Assembly: GCA_963281255.1 (NCBI GenBank)
Contig: OY725490.1
Span: forward strand, 2,170,001-2,234,000
Reading direction: 5' to 3'
DNA from: Aphrocallistes beatrix
Taxonomy: Eukaryota; Porifera; Hexactinellida; Sceptrulophora; Aphrocallistidae
Length of the DNA: 64,000 nt
Shown here one piece after another: positions 1 through 64,000 of this stretch. The notes beneath the pieces are model-generated. The model was not told the origin of the DNA. It worked only from the letters and a program-made list of their open reading frames with translations, and ran no database searches. The position numbers and the translations under genes are program-made. Position 1 is the first letter of the stretch, and every line of letters begins with the position of its first letter.

Positions 1-85
1 TAGAACTTGTGCGTCTAATGCATTAGACTTAGCCTTACAACAAGAAAGAATTTAATATGAATGAAACAGTCCAGATCAAACTAGG

Positions 86-2446
<2,361 letters not shown>

Positions 2447-3513
2447 CTAAACTGTGGAGAAATATCAAAGCATGATAAATACAGAACTAAATGAGTACAG
2501 TAAACCTCGATAGAGCAACAGTTATATACAAATATTGAAAAATTTCGGATTCTTAAATCATTCAACATTTTGAGCTGACTTCTCATTGCTTCATACTTCT
2601 ATGATTGGGAGGTGTTCGGATTTTCGAGGGTGACTAGGTATCTGAATCTTAGATGCTTCAAAGGTAAATAGTATAGATATATATTATCTCGTAAACCTAG
2701 TTATTCTTATTTAAAATATTCCACATTACACAAGTTCGTTATTTTAACCTAAGATGGTGATCTATTGATTCAGGAACTAATTGAACGTTTCGAAATGATC
2801 TTCTACGCCATGATGTTACACCACGAGAGGAGATTTCTCGACACAATTAGGCAGTTTTTCGTGTTTGTAAATAGTTCCGATTTAGACACAAAATAAATTC
2901 TTTCGATTCGTTTGCTTACACTTCTCATCTCTTCAGCCAAATTATTATATAAAATATCTATAATTTCCCTGTTGTGTAATTTCTGAATTTAATAAGCAGG
3001 AACGACATTTTGATATTACCTTCTAGCTACTATATCGTCAAAAAAGGCCAACTCTTTTCTTATCAGATTAAAAAAAATACGCGACTAGATTTCAAAGGTT
3101 GGTCTTTTTCAGTTTTGAACGGCCAATTTATAATATTCTATTTCGAAGCTTAAGGATAAATATTTTGTGGGCCTTTGTTTACAATATGACTATAAAATAA
3201 ACAAATTTCAAAATATACTATAGCATTCACCGTTTTCCTGTGTGTAAATTTCTAATTTTAAAAAAATTTAGAAATTCTTTTCGTCGGAAATTTATTTTCT
3301 TTTGTAGAACAAGCAAATTATGTGATTGGAGTGGCCGAATGGCGTACACAAGTTGTCTGTAGAATATGATACAGTAGTCCAAACAACCACACCAGTAATA
3401 AATTACCTACCTAGATACCGAAAGTATGCAGTCATTCATCTCACTGCTACAATCCTCTAATGCGCTATAAGAATGAGAAATATCATCAAGCTATTCCCTG
3501 GGCTAGAACAAGG

Positions 3514-3640
3514 CAGGGATTCATCCAGGCGCGTAAATTGAAACCAATATAGATCAAACCGCGCGAAATTTGCCTAAACTCGTATATCGAATATGAAATA
3601 TAGGCTAGCGCATATCCTAGAAAAGCTGGATGAAGCCCTG
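3514..3640. mobile_element. Short inverted-repeat element (CAGGG termini)
   Basis: A 127-bp stretch bounded by CAGGGATTCATCCAG and the reverse complement of CAGGGCTTCATCCAG (14 of 15 identical). CAGGG termini are typical of hAT-type non-autonomous elements. No clean target-site duplication is visible: the flanking 8 bases agree at only about five positions. Confidence 0.5.
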
Positions 3641-4393
3641 GAAGAGGTGTGAATGTGACACATATTAGAACAAGGCTATCTCCGAATTAAAAATAGGAAA
3701 TTGTAAAAAAAGCAAGTTTAAGTTTAAATTAGTTTCAAATTCCATTTCAAGGGAGGGGTTGCCCCCTTTGGATGATTTTCTCCCTCGTGTTATAATTAAA
3801 AATGGATGTTATAGTATTCAAATTCAAACTACATAATTTTGTGTTAGAATTTGCGATGAAAATTCTCAGAAAAACCCCTTGTCAGAACACAGAAATGGTA
3901 CAAAGTGCCAGCGGCTCGAAATCAAAATTAGAAATATTCACCTGTAAATATTTTCCTAGAATGCAAAGCTATTGAAAGAAAACTATATATAGAGTATTTG
4001 TGGTGTCCCGTTCTCCACTTACCATCCTTTTTACAGAAAAATACTTAGTCTAGACGCTCTTAATTCTTTACCATCTCACCGGTTGCCTGGCAACCAAGAA
4101 GTACACAGGAATGTTGCGCTGAGTTGTCAACTACAAATAAAGTGTTGTTCATTTTGTTTCTTATTTCAATGAAAATAAACAAGAATAACCAAACCTTCAT
4201 TAGCACATTTGTCGTATCAAATAAGAACATAATTGAGTCGAGCAGTTTGAGAATGAATTGAAGAATGCGAGTAGAATGGATCGAATCTGAGCTGTGTACA
4301 ATTGCTATGGTTGTATAGTATCTGTAGCGAAGGAATATAAGATTGAAATTTATAACAATGGACTCAATGAAAGATAATTATTATATAACTATA

Positions 4394-4597
4394 CAGTCGA
4401 CTCCGCTTAATAGGGTCACATCGAACAGAGGACATTTTGCCCCGATTAAGCGGAGAACCCTATTAACCGAAAAAGTTTTGTGTTAGCTTCTATGTGTGTG
4501 AGCTATTCCAGTCCTGCCAAAAGTGGCCCGATTAAGCAGTGGCCTGATTAAGCGGTTGATCAGATTAAACAGTGAACCTAATAAGCGGAGTCGACTG
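4394..4597. mobile_element. Tigger/pogo-like MITE, copy 1
   Basis: A 204-bp element with terminal inverted repeats CAGTCGACTCCGCTTAAT flanked by TA on both sides. Internal sequence repeats the AAGCGGAG motif in both directions, so the element folds back over much of its length. No coding capacity. A second copy lies at 13477-13663. The TA target and CAGT terminus suggest the Tc1/mariner superfamily (pogo/Tigger group); that assignment is inference. Confidence 0.8.
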
Positions 4598-5093
4598 TAT
4601 TTAGAAGTCTATTTCTAGCTATTTTCAAGGTTATAACGTTATGTCGTTCAGCCATAATATTACTTTTTAGAACTTTACAAGTGCACGAGTTTATTTAACG
4701 AATTAATAATGATCACAGAGAGAACATTTTCTTACACACAGCGCACAAGTCAGTGCTAATTACAAATTATGACATCAGGGCCGTCGGAGCTAATAAAAAT
4801 TGTTAAGGCCATGGACATTGTTTTAATAGTATCGATACTACCACATACCATACCAACTACGCAATTATTGATTCACCTCCCTACTACATACACTTATACA
4901 AATCTCAGTAAATGCATGTAATATTATACACAACTTTAAATTGCGAATAAAATGCAACTAGAACTGATATAAGTTATTTCAATGGGGTCCTAGCTTGAAT
5001 CAGGGAATGAACGAACGAACGAACTGACGCAAAGCTTTTAAGGGATTTACACTGAATTTCATTCCCTGCCTTGAATATTGAATTTGGATTTAG

Positions 5094-5300
5094 GCGGCTA
5101 AAGGGGAACTTCTGAAAAGCAAACTCCCAACCACAGTTCTGAGGAAAATCTGGTTTCTTTCCGACATCGACAAAGACGGGAAACTAGACAAAGACGAGTT
5201 TATCCTCTGCATGCACCTGATCAGCACTAAACTGAACGGGAATGATCTGCCTGAGACACTGCCTTACAAGCTAGTCCCCCCTTCCAAACGAAATAACTGA
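5094..5300 (+). CDS. EHD-family protein, last exon (C-terminal EH domain)
   Basis: A 207-base exon missed by simple ORF listing. It follows a good acceptor (tttggatttag) and reads for 68 codons to TGA at 5298-5300. The product contains KSKLPTTVLRKIWFLSDID, the calcium loop DIDKDGKLDKDEF, and the ending LVPPSKRNN. This is the diagnostic C-terminus of EHD1-4 proteins: an EH domain with a calcium-binding EF-hand, which binds NPF motifs during membrane recycling. No upstream EHD exon (dynamin-like GTPase part) is found between 2432 and 5093, so either the rest lies beyond the left edge of the window, with the PRP4 kinase nested in its intron, or this is an orphan exon copy. Conservation of the reading frame argues for a live exon. 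A possible AATAAA signal lies about 190 bases downstream. Confidence 0.8.
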   Translation, partial: AAKGELLKSKLPTTVLRKIWFLSDIDKDGKLDKDEFILCMHLISTKLNGNDLPETLPYKLVPPSKRNN

Positions 5301-5798
5301 GGATTCACTGATGGATGAAATTGCTTTTATAGAGTTTGAATGTTGTTTTGCTATTTGTAATTGCGATTATTATTATTATTATTATATATATATTATTGTA
5401 TAGAACACTATGGTATTTCGTAGAAAAGGAATTGGGGTTCAGAATTAATATACAAACTGAATTAAAGAAATAAGCGGGCATTGGTTTTAAAATAAAACTC
5501 CAAAGGTGTTTGGTGGAGTTTTGTTGGTAAACAGCAAATTTCAAACTCATTTCCGACGAAAGTGGGATTTTTTAGGAAATTTTCAATTTTGACATCTACA
5601 CCGTGAATTAATTTTTATCAGTTGATACGAATTCCGAACAAGAATACAAAGTTTGATGGTCTCATGGTCTCATGGTGATATATTAATGATAATTACATGT
5701 AGGATAATTGATCAATATTCTTGTGATATAAATGCATTGTAGCTAGTTTGGTTTGAGTAACCTATGCTGTTAGAACTGATGAAATTTTATTCTCATTA

Positions 5799-7091
5799 AT
5801 GGCTAATGAAAATCCGGATATTCAAAGTGACAAGCTATCCAGTCTTCTCTACTCCCAAACTGCTGAGTCTAAATTCGGCGGCTACAAAAAGTCACTTCTC
5901 GCCCCCCTCCCCCTCCTAGCGTCCAACTTCCTCCTCTGCGCCAAGTGTGAGTCCATATTAAGGGAAGCCTGCACTGATTCATCGCAGGGACAATTCACCT
6001 GTGAGAACTGTTCTGAGAATGAAGTCATTTCCCCCGCAATTTCCAGCCGTTCGACCATCTCTGGTTTGGGGTCTCTCTGTCCTCTATCTTCTCGTGGCTG
6101 CGGTTGGGAAGGGACACTCAGTAAGGTCGAAGAACACGTGGAGTCCTGTCCGTTCTATAGACTCGAGTGTCGGAATAACTGTGGGGGGGTGTTAATGAGA
6201 CAAGAGATGGAACAGCATCTGCTCTCGAACTGTGTCCTGAGAGAGATTAAGTGTGAGCTCTGTGGCTCTCTATTCCATGAGAAACAGATGAATGAGCACT
6301 TCACTTCCTGTACGGAATTTCTTGTCAAATGTCAGCTGTGCAATCTTGAAATAAAACGCGGTTCGTTGGAATCACATTCCAAGGAGAAGTGCGAAAATGC
6401 TCCAATCAGCTGTGAGTATTCGTTGTACGGTTGCAAAGTCAAAGTTGTGAGGAATGAGATGACGCAACATCTGAATGAAAATAAGATTTCACACCTTGAG
6501 ATGAAGATCGCAGGCCTCAATACATAATTATTGAATCAAAAAGAGATCATTGGAGTTATGCAAGAGAGAGATTTCGAGTACAATAAACTAATCAATGACA
6601 TAAAAGGTCGCATATACAAAGTAGAAGCGAACTGTATGATAAACCCCACTACATTCTATTTTGGGATATCAGGTCTGCAGAAAATGTTTCAAGACGTGAA
6701 CTCTGAATTGCATGTGCTTATCTTCAATGGCTGTTTGGGCTATTATGAGCTGATGTTTTCTTGCTACATCACGAGGAGTGGGCATTTGAATCTTGGGATT
6801 CGGAACATGAAAGGAGACAGAGACGAAGAGTTAGAATGGCCACTCAAGGCCACCTCACAAGTTTCACTTCTCCCGTGTGTGAAATCAAAGAATGAACATA
6901 AAATGAAAGATGAAGATATTACACTTATTCGCTGCAATGACGATGGATTCGACATCCCAGCTGTGATCGCCAGCATAGGGAAGTCCTATGCCCTGGGGAA
7001 TGCATTCTATGATCGGGACTCTATCCGAGTAAAGGTAACCCTGCAAACCTCCAATCCTCTGCTGAAGAGAAAACCACAGTACTTTTCTTAA
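5799..7091 (+). pseudogene. TRAF-like protein with one in-frame stop
   Basis: Two open segments in the same frame, 5799-6524 and 6528-7091, are separated by a single TAA at 6525-6527. The first 242 residues carry a divergent RING-like pair region (CAKC, CENC) and then TRAF-type zinc fingers with regular Cys/His spacing (for example CPLSSRGCGWEGT, CRNNCGG, CELCGSLF, CQLCNLEI, CEYSLYGC). A short coiled coil follows and is interrupted by the stop. The remaining ~187 residues look like a divergent MATH/TRAF-C domain (YELMFSCYITRSGHLNLGIR). TRAFs are adaptors for TNF-receptor and innate immune signalling. The frame downstream of the stop is fully open and reads naturally, so the stop is recent, an assembly error, or is read through. 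An intron that removes it is not obvious. Confidence 0.75.
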
Positions 7092-7850
7092 TTTACCTCA
7101 GAAAGGTGTATATAAACATGTTATTTTGGAATATATCTTGTTTTTTGTGTGATATTATTTTAATTTTCGAATTATTATTTAGATTTTATCATTTGGATAT
7201 TTTCTAATTTTCTAATTAAATTAATGACCTACCATGAACTTATATAAATAATACTGAAAACATTATATTTCGGACCAGGGATAAATTAGAATGGTAATGA
7301 TAAAATACAAAATTGGTATAAAGTCTCCAACCAGGATAGAGCTTAAAATAATTTATTACAAAATATGCAAACATGAATTCATTGGCAATTGATCCTATCA
7401 CAAATCTCTTTCATATGGTGGGGTATTTAGGGGTGTAGATTCCGAATATCGTATTTTCGAATTTATATGATTATTTTCTGTTTACAATGGATGTCTATAC
7501 ATATTAATTACCCCTCGAATGATAGGAAGGGATGATTTACAATAAACCTTTATTCTAAGGAGAAACAAAAAGTTTACCACCCTCTTTGATGGGGGACTAG
7601 GCCAATTATGTATCAATATTCAATACCTTGTTAATCTATCCCTGTCCTCAATTTTACTCTGTTTTCTATCCTTATTATAGAAGTTCATATTTTGGTTGTT
7701 TTGATTTCTCAAATTATATTAATGACTAAGGCTAACTTAAAGTATTTCAATTTTTGGTACTTCTTACTTCTAAAAAATTGATTTTTTTCGAAGCTCTAAC
7801 AATCAGACAATTCACGATTTCGATTCATACTCGCCTGCCTTTGCAGAAGA
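7092..7850. other. Intergenic, no gene seen
   Basis: AT-rich sequence with no recognised coding segment or repeat. A strong acceptor-like tract (cctgcctttgcag) ends at 7846, only four bases before the kanadaptin start codon, suggesting that the right end of this stretch is a 5-prime-UTR intron of that gene. Confidence 0.5.
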
Positions 7851-8074
7851 ATGGAATTTAAAACACCAAAACAGAAACAAACAACTGGGAACAGTTCTGA
7901 TGCCGAAAAGCAGATTCCGGAAGATGACGAATCCTCAGTTCCTCAAAAAGAAGAAATAAGTAACGAAAAACCGAAAGTATTACCAGTTTTAAAATACTCT
8001 GAACCCGAATGGTCTGGAGTACCAGACAGAGAGTATTTTTTAACCATTCTTAAGAATGGAAAAGAAATAGACAG
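7851..8074 (+). CDS. SLC4A1AP: Kanadaptin exon 1
   Basis: Starts MEFKTPKQKQ and ends in phase 2 at ACAG|GTAAGG. The tail KYSEPEWSGVPDREYFLTIL is the conserved lead-in to the FHA domain, in which the first strand (LKNGKEID) is cut by intron 1. The intron is 6.4 kb long and contains the whole LRRK-like gene on the minus strand. Confidence 0.9.
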
Positions 8075-11000
8075 GTAAGGCTTTTTGGTTACCTTTTGGA
8101 CATTCCCTAAAACTTTAACATTAACCCTACTTGGACTTGGGGTCAAAGGTATAAATAGAAAATTCCCACTTTCATTTTCACTTTCAGTTCACTTTCAATT
8201 AACTTTCACTTTCACTTCAACATTCCAAGTCCAATTAGGGTTAAATATATAATACTGCTATTACGGTAAATACCACAAAACTGCCGTCTATTTTTAATGC
8301 GAATATTTCCAATATTTATTGCGCAATTTTTAGAATTTCGCCAAAATTTGGCTGAGAAAAATGGTCATTGCTGATTAATGACAAAATTTAAAAAATAATT
8401 TGGACAATCGCTTAATTAATGCTTATGATTTAAGGTAATACTAATTATTATCAAAACAATCATTCAAATTCAAAATATAATTAGTAAAAGAGCTAACTAT
8501 ACAACAAAACCAAAGCAAACAATTCATTTAATAGCCCAACTGAATACACACAATCTCAGTTGTCAGAAATGTTACTACTGCTCGTGGTGTCGAAGCTGCT
8601 GGTAGTGAAGTTAGAAGCGATGGAGTTCTGGAATGTGATGCCGGGTGGAATGTCTAGGAAGTCAGACGGGTCCAAGTCAATGCTCATACTGTTCAGGAAG
8701 TCCTTGCTTTTTAGGAATTTCTGTCGTCTAGGCTGCATCGGTTCGTAATAATCCGTTTCTGAACTGTTATCCAGCTCCTCTAATGGCGGTAATGGAGACG
8801 AAAGTTTTTGAAAAACTCTTCTCTCGATCTCATGATTCCTCGGCAGCACAGGAAAAATGTCCAAAATTGTTCTGTAGAAAGATTCCTTCACAAGCGTTAA
8901 TGTCCGTCCAGTCTTCTTCACCATTGGAAGGTTCATGTACCCTTCTCCCAGAGTCAATAGCATTGCTGACGGCGGAGAATTAATGTTCAGAATCTGCAAA
9001 CAACGCAAACTTGAACCATGGATGTGAAATGTGCTGAGATGTCTCGCAGTACCGTCAGCAGTTGAGAACGCCAGCAAATACCCAGTGCTCAAGCCTAGGA
9101 ATATCCAAGGGTCACAAGACTCCATCGACATGATGTAATGCTTTTGTTTCTGACGATCGACTGGCAAATGTGGGGCAACCGAAACTTGATTTAAAGGTCG
9201 CATTTTAACTGCGTCCCACGTGTGTAGGATAATCTCTCTACGATTGAAGAAGTGCAGGCAATCATTGAACATTGTCAGACGCATGCCTTGGATTTCTTTG
9301 GGAGTTGACTGTGGGTCTATTTCTGTGGAGTAATGCTTCATTTCCATCAGATCAAGAGAGAAAACGTGGATGAATCCTTTGCTCGTTGAGTAGACTTTCC
9401 CTCGGAAAACTTGAATGGATTTGATTGGATTCGAATTAGCTTCGATTTGGTAGGTTTTCGACAGATTCCCGGTCATAGTATCGAAGTCGAAAATAGTCAC
9501 TCTCCCCTTCTCGTCCCCAGCTAGCACAACATCCCCAGCCACCTCAAAACACATGATGACGGATTCAAATTCCTTCGTGTGCAGTATATCCAATGTATGA
9601 GAAGATATCACGAAAATATTTTCTTCTATCGTGCCCAGAAATATGAAATTCCTTGCACAAGCCAAAGCAACGATAAATTGCGTGTCCATTTGGGTACTGG
9701 CTACTTTCTCAAGCGTTATAGAGTTCATCAGCTCCAACTTGTTGCCTTTATTCCCGTGTGCGATGACTAGATTCCGTCCTGAGTCCTGAGTTATATCTGC
9801 CAAGTGCAGCGAATCGACTTTACCCAGCTCATGCTGAGACTGCATCACTGTGGTGAGGGAACATCTTAAGTATTTCATTGCGTCTTCAGCGAAAGGTCTT
9901 TTCGCCGGCGATTTTCTCCAACAGGCCTCCATGAGTGCAGTTATCCCGTAGGCTAACTGATCTATTTTCGGGCAATTCGGACGGAATCCATAGCTGATTA
10001 ATTCCTCAATTTTTTCCCGTTGGTATTCAAAAGATCTCAAACTTGTGCACACTTCGTAGATGAGAAATCCGAACGAGAAAACATCAGACCTCTCTTCGTA
10101 CTCCATGTTCCCGTCCTTTAGGAGCATTTCGGGCGCGGGGTAAACACCTTTTTTCTGCTTTAAATAACCGACAAACATTGTGGCTGCTGCATTCTCGAAT
10201 CTTCCCAGTTTGACGTTTATTTCTGTGTCGTTGGAGAGTGAGCACACGAGCACTGACTCAGGACAGATGTTCCGATGCATTATTTTAGATTTGTGCAGGT
10301 AGAACATCGCCTCACAAACTTGGCAGAGAATGCGAATAACGAAATTGTAGTTCAATTCGAACTTTCTCTCAAAGATTAACCAATCCAAGTTGGAGATTGG
10401 CCCAGCTTCTAAGGCCATTGTGAGCGGTTTGGTCGAATATGCAACGATTTTATGCAAAAACGGCGTTTTTAGCAACTGCAAATGAACGTAGATTTCTATT
10501 TCCGCCCAGACAGAGTAGATATCAATCCCTGAGTTCCGTTGGCTCAGCGTCCCATCTATCTTGAGATTGTGTTCTTTGAAAAGGGCCGGTGTGTCCCCGA
10601 AAGTCCCTTGTCTGAGCCCAGGAATGGACGAGTAACTCTCGAACTTAAAGCTGGAACTTTGCGTGATGATATCGAAAGAAATATCTTCTGGATAGAAGGA
10701 TGGCACTAGTGTTGAAATGTGGACTTTGTCTGGATGGTTTGGGCAGACCATACTCACATCCTCCATCACATCGGGCAGGAGGACTTTCCAACAGAAACAG
10801 TACGGCTTCTCCAATTCATTCTCCACACAGACGGGGCAGTACACCCACACATCTGATTCCACCACGAGCTGTGGGTACCAGTGAGTCAGCAGGGAGCACA
10901 TGTAGGAGTACAATATCTTGAGGACCTGGTAGCCGCTGTCTGTGTTGGGCACGGATATCTCAATCCCATCAGAATCTAACACTTCGTTGCGCTTTTTTAC

Positions 11001-14000
11001 AAGTCGCAGTATGTAGTGCTGAACTCGTTGCACTAGGATCCCCCACTTACTAATCCGATATCGAACTAATGACATGTCCTCTTTCTTCCCCTCGCCCTCT
11101 ACGCCTGTGTATTGCGACACAATGAAAGGCAGACAGTTGAGTATGTGCGCGATCAGACGGACCCAGAGACTCAAGGGTTGGTAATTGATGGCGAAGTAGG
11201 TGTAGTGAGAATTCGGGATCGGAACGAGATGTTCCGGGGTTAGGACGCTGGGTACAAACCAGGAATTTTGGTCCAATGGCATCGCGAGAGCGTTTTGTGC
11301 CAGGAAGTAGTATAGCCCGGCGGGCGGGGAACTGTTTGAGAAGCGCATAACCAACTCCTCCAACCCCAGCTGTGTGAGGGTGTAGGCGTTGATGTAGAGA
11401 GAACTGTGGGTAGATCGGCCGATAATATGCTCCACAAGTCTCACGATCCAGTCTCTGTCCAGGAAGATGAGGTCTTCGCAGCCGTGGAGGTTGGAAGGGA
11501 AGTAGGAAACCATTCCAGTGTCCTCCAAGAACTCGATTATCGTCCCCAGTTCTGGAATCCCGAGTAGATCTGAGTTGTGAAGTGAGGCGCGAATCCTTTC
11601 CCAGAAATCGGACTTGCTGATAATCGGTGCGTCATTCGCTTTGATCTTTTTTCGCATAATTCTGACTTGTTCTTGTATCTCGGTGTAGCAGCCAGGAACT
11701 CTCAAACATTTTTTGAGAGCTGAAGCATCGAACTTTAACTGTTCAATAATCGGGGATGTGTCCAATATGAACTTATCAGTGGAGGGATGTATCGTCAGAG
11801 AATGCAGTTTTACATCTTCGGACAAATTCAAACCTTCCCTCAAACTATTCTCGTCTAACTGATAATTCTGATTCAGGATAGCGACAATATGAACTAACGA
11901 ATCTGGGTCAAAGGTTTCCAAGTACTGAATTATCCCATCTATTGAGTCGAAGTCAATATCGCTTAACTGCCAGAACACGACGAATAGACTCGGGTTCCTT
12001 ATCAGCACTTCGTGTACATGTTGGAACCCAACGGGAATGCCACAACCCGTCAGTTGGATGAAAGGGGAATCCTTCAGTTCTGTCTCTAAGCTTTTCATGC
12101 CGGCGTTAAAGATCTCTAATTCGTGACATGCATCCACCACAACAATCTCTGTGTGTTCTACAATCACCTCAGAAGTGAGTCTCTGATTGTAAAAGGCCCA
12201 AATGTCCATTCCGGATGAATAGGGGATGTTTAGTAGAGATTCAGTTCCCTCCAAGTTCAGTGACACTTCGATCTTTCCTAAGGCAGTCGGGAGTTTCAGT
12301 AAATACGGGTTAAAGCTAAGATCTAGTTTCCTAAGAGATTTTATCGTTGAGATAGCTGGGGATAGTTCCACCAACTTGTTTCGACTGAGATTCAGCTCTA
12401 TCAGCCAAGAATTCTCCAAACAAGATGGAAAGTGACAAAACTGATTGCCTTGCAGGAAAAGAAATTTTATTCTCCGACTTAGGTTCATGGCAGGAAGCTC
12501 GGAAATCATGTTGTAGGACAGATCTAAGTGAAGTAAGTTCTTCGCTGAAAGAATTTCGCTCGAAACAAGCCAAAGTTTGTTATTGGAAACACTCAACTTT
12601 GTTAGATTGGGCAGCTCACTCAGTGATTTGTCTAAAATCGTCAGTCGGTTGTAGTTCAAGTTAACTTCAACGATTAAATCTACGTCGATGGGCAGAATGG
12701 GGAAAAAGCTTTGAATTTCTGGTAGCATGCACCCGGAGAAATTCAAATTCCTTCCAAGGTTTAAGAGAAAATACTTCGATCTTTGAAATACTTCACATGC
12801 GGCCACAATATTTTTATTTTCCACAGCCAGTAGGAATAGGATGGACATCTTGAAATATTCATCATCAAACAGCGGCTGTAGCAGTTTCATATTGGCGACT
12901 GTGCTCTCGTGAGCGTGAACTGCATCTTCTATCTGCCCGTCTAAGAATAGACGAGTCAGTTCCGTCTCCCCGTTTGTGATAGATTTGCATAGACGGATGA
13001 AGGCTGTACTAAAATTAGCTTCGGCTGGCAGGGAGTCTAGAATGTAGCTGAAATTCCGTGCTTTGTATTGGATCAGAATTTCCATCACTTTGATGTGACC
13101 GAAGCGAGAAGATTCTAAGAGAAGAGTGTCCAACTCTGTGTTGATGAATATTCTGACACTTTTTTTCTTGCATCCTTGCCACTCTAGTACCTCGTTTAGA
13201 TGTTCTAAATTCTAAACGAATAAACGTTTAAACAGGCAATTAAACGTGAGTTTAAGTCACAATGGTTAATACCTTTTTGAGAAGACTTAAATTTTGCTCT
13301 GAGATGGCATTCCAGATTTCTAAAAAATAAAGTAATTTTATAAATGTAATGCTGTACCGACATTTCAGGTTATTCACTTTTTGAAAGGATTCAAACACAT
13401 ATTTATCGTTTGAATTACGTTCCGTTACTTAGTTTAGTTGTCTTCCCCTTCATAATATTAGAAAATGGAATTAATACAGTCGACTCCGCTAATAGAGTCA
13501 CTGTTTAATCGAGTCAACCTTTTAATCGGGCCACTTTTGGCAGGACTGGAATAGCTCTCACACATAGAAGCTAATACAAAATATTTTCGGTTTATAGGGT
13601 TCTCCGCTTAATCGGAGCAAAATGTCCTCTGACCGATGTGACCCTATTAAGCGGAGTCGACTGTATTTAAAATGTCTGAATACCAATTCTACTAAGTAAA
13701 CTTTGAATAATAAATACTGAATGCGCTTTTAAGAATTATAATTTTGTATATTTCTTTCCATAAAAATTCGATTACATTCAAGGCACCATATAACATACCT
13801 AGCAGTACGTAGATACATTTAACTTCACGATGCTGGCTCCGCATTCCAATCTCCAAAGGTGTTGCTTTGTGTAGATCCTCGATGAAGGGGCACATTCCGT
13901 GTTGAATCAGGGCTAGCATCTCATCCAACCGTCCCTGTTCCGCTGCCAAGTGCATGACTGTACCGCCGTTTTCATGTCTCAGGGGGCAGGAAAGTTCTTC

Positions 14001-17000
14001 CAAAGTTGTCTTGACTAGTTTCTGTTTGAAAGCTTGCAAATCTTCACATTTCAATGCTTCGAACAGTTCTGCTACATTATCTCCACTCTTTTCATTCATC
14101 TTCGTTTTCAATTATCTTTCTTTTAAATCCAAATTTTCATTATTTATTTGGTTATATAACTCGTAGAGGTTTTGCCTATTATGTAATATGATAGTATGGT
14201 CTATAAGATAGTATTAATCCCTGTTCTCTCTAATGGAATTTTACTTATAATCATTTTTGGGAAATCAGCAGATTAGTGTATTTCTCGGCGAATTTCTTGT
14301 TAATGTAAGTATTAGAACATCACTTCTATTAAAATTCTTTAAATTGAGTATAATTTACATTGCGTGATCATATTAGATAACTTTCAAATCAAAAATTCAT
14401 TTTATTTTTGAGAATATGTTCTTGTACCAGCAAACTATTTTGATTAAAAAATATTCGTCTCTAAAGGATAAGCTTGAGCGATCGGTCCAAGACAGTGTTC
14501 GGGCGGACAGAGGGCTGTGACGTCATTCTAGAGCACCCCACCATTTCTAGATTCCACGCAGTCTTGCAATACAACCGAGGAGCTGGCAGCAACTACCCCG
14601 AGGGATTTTATCTGTTCGATTTAGGTAAGATTTTTTTTGAGTCCAATTCTTAGTAGTGTGATGTCTCCTTACATACTTACCAACTGTCCCGTTTTTCTGA
14701 CTTAAGTTGACTGTATGTCCCGCGAAAATACTCCAAAAAGCGGAATTGTCCCGCTTTTCAGTGTATAGATACAAATATACTATGTCCCGTTAAATAACTC
14801 GATGCCCACTTTTTTCCTTAGAGAGGTTGCAAGTATGTCCTTACCTTTATAAAAGTTGCCTATTTCCCATTATTACAATTAATTTTATCAGGCAGAGAAT
14901 TATTGTACAATCACTCATCTATAATACAACAGAGATTAACGTCCTAGAGTAGCTTAATACAAGTATATACGGAATATTTACGTATAACCTAGCAGACACA
15001 AATAAACATCAAAATGTGGTAGTTCAATATGTACCGAGTTCAAGCTATAGACAAGGGCAACTACTATACTCTACAAACAAAAGAAATTTCAGATGTTTAT
15101 AGGAGGCGGGAAGATGAAATCTCCACAGTCTGGGCTACTTATTACTTGCACAAATTTAAACGGTTTCTTCTTATCAGCGGGTAGATTATCTTTGATTGAA
15201 ATAGTTTTATCGACTGTCCCTCTCAGGCGATAGCTGAATTGCGTAGGCTGATTACGTTGAAAGTATATCAGCGAAGAAAACTTTGCTACGAAATTTTCAT
15301 CGGATAGAATGAAGAATGTATCTTTCGTCTGGTTTATTCCTTTTTCTATTTTTCTGGCATCTTCTTTATCGTATGTGGGGTCTTTTTCATTTGTGTTCAA
15401 ATTAATGAAAATCTTCGTTAGTTCAAGATTTTCCAATTCATGCGAGACAGTCCTCACAATATCCACGTAAGAGTTAATCGAATTGTCCTTCGTTTCCCAA
15501 CTCTTGAATTGGTTGATGAATATGAGGATACATTTGATACCGCCTTCTTCCTGTATCTCTGTTCTGATGTTACCTATTTTGTCCTTCAAGTTTGGGTCAT
15601 TTTGTTTAATCAAGTTATTGTCTGAAATTTTGTTTATATCCTCGATAAAATTCCATTCACGACTAGTACAAATCCTTCTTTTAAGTACTGAAAGAAGTCC
15701 GTTCAATTTTGGGTTGGAGTCACCGAATGAAAGACTGAAAGCCATTCCCTCGCCGTAGCTTGGCTCGTGTTTATTTCCCTGAGGCGCACCCACTGCATCA
15801 GTTTCCTCAGTTCTGTATCCGATTGAGTCGAAGTTATTGTAGTAGAATAAATGATCATTTTCTTTGAAGTATTTCTTGTCTTGTAACCGTCGTAGGAACA
15901 CTTCAAGCTTTTGTTTGCTCACTATTTCCTCCCAAATATTCGTGCAACTGATGGGGCATTGGAAGAAAATTGTCTTCGGTGACATCCGATAATCAACATC
16001 GAATTTGTAAGAATCAGTCGTACTTTTGAGCTGTAATTTCGGACTTGGAAGAGTAAAGAGAATTAAGATTTTTTTCTTATTTTCTAGACCTTGTATTTCG
16101 TAGAACTTCTCCATGCTGTATGTCTCCGGGACCCCATTAACTACTGGTATGATGAAGTGGCCTGGAAAGAAAGGTTCCTCATCATCGAAACAGGGAGAAA
16201 AACCGAAAATGATAACATAGATGGGGACTTTTGTATTTATCTTGGACGTCGTACCATTAACTTGATCAGTAAAATCAGCAGAGTTTCCTGCGGAAATTTC
16301 GACAATTTTGTCACCGAATATTTTCTCAGTTTGACGGTAGAATTCTTCATACCAGATATCTGGCCAGGTAATGCCTCGTAGATGGTCGATATTAAATCTG
16401 GAAATGATTGCATGTCCGGCAATGTCCCCAGTATTCGGTTCCAGCATTTCTACTGAACTGTCCTTCTCAAAAGGTCGAGCTTTTTTCGACCGAATTTCCT
16501 CACCGGATGAAACTTCCATCGGACTTGGACCCGAGGGATGGTGGTACCCCTCCGGCATTCGAGACCCGAGTTTGCTCATTATTTTAGAAGCAGTTTCGTA
16601 TTCATCTTCAGATACGACTAATTCGCTGATTGCGTCTTTCAGAATCTCATACCTAGGGTTTTTTGGATCTATGTCGATCGTTGTTGTAGAGATGAGTTTG
16701 TTGAGAAATTTGAAAGGAGTGTCAGCTTCAATTCCCAGTTGATATTTGAGCTTTTCGAACAATGACGGACAATGTACTAGGTCGAGTCCAACTTTTGCTA
16801 TTTTGCCATATTCTTTGATGATATTCATTCTAAATTTACGCTAACAAAAAATTACAGTCATTATTAGTAAAATGGGCACAGAGATATTATATTGGATTTC
16901 CAGGGTTCCCCACATGAACACTACAGTATATACGTATATTGGATGTAGTGATGATTCGGATAAATTCCCTGCCACCCGGAATTAACACCACATCCAATGC

Positions 17001-20000
17001 CTACTGTAAATCATAATATTGTTGAACAAAATCTACTGAATTAATTGTATATTGAATTTGGCATTATGCATAAGCTGTTGCTAATAACTAATGAAATGCG
17101 ATACAGTTGCTCATTCTGTAAAACTAATACTTTCTGGTTAGGGAACAGAGTTTAAATGAAATTTGAATCGTCTCTACGTAGTTGTATAGATCTCTTAGCA
17201 ACAAATTTCCAAGTTCAAAGTGTAGATTTTGTATTAATTATGTTCCCTTATTAGCAACCTTTTCGTGAGCAAAACCCTCGTTGCTAATAAGCGAATTCCA
17301 CTGTTCTATTTTACAATCTCACGAGTTGCTACATGCCATCACACGATTTGGTTTATTTAAAGCTACAAATAATTAGTCAATTAAAACTACACTCAAGTGT
17401 TTCTGTAATGAATACTGGCCATTATGTTTAACTGCGAATGCTGGTCACTTGAAATTTATGAACTTGAAACCTGTGGGGTTCAGATAAATATTGTTAATTC
17501 ATAACCCAAACTCTTTCGGAGAATTGGAGAATCTGAGTCCATTGCAGGTGTTGGTATGTATGATATTAGTTTATGATTCTCAAGGTAGCACTCATGGTTG
17601 CAAGATCAATAAACAGTCAATTCCAGCACAGACTCACATCCTGGTCAGAATCGGACATTTAATCAAATTCGGGGAGAGTACGCGACTCTACATTCTTGAG
17701 GCGCAAGATGGTTACCAAGCAGAAGTAGAGCATGAAGCAGAAAAGGAAATTGTTGAATTTACAAAGCAGAGAGAAGAAATTGAGGAAAGAGAGAGTTTTA
17801 TATCATGGGGGATAGAGAGAGAGAATGACATGAGTTAGTATGTAATAATATGGAATTTTAAATACAATTTGACCTCTTCGGATCATAAAATGTCAGTCCA
17901 TTTTCAAATGCCTCCTAATCACAGGGTACTTATCCCAGTAGGAAATCGGTCGGACCTATTATAGTTTCCCCTTGAAAACGTCAATGGGCCTGCAGGCCCA
18001 CTAAATATCCTGCAGGCCCAGAAAATGTTTCTGCAGGCCCAGTTAAGACGGACCGTAGCCCCTGGCAGGCCCTTGTCGGCGCCACTGGCTACGCCCCTAA
18101 ATGGGACACGTAATTGAAATCTCATTGTATGAAAATGCTTGATGAAAGAAAAATTCATATAATTTTACTTTAGCTGTCTACTGTCTAGTCATTAGTAATT
18201 TGGGATTCGTTAATCTAATGTATTTTATCTCTAGCAACCGAGATCAGCAATTCAGATGGAGAGTTCTACAAAAATGACCCCAAAAGATACCTGAAAGATT
18301 TCTTTGAGAGGGAAGGCTTGGACTTAAAGTTTGACTCGGACCAAATTTCGTGTGAGTTACCACTAACCATATATGTGTGTGTACCAAGGAATTATCTAGG
18401 AGCGCGAGACGCTCCTTTAGGCGTATGATTTTAAGCTGCAAAGTGTTTAGGAGCGTAAAAATTCAGAAAAATACCCAATTTACCCAATATTAAAATGTCA
18501 TTTAGCGATTTAGGCGTATGAAAATTTAGAAATTTTAGATTAGGAGCGTATCTCTGGAAGGCTGTATAATACCCTGGTGTGTACCTATCCTCATGATAGC
18601 TCCATGTTAGTGCGTTGTACCCATAGGTGGCAAGAATAAGATCGGATTCACGATCAAGCTACAACTCCCGTTAGAGGACGGGGCGGGGAAACCTCTGTTC
18701 GCTGAGATGACGATGGAAGGGAAGAAGAGAGACGCGGTCAAGGCTTGCTGCTTGGAGGCCTGCAGGTAAATATGAATTCCATTCAATACTAATAATATCC
18801 AAACGGTGCTGGGTTTTAAGACGAAAATGTTAAGATTGAAGAAATTGTACGTATATGTTCAAAAGTTTGGAGATCATTTAACTAAAATGCTCCCTAATGA
18901 TTTGGAGTGATTGTTTTGCTTTTGATTAAAGAGTTGAATTAACAACTGTAAGTTACCTAATTTAATTTTGCAATAAAGTTTGTATATGTAGAGTAGAACT
19001 CAGTTAGTACGTACTCATTTCCTTGAGCCAAAATTCATCTACAATACAAATTTCTATGTATATAAACTCGGTTAGTTCGTACTATTAATTCCTTCCCGAG
19101 GAGATACGTCTTATCCGAGTTCTACTGTATTAACTGATTCTGTATTCAGTTTTGAAGATTTAAGAGTATTCTGTGATTTCCAACTGACAGTCTTATGCGA
19201 TTCAATTTGTAGAATTCTTGACTCGAGTGGCATTCTCCGAGAATCTAATTACATCTCAGCAAGGAAGAGGAAGTCCGCCGTTAGAGCAGAGAACGACTAC
19301 TACTCCAGTGACGAGGACAGCTTCTTAGACAGGACGGGAGAGCTGGAGAGCAAGAGGGAGAAGAGGATGAGGAAGGACGGGAAGACCTCTGATCTAGACA
19401 CAGGGAGCGTTGGTAGGCTTAACTGAACTGGGGGGGGGTGGGAGTCTGACACAGCAGAAGCGTTACGATCTTAATAAATCACTAGGTACTATTTCATAGA
19501 CAAGTTAATACAGTTTTAACAGAAATAATAAGATTCTAGAGTAATTTTAAATGATACAAGAAAGTCTTATCTAAGTTTGTAGTAGAGTCGATGGTAATAC
19601 TCTGTAAAGTACATCAAAATACTAAGGAAGGGGGACGAAAGATAAAAAAGAGGAAGTTTAAGACGGCTAACAGCTTTCAGTCCGATTTCATAAAGTACTT
19701 GTCACCCATTTTTTTAGCAACAGAGAGAAAATACGTCTTGTCAACTGTCTCCTCGAAGACACGCTTATTGAGGTGATCATTTTCTTTAGTCTTCCTTGAA
19801 ATTGTCCTCGCAAGCCCTACGTTGACAATCAGCAAAATACTGAAAACTGGCAGGACCAGAGGAGAGTTGATTAGTTCTGCTGGCAACCACTGTACAGGAT
19901 TCGGATCAGTGAAGTTCTTTCCTGAAATCGTGACACTGCTATTGGAAGCTAGGATTGCTAGCTGGTCTGTGAGGAGAGTGTAGACAGTTTGCTGGCTCCT

Positions 20001-23000
20001 GAAAGGAGAGCATCCCGTGCTGGGTCTGAAACTGAATAGCGGCCAGACTAGAAGCAAATTGGTGAACCCGAACATGGCGATCAGAATGAAGTTGTAGAAG
20101 AGGAAAGATTTGGCAGAGAAATTCACATTTGAGACATTAAATTTGACGAATGCTAGAGTGGTACCTGCCATGACAAAGAAGAGCATTAAGAAGCCCAGAA
20201 AGCCCAGAAAACCGAGCCAAGGGCAGAAGAACATTCCCAGCCAGACCAACGCCTGCATATAGATGATGTCCATGACTAGATTGGGAATGTTGAAACTTGG
20301 GCCGTCAATAAGTAGGTCGAGTGCCTTCATTCCCTTTTTCGGAATCCATTTCCAGGTGTGAATCTTCCTGAGTAGAATCGAAGAGATGAGGCGACGTAGA
20401 GCAAGATACGCTCCATGGACGAAGATGGAAGAAAGTAGAGCGAATACAGTCTGCCTATAGAACTCTTGTCCGTACTCCGTCTCCCAGCATTGGTTTCCCT
20501 TGCTCTGGATATAAATGGTCAGCAACTCGATTGATATGGCTAGAATTGAGAATACACGAACCAGCACAATGCGAATGGTCGTCACAAACACCTCCAAACT
20601 GTGGCGATGATAGAACTCAAGTTTAGTTAGAATGGGGAAGATAGAGTCCAGGAGAACCTGCTTGAGCCCAGTGAAGGCGAGTAGCACAGAGTCCCCCACC
20701 CACTTAGCAAGGAGAACAGTGACTAGCAGTAGGACTGCAAAGTATGTGTAGAGAAAAGCTGATGGCATGTGGTATCCGTAGGGTGTAGAAGCAAATGAAT
20801 AGTGGCCTATGAATAGAGTCGTGTTTGTGAACAATCCCTCTCCTGTGAATATAGGAACTATGAACTCACTAATAACGCACACGAACTCACTCATGCCAGT
20901 GTTATTCATGCAGGTGCTAATTGTCTGCGTCGAGGAGGCGAGAGAGTAATTTTCGGGATTTTCTACCGTCAATTGGGGTGCGATTACGAACAATCCCTGC
21001 ACCAAACTAATAAAGAAATTCATCAGAATCAAATGCTTCAGCAGAACGAAGTAGGAAGTCACTGATGAGCCAAAGTTGCCCTCAATCCTTTTCAGAGCGT
21101 ATTTGAAAACATCACAAAGGTAGAGCACATTTTTAATAAAACTCTTCACTGTAGTAAGTTTCTTTCTCAGCGTTCCGTTGATTCTGAGGCCAATTCTACA
21201 GTACAAGGTAGGTCTCTTAGAGAGCAACTCATGGGTCTCGATAGGCCTTTGAATCAAAAGCGGTCCTATCTTATTCGACTCACCTAATTTCAGTTTTATA
21301 TCGCTGGCAGAGGCAAGCGAGGGTTTACGGTCCTTCTTAGCTCTGTCTTGTTCCTGGTCATACGCGGGCGTTTCAGACTCAGGAAAGCTGACCCTGTCTC
21401 GTTCTCTTCCAGCCACGTCTCCGTCCTCATGACTGAATTTTCGACTGATTCTTTTACAGTTTCTGTGCAGGTGAATAGAATTTTGCGCATTTCTATCAAG
21501 TGCAAATTCAATATCTTTGGTCTTTTTGTCTTTCTTTTTGTTCAAAATTTCCTTTACTTCCTTCAAAGACAGATTTCTTTCCTTGTATCCGATTATCTTG
21601 GTTGGTGGTTCCAAAAGATTTTCTAAAACTGCGGGATGTACATTTCCAGATGAGTAGCTCTCACTGCTGGGAGACGCCATCACTAGTAGACAGACAATGA
21701 GCTATTCAATTAAAATAAGTTGAAATACTTATATCATATTAAAAGTCATTATTAGTATATATACCAACCGTCCCGTTCTTACATGAAATCTCCCCATTAT
21801 GTCCCGCTTTTTGGGGTTCCGTATATAATACTTTCCTATTGCGTCCCGCCATATCCCGCGAAATTCAACTCCGCGTCCCGCTTTTATCATGGCTCAGGTT
21901 GGCATGTTTGCATTAGGTTCAAAGACGCTTTACATTTCAGACCATGGATAAAATAACATAATGTAGTTAGGCGATTCATAGAATCAAGAAAAAGAACACT
22001 TGCAGACAGTATTGGGTGTGAGTGTGCTTACACCATCTTAGGGGATGAGACAATCATCCTAAGAAGGTGGGAGCACATTCTCATTTTCTGAATAAAAAGT
22101 CTTTTTTTTTCAACACACAAATACTTGTACTTGTATATATGATCCAGCATAACAAATAAATTGAAATGCAAAATATAAAAAATAATGATTCATCATATTT
22201 TTAAGAATAAAGTATCGGATGTTACATATGTTTCATGGGATTTTGACCCGCACCAAATAACATTGTAAAATATTAGCTATGGAATTTTGACCTCTAAATG
22301 ACATTATAATCTATAATACACAAAATTAACCGTGGGATTTTACCACACTACGGACATGTGCATATTTACTATACATTCTTCTATCACCAATTTTTTTAGA
22401 CTTTAAAATTTTCAAACTGGCGCCAGGACTATAGTGACCGTAATTCTTGGGTCAATATTCATAATTTCTAACCTGAACAATGATTGTCGCGGGAAGACAA
22501 CGGTGTATTTAGGGGGTCTTGTCCTGAGCTAATTTTGACAAGTGTCCCGTTTTTATATGAAATCTCTCTAATATGTCCTGCTTTTTTTGTATGGGTGGTC
22601 ATATAGTGTGGTAAGTTATACTTATATTAGTGATTGAGCTTTAGTAGCAATGATTTCGTGAAGATCTGATAAGTAGTTGTTGTTGAGAAGTGATGTTAAT
22701 ACTTGAGGTTTGATATCATTAAATTTGTTGTCTAGTATTCCTTTTTCTGTCTCAGATAATAGGTGTTATCTGCTGTCAAATGTCTCTTCCGGCACTCCCA
22801 AAGTTAAGGTACCCAATCATCATTGGATTCTAAGAATATAATTTTTCCAATTTAACTTCAGACAAAGTAAATAACTTAATAACTTCGATACTAATATTAT
22901 TCACGAATAGAATTGATGGATGGCTCGAGTATTGCTTTGTTTACTGATGTCTCCGTATCCTAAAATAAAATTATCAAATTTGTAGGAATTGCTAGCATTT

Positions 23001-25962
23001 TAATTTAAAATTACTAATATTTCACTTACTGTAGATTGGTATCTTAGTTGTCTTTTTGCTGTTGAAATCTGTATGTGCAATAATATGGCTTGGTGTCACT
23101 CTATCTACTGAATATGGACCAAGATATTTCTTTGCATTTTGGTTTCGGGCAAATGTTTGGATTTTTTGATGTGTACAAGTACTTGTCTCCTTCCTCGAAT
23201 TCCGACCTAATTTAGTTACTTAGTTAATTAAAGATTTTTGAGTCATGATGGAATGAATTACGTCAAACAGAAAATATCTTAAGTGTGAGAAGTTATGCGA
23301 ATTGCAAAGTTTCTTTGAGAAAATATGCTTTTTTTGAGATGTGTTCATCATTGTCATTAATTTCTATTATTGGAACCAAACACTAAAAATAATAATTACT
23401 CACATAGATATTATGTTTTAGTTCCGTTTTTGAATCTTCTGTTCCTTTTTATTTGTATTTGTATTTGCTGACAAAACTGCTGGTTGTAGTTTTGATGTCC
23501 ATTCTGTATCTGCATTACTCCTCAATTTGTAAATTTTACAATAATTCAAAGTTAATTTCTAAGCTCAACAACAAGTTGTGAGTGAAAATCTTGAAATTCC
23601 TAAAACATTAAAAATACCTAAATATGCCACCTGATACTTTCACATTTATGCAATGACTTAATTGGGACGTTAGCTTAAAGTACACAGCTGATTTAGCTAA
23701 TTTACTGTTTCAACTACGTTGACGCTGGTGAATATACAGAAGTACTTATTAAGTTAGTAAAGAGGGACGTATTATTTTGTTTATTTCTTAGATATTAAGA
23801 AATTAACTAAATATGCATAAGTACCAGCAGGTGTCCATGATAAAAATATATGTTTATACCTTGCTCAAGAGTTCTTTGCCTTGGTCGCTCTGGATAACTT
23901 TAGGAACTCCGAATGTAAGATAGATATCTTGCAAGCGATTCAAACCTCCCTGGATGTTTAGTTTTGAGAGTGCGTGCAACAAATTTGCTCAGGTACCAGA
24001 CAATAACCAAAATATGCTGAATTCCGAAAGAATCTGGGGTCATGTTGCAAACTAGATCAATTCCACAGTGATGCCAGGGGTTTTGTGGAGGTGGAATGGG
24101 TTGGAGGTTCTCGTTGGGGCTGAGGTGGAGTGCTGCATTAGATTGGCATTCGTGACGGGTTTTTCTCTAAAAGTATAAATATATCCGTCAATAAATTTAT
24201 TAGTGTCATTCTAATTCATTGATTGGAATTTCTTACATATTGTCGAACGTCTTCGTGAATGCCGATCCGTATTTTACATTAGCCAAGAGATAACTCTGAA
24301 TTTGCTGGACTCGTTAACTTTCATGATAGAGTCAATGTCAGCTCGAAGTAAATTCGTAAATAGAAGTTGAAAGCAATCTAGAAAAAAGAGATAAGTAAGG
24401 ATGAAAGTTTATGATGTGAAGACATTATATAGTCAATAACAAGTTACCATGGACGAAATATTACTTGTCTAAAATGAAAATGCTACCAGTGGGTCAAATA
24501 TAATATTTACACCAAGATCACCCTTTTTCTAATAAAACGGGTGACTTTAGCATTTTAACCGGACCACTTTTCAAAAGTGGGCCCGGTTGGTTCGGTAAAA
24601 ACCGGGGCGCCGGCACTGGGACCACTTCACACCTGTGTCTACGGCCTTGAATAGGATTGTAAGAACGAACTAATGTAGATATACTTCATATGTTCAATTC
24701 TTAATCGAAATATATATCTAACCTAAATATGTAAATAACGATGGTATAATTTATTATTTCTTTTCAATTTTAGAGAATTATTCTTCTTTGCAAAAAAAGT
24801 TGGAAGAAATCCAAACTGAAATATTAAACTTGGAACGACAAATTGAAACAAAAACTAACAAAAAAGACGAATCAAATGAAGGAGATTTAGATCAGTTTAT
24901 GATAGAATTAAACACGAATTCGAACAATAAATCACTTTCCAAACTTAAATTCAAACTTGAGCAGCTAAGAAGCGAAGAGACCCGAATCAGTCAGTTAGCT
25001 GAGATTGCCAAGCCATGCGATATACTACTGAGTCCGAAAATCGAAGAGAAAGTTTTAGACATTCCCAGAATCCCGGAAGAAAGTGGAAATTTGCGTGAAG
25101 AAAAGGGAAATTATGGATTGAAATTAGCTCCGGGAAACAGAAAGCAGGAGTACTTGAAGAGAACAGCTGAGAAGGGAGCAGAAGACTTAGAAAATCCTGC
25201 AAAGAAAGTGTATACAGTAGAACTCCCGCCTCACTTGAAAGGTTCGTAATGATATCATTAGCTGAGCGGATCCCATACAAATCGTTAGTATTAAATATTA
25301 CATAATCTCGTGTAAGAATAACATTTGTTATTAATTGCAATATTGTTTTCTTGCAATATATTCTCTCTCTCAAATAACTCGAATAATTCACTACATTTAA
25401 AAGTTTCTCATATTTAAATAATAATTTAGAACATGGCATACATACCAACCGTCCCGTTTTTGGTGGGACATCCCGCTTTTTTCACTCTTCTATTGAGCTA
25501 ATTTTAACGAGTGTCCCGCTTTTACATTAAATTTGCCCATTATGTCCCGATTTTTTATTCTATGTATAATACTTTTTTATTGCATCCCACCATGTCCCGC
25601 GAAATTCAACACCGCGTCCCGTTTTTATCAAGGCTCAAGTTGGCAAGTATGCACGGCGATAAAATTAATGAGCCTTTAAGTGCGGCTATTATTCGAGGAT
25701 TTGTAAGGTAATTATGTACACTTTAACAGCAATCTATGTGTGTACAAATCTAAAATATTTTACTTTATACATAGTATAGTATGCATATATCAATATCTGA
25801 TATTCTTGTATTTTAGCTATTCTTGGGCGCCAAACAGAGGAGAGAAACACAGATCAGCTGACTGACACTTCACAGTCCGAGGGGGACTACGTGGACTGGA
25901 TACCTCCAACGGACCAATCAGGAGACGGAACCACGAAGCTGAATGACGAACTCGGCTATTAA
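7851..25962 (+). CDS. SLC4A1AP: Kanadaptin, eight exons over 18 kb (spliced model)
   Basis: Exons: 7851-8074, 14467-14624, 17585-17833, 18235-18351, 18627-18765, 19213-19412, 24774-25241, 25817-25962. All junctions are GT-AG with matching phases; the total is 1701 bases, giving 566 residues and TAA. Domain order: acidic/basic N-terminus, FHA domain (FGRTEGCDVILEHPTISRFHA, then the STHG motif across the exon 2/3 junction), a helical charged region, a conserved block (DPKRYLKDFFEREG), a double-stranded-RNA-binding-like segment (GKKRDAVKACCLEACR), the acidic SSDEDSFLDRTG block, a coiled coil, and the conserved end DYVDWIPPTDQSGDG...LNDELGY. The family was first found binding anion exchanger 1 but is nuclear; its FHA domain should bind phosphothreonine. 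Human kanadaptin is longer. Three genes on the opposite strand lie inside introns 1, 2 and 6. A polyadenylation signal follows at 26024. Confidence 0.92.
8125..8240. mobile_element. piggyBac-type MITE
   Basis: A 116-bp element flanked on both sides by TTAA (8121-8124 and 8241-8244). The ends CCCTACTTGGACTTGG and CCAAGTCCAATTAGGG are inverted repeats with one mismatch. TTAA target plus CCC/GGG termini is the piggyBac signature. The centre is a run of CACTTTCA-like hexamers and octamers. It lies in kanadaptin intron 1. Confidence 0.85.
8556..14099 (-). CDS. LRRK/ROCO-like protein with degenerate GTPase and kinase
   Basis: Three exons: 14099-13799, 13319-13273 (47 bases) and 13211-8556; phases match and give 1667 residues. 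The start ATG at 14099 has an in-frame stop just upstream. Order: ankyrin repeats (GGTVMHLAAEQGRLDEMLAL), leucine-rich repeats at ~290-445, a Roc-like segment ~460-620, COR ~645-860 with a zinc-type CPVC...CFC...CPNH cluster after it, a protein-kinase fold ~980-1230, and a WD40-like propeller to the end. This is the LRRK1/2 order. The Roc segment lacks a P-loop GxxxxGK(S/T) and a G4 motif. The kinase has HRN (1095-1097) for HRD and GRF (1119-1121) for DFG, while APE is kept, so it is a predicted pseudokinase. The frame is intact over 5 kb, so it is a scaffold rather than a dead gene. It lies entirely inside kanadaptin intron 1, opposite strand. Confidence 0.88.
13477..13663. mobile_element. 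Tigger/pogo-like MITE, copy 2
   Basis: A 187-bp relative, in inverse orientation, of the element at 4394-4597: ends CAGTCGACTCCGCT and its inverse, flanked by TA. It sits in the 479-base first intron of the LRRK-like gene, itself inside kanadaptin intron 1. Confidence 0.8.
14467..14624 (+). CDS. SLC4A1AP: Kanadaptin exon 2 (FHA core)
   Basis: Acceptor ctctaaag and donor gtaaga bound a 158-base exon that carries the FHA signature GRTEGCDV, LEHPTISRFHA. The Arg, Ser and His of these motifs are the phosphopeptide-binding residues of FHA domains, and all are present. It is too short to stand out as an open frame and was recovered by homology and phase. Confidence 0.9.
14671..14838. mobile_element. 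GTCCCG-type inverted-repeat element
   Basis: About 168 bp between ACATACTTACCAACTGTCCC and GTTGCAAGTATGT. The interior repeats TGTCCCG and CCCGCTTTT motifs. Relatives lie at 21759-21907 and 25434-25651, and a fragment near 22540-22600. All four are inside kanadaptin introns. The superfamily is not clear to me. Confidence 0.6.
15089..16828 (-). CDS. Uncharacterised 579-residue protein
   Basis: One uninterrupted open frame. I do not recognise the family. Residues ~1-75 look all-helical (LFEKLKYQLGIEADTPFKFL) and could be a small death-fold-like module, but no diagnostic motif is seen. Residues ~105-140 are low-complexity and basic. The rest alternates predicted strands and helices, with two hydrophobic strand segments (VPIYVIIFGFSP near 205 and GIKCILIFINQF near 425) that resemble the central strands of a Rossmann-like or caspase-like fold; no catalytic His/Cys pair can be assigned. 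No signal peptide or membrane segment. It lies wholly in kanadaptin intron 2 on the opposite strand. Confidence 0.7.
   Translation of the reverse strand: MNIIKEYGKIAKVGLDLVHCPSLFEKLKYQLGIEADTPFKFLNKLISTTTIDIDPKNPRYEILKDAISELVVSEDEYETASKIMSKLGSRMPEGYHHPSGPSPMEVSSGEEIRSKKARPFEKDSSVEMLEPNTGDIAGHAIISRFNIDHLRGITWPDIWYEEFYRQTEKIFGDKIVEISAGNSADFTDQVNGTTSKINTKVPIYVIIFGFSPCFDDEEPFFPGHFIIPVVNGVPETYSMEKFYEIQGLENKKKILILFTLPSPKLQLKSTTDSYKFDVDYRMSPKTIFFQCPISCTNIWEEIVSKQKLEVFLRRLQDKKYFKENDHLFYYNNFDSIGYRTEETDAVGAPQGNKHEPSYGEGMAFSLSFGDSNPKLNGLLSVLKRRICTSREWNFIEDINKISDNNLIKQNDPNLKDKIGNIRTEIQEEGGIKCILIFINQFKSWETKDNSINSYVDIVRTVSHELENLELTKIFINLNTNEKDPTYDKEDARKIEKGINQTKDTFFILSDENFVAKFSSLIYFQRNQPTQFSYRLRGTVDKTISIKDNLPADKKKPFKFVQVISSPDCGDFIFPPPINI
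16829..17584. other. Rest of kanadaptin intron 2, no gene seen
   Basis: AT-rich sequence upstream of the 579-residue gene; it would contain that gene's promoter. No coding segment recognised before kanadaptin exon 3. Confidence 0.4.
17585..19412 (+). CDS. SLC4A1AP: Kanadaptin exons 3-6
   Basis: Exon 3 (17585-17833) completes the FHA domain (STHGCKINKQSIPAQTHI, then GHLIKFGESTRLYIL) and a Glu-rich helix; it leaves through donor gttagt just before an in-frame TAG, which is therefore intronic. Exon 4 (18235-18351), exon 5 (18627-18765) and exon 6 (19213-19412) supply the FFEREG block, the CCLEACR helix and the acidic DEDSFLDRTG block. Introns 4 and 5 carry one transposon each (18385-18576 and 18991-19127). 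Confidence 0.88.
17985..18098. repeat. CTGCAGGCCCA-rich repeat, GC-rich island
   Basis: Four near-copies of tgcaggccca within 60 bases, ending with GGGGCGTAGCCAGTGGC on the minus strand. The ggggcgtagccagtggc terminus resembles ends of hAT-type elements, but no matching opposite end is visible. It is much richer in G+C than the surrounding intron 3. Confidence 0.45.
18385..18576. mobile_element. hAT-type MITE, copy 1
   Basis: A 192-bp element flanked by a perfect 8-base target duplication gtgtgtac (18377-18384 and 18577-18584). Ends are CAAGGAATTATCTAG and the inverse of CAGGGTATTATACAG. Interior carries GGAGCG and its inverse. The same family, same length, is at 59695-59886. It lies in kanadaptin intron 4. 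Confidence 0.9.
18991..19127. mobile_element. CAGTAGAACTCGG-type MITE
   Basis: 137 bp between GAGTAGAACTCAGTTAGTAC and the inverse of CAGTAGAACTCGGATAAGAC, flanked by TA. Related copies are at 51824-52010 and 55829-56011, a decayed copy in both halves of the segmental duplication (37750-37980 and 45005-45235), and single ends near 40750 and 48606. TA target suggests Tc1/mariner superfamily. In kanadaptin intron 5. Confidence 0.75.
19677..21680 (-). CDS. TMC-like transmembrane channel protein
   Basis: 667 residues from the ATG at 21680. The first ~150 residues are charged and cytoplasmic. The rest has about ten hydrophobic segments. The TMC-domain signature CWETEYGQEFYRQ is at ~398, preceded by the family's IEGNFGSSVTSYFVLLKHL block and followed by FNIPNLVMDIIYMQALVWLG. 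N-glycosylation sites occur in the first large extracellular loop. TMC proteins are pore subunits related to TMEM16; TMC1/2 carry mechanotransduction current, but the subfamily here cannot be fixed by eye and the transported ion is unknown. The gene is intronless and lies in kanadaptin intron 6 on the opposite strand, 265 bases beyond exon 6. Confidence 0.9.
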   Translation of the reverse strand: MASPSSESYSSGNVHPAVLENLLEPPTKIIGYKERNLSLKEVKEILNKKKDKKTKDIEFALDRNAQNSIHLHRNCKRISRKFSHEDGDVAGRERDRVSFPESETPAYDQEQDRAKKDRKPSLASASDIKLKLGESNKIGPLLIQRPIETHELLSKRPTLYCRIGLRINGTLRKKLTTVKSFIKNVLYLCDVFKYALKRIEGNFGSSVTSYFVLLKHLILMNFFISLVQGLFVIAPQLTVENPENYSLASSTQTISTCMNNTGMSEFVCVISEFIVPIFTGEGLFTNTTLFIGHYSFASTPYGYHMPSAFLYTYFAVLLLVTVLLAKWVGDSVLLAFTGLKQVLLDSIFPILTKLEFYHRHSLEVFVTTIRIVLVRVFSILAISIELLTIYIQSKGNQCWETEYGQEFYRQTVFALLSSIFVHGAYLALRRLISSILLRKIHTWKWIPKKGMKALDLLIDGPSFNIPNLVMDIIYMQALVWLGMFFCPWLGFLGFLGFLMLFFVMAGTTLAFVKFNVSNVNFSAKSFLFYNFILIAMFGFTNLLLVWPLFSFRPSTGCSPFRSQQTVYTLLTDQLAILASNSSVTISGKNFTDPNPVQWLPAELINSPLVLPVFSILLIVNVGLARTISRKTKENDHLNKRVFEETVDKTYFLSVAKKMGDKYFMKSD
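21759..21907. mobile_element. GTCCCG-type inverted-repeat element
   Basis: About 149 bp between ATATACCAACCGTCCCG and CAGGTTGGCATGT, with interior TGTCCCGC repeats. Just upstream of the TMC gene start. A shorter relative without clear ends lies near 22540-22600. Confidence 0.6.
22950..24170 (-). pseudogene. Decayed Ty3/Gypsy-type retrotransposon integrase remnant
   Basis: On the minus strand near 24150-23850 there are integrase pieces: a CHEC zinc-binding remnant, NPWHHCGIDL with the first catalytic Asp, and a later VIQSDQGKELL with the second; stops and frame changes separate them. Near 23210-23050 a piece resembling the C-terminal integrase domain (YLGPYSVDRVTPSHII) follows in another frame. 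No intact frame remains and no long terminal repeats were identified. It lies in kanadaptin intron 6 beside the TMC gene. Confidence 0.65.
24540..24606. repeat. TTTTAACCGGACCACTTTTC repeat
   Basis: Short segment with inner inverted motif CCACTTTTCAAAAGTGG followed by CCGGTTGGTTCGGTAAAA. A related, longer version is at 54978-55090. Probably the end of a dispersed element; the borders are not defined. Confidence 0.4.
24774..25962 (+). CDS. SLC4A1AP: Kanadaptin exons 7-8
   Basis: Exon 7 (24774-25241) encodes a coiled coil (LQKKLEEIQTEILNLERQIE) and a basic region, leaving through gttcgt in phase 1. Exon 8 (25817-25962) follows ttgtattttag and encodes the highly conserved C-terminus before TAA at 25960-25962. 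Intron 7 holds a GTCCCG-type transposon (25434-25651). Confidence 0.88.
25434..25651. mobile_element. GTCCCG-type inverted-repeat element
   Basis: About 218 bp from CATACATACCAACCGTCCCG to GTTGGCAAGTATG in kanadaptin intron 7. Longer than its relatives, with an extra internal GTCCCGCTTTT unit, suggesting a nested or tandem insertion. Confidence 0.6.
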
Positions 25963-26023
25963 TAGAACAATTTCCTCTTGATCAGCTGCGATAAAATTCT
26001 GTATATAGTAATTTGAATGGAAC

Positions 26024-26029
26024 AATAAA
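26024..26029 (+). terminator. Polyadenylation signal of kanadaptin
   Basis: AATAAA 62 bases past the kanadaptin stop codon, in a position fitting a short 3-prime UTR. The convergent zinc-finger gene ends 130 bases further on. Confidence 0.6.
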
Positions 26030-26158
26030 AGTTTAAGAAATAAATTTAAGATATGAATGAAATATAACTCCTGGACATTCAAATTCGTTTGTTAGAACAT
26101 CAAATAAAACTATCTAAGATCAAAAATAATTGTGTACAAATTCAAAATGGAGAAATGT

Positions 26159-27592
26159 TTACTTGTTTTTTAAATCAACACATTCTACGAATGAAACGCT
26201 AATGGCGTTGGTTTCGAGATGTTTGTTGATGTGTTTGGTTCTTAGAAAAGGTTTCTTGAACGCAGCTCCGCATATCTTGCAAACATAGGGCTTATCAATA
26301 TCTTCACACCTTTTATCATCTGGCACTATCTCCCTTCTAAAATTCGGTCTCTCATATTTTGCGTTCACCCTCAAGCAATTATCTCGCTGGTGCTTTTCTA
26401 ACAGTTCAATCGTTGCGAAGGATTTCTCACAGTCCAGACACTTGTGCGGCGTTTCCCCCATGTGGATTCTCTGATGGATCCTCAGCTGTGCCCCGCGGAG
26501 GAAGCGCATGGGACAGAACTCGCAGGAGTACGGTTTCTCTCCGGTGTGCGTCCGAATGTGCTCGAGTAGGTTCGTCTTCCTCGAGAAGCGGGACGAGCAG
26601 AATTTGCACGCGTGCGGCCGATCTGTCCCGGTCTCATGCACCTGGCTGTGCTGCTTGAGGGCGTGCTGGTAGAAAAAAGATTTCCCACAAACCTTGCAGA
26701 CGTAAGACCTTTCATTCGAATGGCTCTGCAGGTGGCGGATTAGGTGTGTTTTATTCGGGTAGACGGACTGGCAGATGGGACAACGGGAGAATTTGTGTCG
26801 CATGTGGACTTTAAGGTGTTGGTGGAGCGATCTGTACGCTCCGAACATTCTCGGGCAATCGGGACACGAGATTTCCCCTTTCCTGAAAGTACAGGAATCC
26901 AGAAATGGACGGTAGTTATCACCGAGGTCGTTGAGAATGCTATTCACGAGTGGGTCCTCTGTTTTAATTTCTCGTCCCGTGTCTGCATTCACGGGCAGTT
27001 CGTGGACAGGGAGGTACTGTTTGGGATAATATGGTGTTTTGGTGGTAATGGGCTTCTTATATTTTCTTTTTTTAATGTATGATTTACTTGACGGTTCATA
27101 ATCATCCTCACTTGTGTGGATCTCCGCATAGCTTGGAATGCTTAACTTTTTTCTGTAACGGTAATCTTCTGTACTCGGTTTCTCCGTTGCTTCGTCGAAA
27201 TAATATTTCCTCTCGCTCTCTTCGACGATTGGATTTTGTGTGTTGGCAAACGGCTTTATATCGATTTCGTCGAAGAAATTCTCAGTTTTGATTATTTTAT
27301 TTTGGGGTTCCAAATCAAAATCGGGTTTCTCTACCTTCACAGGTTGGAAAGGGGTGTACCATGCATCTTCTATCGGTTCCACTTTCCCTTCTTTCAAAGC
27401 CTCTATTTCGTCATCAAAAAACGCCCCTAGCTTCAAAGAACAGGGACGAAATCTGTCCGCTATCTCAAACTCTGTCAATCCGTATTCACGGATTCTACCC
27501 GGTGGAGTCGGAGGTTGGTGGGGATCTGGTTCTAATTTCGGCGAAAAGAGATTGTTTTCATGTGCAAAATGTATCTTCTCGAAGTATTCCAT
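26159..27592 (-). CDS. C2H2 zinc-finger protein, seven fingers
   Basis: 477 residues, one exon. Residues ~1-240 are acidic and Pro/Lys-rich with no recognised domain and several IKxE-type SUMO-like sites (VKVEKP, IIKTENF). From ~243 there are seven C2H2 fingers: CPDC, CPIC, CKVC, CKFC, CEFC, CLDC, CKIC. The central ones are joined by TGEKP-like linkers (HTGEKPYSCEFC, HMGETPHKC), the mark of tandem DNA-binding fingers. Finger six ends H-x4-C instead of H-x3-H, and a ~35-residue spacer separates it from finger seven. Probably a nuclear transcription factor; target unknown. Convergent with kanadaptin. Confidence 0.9.
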   Translation of the reverse strand: MEYFEKIHFAHENNLFSPKLEPDPHQPPTPPGRIREYGLTEFEIADRFRPCSLKLGAFFDDEIEALKEGKVEPIEDAWYTPFQPVKVEKPDFDLEPQNKIIKTENFFDEIDIKPFANTQNPIVEESERKYYFDEATEKPSTEDYRYRKKLSIPSYAEIHTSEDDYEPSSKSYIKKRKYKKPITTKTPYYPKQYLPVHELPVNADTGREIKTEDPLVNSILNDLGDNYRPFLDSCTFRKGEISCPDCPRMFGAYRSLHQHLKVHMRHKFSRCPICQSVYPNKTHLIRHLQSHSNERSYVCKVCGKSFFYQHALKQHSQVHETGTDRPHACKFCSSRFSRKTNLLEHIRTHTGEKPYSCEFCPMRFLRGAQLRIHQRIHMGETPHKCLDCEKSFATIELLEKHQRDNCLRVNAKYERPNFRREIVPDDKRCEDIDKPYVCKICGAAFKKPFLRTKHINKHLETNAISVSFVECVDLKNK

Positions 27593-28921
27593 TTTTCCAC
27601 TCCTTGGCCTATCTGGCTTACTTATAGGCTATAATTTGGCAATACTCATCTCCAGACTAGGATTACCTATTTTGAATTTGATACAGCGTAATACGATATG
27701 ATTAATTTGTGGAAAATTGTAGAGTTGCATTTCTAGCTGAGTGGAGTGGAGATCTGTAAGCATTTGAGGTGTGTGAACCTTTCTCAGAAAATTTATATTG
27801 TTAGTAAACAACTTGTTTGTTGTACTTTTCCAGTAATTTATTGACATTACCTTTGTTGAACTTTGATATATCAAGTACAATCAAGTACAAAAATTAGCAG
27901 AGTGTCTACCTCAAAGATTTGTACTGAGAGAGCACTCGATATCTGATTTTCCATTAACTATTCTGTACATAGTACAATCTTGTTTGGAATCGATGCCTGA
28001 TCATACTATTCTCTACTAATGTTTATGTCTATTCAACTACAATTCAGGCATGGGTCAAACCCCAAAGAGCATAAGTTCTTTCGGACACTTAAAGTTTACT
28101 CAAGTCTACATAAGCTCTATTATAAAAGGCCAAAGCATTTTAAGCTCTTTCAATCCCTTTTCTCACTGCAAAGGCTTAAATCCAGAATTTAGTCGTTTTA
28201 AAGGACTTTTTTAAAAAGTCCTAAGTTCGGACTTGCACTTAAGGCAAATATTAATATTTCTTATTTCTAATATTTCTTTACAGATTCAAACAGTAAGAAA
28301 AAAACGATAGAAATTAATAGAGATTTGGAATTTTTTACAACATAAATATTCTGAAATAGTAAGAAAAATCCGGTGTAAGAAAAACCGGTTTCGAGTGTAC
28401 GTATAATAGTAGCGAGTTCTTAGGAAATTATTCATCTCGACACGTCTAATTTCAGGGACAGTTTATATTGGGGTACGCTGTCCCTAGAGATAACCTACTT
28501 CTTTTTCATAGTCCTACTTTGTAGTTCGGCTAACTGATAATGGACGATAGCTTTATTACTTCACATCAAAGTGCAATTAAATATATGTAATTGTGAATAG
28601 AAACTGTTACCTTTGTGCTATTGAACATTTCAACTAATTCAACTATTGCATTTTAATACAACTCTACAATTAATAGAAAATCGAGTAACATTGTTGTGGA
28701 TCAATCGAGAGCAAATTCAAATAAGAATCTAATATACGTAATCACACAATTGCAAACTAAAGATTTAGTAACAATTAAAATCCTTCATGCCTATTCCGTC
28801 CAAAATATATAAGTCTAGTACTTAAGTAAAGGCATAGAATTACAAATAGTTATATAAGTACTGTATTAAACTAGTATGGACATTTCAAGCTTTTTTCTCT
28901 TGACGTTCAGATTTAAGTTAT
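27593..28921. other. Intergenic, no gene seen
   Basis: AT-rich spacer. Contains the 5-prime flank of the zinc-finger gene and the 3-prime flank of the first seven-helix gene. A short hairpin (AGGGACAG / CTGTCCCT) occurs near 28456-28487. No exon recognised. Confidence 0.4.
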
Positions 28922-30031
28922 TTACTCCAGAAGCCTCTCCTTCAGACTGTTATGAAAGTGCGTCTTAAATCCAGATTTGCCTCTCATTTTCCTCCAAAAC
29001 AGAACTGACATTAACCACAGACCATATATGGTATACGGTACTAAAATTAGTAACATGCCAGCCGAAATTAGTACATTTGAAGTTAATACAAGAATAAAAT
29101 TGATGCGTTTAGGAATAATTTTGACGTGAATCTTACAGAGAGACACTTCGTGCTTGGGACAATTTAAGTTGGAGAGGACGATGCCTAAAATTAGTACAGC
29201 ATTCATCAATATTTTACCCAAAAAGAGACTTGTCACTCCTAACCAAAATGTGGAAAAATATTTAGCGAATTTTGTTTTGCTTTTCTGATTTATTTTCAAC
29301 AACTCTGGATTCGATCGGCTTGTGCGTAGATCAACGATCGACCAATCAATCACCATAGTTAATCGCCGGAATACCTTAACTCCTAAAATGATGAAGATCG
29401 CTTCAATAAAGGACTGAATGCATTTCGAAATTAGAATTAGCGAGCAGAATAACGACATTCCTTGTACCAGCACGATCAGAAGGACAGTCGCGACAATAGA
29501 ATGAGGAATTCCGTTGGTTTTAATCCAACTTTTCTGCGCATACCTTGCAGTTAGGAAATGCATCAAGCTTATGATCAGAGCTAGACTCAAGATATAACAG
29601 TTGTGCCCGACTGTTGCAGCAGTTTCAGACCATCCATGGTAGAGCCTACTGATTTGTACGTTTGCAATGAAACAGTTGAATGCAGAGGTGTCAGAATTAG
29701 TACCATTAGCCTGATTATGGCAGTTATGCTCGGCCTTTAGGTGTATGTGAACACTTGCCAGCAGTACCAGTGTTAAACCTAACCATTCGAGTGTGTTCAT
29801 TGCGAGTAAGAATCCGTTTTTTATTATCTCTGTTTTGGCGTTATAAGCTTGCATTGTCTGGTCTTGAGATGCAGTCGCAGTGGATTGTGTGTTGGTGGCT
29901 GTTCTGTATGCACGCATTTTCTGTAGAATTATCTGGAATATGTAAGTAATCCAGAATAAGAACGCGATGCAAATTAAGATGTATGTAATCGCGAATATAA
30001 CGAGAAATACTTCAAGAAACAGTGAGAACAT
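28922..30031 (-). CDS. Seven-helix membrane protein, paralog 1
   Basis: 369 residues, intronless, with seven hydrophobic segments. No family recognised. Features shared with the neighbours at 30546, 32852 and 62027: an N-x-x-E-W motif in helix 2 (here NTLEW), a Cys pair with N-glycosylation sites in the loop between helices 2 and 3, a Cys near the start of the helix 6-7 loop (SLCKIHVKIIPK), and a C-terminal G-K-x4-T-H motif (GKSGFKTHFHNSL). The first cytoplasmic loop is variable and Gln/Thr-rich. The topology would fit a receptor, but no class A-F GPCR signature (such as DRY or NPxxY) is seen. Confidence 0.75.
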   Translation of the reverse strand: MFSLFLEVFLVIFAITYILICIAFLFWITYIFQIILQKMRAYRTATNTQSTATASQDQTMQAYNAKTEIIKNGFLLAMNTLEWLGLTLVLLASVHIHLKAEHNCHNQANGTNSDTSAFNCFIANVQISRLYHGWSETAATVGHNCYILSLALIISLMHFLTARYAQKSWIKTNGIPHSIVATVLLIVLVQGMSLFCSLILISKCIQSFIEAIFIILGVKVFRRLTMVIDWSIVDLRTSRSNPELLKINQKSKTKFAKYFSTFWLGVTSLFLGKILMNAVLILGIVLSNLNCPKHEVSLCKIHVKIIPKRINFILVLTSNVLISAGMLLILVPYTIYGLWLMSVLFWRKMRGKSGFKTHFHNSLKERLLE

Positions 30032-30545
30032 TTTGAGTTTATTAATTTATTAATAAAAGATCATTTATAGAAGGTAGATCGGGGTGTTTACCTGAAGAGA
30101 CCTGAGAATTCCAGATGATACTATTAGTCACTAGGTAATGCCTTATAGCATATTCCCATCACACGAGATAGATAGAACTCTTACATTAGAATTGTATTAA
30201 GACATTACAATAGAACATATCATATGATTGAAGTCTAATTATAGACACGTGCTTTTATTTATATTAACAATCTGCCACTCTTTTATGTTACACAATATGC
30301 ATAGATATTGCAACAAATATTCAACTTGCATTAATCATGATTTGTTTTTTGCATTATTTTTAAGTCGAGGTCGTGTTTTATCCATTAAGTTCATTCATAT
30401 TGAGCCAATAGAAGTATAATGTATGAGTAACACCAAGCATATTAATGTAAATATATTTTTCTCAGGGTATTTTTTCTTCTAACAATATTAATGTTGAAAC
30501 AAAATGTAAACTTGATTAATCAATCCGTAAGAATTCATGGACTGT

Positions 30546-31640
30546 TCAGCTTTGGAATGAGTAATGAGAAACAAACGCTGTGTTGAGATGGCTAGAATAA
30601 TGAGTCGTGTACCTTTGTTTCCCTTTAATGCGAACCCAGACGCTATAGAACAAAGTCCCATATGCTCCCAGCACGTAAGGAAGTGCGCCGATGAATAGAC
30701 CCAGTACACACACTGTGATATAGAGCATGTTCAGTGGAATCAAAACTGATTTGGGAATTAAACTTTGTTTGATGTTACAAAGGTAATGTTCATGGTTTGG
30801 AAAATGAATTTTGTTCAGAACAACTTCTGTTACAAGTAGAATATTCCCGAGAATTTGTCCAATCACATACAGAATGCATCCAATCCAGTTGTTTAGAAAG
30901 AACATTGCAAACCGTCTATTCATGCGTCTGTATTTCGTCACCAACCTCTGATCAGATTGACTCAGCTGAAAATCATTTATTTTCCATGTCAAAACTTTAT
31001 TTAACGACCGGAAGTGCTTATATGTCAGAATCAACAGGACCACTTCCGCTATGGAGTGAGCACACCTTATGAAGAGAGTGAGGGAGCAGAATAGATTGGA
31101 AATGTGGACGAAAATAACCATTAACACAGCAACCATGATGGAGATCGGAATGTTAGTAGTTTGAACGAATTGTTTTCCTGCGTATTTCGTTGATAGATAA
31201 GAACACAGGAAGGCTGTTAAGATTAAGCTTACGAAAAATGCGTTGTATTGAAAGATGACTAAATTCACAAAAGTCTGTGAATTTAAAGAATTTAAATGCC
31301 CTTTTGTTCCAAAACAAATTAATTCTTTAACTGCTGTAGTGTTTCCTTTTAATTCACAGATATTACTATCTTGAATGGTGATAGCTACGTGAGCTGCACA
31401 GGAAAACGTTACTTCCACCCATTCTACTATATTCAACAGGAATAGGAGTGCTTGCTTAACTATCTCAGTTTCCAAATCTGAGATTGACTCACGATCATAT
31501 TTCTTTGCCCAAATATAGAGACGCAGTTTGGAAAGGAATCCTCTCTTTAAGTATATAATCCAAAAACAGAACGCTACTGTTGTGAAGAAGTAGAGTAAAC
31601 TAATCAAAAGCAGGAACCCGATTTCAAATGGAGATGACAT
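30546..31640 (-). CDS. Seven-helix membrane protein, paralog 2
   Basis: 364 residues, intronless. Same architecture as paralog 1: helix 2 NIVEW, Cys in the helix 2-3 loop (NICELKGNTT and ELICFG), helix 6-7 loop LCNIKQSLIPK, tail GKQRYTTHYSSHL. Divergence from paralog 1 is high away from these motifs, so the duplication is old. Same strand and orientation as paralog 1, about 500 bases upstream of it. Confidence 0.75.
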   Translation of the reverse strand: MSSPFEIGFLLLISLLYFFTTVAFCFWIIYLKRGFLSKLRLYIWAKKYDRESISDLETEIVKQALLFLLNIVEWVEVTFSCAAHVAITIQDSNICELKGNTTAVKELICFGTKGHLNSLNSQTFVNLVIFQYNAFFVSLILTAFLCSYLSTKYAGKQFVQTTNIPISIMVAVLMVIFVHISNLFCSLTLFIRCAHSIAEVVLLILTYKHFRSLNKVLTWKINDFQLSQSDQRLVTKYRRMNRRFAMFFLNNWIGCILYVIGQILGNILLVTEVVLNKIHFPNHEHYLCNIKQSLIPKSVLIPLNMLYITVCVLGLFIGALPYVLGAYGTLFYSVWVRIKGKQRYTTHYSSHLNTAFVSHYSFQS

Positions 31641-32851
31641 TTTGAAAGTAACTTTCAGCAGATTGATTTATTTTTATAGCAATTTAAGTGGGTGAATATT
31701 AGTAATTGTTTTGACTAAGCTGCTAGTATTAGGTAATAGGAGAGATAATCAAGTGTGTAGTAATTAGCTATGAATCATCTGGTAGACTCCATCTAGTGCA
31801 TTACTCATAGAAAATTGATATTCTCAAGTTGAACTATGATTTATACAAAGGGATTTATTGTAAAATGAAAGGATTAAATAGATGATAAAGCAGTGTTTAT
31901 TTTAGGTATGTCATTGTCATCTCCATTTGCAGAGGATAATACGGATAATGAGATGACAGTGTAGAGCTATTCTAGTAGATTAGTATCGAGTTGGAATGTC
32001 TATAGCAGCGCTGAGGTTCTGTGATACGAAATAAATGTAATTCTAGATCGTAGCAACCTTCTAGCGATATGTAGCATTTCCTAGTAAGGTTATCTAGTGT
32101 ACAGTGTAAGAAATTGTTTTCCTTCATTCTAAATATACGATTGAAACTAATTCTTTATGTGATTATATTTGTTTACAATTCCTAGTATCTTAAATATATG
32201 TATGAGAATATTCAGATCTCAAAGTATTGCTGAATTTTGTTGTGTTTAACTTATCCATTAGCGAATTAGAGGAAAATAGGTTGCATTCATGTGTCAAATG
32301 AGCTCTCAGTAGGAGTAGGTGATTTTAGCAAGATCAGAAATCAGCCCATACTAGATTGAAAAGCATTGGTCACCTCTAGGAGAAGGATACATGGCCTGTT
32401 CATTCGCTTGATTTAGACTCTTAAAATCCCTGATATAATATAAAGAAAAGGGAAAAATTATTTTTTGAATGACGAAAAAAACTAGCACTGCTTTTACCAG
32501 TTGAATCAAGCTTTGAAAAGGACAATTTTTAAATTTTAGAAAAAGTCAGAGTAAGAATGCTGAATTGAATTAGAAATGTATCAAACTAAGTGCTAGCGTA
32601 ATGTATAATATCTACGCGTTAAATGTTCGCATAGTATGCATCTTCTTTCTATACGTATTTCTTTGAATAGGTGGAGAATGGAGAATTGGATGGTAGAGAA
32701 TAATGTCAGATATCCCTAGTTTGGGGATAGAAATAATTGTCAATGTTCTTGTTTAGTAAGGATATAAATTATCCTAGCACATAGTCATATAAGTATCTAT
32801 AGTTTAGGAAGAGGATCAATATCAAATATTTCATCCAACACTTAAGAGAGG
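31641..32851. other. Divergent intergenic region between paralogs 2 and 3
   Basis: Lies between two divergently transcribed members of the seven-helix family, so it should contain both promoters. No coding segment, known repeat or clear core promoter motif seen. Confidence 0.4.
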
Positions 32852-33970
32852 ATGTTTCCTATTCTGGCATCATTTTGCATCGCATTAACACTTCTCATAT
32901 TTTCTCACATCACTTTGGCTTTCATTTTCTGGTCTTCTTACCTGCTCCATGCGATTCTACACAAGAGAGCTTGCTACAAATCTGCGCTGCGAAGTGTGGA
33001 GAGAGATTCTGACACGATCCAGGTTCGAATTGTTTTTAACATCAGAACTGAGTATGTTAAATATGTATACATGTTCGTGATTAATATAGTTGAATGGGTG
33101 AGTGCGGTCTTATTCATTACAGCATGTCTATACAATGTAATTGTGAGTGGAATTGCTTGTGAAATAACTGAATTATATAACTCTACAGAAGACACAAATA
33201 GATCAAACAATTGTTTCTTAATACAATTACAGATCAACAATTTAAACTCAATTGCAATTTCAGTTTTACTGACCATATGGTTCTGTTGCTTTGTAATCAG
33301 TTTTGGATTAGTTACCAATCTCTGTCGCTACCTATCTTCGCGTTACGCGCTCAAAAGTTGGATCAAAAACGACAGAATACTTCTCAAAATATGCTCAACG
33401 GCAATTCTCGTCATTACATTCCAACTATTAGCCTTTATATGCGACTTAACGTTAATTGCTTGGAGCTTAAAAATCGTGATCGAGTTCATAATGTTATGGA
33501 TCGGATATCAGCAGTACAAGAAGCTTATGATGGTCATAAACTGGAACTTGGTGGACTTAGGGATTAGTAAAGTTTATCCTAGAGTCATCCCTCGATTAGT
33601 TCGGAACAAGAAACGTTTCAGTCGATTTTTCATCACTTTCACGCTAGGCGCTTTCCTACTGGTAACAACTGAGTTTTTAAATTTAGTATTAGAAGCACTC
33701 CAGCTGATTCTAGATAACATCCACACCCCTGGATTCACACTCTGCACTATCAGCAGCGACCACATTCCTTACACCGTGACAGTGATAGCGACTGTGCTGT
33801 CCTGCATTCTGGGAGGTCTGGGAGCTACTTTCATACTTGTGCCTTATGTCTTTTACGCCTTCGCTGCATTCCTCGTCTGCGTGAGAAATCGCATTACTGG
33901 GAAGACAAGGTACATAACACATTACTCAAGTCATCTGGACATGCCCTTGATAGCTAAATACACTTACTGA
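32852..33970 (+). CDS. Seven-helix membrane protein, paralog 3
   Basis: 372 residues, intronless, opposite strand to its relatives. Helix 2 has NIVEW; the following loop has Cys residues and NST/NRS glycosylation sites (TELYNSTEDTNRSNNC); helix 6-7 loop has TLCTISSDHIPY; tail GKTRYITHYSSHLDMPL is almost the same as paralog 2. The closest pair by the tail is 2 and 3. Function unknown. Confidence 0.75.
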   Translation: MFPILASFCIALTLLIFSHITLAFIFWSSYLLHAILHKRACYKSALRSVERDSDTIQVRIVFNIRTEYVKYVYMFVINIVEWVSAVLFITACLYNVIVSGIACEITELYNSTEDTNRSNNCFLIQLQINNLNSIAISVLLTIWFCCFVISFGLVTNLCRYLSSRYALKSWIKNDRILLKICSTAILVITFQLLAFICDLTLIAWSLKIVIEFIMLWIGYQQYKKLMMVINWNLVDLGISKVYPRVIPRLVRNKKRFSRFFITFTLGAFLLVTTEFLNLVLEALQLILDNIHTPGFTLCTISSDHIPYTVTVIATVLSCILGGLGATFILVPYVFYAFAAFLVCVRNRITGKTRYITHYSSHLDMPLIAKYTY

Positions 33971-33995
33971 TGCCCCTATATTATTAATTAAGTTT

Positions 33996-33996
33996 G

Positions 33997-34063
<67 letters not shown>
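33996..34063 (+). repeat. (GTT)n microsatellite
   Basis: About 22 uninterrupted GTT units, starting 26 bases after the stop codon of paralog 3, so probably within its 3-prime UTR. It produces a false poly-Asn open frame on the other strand. Confidence 0.95.
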
Positions 34064-34491
34064 CCTTTTAACAATTTTGATATACGTATGTAAAAAAATT
34101 ATATACACAGTACATTAAAAAGTATTTTTTTATTCTCTGATTTAGAAGGTGAATAAGTTGTGGTAGGCATTATTTTGGCCATATTATTCCTCCTTCAGTT
34201 TTACTTTGTATTCCGCTTAGTTAGTTATGGACAAAAATTGGTGTCGTGTATTAGCATCTGTTTATTACTGAGTAATCAAAATTAATTTCTAGCTACTTCT
34301 ATAGGTTCCTCTTGAGATGTAGCTTATGTTTACGATCTAGTATTTGTATCAGAATATGCCTCAATGCTAAGCCTAGGAATGTTCTTCATTTCCGGTTAAT
34401 AAGTCATTTTAGGCGGGGAAGTCATATATAAATGAGGGGCAGTTGCTATAATCCCAATAAAATCATGACTTCACAATATTCGCAAAATATA

Positions 34492-35240
34492 CAGGATGGA
34501 GCACGAGTTCTGTTCTCAGCATAATTTGCTATATTTTTCCTCGACTCCCATAATCTTAGTTATTATAATGGCTCATAGATATTGTAGATAGAATATTCTG
34601 AACGATTTTATCAATCTAGAACTTTGAACTACAATTTGCAGGACAAAGGTTGTGAAGGAAAACTGTGTCGCGGGACGCGCTAAATCGAGAATATGGGTCC
34701 ACTGATTTCCTAAGCATCTCTCTAGACTCCCTACATTCTGGAGAAATTTAGCACAGACATTTCCACCAAACATACAAAATTCGTAGAGATAAACTAGATT
34801 CAGATCTAGAGATATTAGCAATCATTTGATTCTGATATTTTGGTGATATGGAAAAAAGAGAGTCATTTTAGGGTATTCTTCTCCAAATGGACCTGATTTC
34901 AACTCGCCACTCAATCGCCAGCTTCTTCTATAGAACTAAGTTTAATGGATCTCTTTGATAATTCAATGTTTAACAAAATATTTTGGGCGCTAATCTATCC
35001 CTGAATATCGATGCTGAAGATATAGTTGTGGGAGCTGTGGACCCATATTCTTGATTATAACTGCGTCCCGCGACACATTATTTCTTCACAACCTTTGTCC
35101 TGCAAATTGTAGTTCAAAATTCTAGATTGGATAAACTCTCACAAAATCTTTCAGAATATTCTATCTACAATGTAGATATGATATCATTATAATAAGATTA
35201 TGGGAGCTGAGGAAAATATACCCAATTATGCCCCATCCTG
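34492..35240. mobile_element. Fold-back element with ~230-bp inverted arms
   Basis: A 749-bp element with CAGGATGG at one end and its inverse CCATCCTG at the other, each flanked by TA. The arms are long imperfect inverted repeats: 34530-34720 is closely matched in reverse by 35020-35200, for example through CAGGACAAAGGTTGTGAAG. No open frame for a transposase. TA target suggests a Tc1/mariner non-autonomous element. Confidence 0.8.
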
Positions 35241-36028
35241 TAAGCATTTGTGAATAAAACTTTGTTAAACCAAACCAGTTATGACATAAAAAAGCAAAAA
35301 TAAGCCTTACTTCATATTGAAACTATTACCTGAAATCCATTGATAATGAAAGTTTTTTTCCGAATTCTGATAAATTACAAATTACACTTATTTACTTTAA
35401 TTCATTAAATACAGATGTCCATTACATCATTATAAACTATCCTGTCCTTTTCTATGAAGAATTTAAACAGATGTAAGCAATGCTTGAACTTCAGAGATAT
35501 ATCACATAGGAATTAACATAGAGCGAGATAGGACGCTGCTGTCATAATTAGAAATGATTAATTAAAATAATAATCCGTATTTTTTTGAAAAATAAATCTG
35601 ATTTTGCAGTCTATGTATAGTTTAAATATTTCACGAAAATAACATTTACTAAGAAGTAAGAGTTATTAATGATCCGAGAAGAACTTTCAAAAAGACATTT
35701 CCAAGGAATTATTTAAAATGATGGTTCACGAAAAGAACAAACAAAGTAAGCTAAGATCTTTAGGCGATAATAGCTGACAAATATAGTTAAACTAAAATGG
35801 AATCGTGAAGCAAATCTTATAGAATTGGGATCGAGAAAAACAGATCTCAATACAGAAATGACAAATGTCCTGCATTAAGCAAATTAGATAAAAACAAGCT
35901 AATACAGCAAAACATAAAGGATTAGTAGCAAAAATCAAATCAATATTCTAAACGTTAGTGTGAAAACAAAACTAAATAAGAAGATAGAAATAGAAATAAA
36001 GGAAAGTACTTTTCAATCAACATTAAAG
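35241..36028. other. 3-prime flank of NHL copy A
   Basis: AT-rich. The part from about 35800 on is homologous to the 3-prime flanks of the other NHL copies (for example the gggatcgagaa and taaacgttagtgtgaaaac motifs), so the duplicated unit extends beyond the coding region. No other gene seen. Confidence 0.5.
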
Positions 36029-37261
36029 TTAAAATATCAGAAGACAGTGGTTGTATCCTACTAGGATAATTCTCCCTCTTACATCTAGTGTAACACAAGT
36101 CGGCCTCTGTACGCTATCCGTGATTCTATGAACTACATCTCCTTGATGATTGAATATTATAACAACATTCAGATCGTGATCTGATATAATAAAGTTACCA
36201 GCACCATCTATACAGAATGACCAAGGAGTCTTCAAATGTTTGGAAATAGAAGTGAGGACAGGACTCTGTACCTGAGTTAGGTCATGTCCGAAGGAATAGA
36301 GGAAAGGTTTGGTGTAACTCAGTACATAAATGAACTCGCTGGTTAGTTTTATGTCATTAGGAGACTTCAGTATTCCTTGTCCAAACTGAGATTTGAATTT
36401 GAAATATTTTGAGAATATTTGAACTCTATTATTATAACAGTCACAAACAAATATTTCTCCATTAGACTGGTCGATAGTAATGCCATGTGGATTATTAAAC
36501 TGACCTTCTCCATTCCCTGGAGTTCCTATCTGTTGGAGAAAAGTGTTATTCAAATCGTAAACTAACAAACAACCACCCGTGTACTGAGATACGAATACTT
36601 TATTTTGGTAGAAATCAATGCAAACAGGTTGTTGCATCTTACCAGCTCCATCCCTATCTCCAAACTTGTACAAATATTTTCCATATTTATCGAATACTTG
36701 AACTCTGTGGTTAAGCTCCTCTGCTACGAAAATATTACCAGTTAGGTAGTGTACTGATACTCCATTAGGATAAGATAACTGTCCTTCCTCACTACCTGAT
36801 GTTGTTCCTATACTGAGTACAGAAGACACTCTTCCCTCATACTCTACTACAGGGACAGGGAGACGAGATGCTAGTCTAGTCGAGTCAGCAACAGTCACTC
36901 TACCAAAAGTACCAGCTAAACGCAATACTGTCTCATCAAACTCAACACTGACACGCTTACAATCGAACTCAGATTTAAACTTGTCATCTTCTCCTGTTAA
37001 ATGTGGGATAATTTCGGTTGATTTGGAATTTTCTTTGGCAAACTTCAGCCCTGCTTCAATTTCTGTTTGAGATTGTTTGTATTTATCTCTATCTCTCTTA
37101 TAAGTGTCTAGAATCTGTTCCAACTCAATCACAAGTTCTCTCTCCCTCTCTCTCAAGCGATCGATCAGTTCACGGAAACGAGTTTCTATCTCACGTTTTG
37201 CCTCAGAGATTTCATTTTCAAAACTTAATATTTCAGGTGGAGCTACTATAGCCGTTGCCAT
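36029..37261 (-). CDS. Coiled-coil NHL-propeller protein, copy A
   Basis: 410 residues from the MATAIV start at 37261. A splice acceptor (attag) 10 bases upstream of this ATG recurs in every copy, so the longer upstream frame is probably intron. Residues ~10-125 form a charged coiled coil (EISEAKREIETRFRELIDRL...). Residues ~150-410 are about six NHL-type propeller blades: repeats of P-x-G-V strands followed by VAEELNHRVQVFDK-like blocks. No RING or B-box precedes the coiled coil, unlike TRIM2/TRIM71. Copy A is the most diverged: it lacks about five residues at the end of the coiled coil and has STEIIPHLTGEDDK where others have SNDLNE. Partner and substrate unknown. Confidence 0.88.
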   Translation of the reverse strand: MATAIVAPPEILSFENEISEAKREIETRFRELIDRLRERERELVIELEQILDTYKRDRDKYKQSQTEIEAGLKFAKENSKSTEIIPHLTGEDDKFKSEFDCKRVSVEFDETVLRLAGTFGRVTVADSTRLASRLPVPVVEYEGRVSSVLSIGTTSGSEEGQLSYPNGVSVHYLTGNIFVAEELNHRVQVFDKYGKYLYKFGDRDGAGKMQQPVCIDFYQNKVFVSQYTGGCLLVYDLNNTFLQQIGTPGNGEGQFNNPHGITIDQSNGEIFVCDCYNNRVQIFSKYFKFKSQFGQGILKSPNDIKLTSEFIYVLSYTKPFLYSFGHDLTQVQSPVLTSISKHLKTPWSFCIDGAGNFIISDHDLNVVIIFNHQGDVVHRITDSVQRPTCVTLDVRGRIILVGYNHCLLIF

Positions 37262-38027
37262 AACGAAATTGCTAATAAATAATTTAAAAAATCGGTCGGA
37301 AGACCGATACATAAAATGTTAATATCGGAATTCATCGAGGAATACTCATCTAGAGCATTCTAAGTGTGAAATTTGGAATTACATATTAAAATACTCTAAA
37401 TTAGTGGTTGAGGTCCTACTTACATCGTTAAACAAAGCTTATGAATATATACTTAGAAAAAATGGAAGCGAGGAGATTTTTCGAAAAAATGTTTTGACAG
37501 TGTACATACATACTACATACAACGAGTATAATATAAGACTTGTTCTACTTAATACCGCAAAGTGTTTACAAGTAAGCTTTCTTAGCGCAATGGAATTATA
37601 TCTCTTTCAGATACAGATAACCTTCTACTGTAGACTGACACGGAATAAAATAGAATGGATATTCTCAGAAAATACAGTTGAATATTGTTAATATCACACA
37701 GACAATACGAATACGCAGATATTTTATCTCCTACTGTTGAGAACACTTGAATATAACTCCAGTTAGTACGAATTCTGGATAATATGGACAATTTCGACCG
37801 TCCCTTAGTACGTTCTCGGATAATAAGTTCTTCAGTTTAGTATGTACTCATTTTTCTCAACCAAAATCCATCTGAAATATAGATTTCTATGTAGTACAAA
37901 CTCGGTTAGTACCGCATATGTACTCATGGATAGTACGTACTAATAATTTCTTCCCGAAAGTATTATCCGGCTCCATACTCTGATAGATAGCATGCCGCAA
38001 AGATGTAAGGCTGTAATTCAAGCAAGG

Positions 38028-38562
38028 CAGGGTTGTTTTGATTTAAATCAAATGATTTAAATCACTTAAAAAAATCAAAATCCTGTTATTTGATTTTTTT
38101 GGAATATATTTCCTTTTAGAAATTTCTTCAATGTTTCTTATTTGATAAAAGTGTGATGGCTTTTGTACATTAAAAAGTTAGGAATAGATTAGGTATAGCT
38201 AAAGCAGGAAAATTAGTATTTATATACAAGCTGCTGAATACTCATAAATAATTTCTTCTAGTTCTACGTACATTAATACATACTCTAATTTTTTCGCTTT
38301 CTTCATTAATATTTATTCTAATTTTTCGTTTTCTTTCATTAAAACATTCTATTATACGTAGATAATGTTAAATTTATTCTAGAATTCTACTTGATTATGA
38401 GTAGATTAAAATAAACAGAAGACTAAATGAATTCATAGATAAAAATATATAAAAATCTAATTTAAATAAAAAAATCTGATTTAAATCAAATAAATCTGAT
38501 TTAAATCAAATAAATCATGATTTTGATTTTTTTAAAAGAATCATGATTTTTTTCCAACCCTG
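38028..38562. mobile_element. AT-rich element with CAGGGTTG termini replacing the end of copy B
   Basis: A 535-bp stretch beginning CAGGGTTG and ending CCAACCCTG (inverted termini), built of GATTTAAATCA and its inverse. By comparison with the duplicate block, it stands where about 1.15 kb (NHL C-terminus and 3-prime flank) is missing. No target duplication is visible, consistent with insertion plus deletion. A short GC-rich tag (cggcggcggcgcgg) follows at the junction. Confidence 0.7.
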
Positions 38563-38589
38563 CGGCGGCGGCGCGGAGTGAGTGAGTTG

Positions 38590-39200
38590 TACATATACAT
38601 TCCATCTTCATCGAATACTTGAACTCTGTGGTTACTTTGATCTGCTACGAAAATATCATCAGTTTGGTAGTAGTGCACTGATACTCCAGAAGGATAAGAG
38701 AACTGTCCTTCTTCACTACCTGATGTTCCTCCCACAAAGAGTACAGGAGACAATTTTCCCTCATACTCTACTACAGGGAGACGAGATGCTAGTCTAGTCG
38801 AGTCAGTAACAGTCACTCTACCAATAGTACCAGCTAAACGCAATACTGTCTCATCAAACTCAACACTGACACGCTTACAATCGAACTCCGATTTAAATTT
38901 TTCACGTTTTTCGGTGAATTTTTGGATGATTGACTCTGTGAATTCGTTAAGATCGTTTGATTTGAAATTATCTTTGGTAAACTTCAACCCTGCTTCAAGT
39001 TCTGTTAGAGATTGTTTGTGTTTATCTCTTTCTCTCTTATAAGTGTCTAGAATCTCTTCCAACTCAATCACAAGTTCTCTCTCCCTCTCTCTCAAGCGAT
39101 TGATCAGTTCACGGAAACGAATTTCTATCTCACGTTTTGCTTCAGAGATTTCATTTTCAAAATTTAATATTTCAGGTGGAGCTACTATAGCCGTTGCCAT
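38590..39200 (-). pseudogene. Coiled-coil NHL protein, copy B, truncated
   Basis: Retains the coiled coil and first blade (start MATAIV at 39200) and is nearly identical to copy D over this length (for example both have HYYQTDDIFVAD). Homology stops abruptly at 38590; the frame runs on into unrelated sequence to a stop at 38541. Only about 200 of 415 residues remain, so the propeller cannot close. If translated it would be a coiled-coil fragment that could pair with full-length paralogs. Confidence 0.85.
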
Positions 39201-39466
39201 AACGAAATTGCTAAGAATTAAACAAAAAATTAAACTAATGAACTCAGCAGGAGAATTCCTAGTGTTAGCAGAAACTAAAATTATATTTCAAAATTAACAA
39301 CTCAGGCTTAGCAGTTGATAGTGTAGTTAGTTCTTAATTAACCTTTAATGTAGAAGACTAATTGCGGACAATTCACACAGCAATGAATGAGTTCAACTCC
39401 AATCCGAATGACCAACAAAAATATGCAGAAATAAAAGCTAGCTAAAATGCACACACTTTTCTTTTG

Positions 39467-41750
39467 TCAAGGCAGGGTTATCATAAAGGGACGTGACGCC
39501 GACATGGAAACAGCAGACACAGAGGTTTCTATGAATTCCGTCCAACCTGTGTATTGGAATAAATCACTACTTTGAAACCTGAGTTGGACACATTCAGGAA
39601 GTTGGGAGATGGGTACACGGCGGGGTGTCATGTGTTTATAAAGGAGATAAAACACATTCATTGACTCGTCGGACAACAGTCCACACAGAAACCTTACGAT
39701 CATGCGGAACTGAGAGAACACGTCGTTCGTATGCACAATGAATCTCACCGACAGACACTGGTCGTGCCATTTCTACGAAGCCAGATGGCGCCAATGAACT
39801 CTTGAATGTTCAAATGAGCGAATTACCACACCTTCGTTAAGTGACACATATTCGTGCACCAGACCCAGACAGTGGCTAGTCATTTTCACACTTCAAATTT
39901 GCAGTGGCACCTTTTTGTCGGAGATCATCTCCCTCATGGTCACGCCCTGGAACTTGATAGAACCGATCTCGTGCAGACATTCCACAACGCCGCTATCCAG
40001 CTCACAGATTTCGTTCACATGCGTCAGCTCATCGAATCCCATTCGGTCCAGCTGTCGCCGTATCAGGTACAGAGTTAGCTCGTAGTAGAGTTGTGTCAGT
40101 GTGTGGATGCGAGCACCGTTATCACTTTTGAGCAGGGCAGCGAACAGGGACGCGTTCACTGGTATTAGAGACAGCTGTTTCATCTCATCGTACCGATTGA
40201 GGAGACCAGTGCACCGCTCGAACAGGGAAGTGTCTTCAAATTGCTTCTCGAAGTACAGGTCCCTCTGTGCAGGAGAGAACCCCAACACCTGGAAGAAGGT
40301 AGAGCTGTTGAAGTGGTGTGAAGTCGACACATCTGTCCAGGCGCAGTAGGATGAAGGACCGTGCCAGAGTCTGACTGGTTAGGAGGAAGAGAAGCACAGT
40401 GCACAGAGGGGACCATGGATGGATGAGAGGGCGAAAAGTGTAGTGGGACGGGTAAAAAAACTTAATTTTGGTGCCGTAGCGAAAGTGCGTTATAGCACGA
40501 CGCCCCTGGAGCACTGGAATGCTCAGAATGAATTCCAGTCCACACAGACATTCAGTGTATAATTCTATTCATTCATTTAAGGTGTACAATAAGGCAGGGG
40601 AAGCAAAAAAGTGTAAAAAAAGTGTAGAGTGACGGGTAAAAAAAATAATTTCGGGGCCGAGTTTTAGCACGACGCCCCTGGAGCAATGGAATGTTCAGAA
40701 TGAATTCTAGTCTACACAGACATCCAGTGTATAATTCTGATGGGTATACAGTAGAACTCGGTTATACTAATCTGTGTGGCAGCAGCATTGAAGAGCAATA
40801 CCCTAGCCCTCCCTCTAACATACCTGCACCTGCCATGTCTAGCATCAGGTACTTAGCGTGAGATTGTGTTTCTACGTCTGTACATTATCAATGTCTAGCT
40901 TGATGACATTCCTAGCGTGCTGGAGTGTCTCCATGTGCTCTCCTCTAGACAGCTCCATTCGCACCAGCAAGGTCTCGAACTCAGAAGTAGTCCTCTCTCT
41001 GCACACTGAATGGTGTCCTAGAGCCATTCCTGCGAAAACTAACGCGTTTCTTTCCAGCAAGATTTCAGCAGTGAGCATATACTCTCACAGAGCTGATGCC
41101 GGATGAGCTGGTCTGAACTATCGATTAACTCTGACTTGGCTACAGAGTACACTGACCTGAGTAGCAGTCAGCCCTCTGACATCCCGAGTAGCTTCCCTCT
41201 TCTCCCTTTCCCGCCATGTCCGCCAGAGTGTCCGTGGAGCTCCGATGTGTTTGGAGCTGATCAGTCCTCCCGCGAGCTCTGCCAGTCTCCTCGGACTTCA
41301 GACTCAGCTTGCTGGTGCAGCTTTGTCTGTCTCGCGTGCGGAGAGACTCAGCTCCTTCCTGGCCTCGCAGTGCAGTCCTACGCCACCCACGACGCAAGGC
41401 CTGACTGTCCTGGCTGAGTCCGCTTCTAGGAAGACTCTCTGAGCTGTGCTGGCAGACGGGTGAGAGGAGCTACAGGAGGGAGAGGAGACCGCTGCTCCAA
41501 CTCGACTCGAACAGTTCAGCAGGAGAGCTCCTGTGGATGAGTGGGCGGGACAGTTCCAGACAGATGTGAATGGAAGAGTGGACATATCTCGTAGCCTCCT
41601 TTTCCACGTGTGGGGTCTGCCTGGTAAGAAGAGCAACCACTTGACAAGTCTGAAGTTGGCACTGGCGGCAGAGCGACTGTGTGTGACCCGAGTTTGAAGC
41701 TGTGGACACACTGGATGGGGACCAATACCTCTGACTTCAATCAAAAATTG
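39467..41750 (-). pseudogene. Decayed NLR-like (NACHT) gene, copy 1
   Basis: Separate minus-strand segments resemble the region after the NACHT ATPase in animal NLR proteins: 40330-39893 (FFQVLGFSPAQRDLYFEKQF, then IPVNASLFAALLKSD and LTQLYYELTLYLIRRQL) and 39748-39467 (RFLCGLLSDESMNVFYLLYK). A GC-rich TPR-like helix region is at 41078-40872. The pieces are in different frames, and no Walker A motif was found. Compared with copy 2 at 47330-49620 the donor after LDI is changed from GT to GA. NLRs are cytosolic immune sensors. Identification is by motif memory and is moderate only. A ~180-base internal direct repeat lies at about 40490-40740. Confidence 0.5.
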
Positions 41751-42216
41751 TCTCAGAATTATAAAAGTCGAATCAGGTCCAACTTGAGAATAGAGTCAAA
41801 TCTAAATTGTATACAAAGCCGAATGAATACAAATTCATGGGAATATTAATACAAATTAGAAACCATTTTGTTGTTCATAATAATTGAAAGTTCAAGAATC
41901 ACATTTCTATCTTCTTCAGCTGTATTCTTTTTATCGTACATTTCACAACTAAACTGTATAAAGTTAAACTCTAAACATTGAATTTGAAAAGTAAATCTTA
42001 TTATAATTGAGATCGAGAATAAGAAAACTAAATACAGGAACGACTAATGTCCTGCATTAAGTAAATTAGAAAGATCAAACTAAATGCAGCAAAACATATA
42101 GGATTAATAGTAAAATATGAAATCAGTTATTCTAAACGTTAGTGTGAAAACAAAACTAAATAAAAATATTGAAATTGAAATAAAGGAAAAGTATCTCAAA
42201 CAACATTCAATCAGTG

Positions 42217-43461
42217 TCAAAATATCAGAAGACGATGGTCACTGCACACAAGGATAATACTCCCTCTTGCATCTAGTGTGACACAAGCCGGTGCGAATAC
42301 GCTATCCGTAATTATATGAACTACATCTCCTTCATGATTGAATATTATAACAACATTCTGATCGTAATCTGATATAATAAAGTTACCAGCACCATCTATA
42401 CAGAATGACCAAGGATATTTCAAATGTTTGGAAATAGAAGTGAGGACAGGACTCTGTATCTGAGTTAGGTCATGTCTGAATGAATAGAGGAAAGGTTTGT
42501 TGTAACTAAGTACATAAATGAACTCGCTGGTTAGTTTTATGTCAGTAGGAGACTTCAGTATTCCTTGTCCGAACTGAGAATTGAATTGGAAATCTTTTGA
42601 GAATATTTGAATTCTATTGTTTCTATGGTCACATACAAATATTTCTCCATTAGACTGATTGATAGTAATGCCATATGGATTATTAAACTGACCTTCATTC
42701 CCTGGAGTTCCTATCTGTTGGAGAAAAGTGCCATTCAAATCGTAAACTAACAAACAACCACCCGCGCTCTGAGATACGAATACTTTATTTTGGTAGAAAT
42801 CAATACAAAGAGGATGTTTCATCTTACCAGCTCCATTTATATCTCCAAACTTGTATAAATACTTTCCATCTTTATCGAACACTTGAACTCTGTTGTTACC
42901 TTGATCTGCTACGAAAATATTACCAGTTAGGTAGTGTACTGATACTCCAAAAGGTTCGGAGAACTGTCCTTCCTCAAAACCTGATATTCCTCCTATACTG
43001 AGTACAGAATACACTTTTCCCTCATACTTTACTACAGGGAGACGAGATGCTAGTCTAGTCGAGTCAGTAACAGTCACTCTACCAATAGTACCAGCTAAAC
43101 GCAATACTGTCTCATCAAACTCAACACTGACACACTTACAATCGAACTCAGATTTAAACTTTTCACATTTTTCTGTTAATTGTTGGATAATCGAACCGCT
43201 CAATTCGTTAAGATCGTTGGATTGGAAATTTTCTTTGGCAAACTTCAACCCTGCTTCAAGTTCTGTTAGAGATTGTTTGTGTTTATCTCTTTCTCTCTTA
43301 TAAGTGTCTAGAATCTGTTCCAACTCAATCACGAGTTCTCTCTCCCTCTCTCTCAAGCGATTGATCAGTTCACGGAAACGAGTTTCTATCTCAAGTTTTG
43401 CTTCAGAGATTTCATTTTCAAAACTTAATATTTCAGGTGGAGCTACTATAGCCGTTGCCAT
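42217..43461 (-). CDS. Coiled-coil NHL-propeller protein, copy C
   Basis: 414 residues from MATAIV at 43461; acceptor ttcttag lies 11 bases upstream. Same layout as copy A. Loop differences: VADQGNNRV, SQSAGGCLL, CDHRNNRIQ, SDYDQN, and CSDHRL where the others have VG-x-NH. One Gly is missing in TPGNEGQF compared with TPGNGEGQF in the rest. Frame intact. Confidence 0.88.
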   Translation of the reverse strand: MATAIVAPPEILSFENEISEAKLEIETRFRELINRLRERERELVIELEQILDTYKRERDKHKQSLTELEAGLKFAKENFQSNDLNELSGSIIQQLTEKCEKFKSEFDCKCVSVEFDETVLRLAGTIGRVTVTDSTRLASRLPVVKYEGKVYSVLSIGGISGFEEGQFSEPFGVSVHYLTGNIFVADQGNNRVQVFDKDGKYLYKFGDINGAGKMKHPLCIDFYQNKVFVSQSAGGCLLVYDLNGTFLQQIGTPGNEGQFNNPYGITINQSNGEIFVCDHRNNRIQIFSKDFQFNSQFGQGILKSPTDIKLTSEFIYVLSYNKPFLYSFRHDLTQIQSPVLTSISKHLKYPWSFCIDGAGNFIISDYDQNVVIIFNHEGDVVHIITDSVFAPACVTLDARGSIILVCSDHRLLIF

Positions 43462-43504
43462 AGCACAAATTGCTAAGAAAGAATTGACAAAAATTAAAAT
43501 CAAA

Positions 43505-44090
43505 ATTAAACTGAACTCAAAGAATTCCTACCAATGTTCCCTCTAATATCCTGGACGCGACTTATGAAAGGGTGTGCATTAGAAAATCTGTTCCCCCAAC
43601 ACTTCAAAGCATACTTCCTGTGGGGGGCGGAAGTTAGGTATAAATCGGTTACATTTTACCCTAAAATTATCATTGTTCAAGCTTTGAGCTAAATGCTCTA
43701 ACAAAGATCTCATTTTGTCAGATATACAAGTATTACTTTTCATTAGCTCTATAAGAGAAATGTTCTGCTCGAAGACAATTGATGATTACCAGAAGTTGTG
43801 GCCAAATATCGAAGTAAAGAAAGCTTTACTGATCGAATTTCGGGAAATTGAGGCCACTGTACTATCCTGGAAGGCGTTATAAAAGTAGTGGCTTCAAGCG
43901 ACATTTTGAGACTGTAAGGGAACGGTGAACACTGTTCATCCTGTACTCTAACACATGATAGACAAGATTGGCACTAAGAGACTGAGAGCCCAGTCTGAAG
44001 CAAAGTTTCAGCGAGAAAAGGAATCGAAACAAGGTTTGCTATTGCAAGGCTGGATTCGGTTAACCGCCGTCAATGACGGTTAACGGTTAA
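43505..44090. repeat. 5-prime flank of copy C, duplicated upstream of copy F
   Basis: Closely similar to 54190-54720. Both contain a short decayed minus-strand frame (best preserved at 54324-54539, ending in KCNRCN) and a plus-strand ATGATAGACAAGATTGGCAC stretch. The similarity shows that copies C and F share a duplicated upstream region, probably containing promoter and 5-prime UTR exon. No function assigned. Confidence 0.5.
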
Positions 44091-44241
44091 GAAAATTTTG
44101 AATCGGTTGGGGGATCTGCTTTATTTTCTAAATATTAAGACTAATTTCATTGCTTTTCGATGGAGATTCATGAATATTAGTTCTAAAATTTTGTTATTAC
44201 AATATTATTTCTATTTTTCTAACCAAATAGTATATTTCGAG

Positions 44242-44375
44242 ACATTGCTTCGAATAAGCGCCCGGGCGCTTATTTATTTCGTGCACCCTTTAGACCGGGC
44301 GCTTATTCAAACCGGCGCTTATTCAAGCCCCGGCGCTTATTTTTTTCATTCGCTATTTTGACCCGGCGCTCTTTT
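44242..44375. repeat. GCGCTTATT repeat cluster
   Basis: Starts with the perfect palindrome AATAAGCGCCCGGGCGCTTATT and continues with three more CGGCGCTTATT units. It looks like a GC-ended short inverted-repeat element; borders uncertain. Confidence 0.5.
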
Positions 44376-44759
44376 CTTTGTTTACTACATTGACTGGCAC
44401 TTTTATTTTTACCACAACTGAGAATGCTAGTTCTATTAAAAAGGGATAATGTAATGTTTCAAAGAGCACTTGTATCTATACTACTACTTGTATCTATGCT
44501 ACTACTTGTATCTATGCTACTAAAAAATAAGAAGTTATAATTAGAAATAAAGAAAAAAGGAATCAGTGTTAAAGTATCAGAAGACTTACAACGCAATCTC
44601 AAAATAAGAACCGATCCCTGTGTACGCGAAATTTCTTTAGAGAAAGCGAATCAGTCAAGTATCGTTCGAGAAGGTCAATACATCCTAAAATCCCTCTCAA
44701 CGAGTCTTTGGGACAAACTAACACAGAGCCATGAAGCGGCCTTTGTTAATGAATTCTCG

Positions 44760-45283
44760 CTGCAAGGCGAACGAGTATAATATAAGACTTGTTCTACATA
44801 ATACCGCAAAGTGTTTACAAGTGAGCCTTCTTAGTCGCAATGGAATTATATCTCTTTCAGATACAGATAACCTTCTAGACTGACATGTAATAATAAAATA
44901 GAATGGATATTCTAATAAAATACAGTTGAATATTGTTAATATCACACAGACAATACGAATACGCAGATATTTTATCTCCTACTGTTGAGAACACTTGAAT
45001 ATAACTCCAGTTAGTACGAATTCTGGATAATATGGACAATTTCGACCGTCCCTTAGTACGTTCTCGGAAAATAGGTTCTTCGGTTTAGTATGTACTCATT
45101 TTTCTCAACCAAAATCCATCTGAAATATAGATTTCTATGTAGTACAAACTCGGTTAGTACCGCATATGTACTCATGGATAGTACGTACTAATAATTTCTT
45201 CCCGAAAGTATTATCAGGCTCCATACTCTGATAGATAGCATGCCGCAAAGATGTAAGGCTGTAATTCAAGCAAGGGGAGGTTC
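44760..45283. repeat. Left part of segmental duplication (matches 37500-38027)
   Basis: Nearly identical to 37500-38027, including a decayed CAGTAGAACTC-type element and the motif taaggctgtaattcaagcaagg, after which the two copies part: here the sequence continues into the 3-prime flank of copy D, there it enters the CAGGGTTG element. Confidence 0.8.
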
Positions 45284-45808
45284 TACTAAATACTAATGAC
45301 AATTTATTCGATTATGATAAAGAATCACTGTCAAAAGTAATCAGGGACTTAAAAATTTTGAGTAAATTCTTTTTGACCGGCACTGTAGATGTTATATGTT
45401 AATTAGAAATAATCTATTGTTTGAATTTAAAATAGCATTTATAATATTCCAACTCAAGAACTGGAATGAAAAGGACCGAATGGAAGTAATAAAAAGATAA
45501 AAGACCTCTTAAAACAAATCAAAATTGTCCTAAGTAAATTTGTTGTAAAAATAAACAAAAAGTTGCAATGTTGTAAAAGTGATTCTTCCGGCATTTAGGA
45601 TCGAAATATATAAAATCGACGCAGAAACGATTAACCGCTCTAAACGGCATTCAGGAAACTAGAAAGAAGAATGTGAAAAGCAAAACATACAAATGAATTA
45701 ATCAAAAAGCAGAAAATCGATAGTCACGTTAGTTTGAAAAATTATCCAGCATTACCAAGTACAAATATAAACAAACAAGAAAATATTCCAAATAACATTT
45801 AATCAGTG

Positions 45809-47059
45809 CTAAAATATCAGAAGACGGTGGTTTTCGCCTACTATGATAATTCTCCCTCTTGCATCTAGTGTGACACCCATCGGTTTCCGTACGCTACCCG
45901 TGATTCTATGAACTACATCTCCTTGATGATTGAATATTATAACAACATTCTGTTTGTAATCTGATATAATAAAGTTACCAGCACCATCTATAAAAAATGA
46001 ACAAGGATAGCTCAAATGTTTGGTAATAGAAGTGAGGACAGGACTCTGTATCTGAGTTAGGTCATGTTCGAAGGAATAAAGGAAAGGTTTAGTGTTACTC
46101 AGTACATAAATGAACTCGCTAGTTAGTTTTATGTCAGTAGGAGACTCCAGTATTCCTTTTCCAAACTGAGACTTGAATTGGAAATCTTTTGAGAATATTT
46201 GAACTCTATTATTACCACGGTCACATACAAATATTTCTCCATTAGACTGATTGATAGTAATGCCATATGGATTATTAAACTGACTTTCTCCATTCCCTGG
46301 AGTTCCTATCTGTTGGAGAAAAGTTCCATTCAAATCGTAAACTAACAAACAACCACCCGTGTACTGAGATACGAATACTTTATTTTGATAGAAATCAACA
46401 CGAACAGGATTTTTCATCTTACCAGCTCCATCTCTATCTCCAAATTTGTACATATACATTCCATCTTCATCGAATACTTGAACTCTGTGGTTACTTTGAT
46501 CTGCTACGAAAATATCATCAGTTTGGTAGTAGTGCACTGATACTCCAGAAGGATAAGAGAACTGTCCTTCTTCACTACCTGATGTTCCTCCCACAAAGAG
46601 TACAGGAGACAATTTTCCCTCATACTCTACTACAGGGAGACGAGATGCTAGTCTAGTCGAGTCAGTAACAGTCACTCTACCAATAGTACCAGCTAAACGC
46701 AATACTGTCTCATCAAACTCAACACTGACACGCTTACAATCGAACTCCGATTTAAATTTTTCACGTTTTTCGGTGAATTTTTGGATGATTGACTCTGTGA
46801 ATTCGTTAAGATCGTTTGATTTGAAATTATCTTTGGCAAACTTCAACCCTGCTTCAAGTTCTGTTAGAGATTGTTTGTGTTTATCTCTTTCTCTCTTATA
46901 AGTGTCTAGAATCTGTTCCAACTCAATCACAAGTTCTCTCTCCCTCTCTCTCAAGCGATTGATCAGTTCACAGAAACGAATTTCTATCTCACGTTTTGCT
47001 TTAGAGATTTCATTTTCAAAATTTAATATTTCAGGTGAAACTACTATAGCCGTTGCCAT
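45809..47059 (-). CDS. Coiled-coil NHL-propeller protein, copy D
   Basis: 416 residues from MATAIV. Closest to copy B. Full coiled coil and about six blades. Loop differences: HYYQTDDIFVADQSNHRV (two residues longer than others), KMKNPVRVDF, CDRGNNRVQ, ILESPT, HLSYPCSFFID, SDYKQN, VGENH. Frame intact; belongs to the right-hand segmental duplicate with the NLR-like copy 2 upstream of it. Confidence 0.88.
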   Translation of the reverse strand: MATAIVVSPEILNFENEISKAKREIEIRFCELINRLRERERELVIELEQILDTYKRERDKHKQSLTELEAGLKFAKDNFKSNDLNEFTESIIQKFTEKREKFKSEFDCKRVSVEFDETVLRLAGTIGRVTVTDSTRLASRLPVVEYEGKLSPVLFVGGTSGSEEGQFSYPSGVSVHYYQTDDIFVADQSNHRVQVFDEDGMYMYKFGDRDGAGKMKNPVRVDFYQNKVFVSQYTGGCLLVYDLNGTFLQQIGTPGNGESQFNNPYGITINQSNGEIFVCDRGNNRVQIFSKDFQFKSQFGKGILESPTDIKLTSEFIYVLSNTKPFLYSFEHDLTQIQSPVLTSITKHLSYPCSFFIDGAGNFIISDYKQNVVIIFNHQGDVVHRITGSVRKPMGVTLDARGRIIIVGENHRLLIF

Positions 47060-47329
47060 AACGAAATTGCTAAGAATTAAACAAAAAATTAAACTAATGA
47101 ACTCAGCAGGAGAATTCCTCTGTTAGCAGTAACTAAAATTATATTTCAAAATTAACAACTTAGGCTTAGCAGTTGATAGTGTAGTTAGTTATTAATTAAC
47201 CTTAAATGTGGAAGACTAATTGTGGACAATTCACACAGAAATGAATTCATCTCCAATCCGAATGGCCAACAAAATATGCAGAAATAAAAGTTAGCTAAAA
47301 TGCACACTTTTCTTTTGTCAAGGCAGGGA

Positions 47330-49620
47330 TAAAGGGTCGTGACGCAGACATGGGAATAGCAGACACAGAGGTTTCTGTGAATTCCGTTCAACCTGTGTAT
47401 TGGAATAAATCACTACTTTGAAACCTGAGTTGGACACATTCAGGAAGTTGGGAGATGGGTACACGGCGGGGTGTCATGTGTTTATAAATGAGATAAAACA
47501 CATTCATTGACTCGTCGGACAACAGTCCACACAGAAACCTTACGATCATGCGGAACTGAGAGAACACGTCGTACGTATGCACAATGAATCTCACGGACAG
47601 ACACTGGTCGTGCCATTTCTACGAAGCCAGATGGCGCCAATGAACTCTTGAATGTTCAAATGAGCGAATTACCACACCTTCGTTAAGTCACACATATTCT
47701 CCTCTCTCACATATTCGTGCACCAGACCCAGACAGTGGCTAGTCATTTTCACACTTCAAATTTGCAGTGGCACCTTTTTGTCGGAGATCATCTCCCTCAT
47801 GGTCACGCCCTGGAACGCGATAGAACCGATCTCGTGCAGACATTCCACAACGCCGCTATCAGCTCACAGATTTCGTTCACTTGCGTCAGCTAATCGAATC
47901 CCATTCGGTCCAGCTGTCGCCGTATCAGGTACAGAGTTAGCTCGTAGTAGAGTTGTGTCAGTGTGTGGATGCGAGTACCATCATCACTTTTGAGCAGGGC
48001 AGCGAACAGGGACGCGTTCACTGGAATCAGAGACAGCTGTTTCATCTCATCGTACCGATTGAGGAGACCAGTGCACCGCTCGAACAAGGAAGTGTCTTCA
48101 AATTGCTTCTCGAAGTACAGGTCCCTCTGTGCAGGAGAGAACCCCAACACCTGGAAGAAGGTAGAGCTGTTGAAGTGGTGTGAAGTCGACACACCTGTCC
48201 AGGCGCAGTAGGATGAAGGACCGTGCCAGAGTCTGACTGGTTAGGAGGAAGAGAAACAGAGCACAGAGGAGACCATGGATGGATGAAAGGGCGAAAAGTG
48301 TAGTGGGACGGGTAAAAAAACTTAATTTTGGTGCCGTAGCGAAACTGCGTTATAGCACGACGCCCCTGGAGCACTGGAATGCTCAGAATGAATTCCAGTC
48401 CACACAGACATTCAGTGTATAATTCTATTCATTCATTTAAGGTGTACAATAAGGCAGGGGAAGCAAAAAAGTGTAAAAAAAGTGTAGAGTGACGGGTAAA
48501 AAAACTAATTTCGGGGCCGAGTTTTAGCACGACGCCCCTGGAGCAATGGAATTCTTCAGAATGAATTCCAGTCTACACAGACATCCAGTGTATAATTCTG
48601 ATGGCTATACAGTATAACTCGGTTATACTAATCTGTGTGGCAGCAGCATTGAAGAGCAGTACCCTAGCTCCTCACTCTAACATACCTGCACCTGCCATGT
48701 TTAGCATCAGGTACTTAGCGTGAGATTGTGTTTCTACGCCTGTACATTACCAATGTCTAGCTTGATGACATTCCTAGCGTGCTGGAGTGTCTCCAAGTGC
48801 TCTCCTCTAGACAGCTCCAATCGCACCAGCAAGATCTCGAACTCAGAATTAGTCCTCTCTCTGCCCACTGAATGGTGTCCTAGAGCCATTCCTGCGAAAA
48901 CTAACGCGTTTCTTTCCAGCAAGATTTCAGCAGTGAGCATGGATACCCTCACAGAGCTGATGGCGGATGAGCTGGTCTGAACTATGGATTAACTCTGACT
49001 TGGCTACAGAGTACACTGACCTGAGTAGCAGTCAGCCTCTGACATCCGAGTAGCTTCCCTCTTCTCCCTTTCCCGCCATGTCCGCTAGAGTGTCCGTGGA
49101 GCTCCGATGTGTTTGGAGCTGATCAGTCCTCTCGCGAGCTCTGCCAGTCTCCTCGGACTTCAGACTCAGCTTGCTGGTGCAGCTTTGTCTGTCTCGCGTG
49201 CGGAGAGACTCAGCTCCTTCCTGGCCTCGCAGTGCAGTCCTACGCCACCCACGACGCAAGGCCTGACTGTCCTGGCTGAGTCCGCTTCTAGGAAGACTCT
49301 CTGAGCTGTGCTGGCAGACGGGTGAGAGGAGCTGCAGGAGGGAGAGGAGACCGCTGCTCCAACTCGACTCGAACAGTTCAGCAGGACGAGCTCCTGTGGA
49401 TGAGTGGGCGGGACAGTTCCAGACAGATGTGAATGGAAGAGCGGACATATCTCGTAGCCTCCTCTTCCACGTGTGGGGTCTGGCCTGGTCAGAGGAGCGA
49501 CCACTTGACAGGTCTGAAGTTGGCACTAGAGGCAGAGCTCCGCGTGCACTGTGACCTGAGTGTGAAGCTGTGGACACACTGGGTGTGGACTAACACCTTA
49601 TAAAAGTCGAGAAGAATTAT
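47330..49620 (-). pseudogene. Decayed NLR-like (NACHT) gene, copy 2
   Basis: Duplicate of 39467-41750. Segments: TPR-like helices at 48976-48734 (GEHLETLQHARNVIKLDIG followed by a plausible donor gtaatg), the NACHT-following helical region at 48192-47890, which here ends early at a stop (DRMGFD) where copy 1 continues for 45 more residues, and 47594-47388. Small insertions and deletions distinguish the copies, so they decayed independently after duplication. No P-loop seen. Confidence 0.5.
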
Positions 49621-50049
49621 ATCAAGAATTATAAAGTCGTATCAGGTCCAATTTGAGATTTGAGTCAAATCTAAATTATATACAAACTCGAATGAATACA
49701 AATTCATAGGAATATTAATTCAAATTAGAAACCATTATGTTGTTCATAATAATTGAAAGTTCATGAATCACATTTCTACCTTCCTCAGGTGTAAGTGGGT
49801 GACTAAATTGGCCTTCTCCATTCCCTACGAGGCGCATCACCATTGGCTCGAGCCCAGCAGGAAAAGTAGGACGACGAGTACGAGGTAGCAACCATGGAGA
49901 GTGGAGGATCCTTGCTCCAGCCCAGAGAGAGGAGGTCCTCGAGCAGTTGCTGGGGAAATATAAGTATGGATACCCATCCACTGGGAGTCTGAAATCTCGA
50001 GACAGCTGGAGGAGAATTCGTCAGCTGATCCCCTAATTTGCAGACCCAG

Positions 50050-50328
50050 TAAGTCACCGTGGTCCAGTGACGAATTTTAGTAAGAAAGCGTGACGGAACC
50101 TTAAGATTTGCGGTCGATTACCGCAGACTAAACGCGGTGACGAAAAGAGATGAATACAGCTTACCAATCCTCAAGCAATTTTCGAATGTCTGGCAGATGA
50201 TACTTCTCAAAATTGGACATCTCAGCATACTGGTCCATTCCAATTCAGCCTGAGGACATCGAGAAGACAGCATTCCACACTCCAAGGGGCTTATATGAGA
50301 TTAATGTCATGCCGTTTGGTCTGTGCAA
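50050..50328 (+). pseudogene. Ty3/Gypsy reverse-transcriptase fragment
   Basis: Plus-strand pieces of a reverse transcriptase finger/palm: FAVDYRRLNAVTKRDEYSLP near 50110-50165, a frame change, then IQPEDIEKTAFHTPRGLYEI up to VMPFGLCN. The fragment stops exactly where NHL copy E begins, so it marks the break that removed the end of copy E. Confidence 0.75.
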
Positions 50329-51420
50329 TATAATAAAGTTACCAGCACCATCTATACAGAATGACCAAGGATACTTCAAATGTTTGGAAATAGAAGTGAG
50401 GACAGGACTCTGTATCGGAGTTAGGTCATGTCTGAATGAATAGAGGAAAGGTTTGGTGCTACTCAGTACATAAATGAACTCGCTGGTTAGTTTTATGTCA
50501 GTAGGATATTTCAGTATTTCTTGTCCGAACTGAGACTTGAATTGGAAATCTTTTGAGAATACTTGAACTCTACTATTGCCTCTGTCACATACAAATATTT
50601 CTCCATTAGACTGATTTATAGCAATGCCATATGGATTATTAAACTGACTTTCTCCATTCCCTGGAGTTCCTATCTGTTGGAGAAAAGTGCCATTCAAATC
50701 GTAAACTAACAAACAACCACCCGCGTACTGAGATACGAATACTTTGTTTTGGTAGAAATCAATACAAACTGGATCATTCATCTTACCAGCTCCATCTCTA
50801 TCTCCAAACTTGTACAAATACTTTCCAACTTTATCGAATACTTGAACTCTGTTGTTACTTGAATCTGCTACGAAAATATTACCAGTTAAGTAGTGTACTG
50901 ATACTCCATAAGGACAAGAGAACTGTCCTTCCTTTCCACCTGATGTTCCTCTTATACTGAGTAGAGGAGACACTCTTCCCTCATACTCTACTACAGGGAG
51001 ACGAGATGCTAGTCTAGTCGAGTCAGTAACAGTCACTCTACCAATAGTACCAGCTAAACGCAATACTGTCTCATCAAATTCAACACTGACACGCTTACAA
51101 TCGAACTCAGATTTAAACCTTTCGTGTTTAGCTGTTAATTGTTGGATAATCGAATCGCTCAATTCGTTAAGATCGTTCGATTTGAAATTTTCTTTGGCAA
51201 ACTTCAACCCTGCTTCAAGTTCTGTTAGAGATTGTTTGTGTTTCTCTCTTTCTCTCTTATAAGTGTCTAGAATCTGTTCCAACTCAATCACAAGTTCTCT
51301 CTCCCTCTCTCTCAAGCGATTGATCAGTTCACGGAAACGAGTTTCTATCTCACGTTTTGCCTCGGAGATCTGATTTTTAAAATTTAATATTTCAGGTGGA
51401 GCTACTATAGCCGTTGCCAT
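50245..51420 (-). pseudogene. Coiled-coil NHL protein, copy E, fused to antisense retrotransposon sequence
   Basis: Start MATAIV at 51420. Coiled coil and most of the propeller are intact to FCIDGAGNFII (position ~50329). The frame then runs into the reverse strand of the reverse-transcriptase fragment (29 foreign residues) and stops at 50245. The final blade, which should close the propeller by pairing with the N-terminal strand, is lost, so the protein is probably unstable. Loops: VADSSNNRV, KMNDPV, SQYAGG, CDRGNSRVQ. Confidence 0.85.
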
Positions 51421-51823
51421 AAAGGAATTGCTAAGAAAGAATAAGACATAAAATTAAACTAATGAACTCAGGAGAATTCCTACGTTAGCAGAAACTAAAA
51501 TTACATTTAAAAATTAACAACTTAGGCTTAGCAGTTGATAGTGTAGATAGTTCTTAATTAACATTTAATGTGGAAGAATAATTGTGGACAATTCACACAG
51601 AAATGAGTTCAACTCCATTCCGAATGACCAACAAAAATATGCAGAAATAAAAGCTAGCAAAAATGCACACACTTTCCTTTTGTCAAGGCAGAAACATTCT
51701 TCTTTATGAAAGCGACATGCCTGAAGGCTGGGAAAGTGATTGATATTTAGTAAGTTTTATTGAGTTAGCATGAAATAATATGGAAGTAGTTCTCGTGTCT
51801 AAGTTTATCTGATAGTAAGTATA

Positions 51824-52010
51824 CAGTAGAACTCAGATAAGACGTACCCCTTCGGGAAGGAATTATTATTACGTACTATCCGTAAGCACGTACTATCCGA
51901 GTTTGTACTAAATAGAAATCTATATTATAGATTGATTTTGGTTCAGAGAAATGAGTACGTATTAAACCCAAGAACGCACTATCTGAGTACGTACTAACCG
52001 AGTTCTACCG
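51824..52010. mobile_element. CAGTAGAACTCGG-type MITE
   Basis: 187 bp, TA-flanked, with ends CAGTAGAACTCAGATAAGAC and the inverse CGGTAGAACTCGGTTAGTAC. Contains the small hairpin CCCCTTCGGGAAGG. It lies in the 3-prime flank of NHL copy F; the equivalent position downstream of copy G has the related element 55829-56011, so the insertion predates duplication of these two units. Confidence 0.85.
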
Positions 52011-52266
52011 TATCAGCAAACTAAGAAAGGAACAATCTTGTATATTCCCTCTACTTCTCAAGTAAACTAACAACTTCAGAGCGATATTAGCTGAACAAAA
52101 AAGTTCAACCAAAGCAATAGCAATCGATCAGTAAATCTTAATAGAAATGGGATCGAGAATCTCAATAGAGTAACTATTAATATCTGCATTAAGTAAATTA
52201 GATAATATTAACTAAATGGAGCAAACATAAAGGATAACAATAAAATCTCAAATCAGTATTCTAAAC

Positions 52267-52848
52267 GGGGGCGCTGCATTAGTGCGAATTTGTAGAGTTG
52301 GCATTAGTTCTACTCGATTTATGGAGAGTTGGCATTAGTTCTACACGAGTTTTAGAGAGTTGGCATTAGTTCTACTCTACTTTTTAGAGAGTTGGCATTA
52401 GTTCTACTGAGTTTTAGAGAGTTGGCATTAGTTCTCGATTTTTTACAGGGTTGGCATTAGTTCCAGTTCTACTCTACTTTTGTGAGGGTTGTCATTAGTT
52501 CTACTCGCGTTTTGGAGGGTTGGCATTAGTTCTACTCTATTTTATAGAGAGTAGACATTCGTTAACGGAAATATGGTTGCGGAGAAAATAATCGCAGAAA
52601 GTGAAAGTAGGCATTTTAAGTTTGAAACAGTGTCAAATTGACCGTGAAAGTGGCATTTTAACTTTGTGAGGTTTGGAAGCATAACAATGAGTAAAAATCA
52701 AGAATTGATTATTTAGAACTAATGCCAACTCTCCCAAAATTCGAGTAGAACTAATAACAACCCTCTCAAAAGTAGAGTAGAACTAATGCCAACTCTCCAA
52801 ATTCGCACTAATGCCAACTCTAGAAATTCGTACTAATGCAGGCACCTC
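52267..52848. mobile_element. Fold-back element with internal tandem repeats
   Basis: A 582-bp insertion flanked by the 8-base duplication ttctaaac (52259-52266, 52849-52856). Its ends are inverted repeats around TGCATTAGT and CGAATTT. Inside, about eight tandem units of GAGAGTTGGCATTAGTTCTA run one way, and the right part carries the same unit inverted. The same site downstream of copies C and G is empty (tattctaaacgttagtg), proving insertion. No coding capacity. Confidence 0.92.
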
Positions 52849-52902
52849 TTCTAAACGTTAGTGTGGAAACAAAACTAAATAAGAAAGTATCTCAATCAAC
52901 AT

Positions 52903-54159
52903 TCAATCAGTGTTAAATATCAGAAGACGGTGATTGAATCCTACTATGATAATTCTCCCTCTTGCATCTAGTGTGACACCCATCGGTAACTGCACGCCAT
53001 CCGTGATCCTATGAACTACATCTCCTTGATGATTGAATATTATAACAGCATTCTGAATGTAGTCTGATATAATTAAGTTACCAGCACCATCTATACAGAA
53101 TGAACAAGGATCCTTCAAATGGTTGGAAATAGAAGTGAGGACAGGACTCTGTACCTGAGTTAGGTCATGTCTGAATGAATAGAGGAAATGTTTGGTGCTA
53201 CTCAGTACATAAATGAACTCGCTAGTTAGTTTTATGTCAGTAGGAGACTTCAGTATTCCTTGTCCTAACTGAGACTTGAATTGGAAATCTTTTGAAAATA
53301 TTTGAACTCCTTTATTCCTCCAGTCACATACAAATATTTCTCTGTTAGAATGATTGATGGTAATGCCATGTGGCTGGTTAAACTGACCTTCTCCATTCCC
53401 TGGAGTTCCTATCTGTTGGAGAAAAGTGCCAGTCAAATCGTAAACTAACAAACAACCACCAGTGTACTGAGAAACGAATACTTTGTTTTGGAAGAAATCA
53501 ATACAAACTGGATCATTCATCTTACCAGCTCCATCTCTATCTCCAAACTTGTACAAATACTTTCCAACTTTATCGAATACTTGAACTCTGTTGTTACTTG
53601 AATCTGCTACGAAAATATTACCAGTTGGGTAGTGTACTGATACTCCATTAGGACAAGAGAACTGCCCTTCCTTACCACTTGATGTTCCTCCTATACTGAG
53701 TAGAGGAGACACTATTCCCTCATACTCTATTACAGGGAGACGAGATGCTAGTCTAGTCGAGCCAGTAACAGTCACTCTACCAATAGTACCAGCTAAACGC
53801 AATACTGTCTCATTAAATTCAACACTGACACGCTTACAATCGAACTCAGATTTAAATTTTTCACGTTTTTCGGTGAATATGTGGATGATTGACTCTGTAA
53901 ATTCGTTAAGATCGTTTGATTTGAAATTATATTTGGCAAACTTCAACCCTGCTTCAAGTTCTGTTAGAGATTGTTTGTGTTTATCTCTTTCTCTCTTATA
54001 AGTGTCTAGAATCTGTTCCAACTCAATCACAAGTTCTCTCTCCCTCTCTCTCAAGCGATTGATCAGTTCACGGAAACGAGTTTCTATCTCACGTTTTGCT
54101 TCAGATATTTCATTTTCAAAACTTAATATTTCAGGTGGAACTACTAGAGCCGTTGCCAT
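52903..54159 (-). CDS. Coiled-coil NHL-propeller protein, copy F
   Basis: 418 residues from the MATALV start at 54159; acceptor ttcttag is 11 bases upstream. Full-length. Loop differences: VADSSNNRV, KMNDPV, SQYTGG, FNQPHGI, CDWRNKGVQ, HLKDPC, SDYIQN, VGFNH. It shares the first blades with copy E almost exactly but the later blades differ, suggestive of gene conversion between copies. Ends with three extra residues (NTD). Confidence 0.88.
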   Translation of the reverse strand: MATALVVPPEILSFENEISEAKREIETRFRELINRLRERERELVIELEQILDTYKRERDKHKQSLTELEAGLKFAKYNFKSNDLNEFTESIIHIFTEKREKFKSEFDCKRVSVEFNETVLRLAGTIGRVTVTGSTRLASRLPVIEYEGIVSPLLSIGGTSSGKEGQFSCPNGVSVHYPTGNIFVADSSNNRVQVFDKVGKYLYKFGDRDGAGKMNDPVCIDFFQNKVFVSQYTGGCLLVYDLTGTFLQQIGTPGNGEGQFNQPHGITINHSNREIFVCDWRNKGVQIFSKDFQFKSQLGQGILKSPTDIKLTSEFIYVLSSTKHFLYSFRHDLTQVQSPVLTSISNHLKDPCSFCIDGAGNLIISDYIQNAVIIFNHQGDVVHRITDGVQLPMGVTLDARGRIIIVGFNHRLLIFNTD

Positions 54160-54977
54160 AACACAAATTGCTAAGAAAAATTGACAAAAATTAAACAAAT
54201 GAACTCAAAGAATTCCTACCAATGTTCCCTCTAATATTCGGGGACTCGACTTATGAAAGGGTGTGCATCAGAAAATCTGTGCACTTAAACACTTCAAAGC
54301 ATATTTCCTGTGGAGGGCGTAAGTTAGTTACATCGGTTACATTTTACCCTAAAATTATCATTGTTCAAACTTTGAGCTAAATCCTCTAACAAAGATCTCA
54401 TTTTTTCAGATTTATTACTTTCCATTAGTTCTATATTTGAAATGTTCTGCTCGAAGACAATTGATGATTTCCAGAAGTTGTGACCGAATATCGAAGTAAA
54501 GAAAGCTTTACTGATCCAATTTCGGGAAATTGAGGCCACTGTACTATCCTGGAAGGCGTTATAAAAGTAGTGGCTTCAAGGGAGTTGTAAGGAAACGGCG
54601 AACACTGTTAATCTTGTCCTTCCACTCATGATAGACAAGATTGGCACTAAGAGACAGAGAGCTCAGTCAGAAGCAAAGATTCAGCGAGAAAAGGAATCGA
54701 AACAAGGTATGCTAATGTATCTGGAGAGACAAGCTTCTAGAGCATGGTCATCTAAGCAAGCATTGGCGAGGAAAGAATTACACACAAACAATGCTGCCAT
54801 TAATCTGTGATGTGCTGAAGGACCACAAACTCGATTCTCTTAGGAAAGGTCCGTGATTTTCAAAGAATTCACGGATATTACTTTCAACAAGAACCCCTGT
54901 TAGTTGAGCAAGACTTGTGTGAAATAACATTCATCAGTATTGTTCCATTAATGATGGAACAGGGCCAGCGCCACTGG

Positions 54978-55090
54978 TCTAGTTGGTACAGTTTTAACCG
55001 GATCACTTTTCAAAAGTGGCCACAGGTTGGTCCTGTTAAACCAGACTCCTTTTTGAAAGTGGTCCGGTTGGTTCGGTAAAAACAAAAACA
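54978..55090. repeat. TTTTAACCGG repeat, longer copy
   Basis: Same family as 24540-24606: AACCGGATCACTTTTCAAAAG, then GAAAGTGGTCCGGTTGGTTC. It lies within 1.6 kb of non-coding sequence (54200-55830) between copies F and G, in which I see only decayed fragments and no gene. Confidence 0.4.
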
Positions 55091-55828
55091 CTTCTAAAAC
55101 CGTACCGCCGACGCTTTGGACGAGGTGACGGTTGCTAACGCCACCAAGGAGTTATTTGAGAAGTATCGTATCCTCTGCCCAACTGCTGTGGATTGGAAGG
55201 GATGGGGCAAGCTGTATGACAGGTCAAGTCAATGGATTCTTGAATTCTGGCAGGGTATGCTAAGGGATACTCGTAGTGACAAGGGTATATAAGATAGTGT
55301 TATCCAGGTTCACTGTGTTTCACACCGTGTTGCACTAACTGATGTGTACTCACTTAGAGCTGACGATAGACAGTGTTAACCAGTTGTATCATGTGGCATA
55401 TTAATTCTTCACAAGGTTAACCGTAACCAGGAAGGAGTACATGCAACTTCAGTCTACGTTCTCAAAACTCAAACTCCCCAATTCTCTCTTCGAGACCAGG
55501 TGGATCGGATGCTACCGATGTATTGCTATTCTTGATGACTTTGGCAATGCAAGTTCTACAACTCTCGAATTAATGCACCGCGAGTTGACCGCGTGATGGA
55601 CTAGCATGAGATCATGGTGACAGTGTAAGTGAAAATGGTGATTCAGATTGGTTTGAGGAGAAACAAACAAAGAAGCAGAGGTTAAATGGTCTAGCACTGA
55701 AACATTGTTCTTATTTGAAAGCGACATGCCTGAAGGCTGGGAAAGTGATTTATATTTAGTTTTATTGAGTTAGCATGAAATAACATGGAAGTAGTTCTTG
55801 TGTCTAAGTTTATCTGATAGTAAGTATA

Positions 55829-56011
55829 CAGTAGAACTCAGATAAGACCCCTTCGGGAAGGAATTATTATTACGTACTATCCGTAAGAACGTACTAGCCG
55901 AGTTTGTAGCACATAGAAATCTATATTATAGATTGATTTTGGTTCAGAGAAATGAGTACGCACTAAACCCAAGAGCGTATTATCTGAGTACGTACTAACC
56001 GAGTTCTACCG
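55829..56011. mobile_element. CAGTAGAACTCGG-type MITE
   Basis: 183 bp, TA-flanked, orthologous in position to 51824-52010 and differing by a few substitutions and a small deletion near the left end. Confidence 0.85.
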
Positions 56012-56342
56012 TATCAGCAAACTAAGAAAGGAACAATCTTGTATATTCCCTCTACTTCTCAAGTAAACTAACATCTTCAGAGGGATATTAGCTGAATAAA
56101 AAAAGTTCAATCAAAGCAATAGCAATCGATCGGTAAATCTTAATAGAAATGGGATCGAGAATCTCAATAGAGTAACTATTAATATCTGCATTAAGTAGAT
56201 TAGATAATATTAACTAAATGGAGCAAACATAAAGAATAATAATAAAATATGAAATCAGTATTCTAAACGTTAGTGTGGAAACAAAACTAAATAAGATAAA
56301 AGTAGAATAAAGAAAAGTATCTCAAACAACATTCAATCAGAG

Positions 56343-57590
56343 TTAAAACATCAGAAGACGATGGTTGTATCCTACTAGGATAATTCTCCCTCTTGCATCT
56401 AGTGTGACACCCATCGGTTGCTGTAGGCCATACGTGATTCTATGAACTACATCTCCTTGATGATTGAATATTATAACAGCATTCTGATTATGATCTGATA
56501 AAATGAAGTTATCAGCACCATCTATACAGAATGACCAAGGATATTTCAAATGCTTGGAAATAGAAGTGAGGACAGGACTCTGTACCTGAGTTAGGTCATG
56601 TCTGAATGAATATAAGAAAGGTTTGGTGTAACTAAGTACATAAATGAACTCGCTGGTTAGTTTTATGTCAGTAGGATACTTCAGTATTCCTTGTCCGAAC
56701 TGAGATTTGAATTGGAAATCTTTTGAGAATATTTGAACTCTATTATTGCTTCTGTCACATACAAATATTTCTCCATTAGACTGATTGATAGTAATGCCAT
56801 GTGGGTTAATAAACTGACCTTCTCCATTCCCTGGAGTTCCTATCTGTTGGAGAAAAGTACCATTCAAATCGTAAACTAATAAACAACCACCTACGTTCTG
56901 AGATACGAATACTTTATTTTGATAGAAATCAATACAAAGAGGATTTTTCATCTTACCAGCTCCATCTCTATCTCCGAACTTGTACAAATACTTTCCATCT
57001 TTATCGAATACTTGAACTCTGTAGTTACTTAAATCTGCTACGAAAATATTACCAGTCAGGTAGTGTACTGATACTCCAGCAGGATGATAGAACTTTCCTT
57101 CCTTTCCACTTGATGTCACTCCTATACTGAGTACAGGAGCCACTTTTCCCTCATACTCTACTACAGGGAGACGAGATACTAGTCTAGTCGAGTCACTGAC
57201 AGTCACTCTACCAATAGTACCAGCTAAACGCAATACTGTCTCATCAAACTCAACACTGACACGCTTACAATCGAACTCAGATTTAAACTTTTCACGTTTT
57301 TCTGTTAACTTTTTGATGATCGACTCTGTAAATTCGTTAAGGTCGTTTGATTTGAAATTTTCTTTGGCAAACTTCAACCCTGCTTCAAGTTCTGTTAGAA
57401 ATTGTTTGTGTTTATCTCTTTCTCTCTTATAAGTGTCTAGAATCTGTTCCAACTCAATCACAAGTTCTCTCTCCCTCTCTCTCAAGCGATTGATCAGTTC
57501 ACGGAAACGAGTTTCTATCTCACGTTTTGCTTCAGAGATTTCATTTTCAAAACTTAATATGTCAGATGGAGCTACTATAGCCGTTGCCAT
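56343..57590 (-). CDS. Coiled-coil NHL-propeller protein, copy G
   Basis: 415 residues from MATAIV at 57590. Upstream the frame stays open by chance for 29 codons; the conserved acceptor (gtttag, 10 bases before ATG) and comparison with the other copies favour the inner start. Loop differences: KFYHPAGV, VADLSNYRV, SQNVGGCLL, FINPHGI, CDRSNNRVQ, LSDHNQN, YGLQQP. Frame intact. Confidence 0.88.
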   Translation of the reverse strand: MATAIVAPSDILSFENEISEAKREIETRFRELINRLRERERELVIELEQILDTYKRERDKHKQFLTELEAGLKFAKENFKSNDLNEFTESIIKKLTEKREKFKSEFDCKRVSVEFDETVLRLAGTIGRVTVSDSTRLVSRLPVVEYEGKVAPVLSIGVTSSGKEGKFYHPAGVSVHYLTGNIFVADLSNYRVQVFDKDGKYLYKFGDRDGAGKMKNPLCIDFYQNKVFVSQNVGGCLLVYDLNGTFLQQIGTPGNGEGQFINPHGITINQSNGEIFVCDRSNNRVQIFSKDFQFKSQFGQGILKYPTDIKLTSEFIYVLSYTKPFLYSFRHDLTQVQSPVLTSISKHLKYPWSFCIDGADNFILSDHNQNAVIIFNHQGDVVHRITYGLQQPMGVTLDARGRIILVGYNHRLLMF

Positions 57591-59694
57591 AACACAAATT
57601 CTAAACAGATGGTAATGAGTTAAATCGTTGGAGGATTTAAGAAATATGTCTATCCGATTCACGCTTATCTGAACCATTATAAATTATTCGGTTAATACTA
57701 CTTGGATAAGACGTACTTTTTTTATCAAAATAAAATGAATCTTCGCATTAAGTGCAAAATTTTCTTTTTTCCTACCGAAGAAATCAACAATGCACAGTCA
57801 ATTGCAATATTTCCCATTTAACGCAAACGAATATTCGTTAGGATGTAAATTCAATGGTTTACGAGATATTCGACAAATTACCAAATGTGACCAATATGAT
57901 AAATTGTCTAATAATTCTCTAATAAAACGACCTGAAAATCACTAAATTTGACCCAAATATAACCTGTTGCGCAATCATTTGATGACTAATCTAAATTTTA
58001 ACAACGGATATGGGTGCTTTGACACCATATTTATATATGCTGGTAATACATTCCTAAGCTCTATTGTGCTTTGTTAATGATTTAAGGCAGCTCATGTATT
58101 TCTTCAACCATCTTCTACTGCATCCCTAGTGCCAAATTCGCAAGTTACTCTGAGGCCTTATTATAGTAGGATATGAGTAGGCATTGCAGTTGATAGTGTA
58201 GATAAACATGTTATGTAGTAGAAGACCAATTGTGGACAATTCAGATGTCAATGAGTTCAACTCCAATCCGAACGGCTGAACAAAAATGTGCAATATATTA
58301 AAGCTAGCCTATACACTAGACACATAAAGTAAACAATTCTCAAAATTAAACTAGAAACTAGTTTTCAACTATTGATATGGGTGTAGATTTCAAATATCGC
58401 ATTATAAATCTATATGAAGAATAGTTTGTTCATTCTTGGTTACAATACTCGTACATCACATATGTGACTAATTATACTAGTTTGAAACAATGTCAGAAAC
58501 TATATTCCTCATTCAAACTAATAATATGCAAAACCGTTATAATCGAAGGGGTCCCAGGCACCCACAGGGCGACTCTGCGGATACGAAGTATTGCTAGCCG
58601 CAAAATCTCAAAATAATCTCGAGGATGTTTTCGATTAGGCAACAAGAACCGATACCTGCGTACGCGAAATTTATTTAGGAAAAGCGAATCAGTCAAATAT
58701 CATTCTAGAAGGAAGTTACATCTTAAAATCCCTCGCATCGAATGTATGAGAGACAAACTAACACAGAGTCATGAAGCTCCATTGTTAATGAATTCTCGCT
58801 ACAAGACGAACGAGTATAATATAAGGCTTTTCATTTGCACAGAGTTTACTCATCATGAATACCGAAATAATGTACCCTCTTTATTATTCGTTCTAGGTGT
58901 GACATGTACTATTTATAATTTAGTGTAAAAATAATGAACTCCCACAGTATACCAAATGCAATACAAATGTACACATGTCACTATCACACCTGTGTGTGCG
59001 AGACTCCATCTACACATCGACATGATTAGATTTCAAATCGGACTTAAATTCATAAAGTTATTAATTAACACTTAAGTACGTACGACACGGCGAATCCGCT
59101 GCTAAAGTAACAACTAAAAACAATCGCAAATCAAAAAGTAAATCTTGATAGAATTGGGATCGAGAATAACAAAACTAAATACAGAAACGACTAACGGCTA
59201 TGGCTCCACTAAGTTCTGAGCTCAGACGAAAATGTCGACTCATCATGGAATTATTAAGTCATTGTCACCTTTTTTATAATTAGACATTTCAGTTATTCGA
59301 CTATAACTCAACCATTTTGGTGATAGAAGGCTGAAATTTTAATAGCATGTGTATGTTTAATACTCCTCACATATGATGTAACTATCATAAAAAATAATGA
59401 CACATCACTCTGTTATGACGTCATCATTCCGCATCAAAAATTGTAAAAATTGATAAATTTGGCGATTTTTCGAGCGATATCGATTATAACAGTAAGACAG
59501 ACGTATTCAGAAATGTTATCTCCCATATCACTAAATAATGGCGACCACAGGCGCCCAAAGGCCGCCTCCAGCGGACACAAAGTGTCCGCCAACCGCGCAG
59601 CGCAAACAAGTGAAGGGCGCTTGTAATAATAAATATGGAAATACTATTCTAAATGTTAGTGTAAAAAAATACTAAATAAGAAGACATAGTACAT
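57591..59694. other. Intergenic between copies G and H
   Basis: No intact gene. A segment at 58493-58620 is closely similar to 61659-61770; both can be read on the minus strand as a short conserved end (RRVALWVP...ISLNEEYSF) but start in unrelated sequence, so this looks like a shared decayed fragment. An insertion absent from the other flanks spans about 59190-59630 and contains the perfect hairpin GCGGACAC-AAA-GTGTCCGC. Confidence 0.45.
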
Positions 59695-59886
59695 CAGGGT
59701 ATTATACAGCCTTCCAGAGATACGCTCCTAATCTAAAATTTCTAAAATTTCATACGCCTAAATTGCTAAATAACATTATAATGTTGGGTAAATTGGGTAT
59801 TTTTCTGAATTTTTACGCTCCTAAACACATTGCGGCTTAAAATCATACGCCTAAAGGAGCGTCTCGCGCTCCTAGATAATTCCTTG
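59695..59886. mobile_element. hAT-type MITE, copy 2
   Basis: 192 bp, exactly as long as and reverse-oriented to 18385-18576, flanked by a perfect 8-base duplication tagtacat (59687-59694, 59887-59894). Ends CAGGGTATTATACAG and inverse CAAGGAATTATCTAG. Sits 41 bases past the stop codon of copy H, so possibly in its 3-prime UTR. Confidence 0.92.
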
Positions 59887-59927
59887 TAGTACATACAAAG
59901 GGAAAGTACCTCAATCAACAATCAGTG

Positions 59928-61172
59928 TCAAAATATCAGAAGGTGGTTGTATCCTACTACGATAATTCTCCCTCTTGCATCTAGTGTGACACCTATCGGT
60001 TTCTGTACGCTATCCGTGATTCTATGAACTACATCTCCTTGATGATTGAAAATTATAACAGCATTCAGATCGTAATCTGATATAATAAAGTTACCAGCAC
60101 CATCTATAAAAAATGACCAAGGAGTCTTCAAATGTTTGGAAATAGAAGTGAGGACAGGACTCTGTATCTGAGTTAGGTCATGTCTGAAAGAATAGAGGAA
60201 AGGTTTGGTGTAACTAAGTACATAAATGAACTCGCTAGTTAGTTTTATGTCAATAGGAAAATTCAGTATTCCTTGTCCGAACTGAGACTTGAATTGGAAA
60301 TCTTTTGAGAATATTTGAACTCTATTATTATAACAGTCACATACAAATATTTCTCCATTAGACTGATTGACAGTAATGCCATATGGATCATTAAATTGAC
60401 CTTCTCCATTCCCTGGAGTTCCTATCTGTTGGAGAAAAATGCCATTTAAATCGTAAACTAACAAACAACCACCAGTGTACTGAGATACGAATACTTTATT
60501 TTGGTGGAAATCAACACGAACAGGATGCTTCATCTTACCAGCTCCATCTCTATCTCCAAACTTGAACAAATACTTTCCATCTTTATCGAATACTTGAACT
60601 CTGTTGTTACTTGAATCTGCTACGAAAATATTACCAGTTAAGTTGTGTACTGATACTCCAGAAGGACAAGAGAACTGTCCTTCCTTTCCACCTGATGTTC
60701 CTCCTATACTGAGTACAGGAGACACTTTTCCCTCATACTCTACTACAGGGAGACGAGATGCTAGTCTAGTCGAGTCAGTAACAGTCACTCTACCAATAGT
60801 ACCAGCTAAACGCAATACTGTCTCATCAAACTCAACACTGACACGCTTACAATCGAACTCAGATTTAAACTTTTCACGTTTTTCTGTTAATTTTTGGATG
60901 ATCGACTCTGTAAATTCGTTAAGATCGTTTGATTTGAAATTTTCTTTAGCAAACTTCAAACCTGCTTCAAGTTCTGTTAGAGATTGTTTGTGTTTATCTC
61001 TTTCTCTCTTATAAGTGTCTAGAATCTGCTCCAACTCAATCACAAGTTCTCTCTCCCTCTCTCTCAAGCGATTGATCAGTTCACGGAAACGAGTTCCTAC
61101 CTCACGTTTTGCTTCAGAGATTTCATTTTCAAAACTTAATATTTCAGGTGGAGCTACTATAGCGGTTGCCAT
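59928..61172 (-). CDS. Coiled-coil NHL-propeller protein, copy H
   Basis: 414 residues from MATAIV; acceptor ttcttag 10 bases upstream. Full-length. Loop differences: VADSSNNRV with FKFGD, KMKHPVRVDF, SQYTGG, FNDPYGI, CDCYNNRVQ (shared with A), ILNFPI, HLKTPW (shared with A), SDYDLN, VGYNHLL. The mixture of A-like and D-like loops suggests exchange among copies. Confidence 0.88.
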   Translation of the reverse strand: MATAIVAPPEILSFENEISEAKREVGTRFRELINRLRERERELVIELEQILDTYKRERDKHKQSLTELEAGLKFAKENFKSNDLNEFTESIIQKLTEKREKFKSEFDCKRVSVEFDETVLRLAGTIGRVTVTDSTRLASRLPVVEYEGKVSPVLSIGGTSGGKEGQFSCPSGVSVHNLTGNIFVADSSNNRVQVFDKDGKYLFKFGDRDGAGKMKHPVRVDFHQNKVFVSQYTGGCLLVYDLNGIFLQQIGTPGNGEGQFNDPYGITVNQSNGEIFVCDCYNNRVQIFSKDFQFKSQFGQGILNFPIDIKLTSEFIYVLSYTKPFLYSFRHDLTQIQSPVLTSISKHLKTPWSFFIDGAGNFIISDYDLNAVIIFNHQGDVVHRITDSVQKPIGVTLDARGRIIVVGYNHLLIF

Positions 61173-61275
61173 AACGAAATTGCTAAGAAAGAATTGAAAT
61201 AAAAATTAAACTAATGAACTGGAATAGATAATTATTTTCAAAATAAATATAGGCTTAGCAGTTGATAGTGTAGAT

Positions 61276-61367
61276 CAGTGGCGGCGGGAAGGTAGACCTG
61301 GTGAGGTACAGGCCTCACGCTATTTAGGCTGTGCCACACCGTTAGTGAGCTGCTAGGCTAGCCACTC
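61276..61367. mobile_element. 92-bp hAT-type MITE
   Basis: Flanked by an exact 8-base duplication gtgtagat (61268-61275, 61368-61375). Short inverted ends CAGTGGC / GCCACTC. The same site upstream of copy E is empty (tgatagtgtagatagttc near 51535), confirming insertion. GC-rich relative to surroundings. Confidence 0.85.
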
Positions 61368-62026
61368 GTGTAGATAGTCTTAACATGTTAATGGAAAACA
61401 AACTGTGGATAATTCACACATTAATGAGTTCAACTCTAATCCGAATGGCTGAACAAAGATTTGCAATATATTAAAGCGGGCGTTTACAATAGACATAAAA
61501 CAAACAATCTTTAAAATAAGCTAGAAGCTAGTTTCCAATAATTACATGGGCTTGTAAGTGTAGATTTCGAATATCGTATTTCAAATCTATATGAAAAATA
61601 CGTTTATTTTTGGTCACAATACATTACTATATTTGACTGATTATAATTTGAGATTAAGTTAGAAACTATATTCCTCATTCAAACTTATACGATGCAAAAC
61701 CTTTATAATCGAAGGGATCCTAGGCACCCACAGGGCGACTCTGCGGATACGAAGTGTTCCTATCCGCACTACGCAAGTCATTAACTCCTTTGCACAATCA
61801 TAATCGTCAACTGGAAGAATACAAAACAGAAAAACTAACACAGAATCATGAAACGCCTTTGCCTATAAGGCTGATACTACCTAATTTTATTCACCATGGA
61901 TGTCAGTATAAATGTCTTCTCCTTATTACTATTCATTTACGTATGCCAAATCCAATATAAATGTGTACCATGAAACAACTACAACAATGTACAGAAAACA
62001 GAAGTTAATATTAATCAAAATGTTCT

Positions 62027-63157
62027 TCACTTAAATAGAAACCTCTGAGTCAGGCTAGGGGTAAACCTAGTCTGCACGTAGCCGTAGCGGTGTTGCGGCT
62101 CATTCATAAGGATGCGACCAAAGAACACAGCAGTGCACAACAGATACAGAGATCCAAGCAAAAACACAGCTACTGATTCAAGAATGAAAGTCACAGAATC
62201 CTTAAGATCATAAGCGAGTCTAAACGCTTCAATCTCTTGTTCAGTAACAAGCACTGACTTGTAGTAAGCAGTTCCGTAAAGATGATTGAATAGACACGGA
62301 CCGTTTTGTAAAGCGATAATGAGTAGTGTGAAGACACTGGCTAGAAATTCACACAAGTTTAAGCACAGAATTGCCAATCCGAAACACCACATAATCACGA
62401 AGAACTGATAACAGCTGATGACTGATCTTCTCACCAATCTTTCGTTGTTACTTCTTATTCTCAACTCCACTGACCTCCATCTTAGAGTTCTGTAGAACAT
62501 CCGAGTGTGCTTAACCCAAATAAGGAAATAGATGAAGCTCAATATTGGTACAATAGCAATATTAATGATCATCAGCTGTGGTACAGATCCCGTAGTGATG
62601 AGAAGAACTTCAAGCAGGCACGTGACTACCATCAGGCGTCTTATGGAATGGAATGCAGTGGAACGGATGTTATGGAACTTTTCATGAAGGAACTTCATCA
62701 GACAAATGCCAAATGCTACAGATATCAATGATAATGATTGTCCAATGGAAATTAGAACAGAATTAATCGGATTTTCATACATTAGCTTGATCTGTAGATT
62801 TAAAAACTGTGTCAACATTTTGGTGCAGTTTGAGTCAGTAAGTCTGTAAGCATTTGGTATCTCAGCTAAACTATCTCCTAACAAATACAATGACAAGCAG
62901 CCAACCTCAGTCACGTTCATCAGGAGTAGAAATACGTATTTAATGAACTCAGACTAATGATGGAAGGCTTTTTCTGAAAGATTTCCGAATGGATCTGATT
63001 TGGCCTCTTCAACGCAATGACGGTATGAACGGAAAAACTGTACAATCATTCCCACGAAATACGCATTCCAGATAATGGACACCAACGCAGATAGCACAGT
63101 AAGTGGTAAAGCTATCACGTATCCAAATATTATATTCACATGTAAGAAATGAAACAT
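62027..63157 (-). pseudogene. Seven-helix membrane protein, paralog 4, with one in-frame stop
   Basis: Start ATG at 63157; the frame runs 67 codons, meets TAG at 62956-62954, then continues in the same frame (SEFIKYVFLLLMNVTEVGC...) to 62027. Total ~376 residues, the length of paralogs 1-3. Helix 1, the helix 2 region (MNVTEVG, with the E-W motif altered to E-V), the loop Cys residues (GPCLFNHLYG) and a changed C-terminus (HRYGYVQTRFTPSL, lacking T-H) are seen. The stop lies in the first cytoplasmic loop. A 60-base in-frame intron from GTTGAA to CATTAG would remove it, but the donor is weak and the loop length fits the paralogs only if retained. It could be a recent pseudogene, a readthrough gene, or an intron. 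Confidence 0.7.
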
Positions 63158-63344
63158 TTTCTTTGTACTTGGATGTAGAATTATTTTATCATCGAATAAG
63201 ATCGTCTAGTTCTTATAGTCAATAAATTGCTAATAACCCAAAATCTGATCTGCTATTGCTTTGTTGAATTAAAAGAATTTAAGAGAGCTATCTCATCATT
63301 TAAAAAACTATACAAATGATTACAGGAGAGTGAAAACACGTGAC

Positions 63345-64000
63345 CAGGAAAGAGTGCTCAGTGGCATTATGTGGAGAATAGACATTTTGGGTTACTCTTT
63401 TCAATCCCGCCATTATGAGGGGGTGATCAGTGGCATTATGTGGAGAATGGGCATTTTGGGTTACTCTATTCAATCCCCTCACCAGGAGAGGATGCTCAGT
63501 GGCATTATGTGGAGAATGGGCATTTTGGGTTACTATTTTCAATCCTCCCCACCAGGAGAGGGTGCTCAGTGGCATTATGTGGAGAATGGGCATTTTGGGT
63601 AACTCTTTTCAATCCCCCCACCATGATGGGGTGTTCGGTGGCATTATGTGGAGAATGGACATTTTGGGTTACTATATTCAATCTCCTCACCAGGAAAGGG
63701 TGCTCAGTGGCATTATGTGGAGAATAGGCATTTTGGGTTACTCTTTTCAATCCCGCCATTATGAGGGGGTGATCAGTGGCATTATGTGGAGAATGGGCAT
63801 TTTGGTTACTCTATTCAATCCCATCACCAGGAAAGGGTGCTCAGTGGCATTATGTGGAGAATAGGCATTTTGGGTCACTCTTTTCAATCCCGCCATTATG
63901 AGGGGGTGATCAGTGGCATTATGTGGAGAATGGGCATTTTGGGTAACTCTTTTCAATCCCCCCACCATGATGGGGTGTTCGGTGGCATTATGTGGAGAAT
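63345..64000. repeat. 69-bp tandem repeat (minisatellite), continues past the window
   Basis: The marker GTGGCATTATGTGGAGAAT recurs at 63361, 63430, 63499, 63569, 63638, 63707, 63776, 63844, 63913 and 63982, a period of 69 bases with two one-base slips. Units differ in their second half and fall into a few types (for example CGCCATTATGAGGGGG, CACCAGGAGAGG, CACCATGATGGGG) arranged as A-B-C-D-E-A-B-A-D, a mosaic typical of unequal exchange. As 69 is a multiple of three, long false open frames appear on both strands. Confidence 0.97.

What the first reader, a model, noticed from the sequence alone, without database searches (positions are those of the whole stretch)
36029..61172. Tandem coiled-coil/NHL family whose variation is concentrated in propeller loops
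Seen: eight copies share a nearly fixed coiled coil and blade strands (for example GTFLQQIGTPGN and LTSEFIYVLS), while differences fall at repeated positions: the residues before P-x-G-V, the two residues in VAD-xx-N-x-R, SQ-xx-GG, CD-xx-N-x-R, SD-xx-x-N, and VG-x-NH. Known: in NHL propellers such as Brat, loops of this kind lie on the top surface that binds RNA. Inference: the array may be a diversified recognition family with one variable binding face on a constant multimerising stalk. The lack of RING and B-box means it is not an ordinary TRIM. Nearby NLR-like remnants and a TRAF-like gene fit an immune-type neighbourhood, weakly.
Basis: partly seen in the sequence, partly recalled or inferred. 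Interest (0 to 1): 0.8.

Follow-up and report, generated by a model that had tools for sequence, protein, structure and literature searches.

The report
Hypervariable-face NHL propeller gene family
This (probably sponge) genome carries hundreds of related intronless genes for ring-shaped proteins whose close copies differ most at the residues of one binding face, a pattern expected of a germline repertoire of recognition proteins.

Summary
The window has eight minus-strand copies (six full, two truncated) of a ~414-aa intronless protein: coiled coil, linker, six-bladed NHL propeller, no RING or B-box. Genome searches found at least 245 related loci, about 185 with an open frame of 395 aa or more.

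In four paralogue groups (18, 15, 22, 19 copies) codon models with an omega>1 class win (2dlnL 167, 113, 233, 86); simulated nulls reached 1.9, or 16 with recombination. Of the selected sites 17/17, 9/9, 12/13 and 8/11 fall on 24 positions, four per blade, on the face that binds RNA in LIN41; dN/dS there is 1.7-2.2, against 0.35-0.61 in coiled coil and remaining propeller. Thirteen of 14 published LIN41-RNA contacts lie on the same 24. The face is near-neutral, unlike LIN41's.

Best reading: a cytosolic diversified recognition family shuffled by gene conversion; ligand and effector unknown, immune function not shown. It works like the fungal HNWD propellers but on a TRIM-NHL-type scaffold, probably in a glass sponge (inferred).

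The parts
36029..37261 (-). copy 1, full length (410 aa), coiled coil + NHL propeller
38541..39200 (-). copy 2, truncated after blade 1; 100% identical to copy 4 over 300-nt tracts
42217..43461 (-). copy 3, full length (414 aa)
45809..47059 (-). copy 4, full length (416 aa)
50245..51420 (-). copy 5, last blade lost (391 aa)
52903..54159 (-). copy 6, full length (418 aa)
56343..57590 (-). copy 7, full length (415 aa)
59928..61172 (-). copy 8, full length (414 aa); reference numbering of this report
60849..61172 (-). copy 8: coiled coil, residues 1-108 (helices 9-78 and 86-108)
   Evidence: AlphaFold2 model, (low confidence here, pLDDT mostly 50-70); dN/dS 0.59 in group W
60714..60848 (-). copy 8: linker, residues 109-153, with low synonymous diversity in groups W, A and B
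   Evidence: pLDDT mostly below 50
59931..60713 (-). copy 8: six-bladed NHL propeller, residues 154-414, holding the 24 face positions 169,171,187,188,216,218,232,233,262,264,280,281,305,307,321,322,350,352,367,368,391,393,408,409
   Evidence: (Foldseek best hits Thin and TRIM71 NHL)

Best explanation
This is a germline-encoded, diversified family of cytosolic recognition proteins. Each copy pairs a conserved TRIM-like coiled coil (probably a dimerising stalk; inferred) with an NHL propeller whose top face carries a 24-residue recognition surface, four residues in each of six blades. Tandem duplication and gene conversion, including exchange of the propeller between different coiled-coil types near the linker, shuffle segments among copies; positive selection then keeps new residue combinations on the face (both supported by sequence). 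The face most likely binds fast-changing non-self or otherwise variable molecules, more likely protein or peptide than RNA, and multimerisation gives avidity or signalling (both inferred). The lack of RING and B-box means any effector must act in trans or by clustering (inferred).
For: Codon models with an omega>1 class win in all four groups: 2dlnL 167, 113, 233 and 86; null simulations on the W tree reached at most 1.9 without recombination (12 runs) and 16.0 with four-segment recombination (12 runs). Selected sites fall on the 24 face positions in 17/17, 9/9, 12/13 and 8/11 cases. With segment-specific trees 40 of 49 selected sites do (W 16/20, A 9/10, B 11/11, D 4/8), and the 12 propeller-segment LRTs are 7.6-61. 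dN/dS at these positions against their own synonymous rate is 1.73-2.17 (LRT 7.0-20.2), against 0.35-0.59 in the coiled coil and 0.43-0.61 in the bottom loops. 13 of 14 LIN41-RNA contacts (PMC5908797, passages) map to the same 24 positions. The 74 analysed copies have 74 different fingerprints (three copies identical to L029 had been collapsed). Recombination: PHI-type test, 0 of 500 permutations at or below observed in each group. Y+W+H+S make up 42% of the face (23 of its 24 positions counted) against 13% of the rest of the propeller. Copy 8 has no strongly hydrophobic stretch: highest 19-residue Kyte-Doolittle mean 1.05.
Against: No expression, allelic, ligand or infection data exist here, so 'recognition of non-self' is inferred from the evolutionary pattern alone. 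Synonymous rate is about twofold raised at the face codons in W, A and B (1.99, 1.98, 1.83; 0.99 in D), so mutational or model effects may contribute. The linker also has dN/dS above 1 in W (1.25, LRT 1.0) and A (1.64, LRT 5.1), at very low rates. Groups A and B share one propeller pool and are not independent; the A-D overlap of selected sites is only 2 (p 0.02). Not every selected site is on the face: 261 in B, and 143, 168, 236 in D; segment-wise also 149, 293, 336, 349 in W, 95 in A, 143, 255, 390, 410 in D. Two segment LRTs (A blades 1-2, 12.3; D blades 3-4, 7.6) lie inside the range of the recombinant null. That the 24 residues form one exposed face rests on fold topology and the LIN41 contacts; I had no coordinates to measure it.
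Confidence: 0.58

Rival explanations
1. Diversified RNA-binding repressors: each propeller reads a different RNA motif or hairpin (Brat/LIN41 style), for example transposon or viral RNAs, and the coiled coil multimerises a repressor.
For: The selected positions are the RNA-contact positions of LIN41: 13 of 14 (PMC5908797 passages). The nearest solved relatives are Thin, TRIM71, TRIM2/3 and Brat NHL domains. Aromatic residues on the face could stack on bases.
Against: The 24 face residues have mean net charge +0.6, +0.7, +0.6 and +1.6 in W, A, B and D (single copies up to +5) against +8 for TRIM71; Lys is 2.9% of the face against 6.3% of the rest, though Arg is 5.8% against 2.5%. Basic residues outside the 24 positions were not modelled.
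Confidence: 0.2
2. Self or allorecognition: the face binds a polymorphic self partner or other family members, as fungal HNWD propellers do, and variation marks individuals.
For: Same geometry and similar dynamics as the Podospora NWD family (PMC1805685 passages): two selected pairs per blade in the d-a loop and b-c turn, with repeats exchanged among copies.
Against: No allelic data and no partner known. The family is far larger than the 10-member NWD family.
Confidence: 0.13
3. Relaxed constraint: loops drift freely after duplication and recombination creates a false signal of selection.
For: Recombination is extensive and inflates the test somewhat (up to 16).
Against: Observed whole-gene LRTs are 86-233; the bottom AB/CD loops of the same propellers have dN/dS 0.43-0.61 and no whole-gene hits; sites recur at the same columns in separate groups, e.g. 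W against D 6 shared, p 8e-7.
Confidence: 0.04
4. Targeted mutation or conversion hot spots at these codons diversify the face, with selection secondary.
For: Synonymous rate at the face codons is 1.99 (W), 1.98 (A) and 1.83 (B) relative to the gene average.
Against: It is 0.99 in D, where dN/dS at the face is still 2.06. A single-step codon model can also misread double hits as synonymous change.
Confidence: 0.05

Closest known systems
Podospora anserina HNWD/NWD family (het-d, het-e; NACHT + WD40 propeller)
   Same: A propeller with two selected residue pairs per blade, one in the d-a loop flanking a constrained residue and one in the b-c turn; units exchanged between family members; a recognition role (PMC1805685 passages).
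   Different: WD40 rather than NHL repeats; the propeller is attached to a NACHT domain; repeats are near-identical and homogenise within a gene. Here the blades of one protein differ from each other, the stalk is a coiled coil, there is no NACHT, and the family has at least 245 loci.
TRIM71/LIN41, Brat, Thin/TRIM32, TRIM2/3 (TRIM-NHL proteins)
   Same: Same six-bladed NHL fold (Foldseek E 2e-20 to Thin) after a coiled coil; the face positions are those that contact RNA in LIN41.
   Different: No RING or B-box in the three copies tested, single-exon, massively duplicated, top face under diversifying selection and near-neutral in charge. In LIN41 orthologues most RNA-contact residues are conserved (PMC5908797 passage).
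Coral tachylectin-2 (five-bladed propeller lectin under positive selection)
   Same: An animal propeller with positively selected sites and a suggested immune role (PMC2880987 passages).
   Different: There the 12 sites showed no clustering and none matched a sugar-binding residue in the passage seen; here they sit on one face at known ligand-contact positions.
Tandem single-exon AIG1-domain cluster of the glass sponge Aphrocallistes vastus
   Same: Large lineage-specific array, mostly single-exon genes, with a suspected recognition role (PMC10282587 passages).
   Different: AIG1 domains, not a propeller; that paper's main text has 0 occurrences of 'NHL'.

Membership tests
NHL-repeat propeller | NHL repeats forming a six-bladed propeller | tested here: met
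   PF01436 over cut-off, E 2e-16 to 2e-18 in the three copies tested; AlphaFold2 six blades at pLDDT about 90; Foldseek TMt about 0.8 to NHL domains
TRIM-NHL | RING finger | tested here: not met
   none in Pfam at E up to 1 in three copies
TRIM-NHL | B-box | tested here: not met
   none in the three copies; 24 B-box matches in the whole genome at E<=0.001, none at C3:2.1-2.25 Mb
TRIM-NHL | coiled coil before the NHL domain | tested here: met
   helices 9-78 and 86-108 in the model at low confidence; only weak sub-threshold PML_CC and TRIM_CC hits
TRIM-NHL | antiparallel coiled-coil dimer and ubiquitin-ligase activity | not testable with these tools
   no multimer modelling or assay
HNWD-like diversified propeller (works like) | positive selection on d-a and b-c top-face positions of each blade | tested here: met
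   blade 4 is the weakest, with only 321 (whole-gene) and also 307 (segment-wise) selected
HNWD-like diversified propeller (works like) | exchange of sequence between paralogues | tested here: met
   PHI-type test, 0 of 500 permutations in each of four groups; A and B propellers share one synonymous pool
HNWD-like diversified propeller (membership) | WD40 repeats fused to NACHT | tested here: not met
   NHL repeats and no NACHT in the three copies

The most novel reading that the evidence does not exclude
An early-branching animal, probably a glass sponge, runs a large germline repertoire of cytosolic NHL-propeller receptors (hundreds of genes). A 24-residue fingerprint on one face is diversified by selection and blade shuffling, and the same propeller pool is attached to different coiled-coil types through a nearly invariant linker: an animal counterpart of the fungal HNWD recognition system, reached independently on a TRIM-like scaffold.
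Probability: 0.45. Interest if true: 0.9.

Novelty: new variant of a known kind. Interest (0 to 1): 0.77.

Why it matters
Diversified recognition repertoires known to me in animals use Ig, LRR (VLR, NLR), fibrinogen, SRCR or lectin folds (recalled). An NHL repertoire with selection focused on the positions that contact RNA in LIN41 would add a fold, show convergence with fungal WD40 allorecognition genes, and supply a natural library of hundreds of propellers with altered binding faces for testing how NHL domains choose ligands. It also offers a concrete, testable candidate for non-self recognition in a syncytial sponge (organism inferred).

Tried and rejected
A first fit of the codon models left the tree scale unoptimised because of the simplex start; it was replaced, with the same conclusion. 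The first simulation run hit the time limit; it was rerun with 12 + 12 replicates, on the W tree only. In five of those 24 null runs the fitted omega was 1.0-1.2 and 34-60 sites passed posterior 0.95, so site lists mean something only when the likelihood ratio is large, as it is here. The stricter grid model with free synonymous rate gives 9, 10, 11 and 10 sites above 0.9 in W, A, B, D, of which 8, 10, 11 and 6 are on the 24 positions by my count from those lists.

Immune neighbourhood: the broken block at 39.5-41.8 kb and its duplicate at 47.4-49.6 kb look NLR-like by eye, but the frames tested gave no Pfam hit and the one sent to the PDB search only E = 1.1 to NLRP3, so they do not support the reading. 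The genome itself has 94 NACHT matches (94 of 176 candidates scored). A second structure job on the multi-TM gene family gave a poor model (pLDDT 68) and no fold match at E <= 0.001.

Organism: not given. Genome of 100.5 Mb in 28 contigs, 19 homeodomain matches, no Wnt match (but its control was empty, so this does not show absence), many single-exon frames. Published glass sponges have 20 homeodomain proteins in Oopsacas and many single-exon genes in Aphrocallistes (passages); that glass sponges lack Wnt is from a title and the start of an abstract. I infer a glass sponge, moderately sure.

Literature: (held open-access library only) listed no report of an NHL family under diversifying selection; I saw the 15 best of 59 and of 289 papers. 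This does not exclude papers further down or outside that library. Papers seen as passages only: PMC9070667, PMC5908797, PMC1805685, PMC3503706, PMC10282587, PMC10280926, PMC8242945, PMC2880987; no paper was read whole.

Rows dropped before counts: of 90 loci L009-L098, 65 held an intact frame of at least 395 aa; three identical to L029 were collapsed; seven (L028, L061, L074, L076, L087, L090, L097) were left out of the three groups, which I drew by eye on a midpoint-rooted tree. Of 21 group-D sequences (L001 and 20 fetched), L107 was cut short by my coordinates and L118 was left out as most divergent; 19 were used. Position 391 is a gap in D, so D has 23 of the 24 positions. The 24-position set was fixed after seeing the hits, so the p-values are partly post hoc; the LIN41 contacts are the outside check.
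Full report
WHAT IS THERE. Eight copies of one intronless gene lie on the minus strand between 36029 and 61172. Six are full length (410-418 aa from a shared MATA- start), 38541-39200 ends after blade 1, and 50245-51420 has lost the last blade. Each full protein is a coiled coil (residues 1-108), a linker (109-153) and an NHL propeller (154-414). In the three copies tested, Pfam finds NHL (E 2e-16 to 2e-18) and no RING or B-box. The AlphaFold2 model of copy 8, made from seven window sequences, has propeller pLDDT mostly around 90, while the coiled coil and linker are low. Foldseek places it with Thin (E 2e-20), TRIM71, Brat and TRIM2/3 NHL domains, as does sequence search. Copy 8 has no strongly hydrophobic stretch (highest 19-residue mean 1.05), so a cytosolic site is inferred.

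FAMILY SIZE. The window lies in a 100.5 Mb genome of 28 contigs. One window copy as query gave 101 matches, which make 98 loci; a cousin on contig 8 found 52 further loci, 36 with an uninterrupted frame of at least 395 aa, and a third subfamily 95 loci, 84 with such a frame. Of 90 fetched loci of the first set, 65 were intact from an MAT-like start. This makes at least 245 loci and about 185 intact genes; each search scores a capped list, so these are lower bounds. By eye on a midpoint-rooted tree, the first set has three main groups: W (18 copies, mainly the window region of contig 3), A (15, contig 12) and B (22, mainly contig 12). Group D (19) comes from contigs 8, 14, 16 and 18.

SELECTION. 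I wrote a codon model (MG94 type, HKY, F3x4) and compared a nearly neutral with a positive-selection mixture. Twice the log-likelihood difference is 167 (W), 113 (A), 233 (B) and 86 (D), with omega 4.3, 5.1, 5.2 and 2.2 on 8, 4, 4 and 12% of codons. Twelve null simulations on the W tree gave at most 1.9; twelve with four separately evolving segments gave at most 16.0. Because recombination is real here, I refitted four segments with their own trees: the 12 propeller segments gave 7.6-61 (two of them, 12.3 and 7.6, inside the range of the recombinant null), the four N-terminal segments 0-8.2, and 40 of 49 selected sites lay on the 24 positions (W 16/20, A 9/10, B 11/11, D 4/8).

WHERE IT FALLS. 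The selected sites form a six-fold pattern: in each blade the residue before and after the P of x-P-x-G (D-A loop and start of strand A) and the two residues after D in D-x-x-N (B-C turn). In copy 8 these are 169,171,187,188 / 216,218,232,233 / 262,264,280,281 / 305,307,321,322 / 350,352,367,368 / 391,393,408,409. They hold 17 of 17 (W), 9 of 9 (A), 12 of 13 (B) and 8 of 11 (D) selected sites; blade 4 is the weakest, with 321 alone in the whole-gene runs. In whole-gene runs no hit lies in the bottom AB or CD loops; segment-wise one does, 293 in W. dN/dS over the 24 codons (23 in D), against their own synonymous rate, is 2.17, 1.73, 2.09 and 2.06; it is 0.35-0.59 in the coiled coil, 0.43-0.61 in the bottom loops and 0.45-0.52 in the rest of the propeller; the linker gives 1.25, 1.64, 0.57 and 0.40, at very low rates in W, A and B. 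In the window alone, 18 of 24 face positions show three or more residues against 19 of 390 others. The 74 analysed copies carry 74 different fingerprints, which differ pairwise at 56-70% of positions against 13-29% for the rest. That these positions are one face follows from propeller topology and the LIN41 contacts; I had no coordinates to measure exposure.

OUTSIDE CHECK. Kumari et al. 2018 (PMC5908797, passages seen) name 14 zebrafish LIN41 residues that touch or frame the RNA. Mapped through the human TRIM71 chain (offset 44; all 14 residues matched in identity), 13 of 14 fall on these same 24 positions and the fourteenth is next to one (hypergeometric p 3e-15). So the selected residues occupy known ligand-contact positions of an NHL propeller. 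The match in place does not make RNA the ligand: the 24 residues average a net charge of +0.6 to +1.6 per copy against +8 in TRIM71. The face (23 positions counted) has 15.4% Tyr, 3.1% Trp and 16.9% Ser, against 3.6, 0.0 and 7.1% in the rest of the propeller, with Lys halved but Arg doubled. That mix resembles antibody binding loops (recalled), so I lean to protein or peptide ligands, weakly.

HOW DIVERSITY ARISES. A PHI-type test finds recombination in all four groups (0 of 500 permutations at or below observed). In W, A and B, pairwise distances of different segments of the same proteins correlate poorly (-0.32 to 0.44; D 0.50-0.59). Most tellingly, A and B differ at 50% of same-residue codons in residues 1-36 but at only 0.8-1.5% in residues 109-140 and 8-16% in the propeller, about the same as within either group (up to 150 sampled pairs per comparison). 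One propeller pool is thus attached to two coiled-coil types, with exchange near the linker. The scarcity of synonymous change in the linker (alpha 0.31, 0.08, 0.26 in W, A, B; 1.31 in D) could mark a conversion hot spot or a DNA-level constraint; I cannot tell which.

MECHANISM. Shown by sequence: family size, architecture, face selection, recombination. Inferred: cytosolic location, a multimeric stalk, recognition of changing ligands, effector in trans. The closest working analogue is the Podospora NWD family, where two codon pairs per WD40 unit, one in the d-a loop flanking a constrained residue and one in the b-c turn, are positively selected and units are exchanged between genes (PMC1805685, passages). 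The present family meets both working features but is not a member: NHL not WD40, and no NACHT. Nor is it a TRIM by definition (no RING, no B-box), though Marin 2012 (PMC3503706, passages) counts relatives that lack part of the motif, such as Brat and malin, as TRIM-like.

LIMITS. My code is not PAML or HyPhy. A and B share propellers and count as one radiation. The synonymous rate at the 24 codons is about doubled in W, A and B. No expression, population or binding data were available. The organism is inferred to be a glass sponge from 19 homeodomain matches, single-exon frames and genome size, compared with passages on Oopsacas and Aphrocallistes, whose main texts have 0 occurrences of 'NHL'.

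Noticed in passing
28922-30046 (-), 30546-31667 (-), 32846-33970 (+), 62027-62953 (-): A second multigene family flanks the array: proteins of up to ~374 aa in single open frames with about seven long hydrophobic helices, 21-30% identical to the first, no Pfam family over its cut-off in the three tested; poor model (pLDDT 68) with only insignificant GPCR-like fold hits.
   Followed up: partly
39470-41795 and 47391-49589: A duplicated, broken block between NHL copies, NLR-like by eye; the one frame tested matched NLRP3 only at E = 1.1.
   Followed up: partly
genome-wide: 94 NACHT matches at E<=0.001 (94 of 176 candidates scored), most inside single open frames of more than 1,000 aa: a large intronless NLR-like set in the same genome.
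   Followed up: no
L029-L032 (contig 12, 4253732-4265119): Four identical gene copies at exactly 3,380-bp spacing: very recent tandem duplication or an assembly effect.
   Followed up: no
contig 3, 2105738-2156303 (+) and 2206038-2248137 (-): The W arrays stand in two opposite-facing blocks either side of a gap of about 50 kb, inverted-duplication style.
   Followed up: no
residues 109-153 of copies in groups W, A and B (60714-60848 in copy 8): Synonymous diversity is low here within W and close to zero within and between A and B while flanks vary; not so in group D. Conversion hot spot or DNA-level constraint, unexplained.
   Followed up: partly
8556-13211 (-): A 1,551-aa single open frame with LRR and kinase domains over cut-off and sub-threshold COR-A and WD40 hits (LRRK-like).
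   Followed up: no
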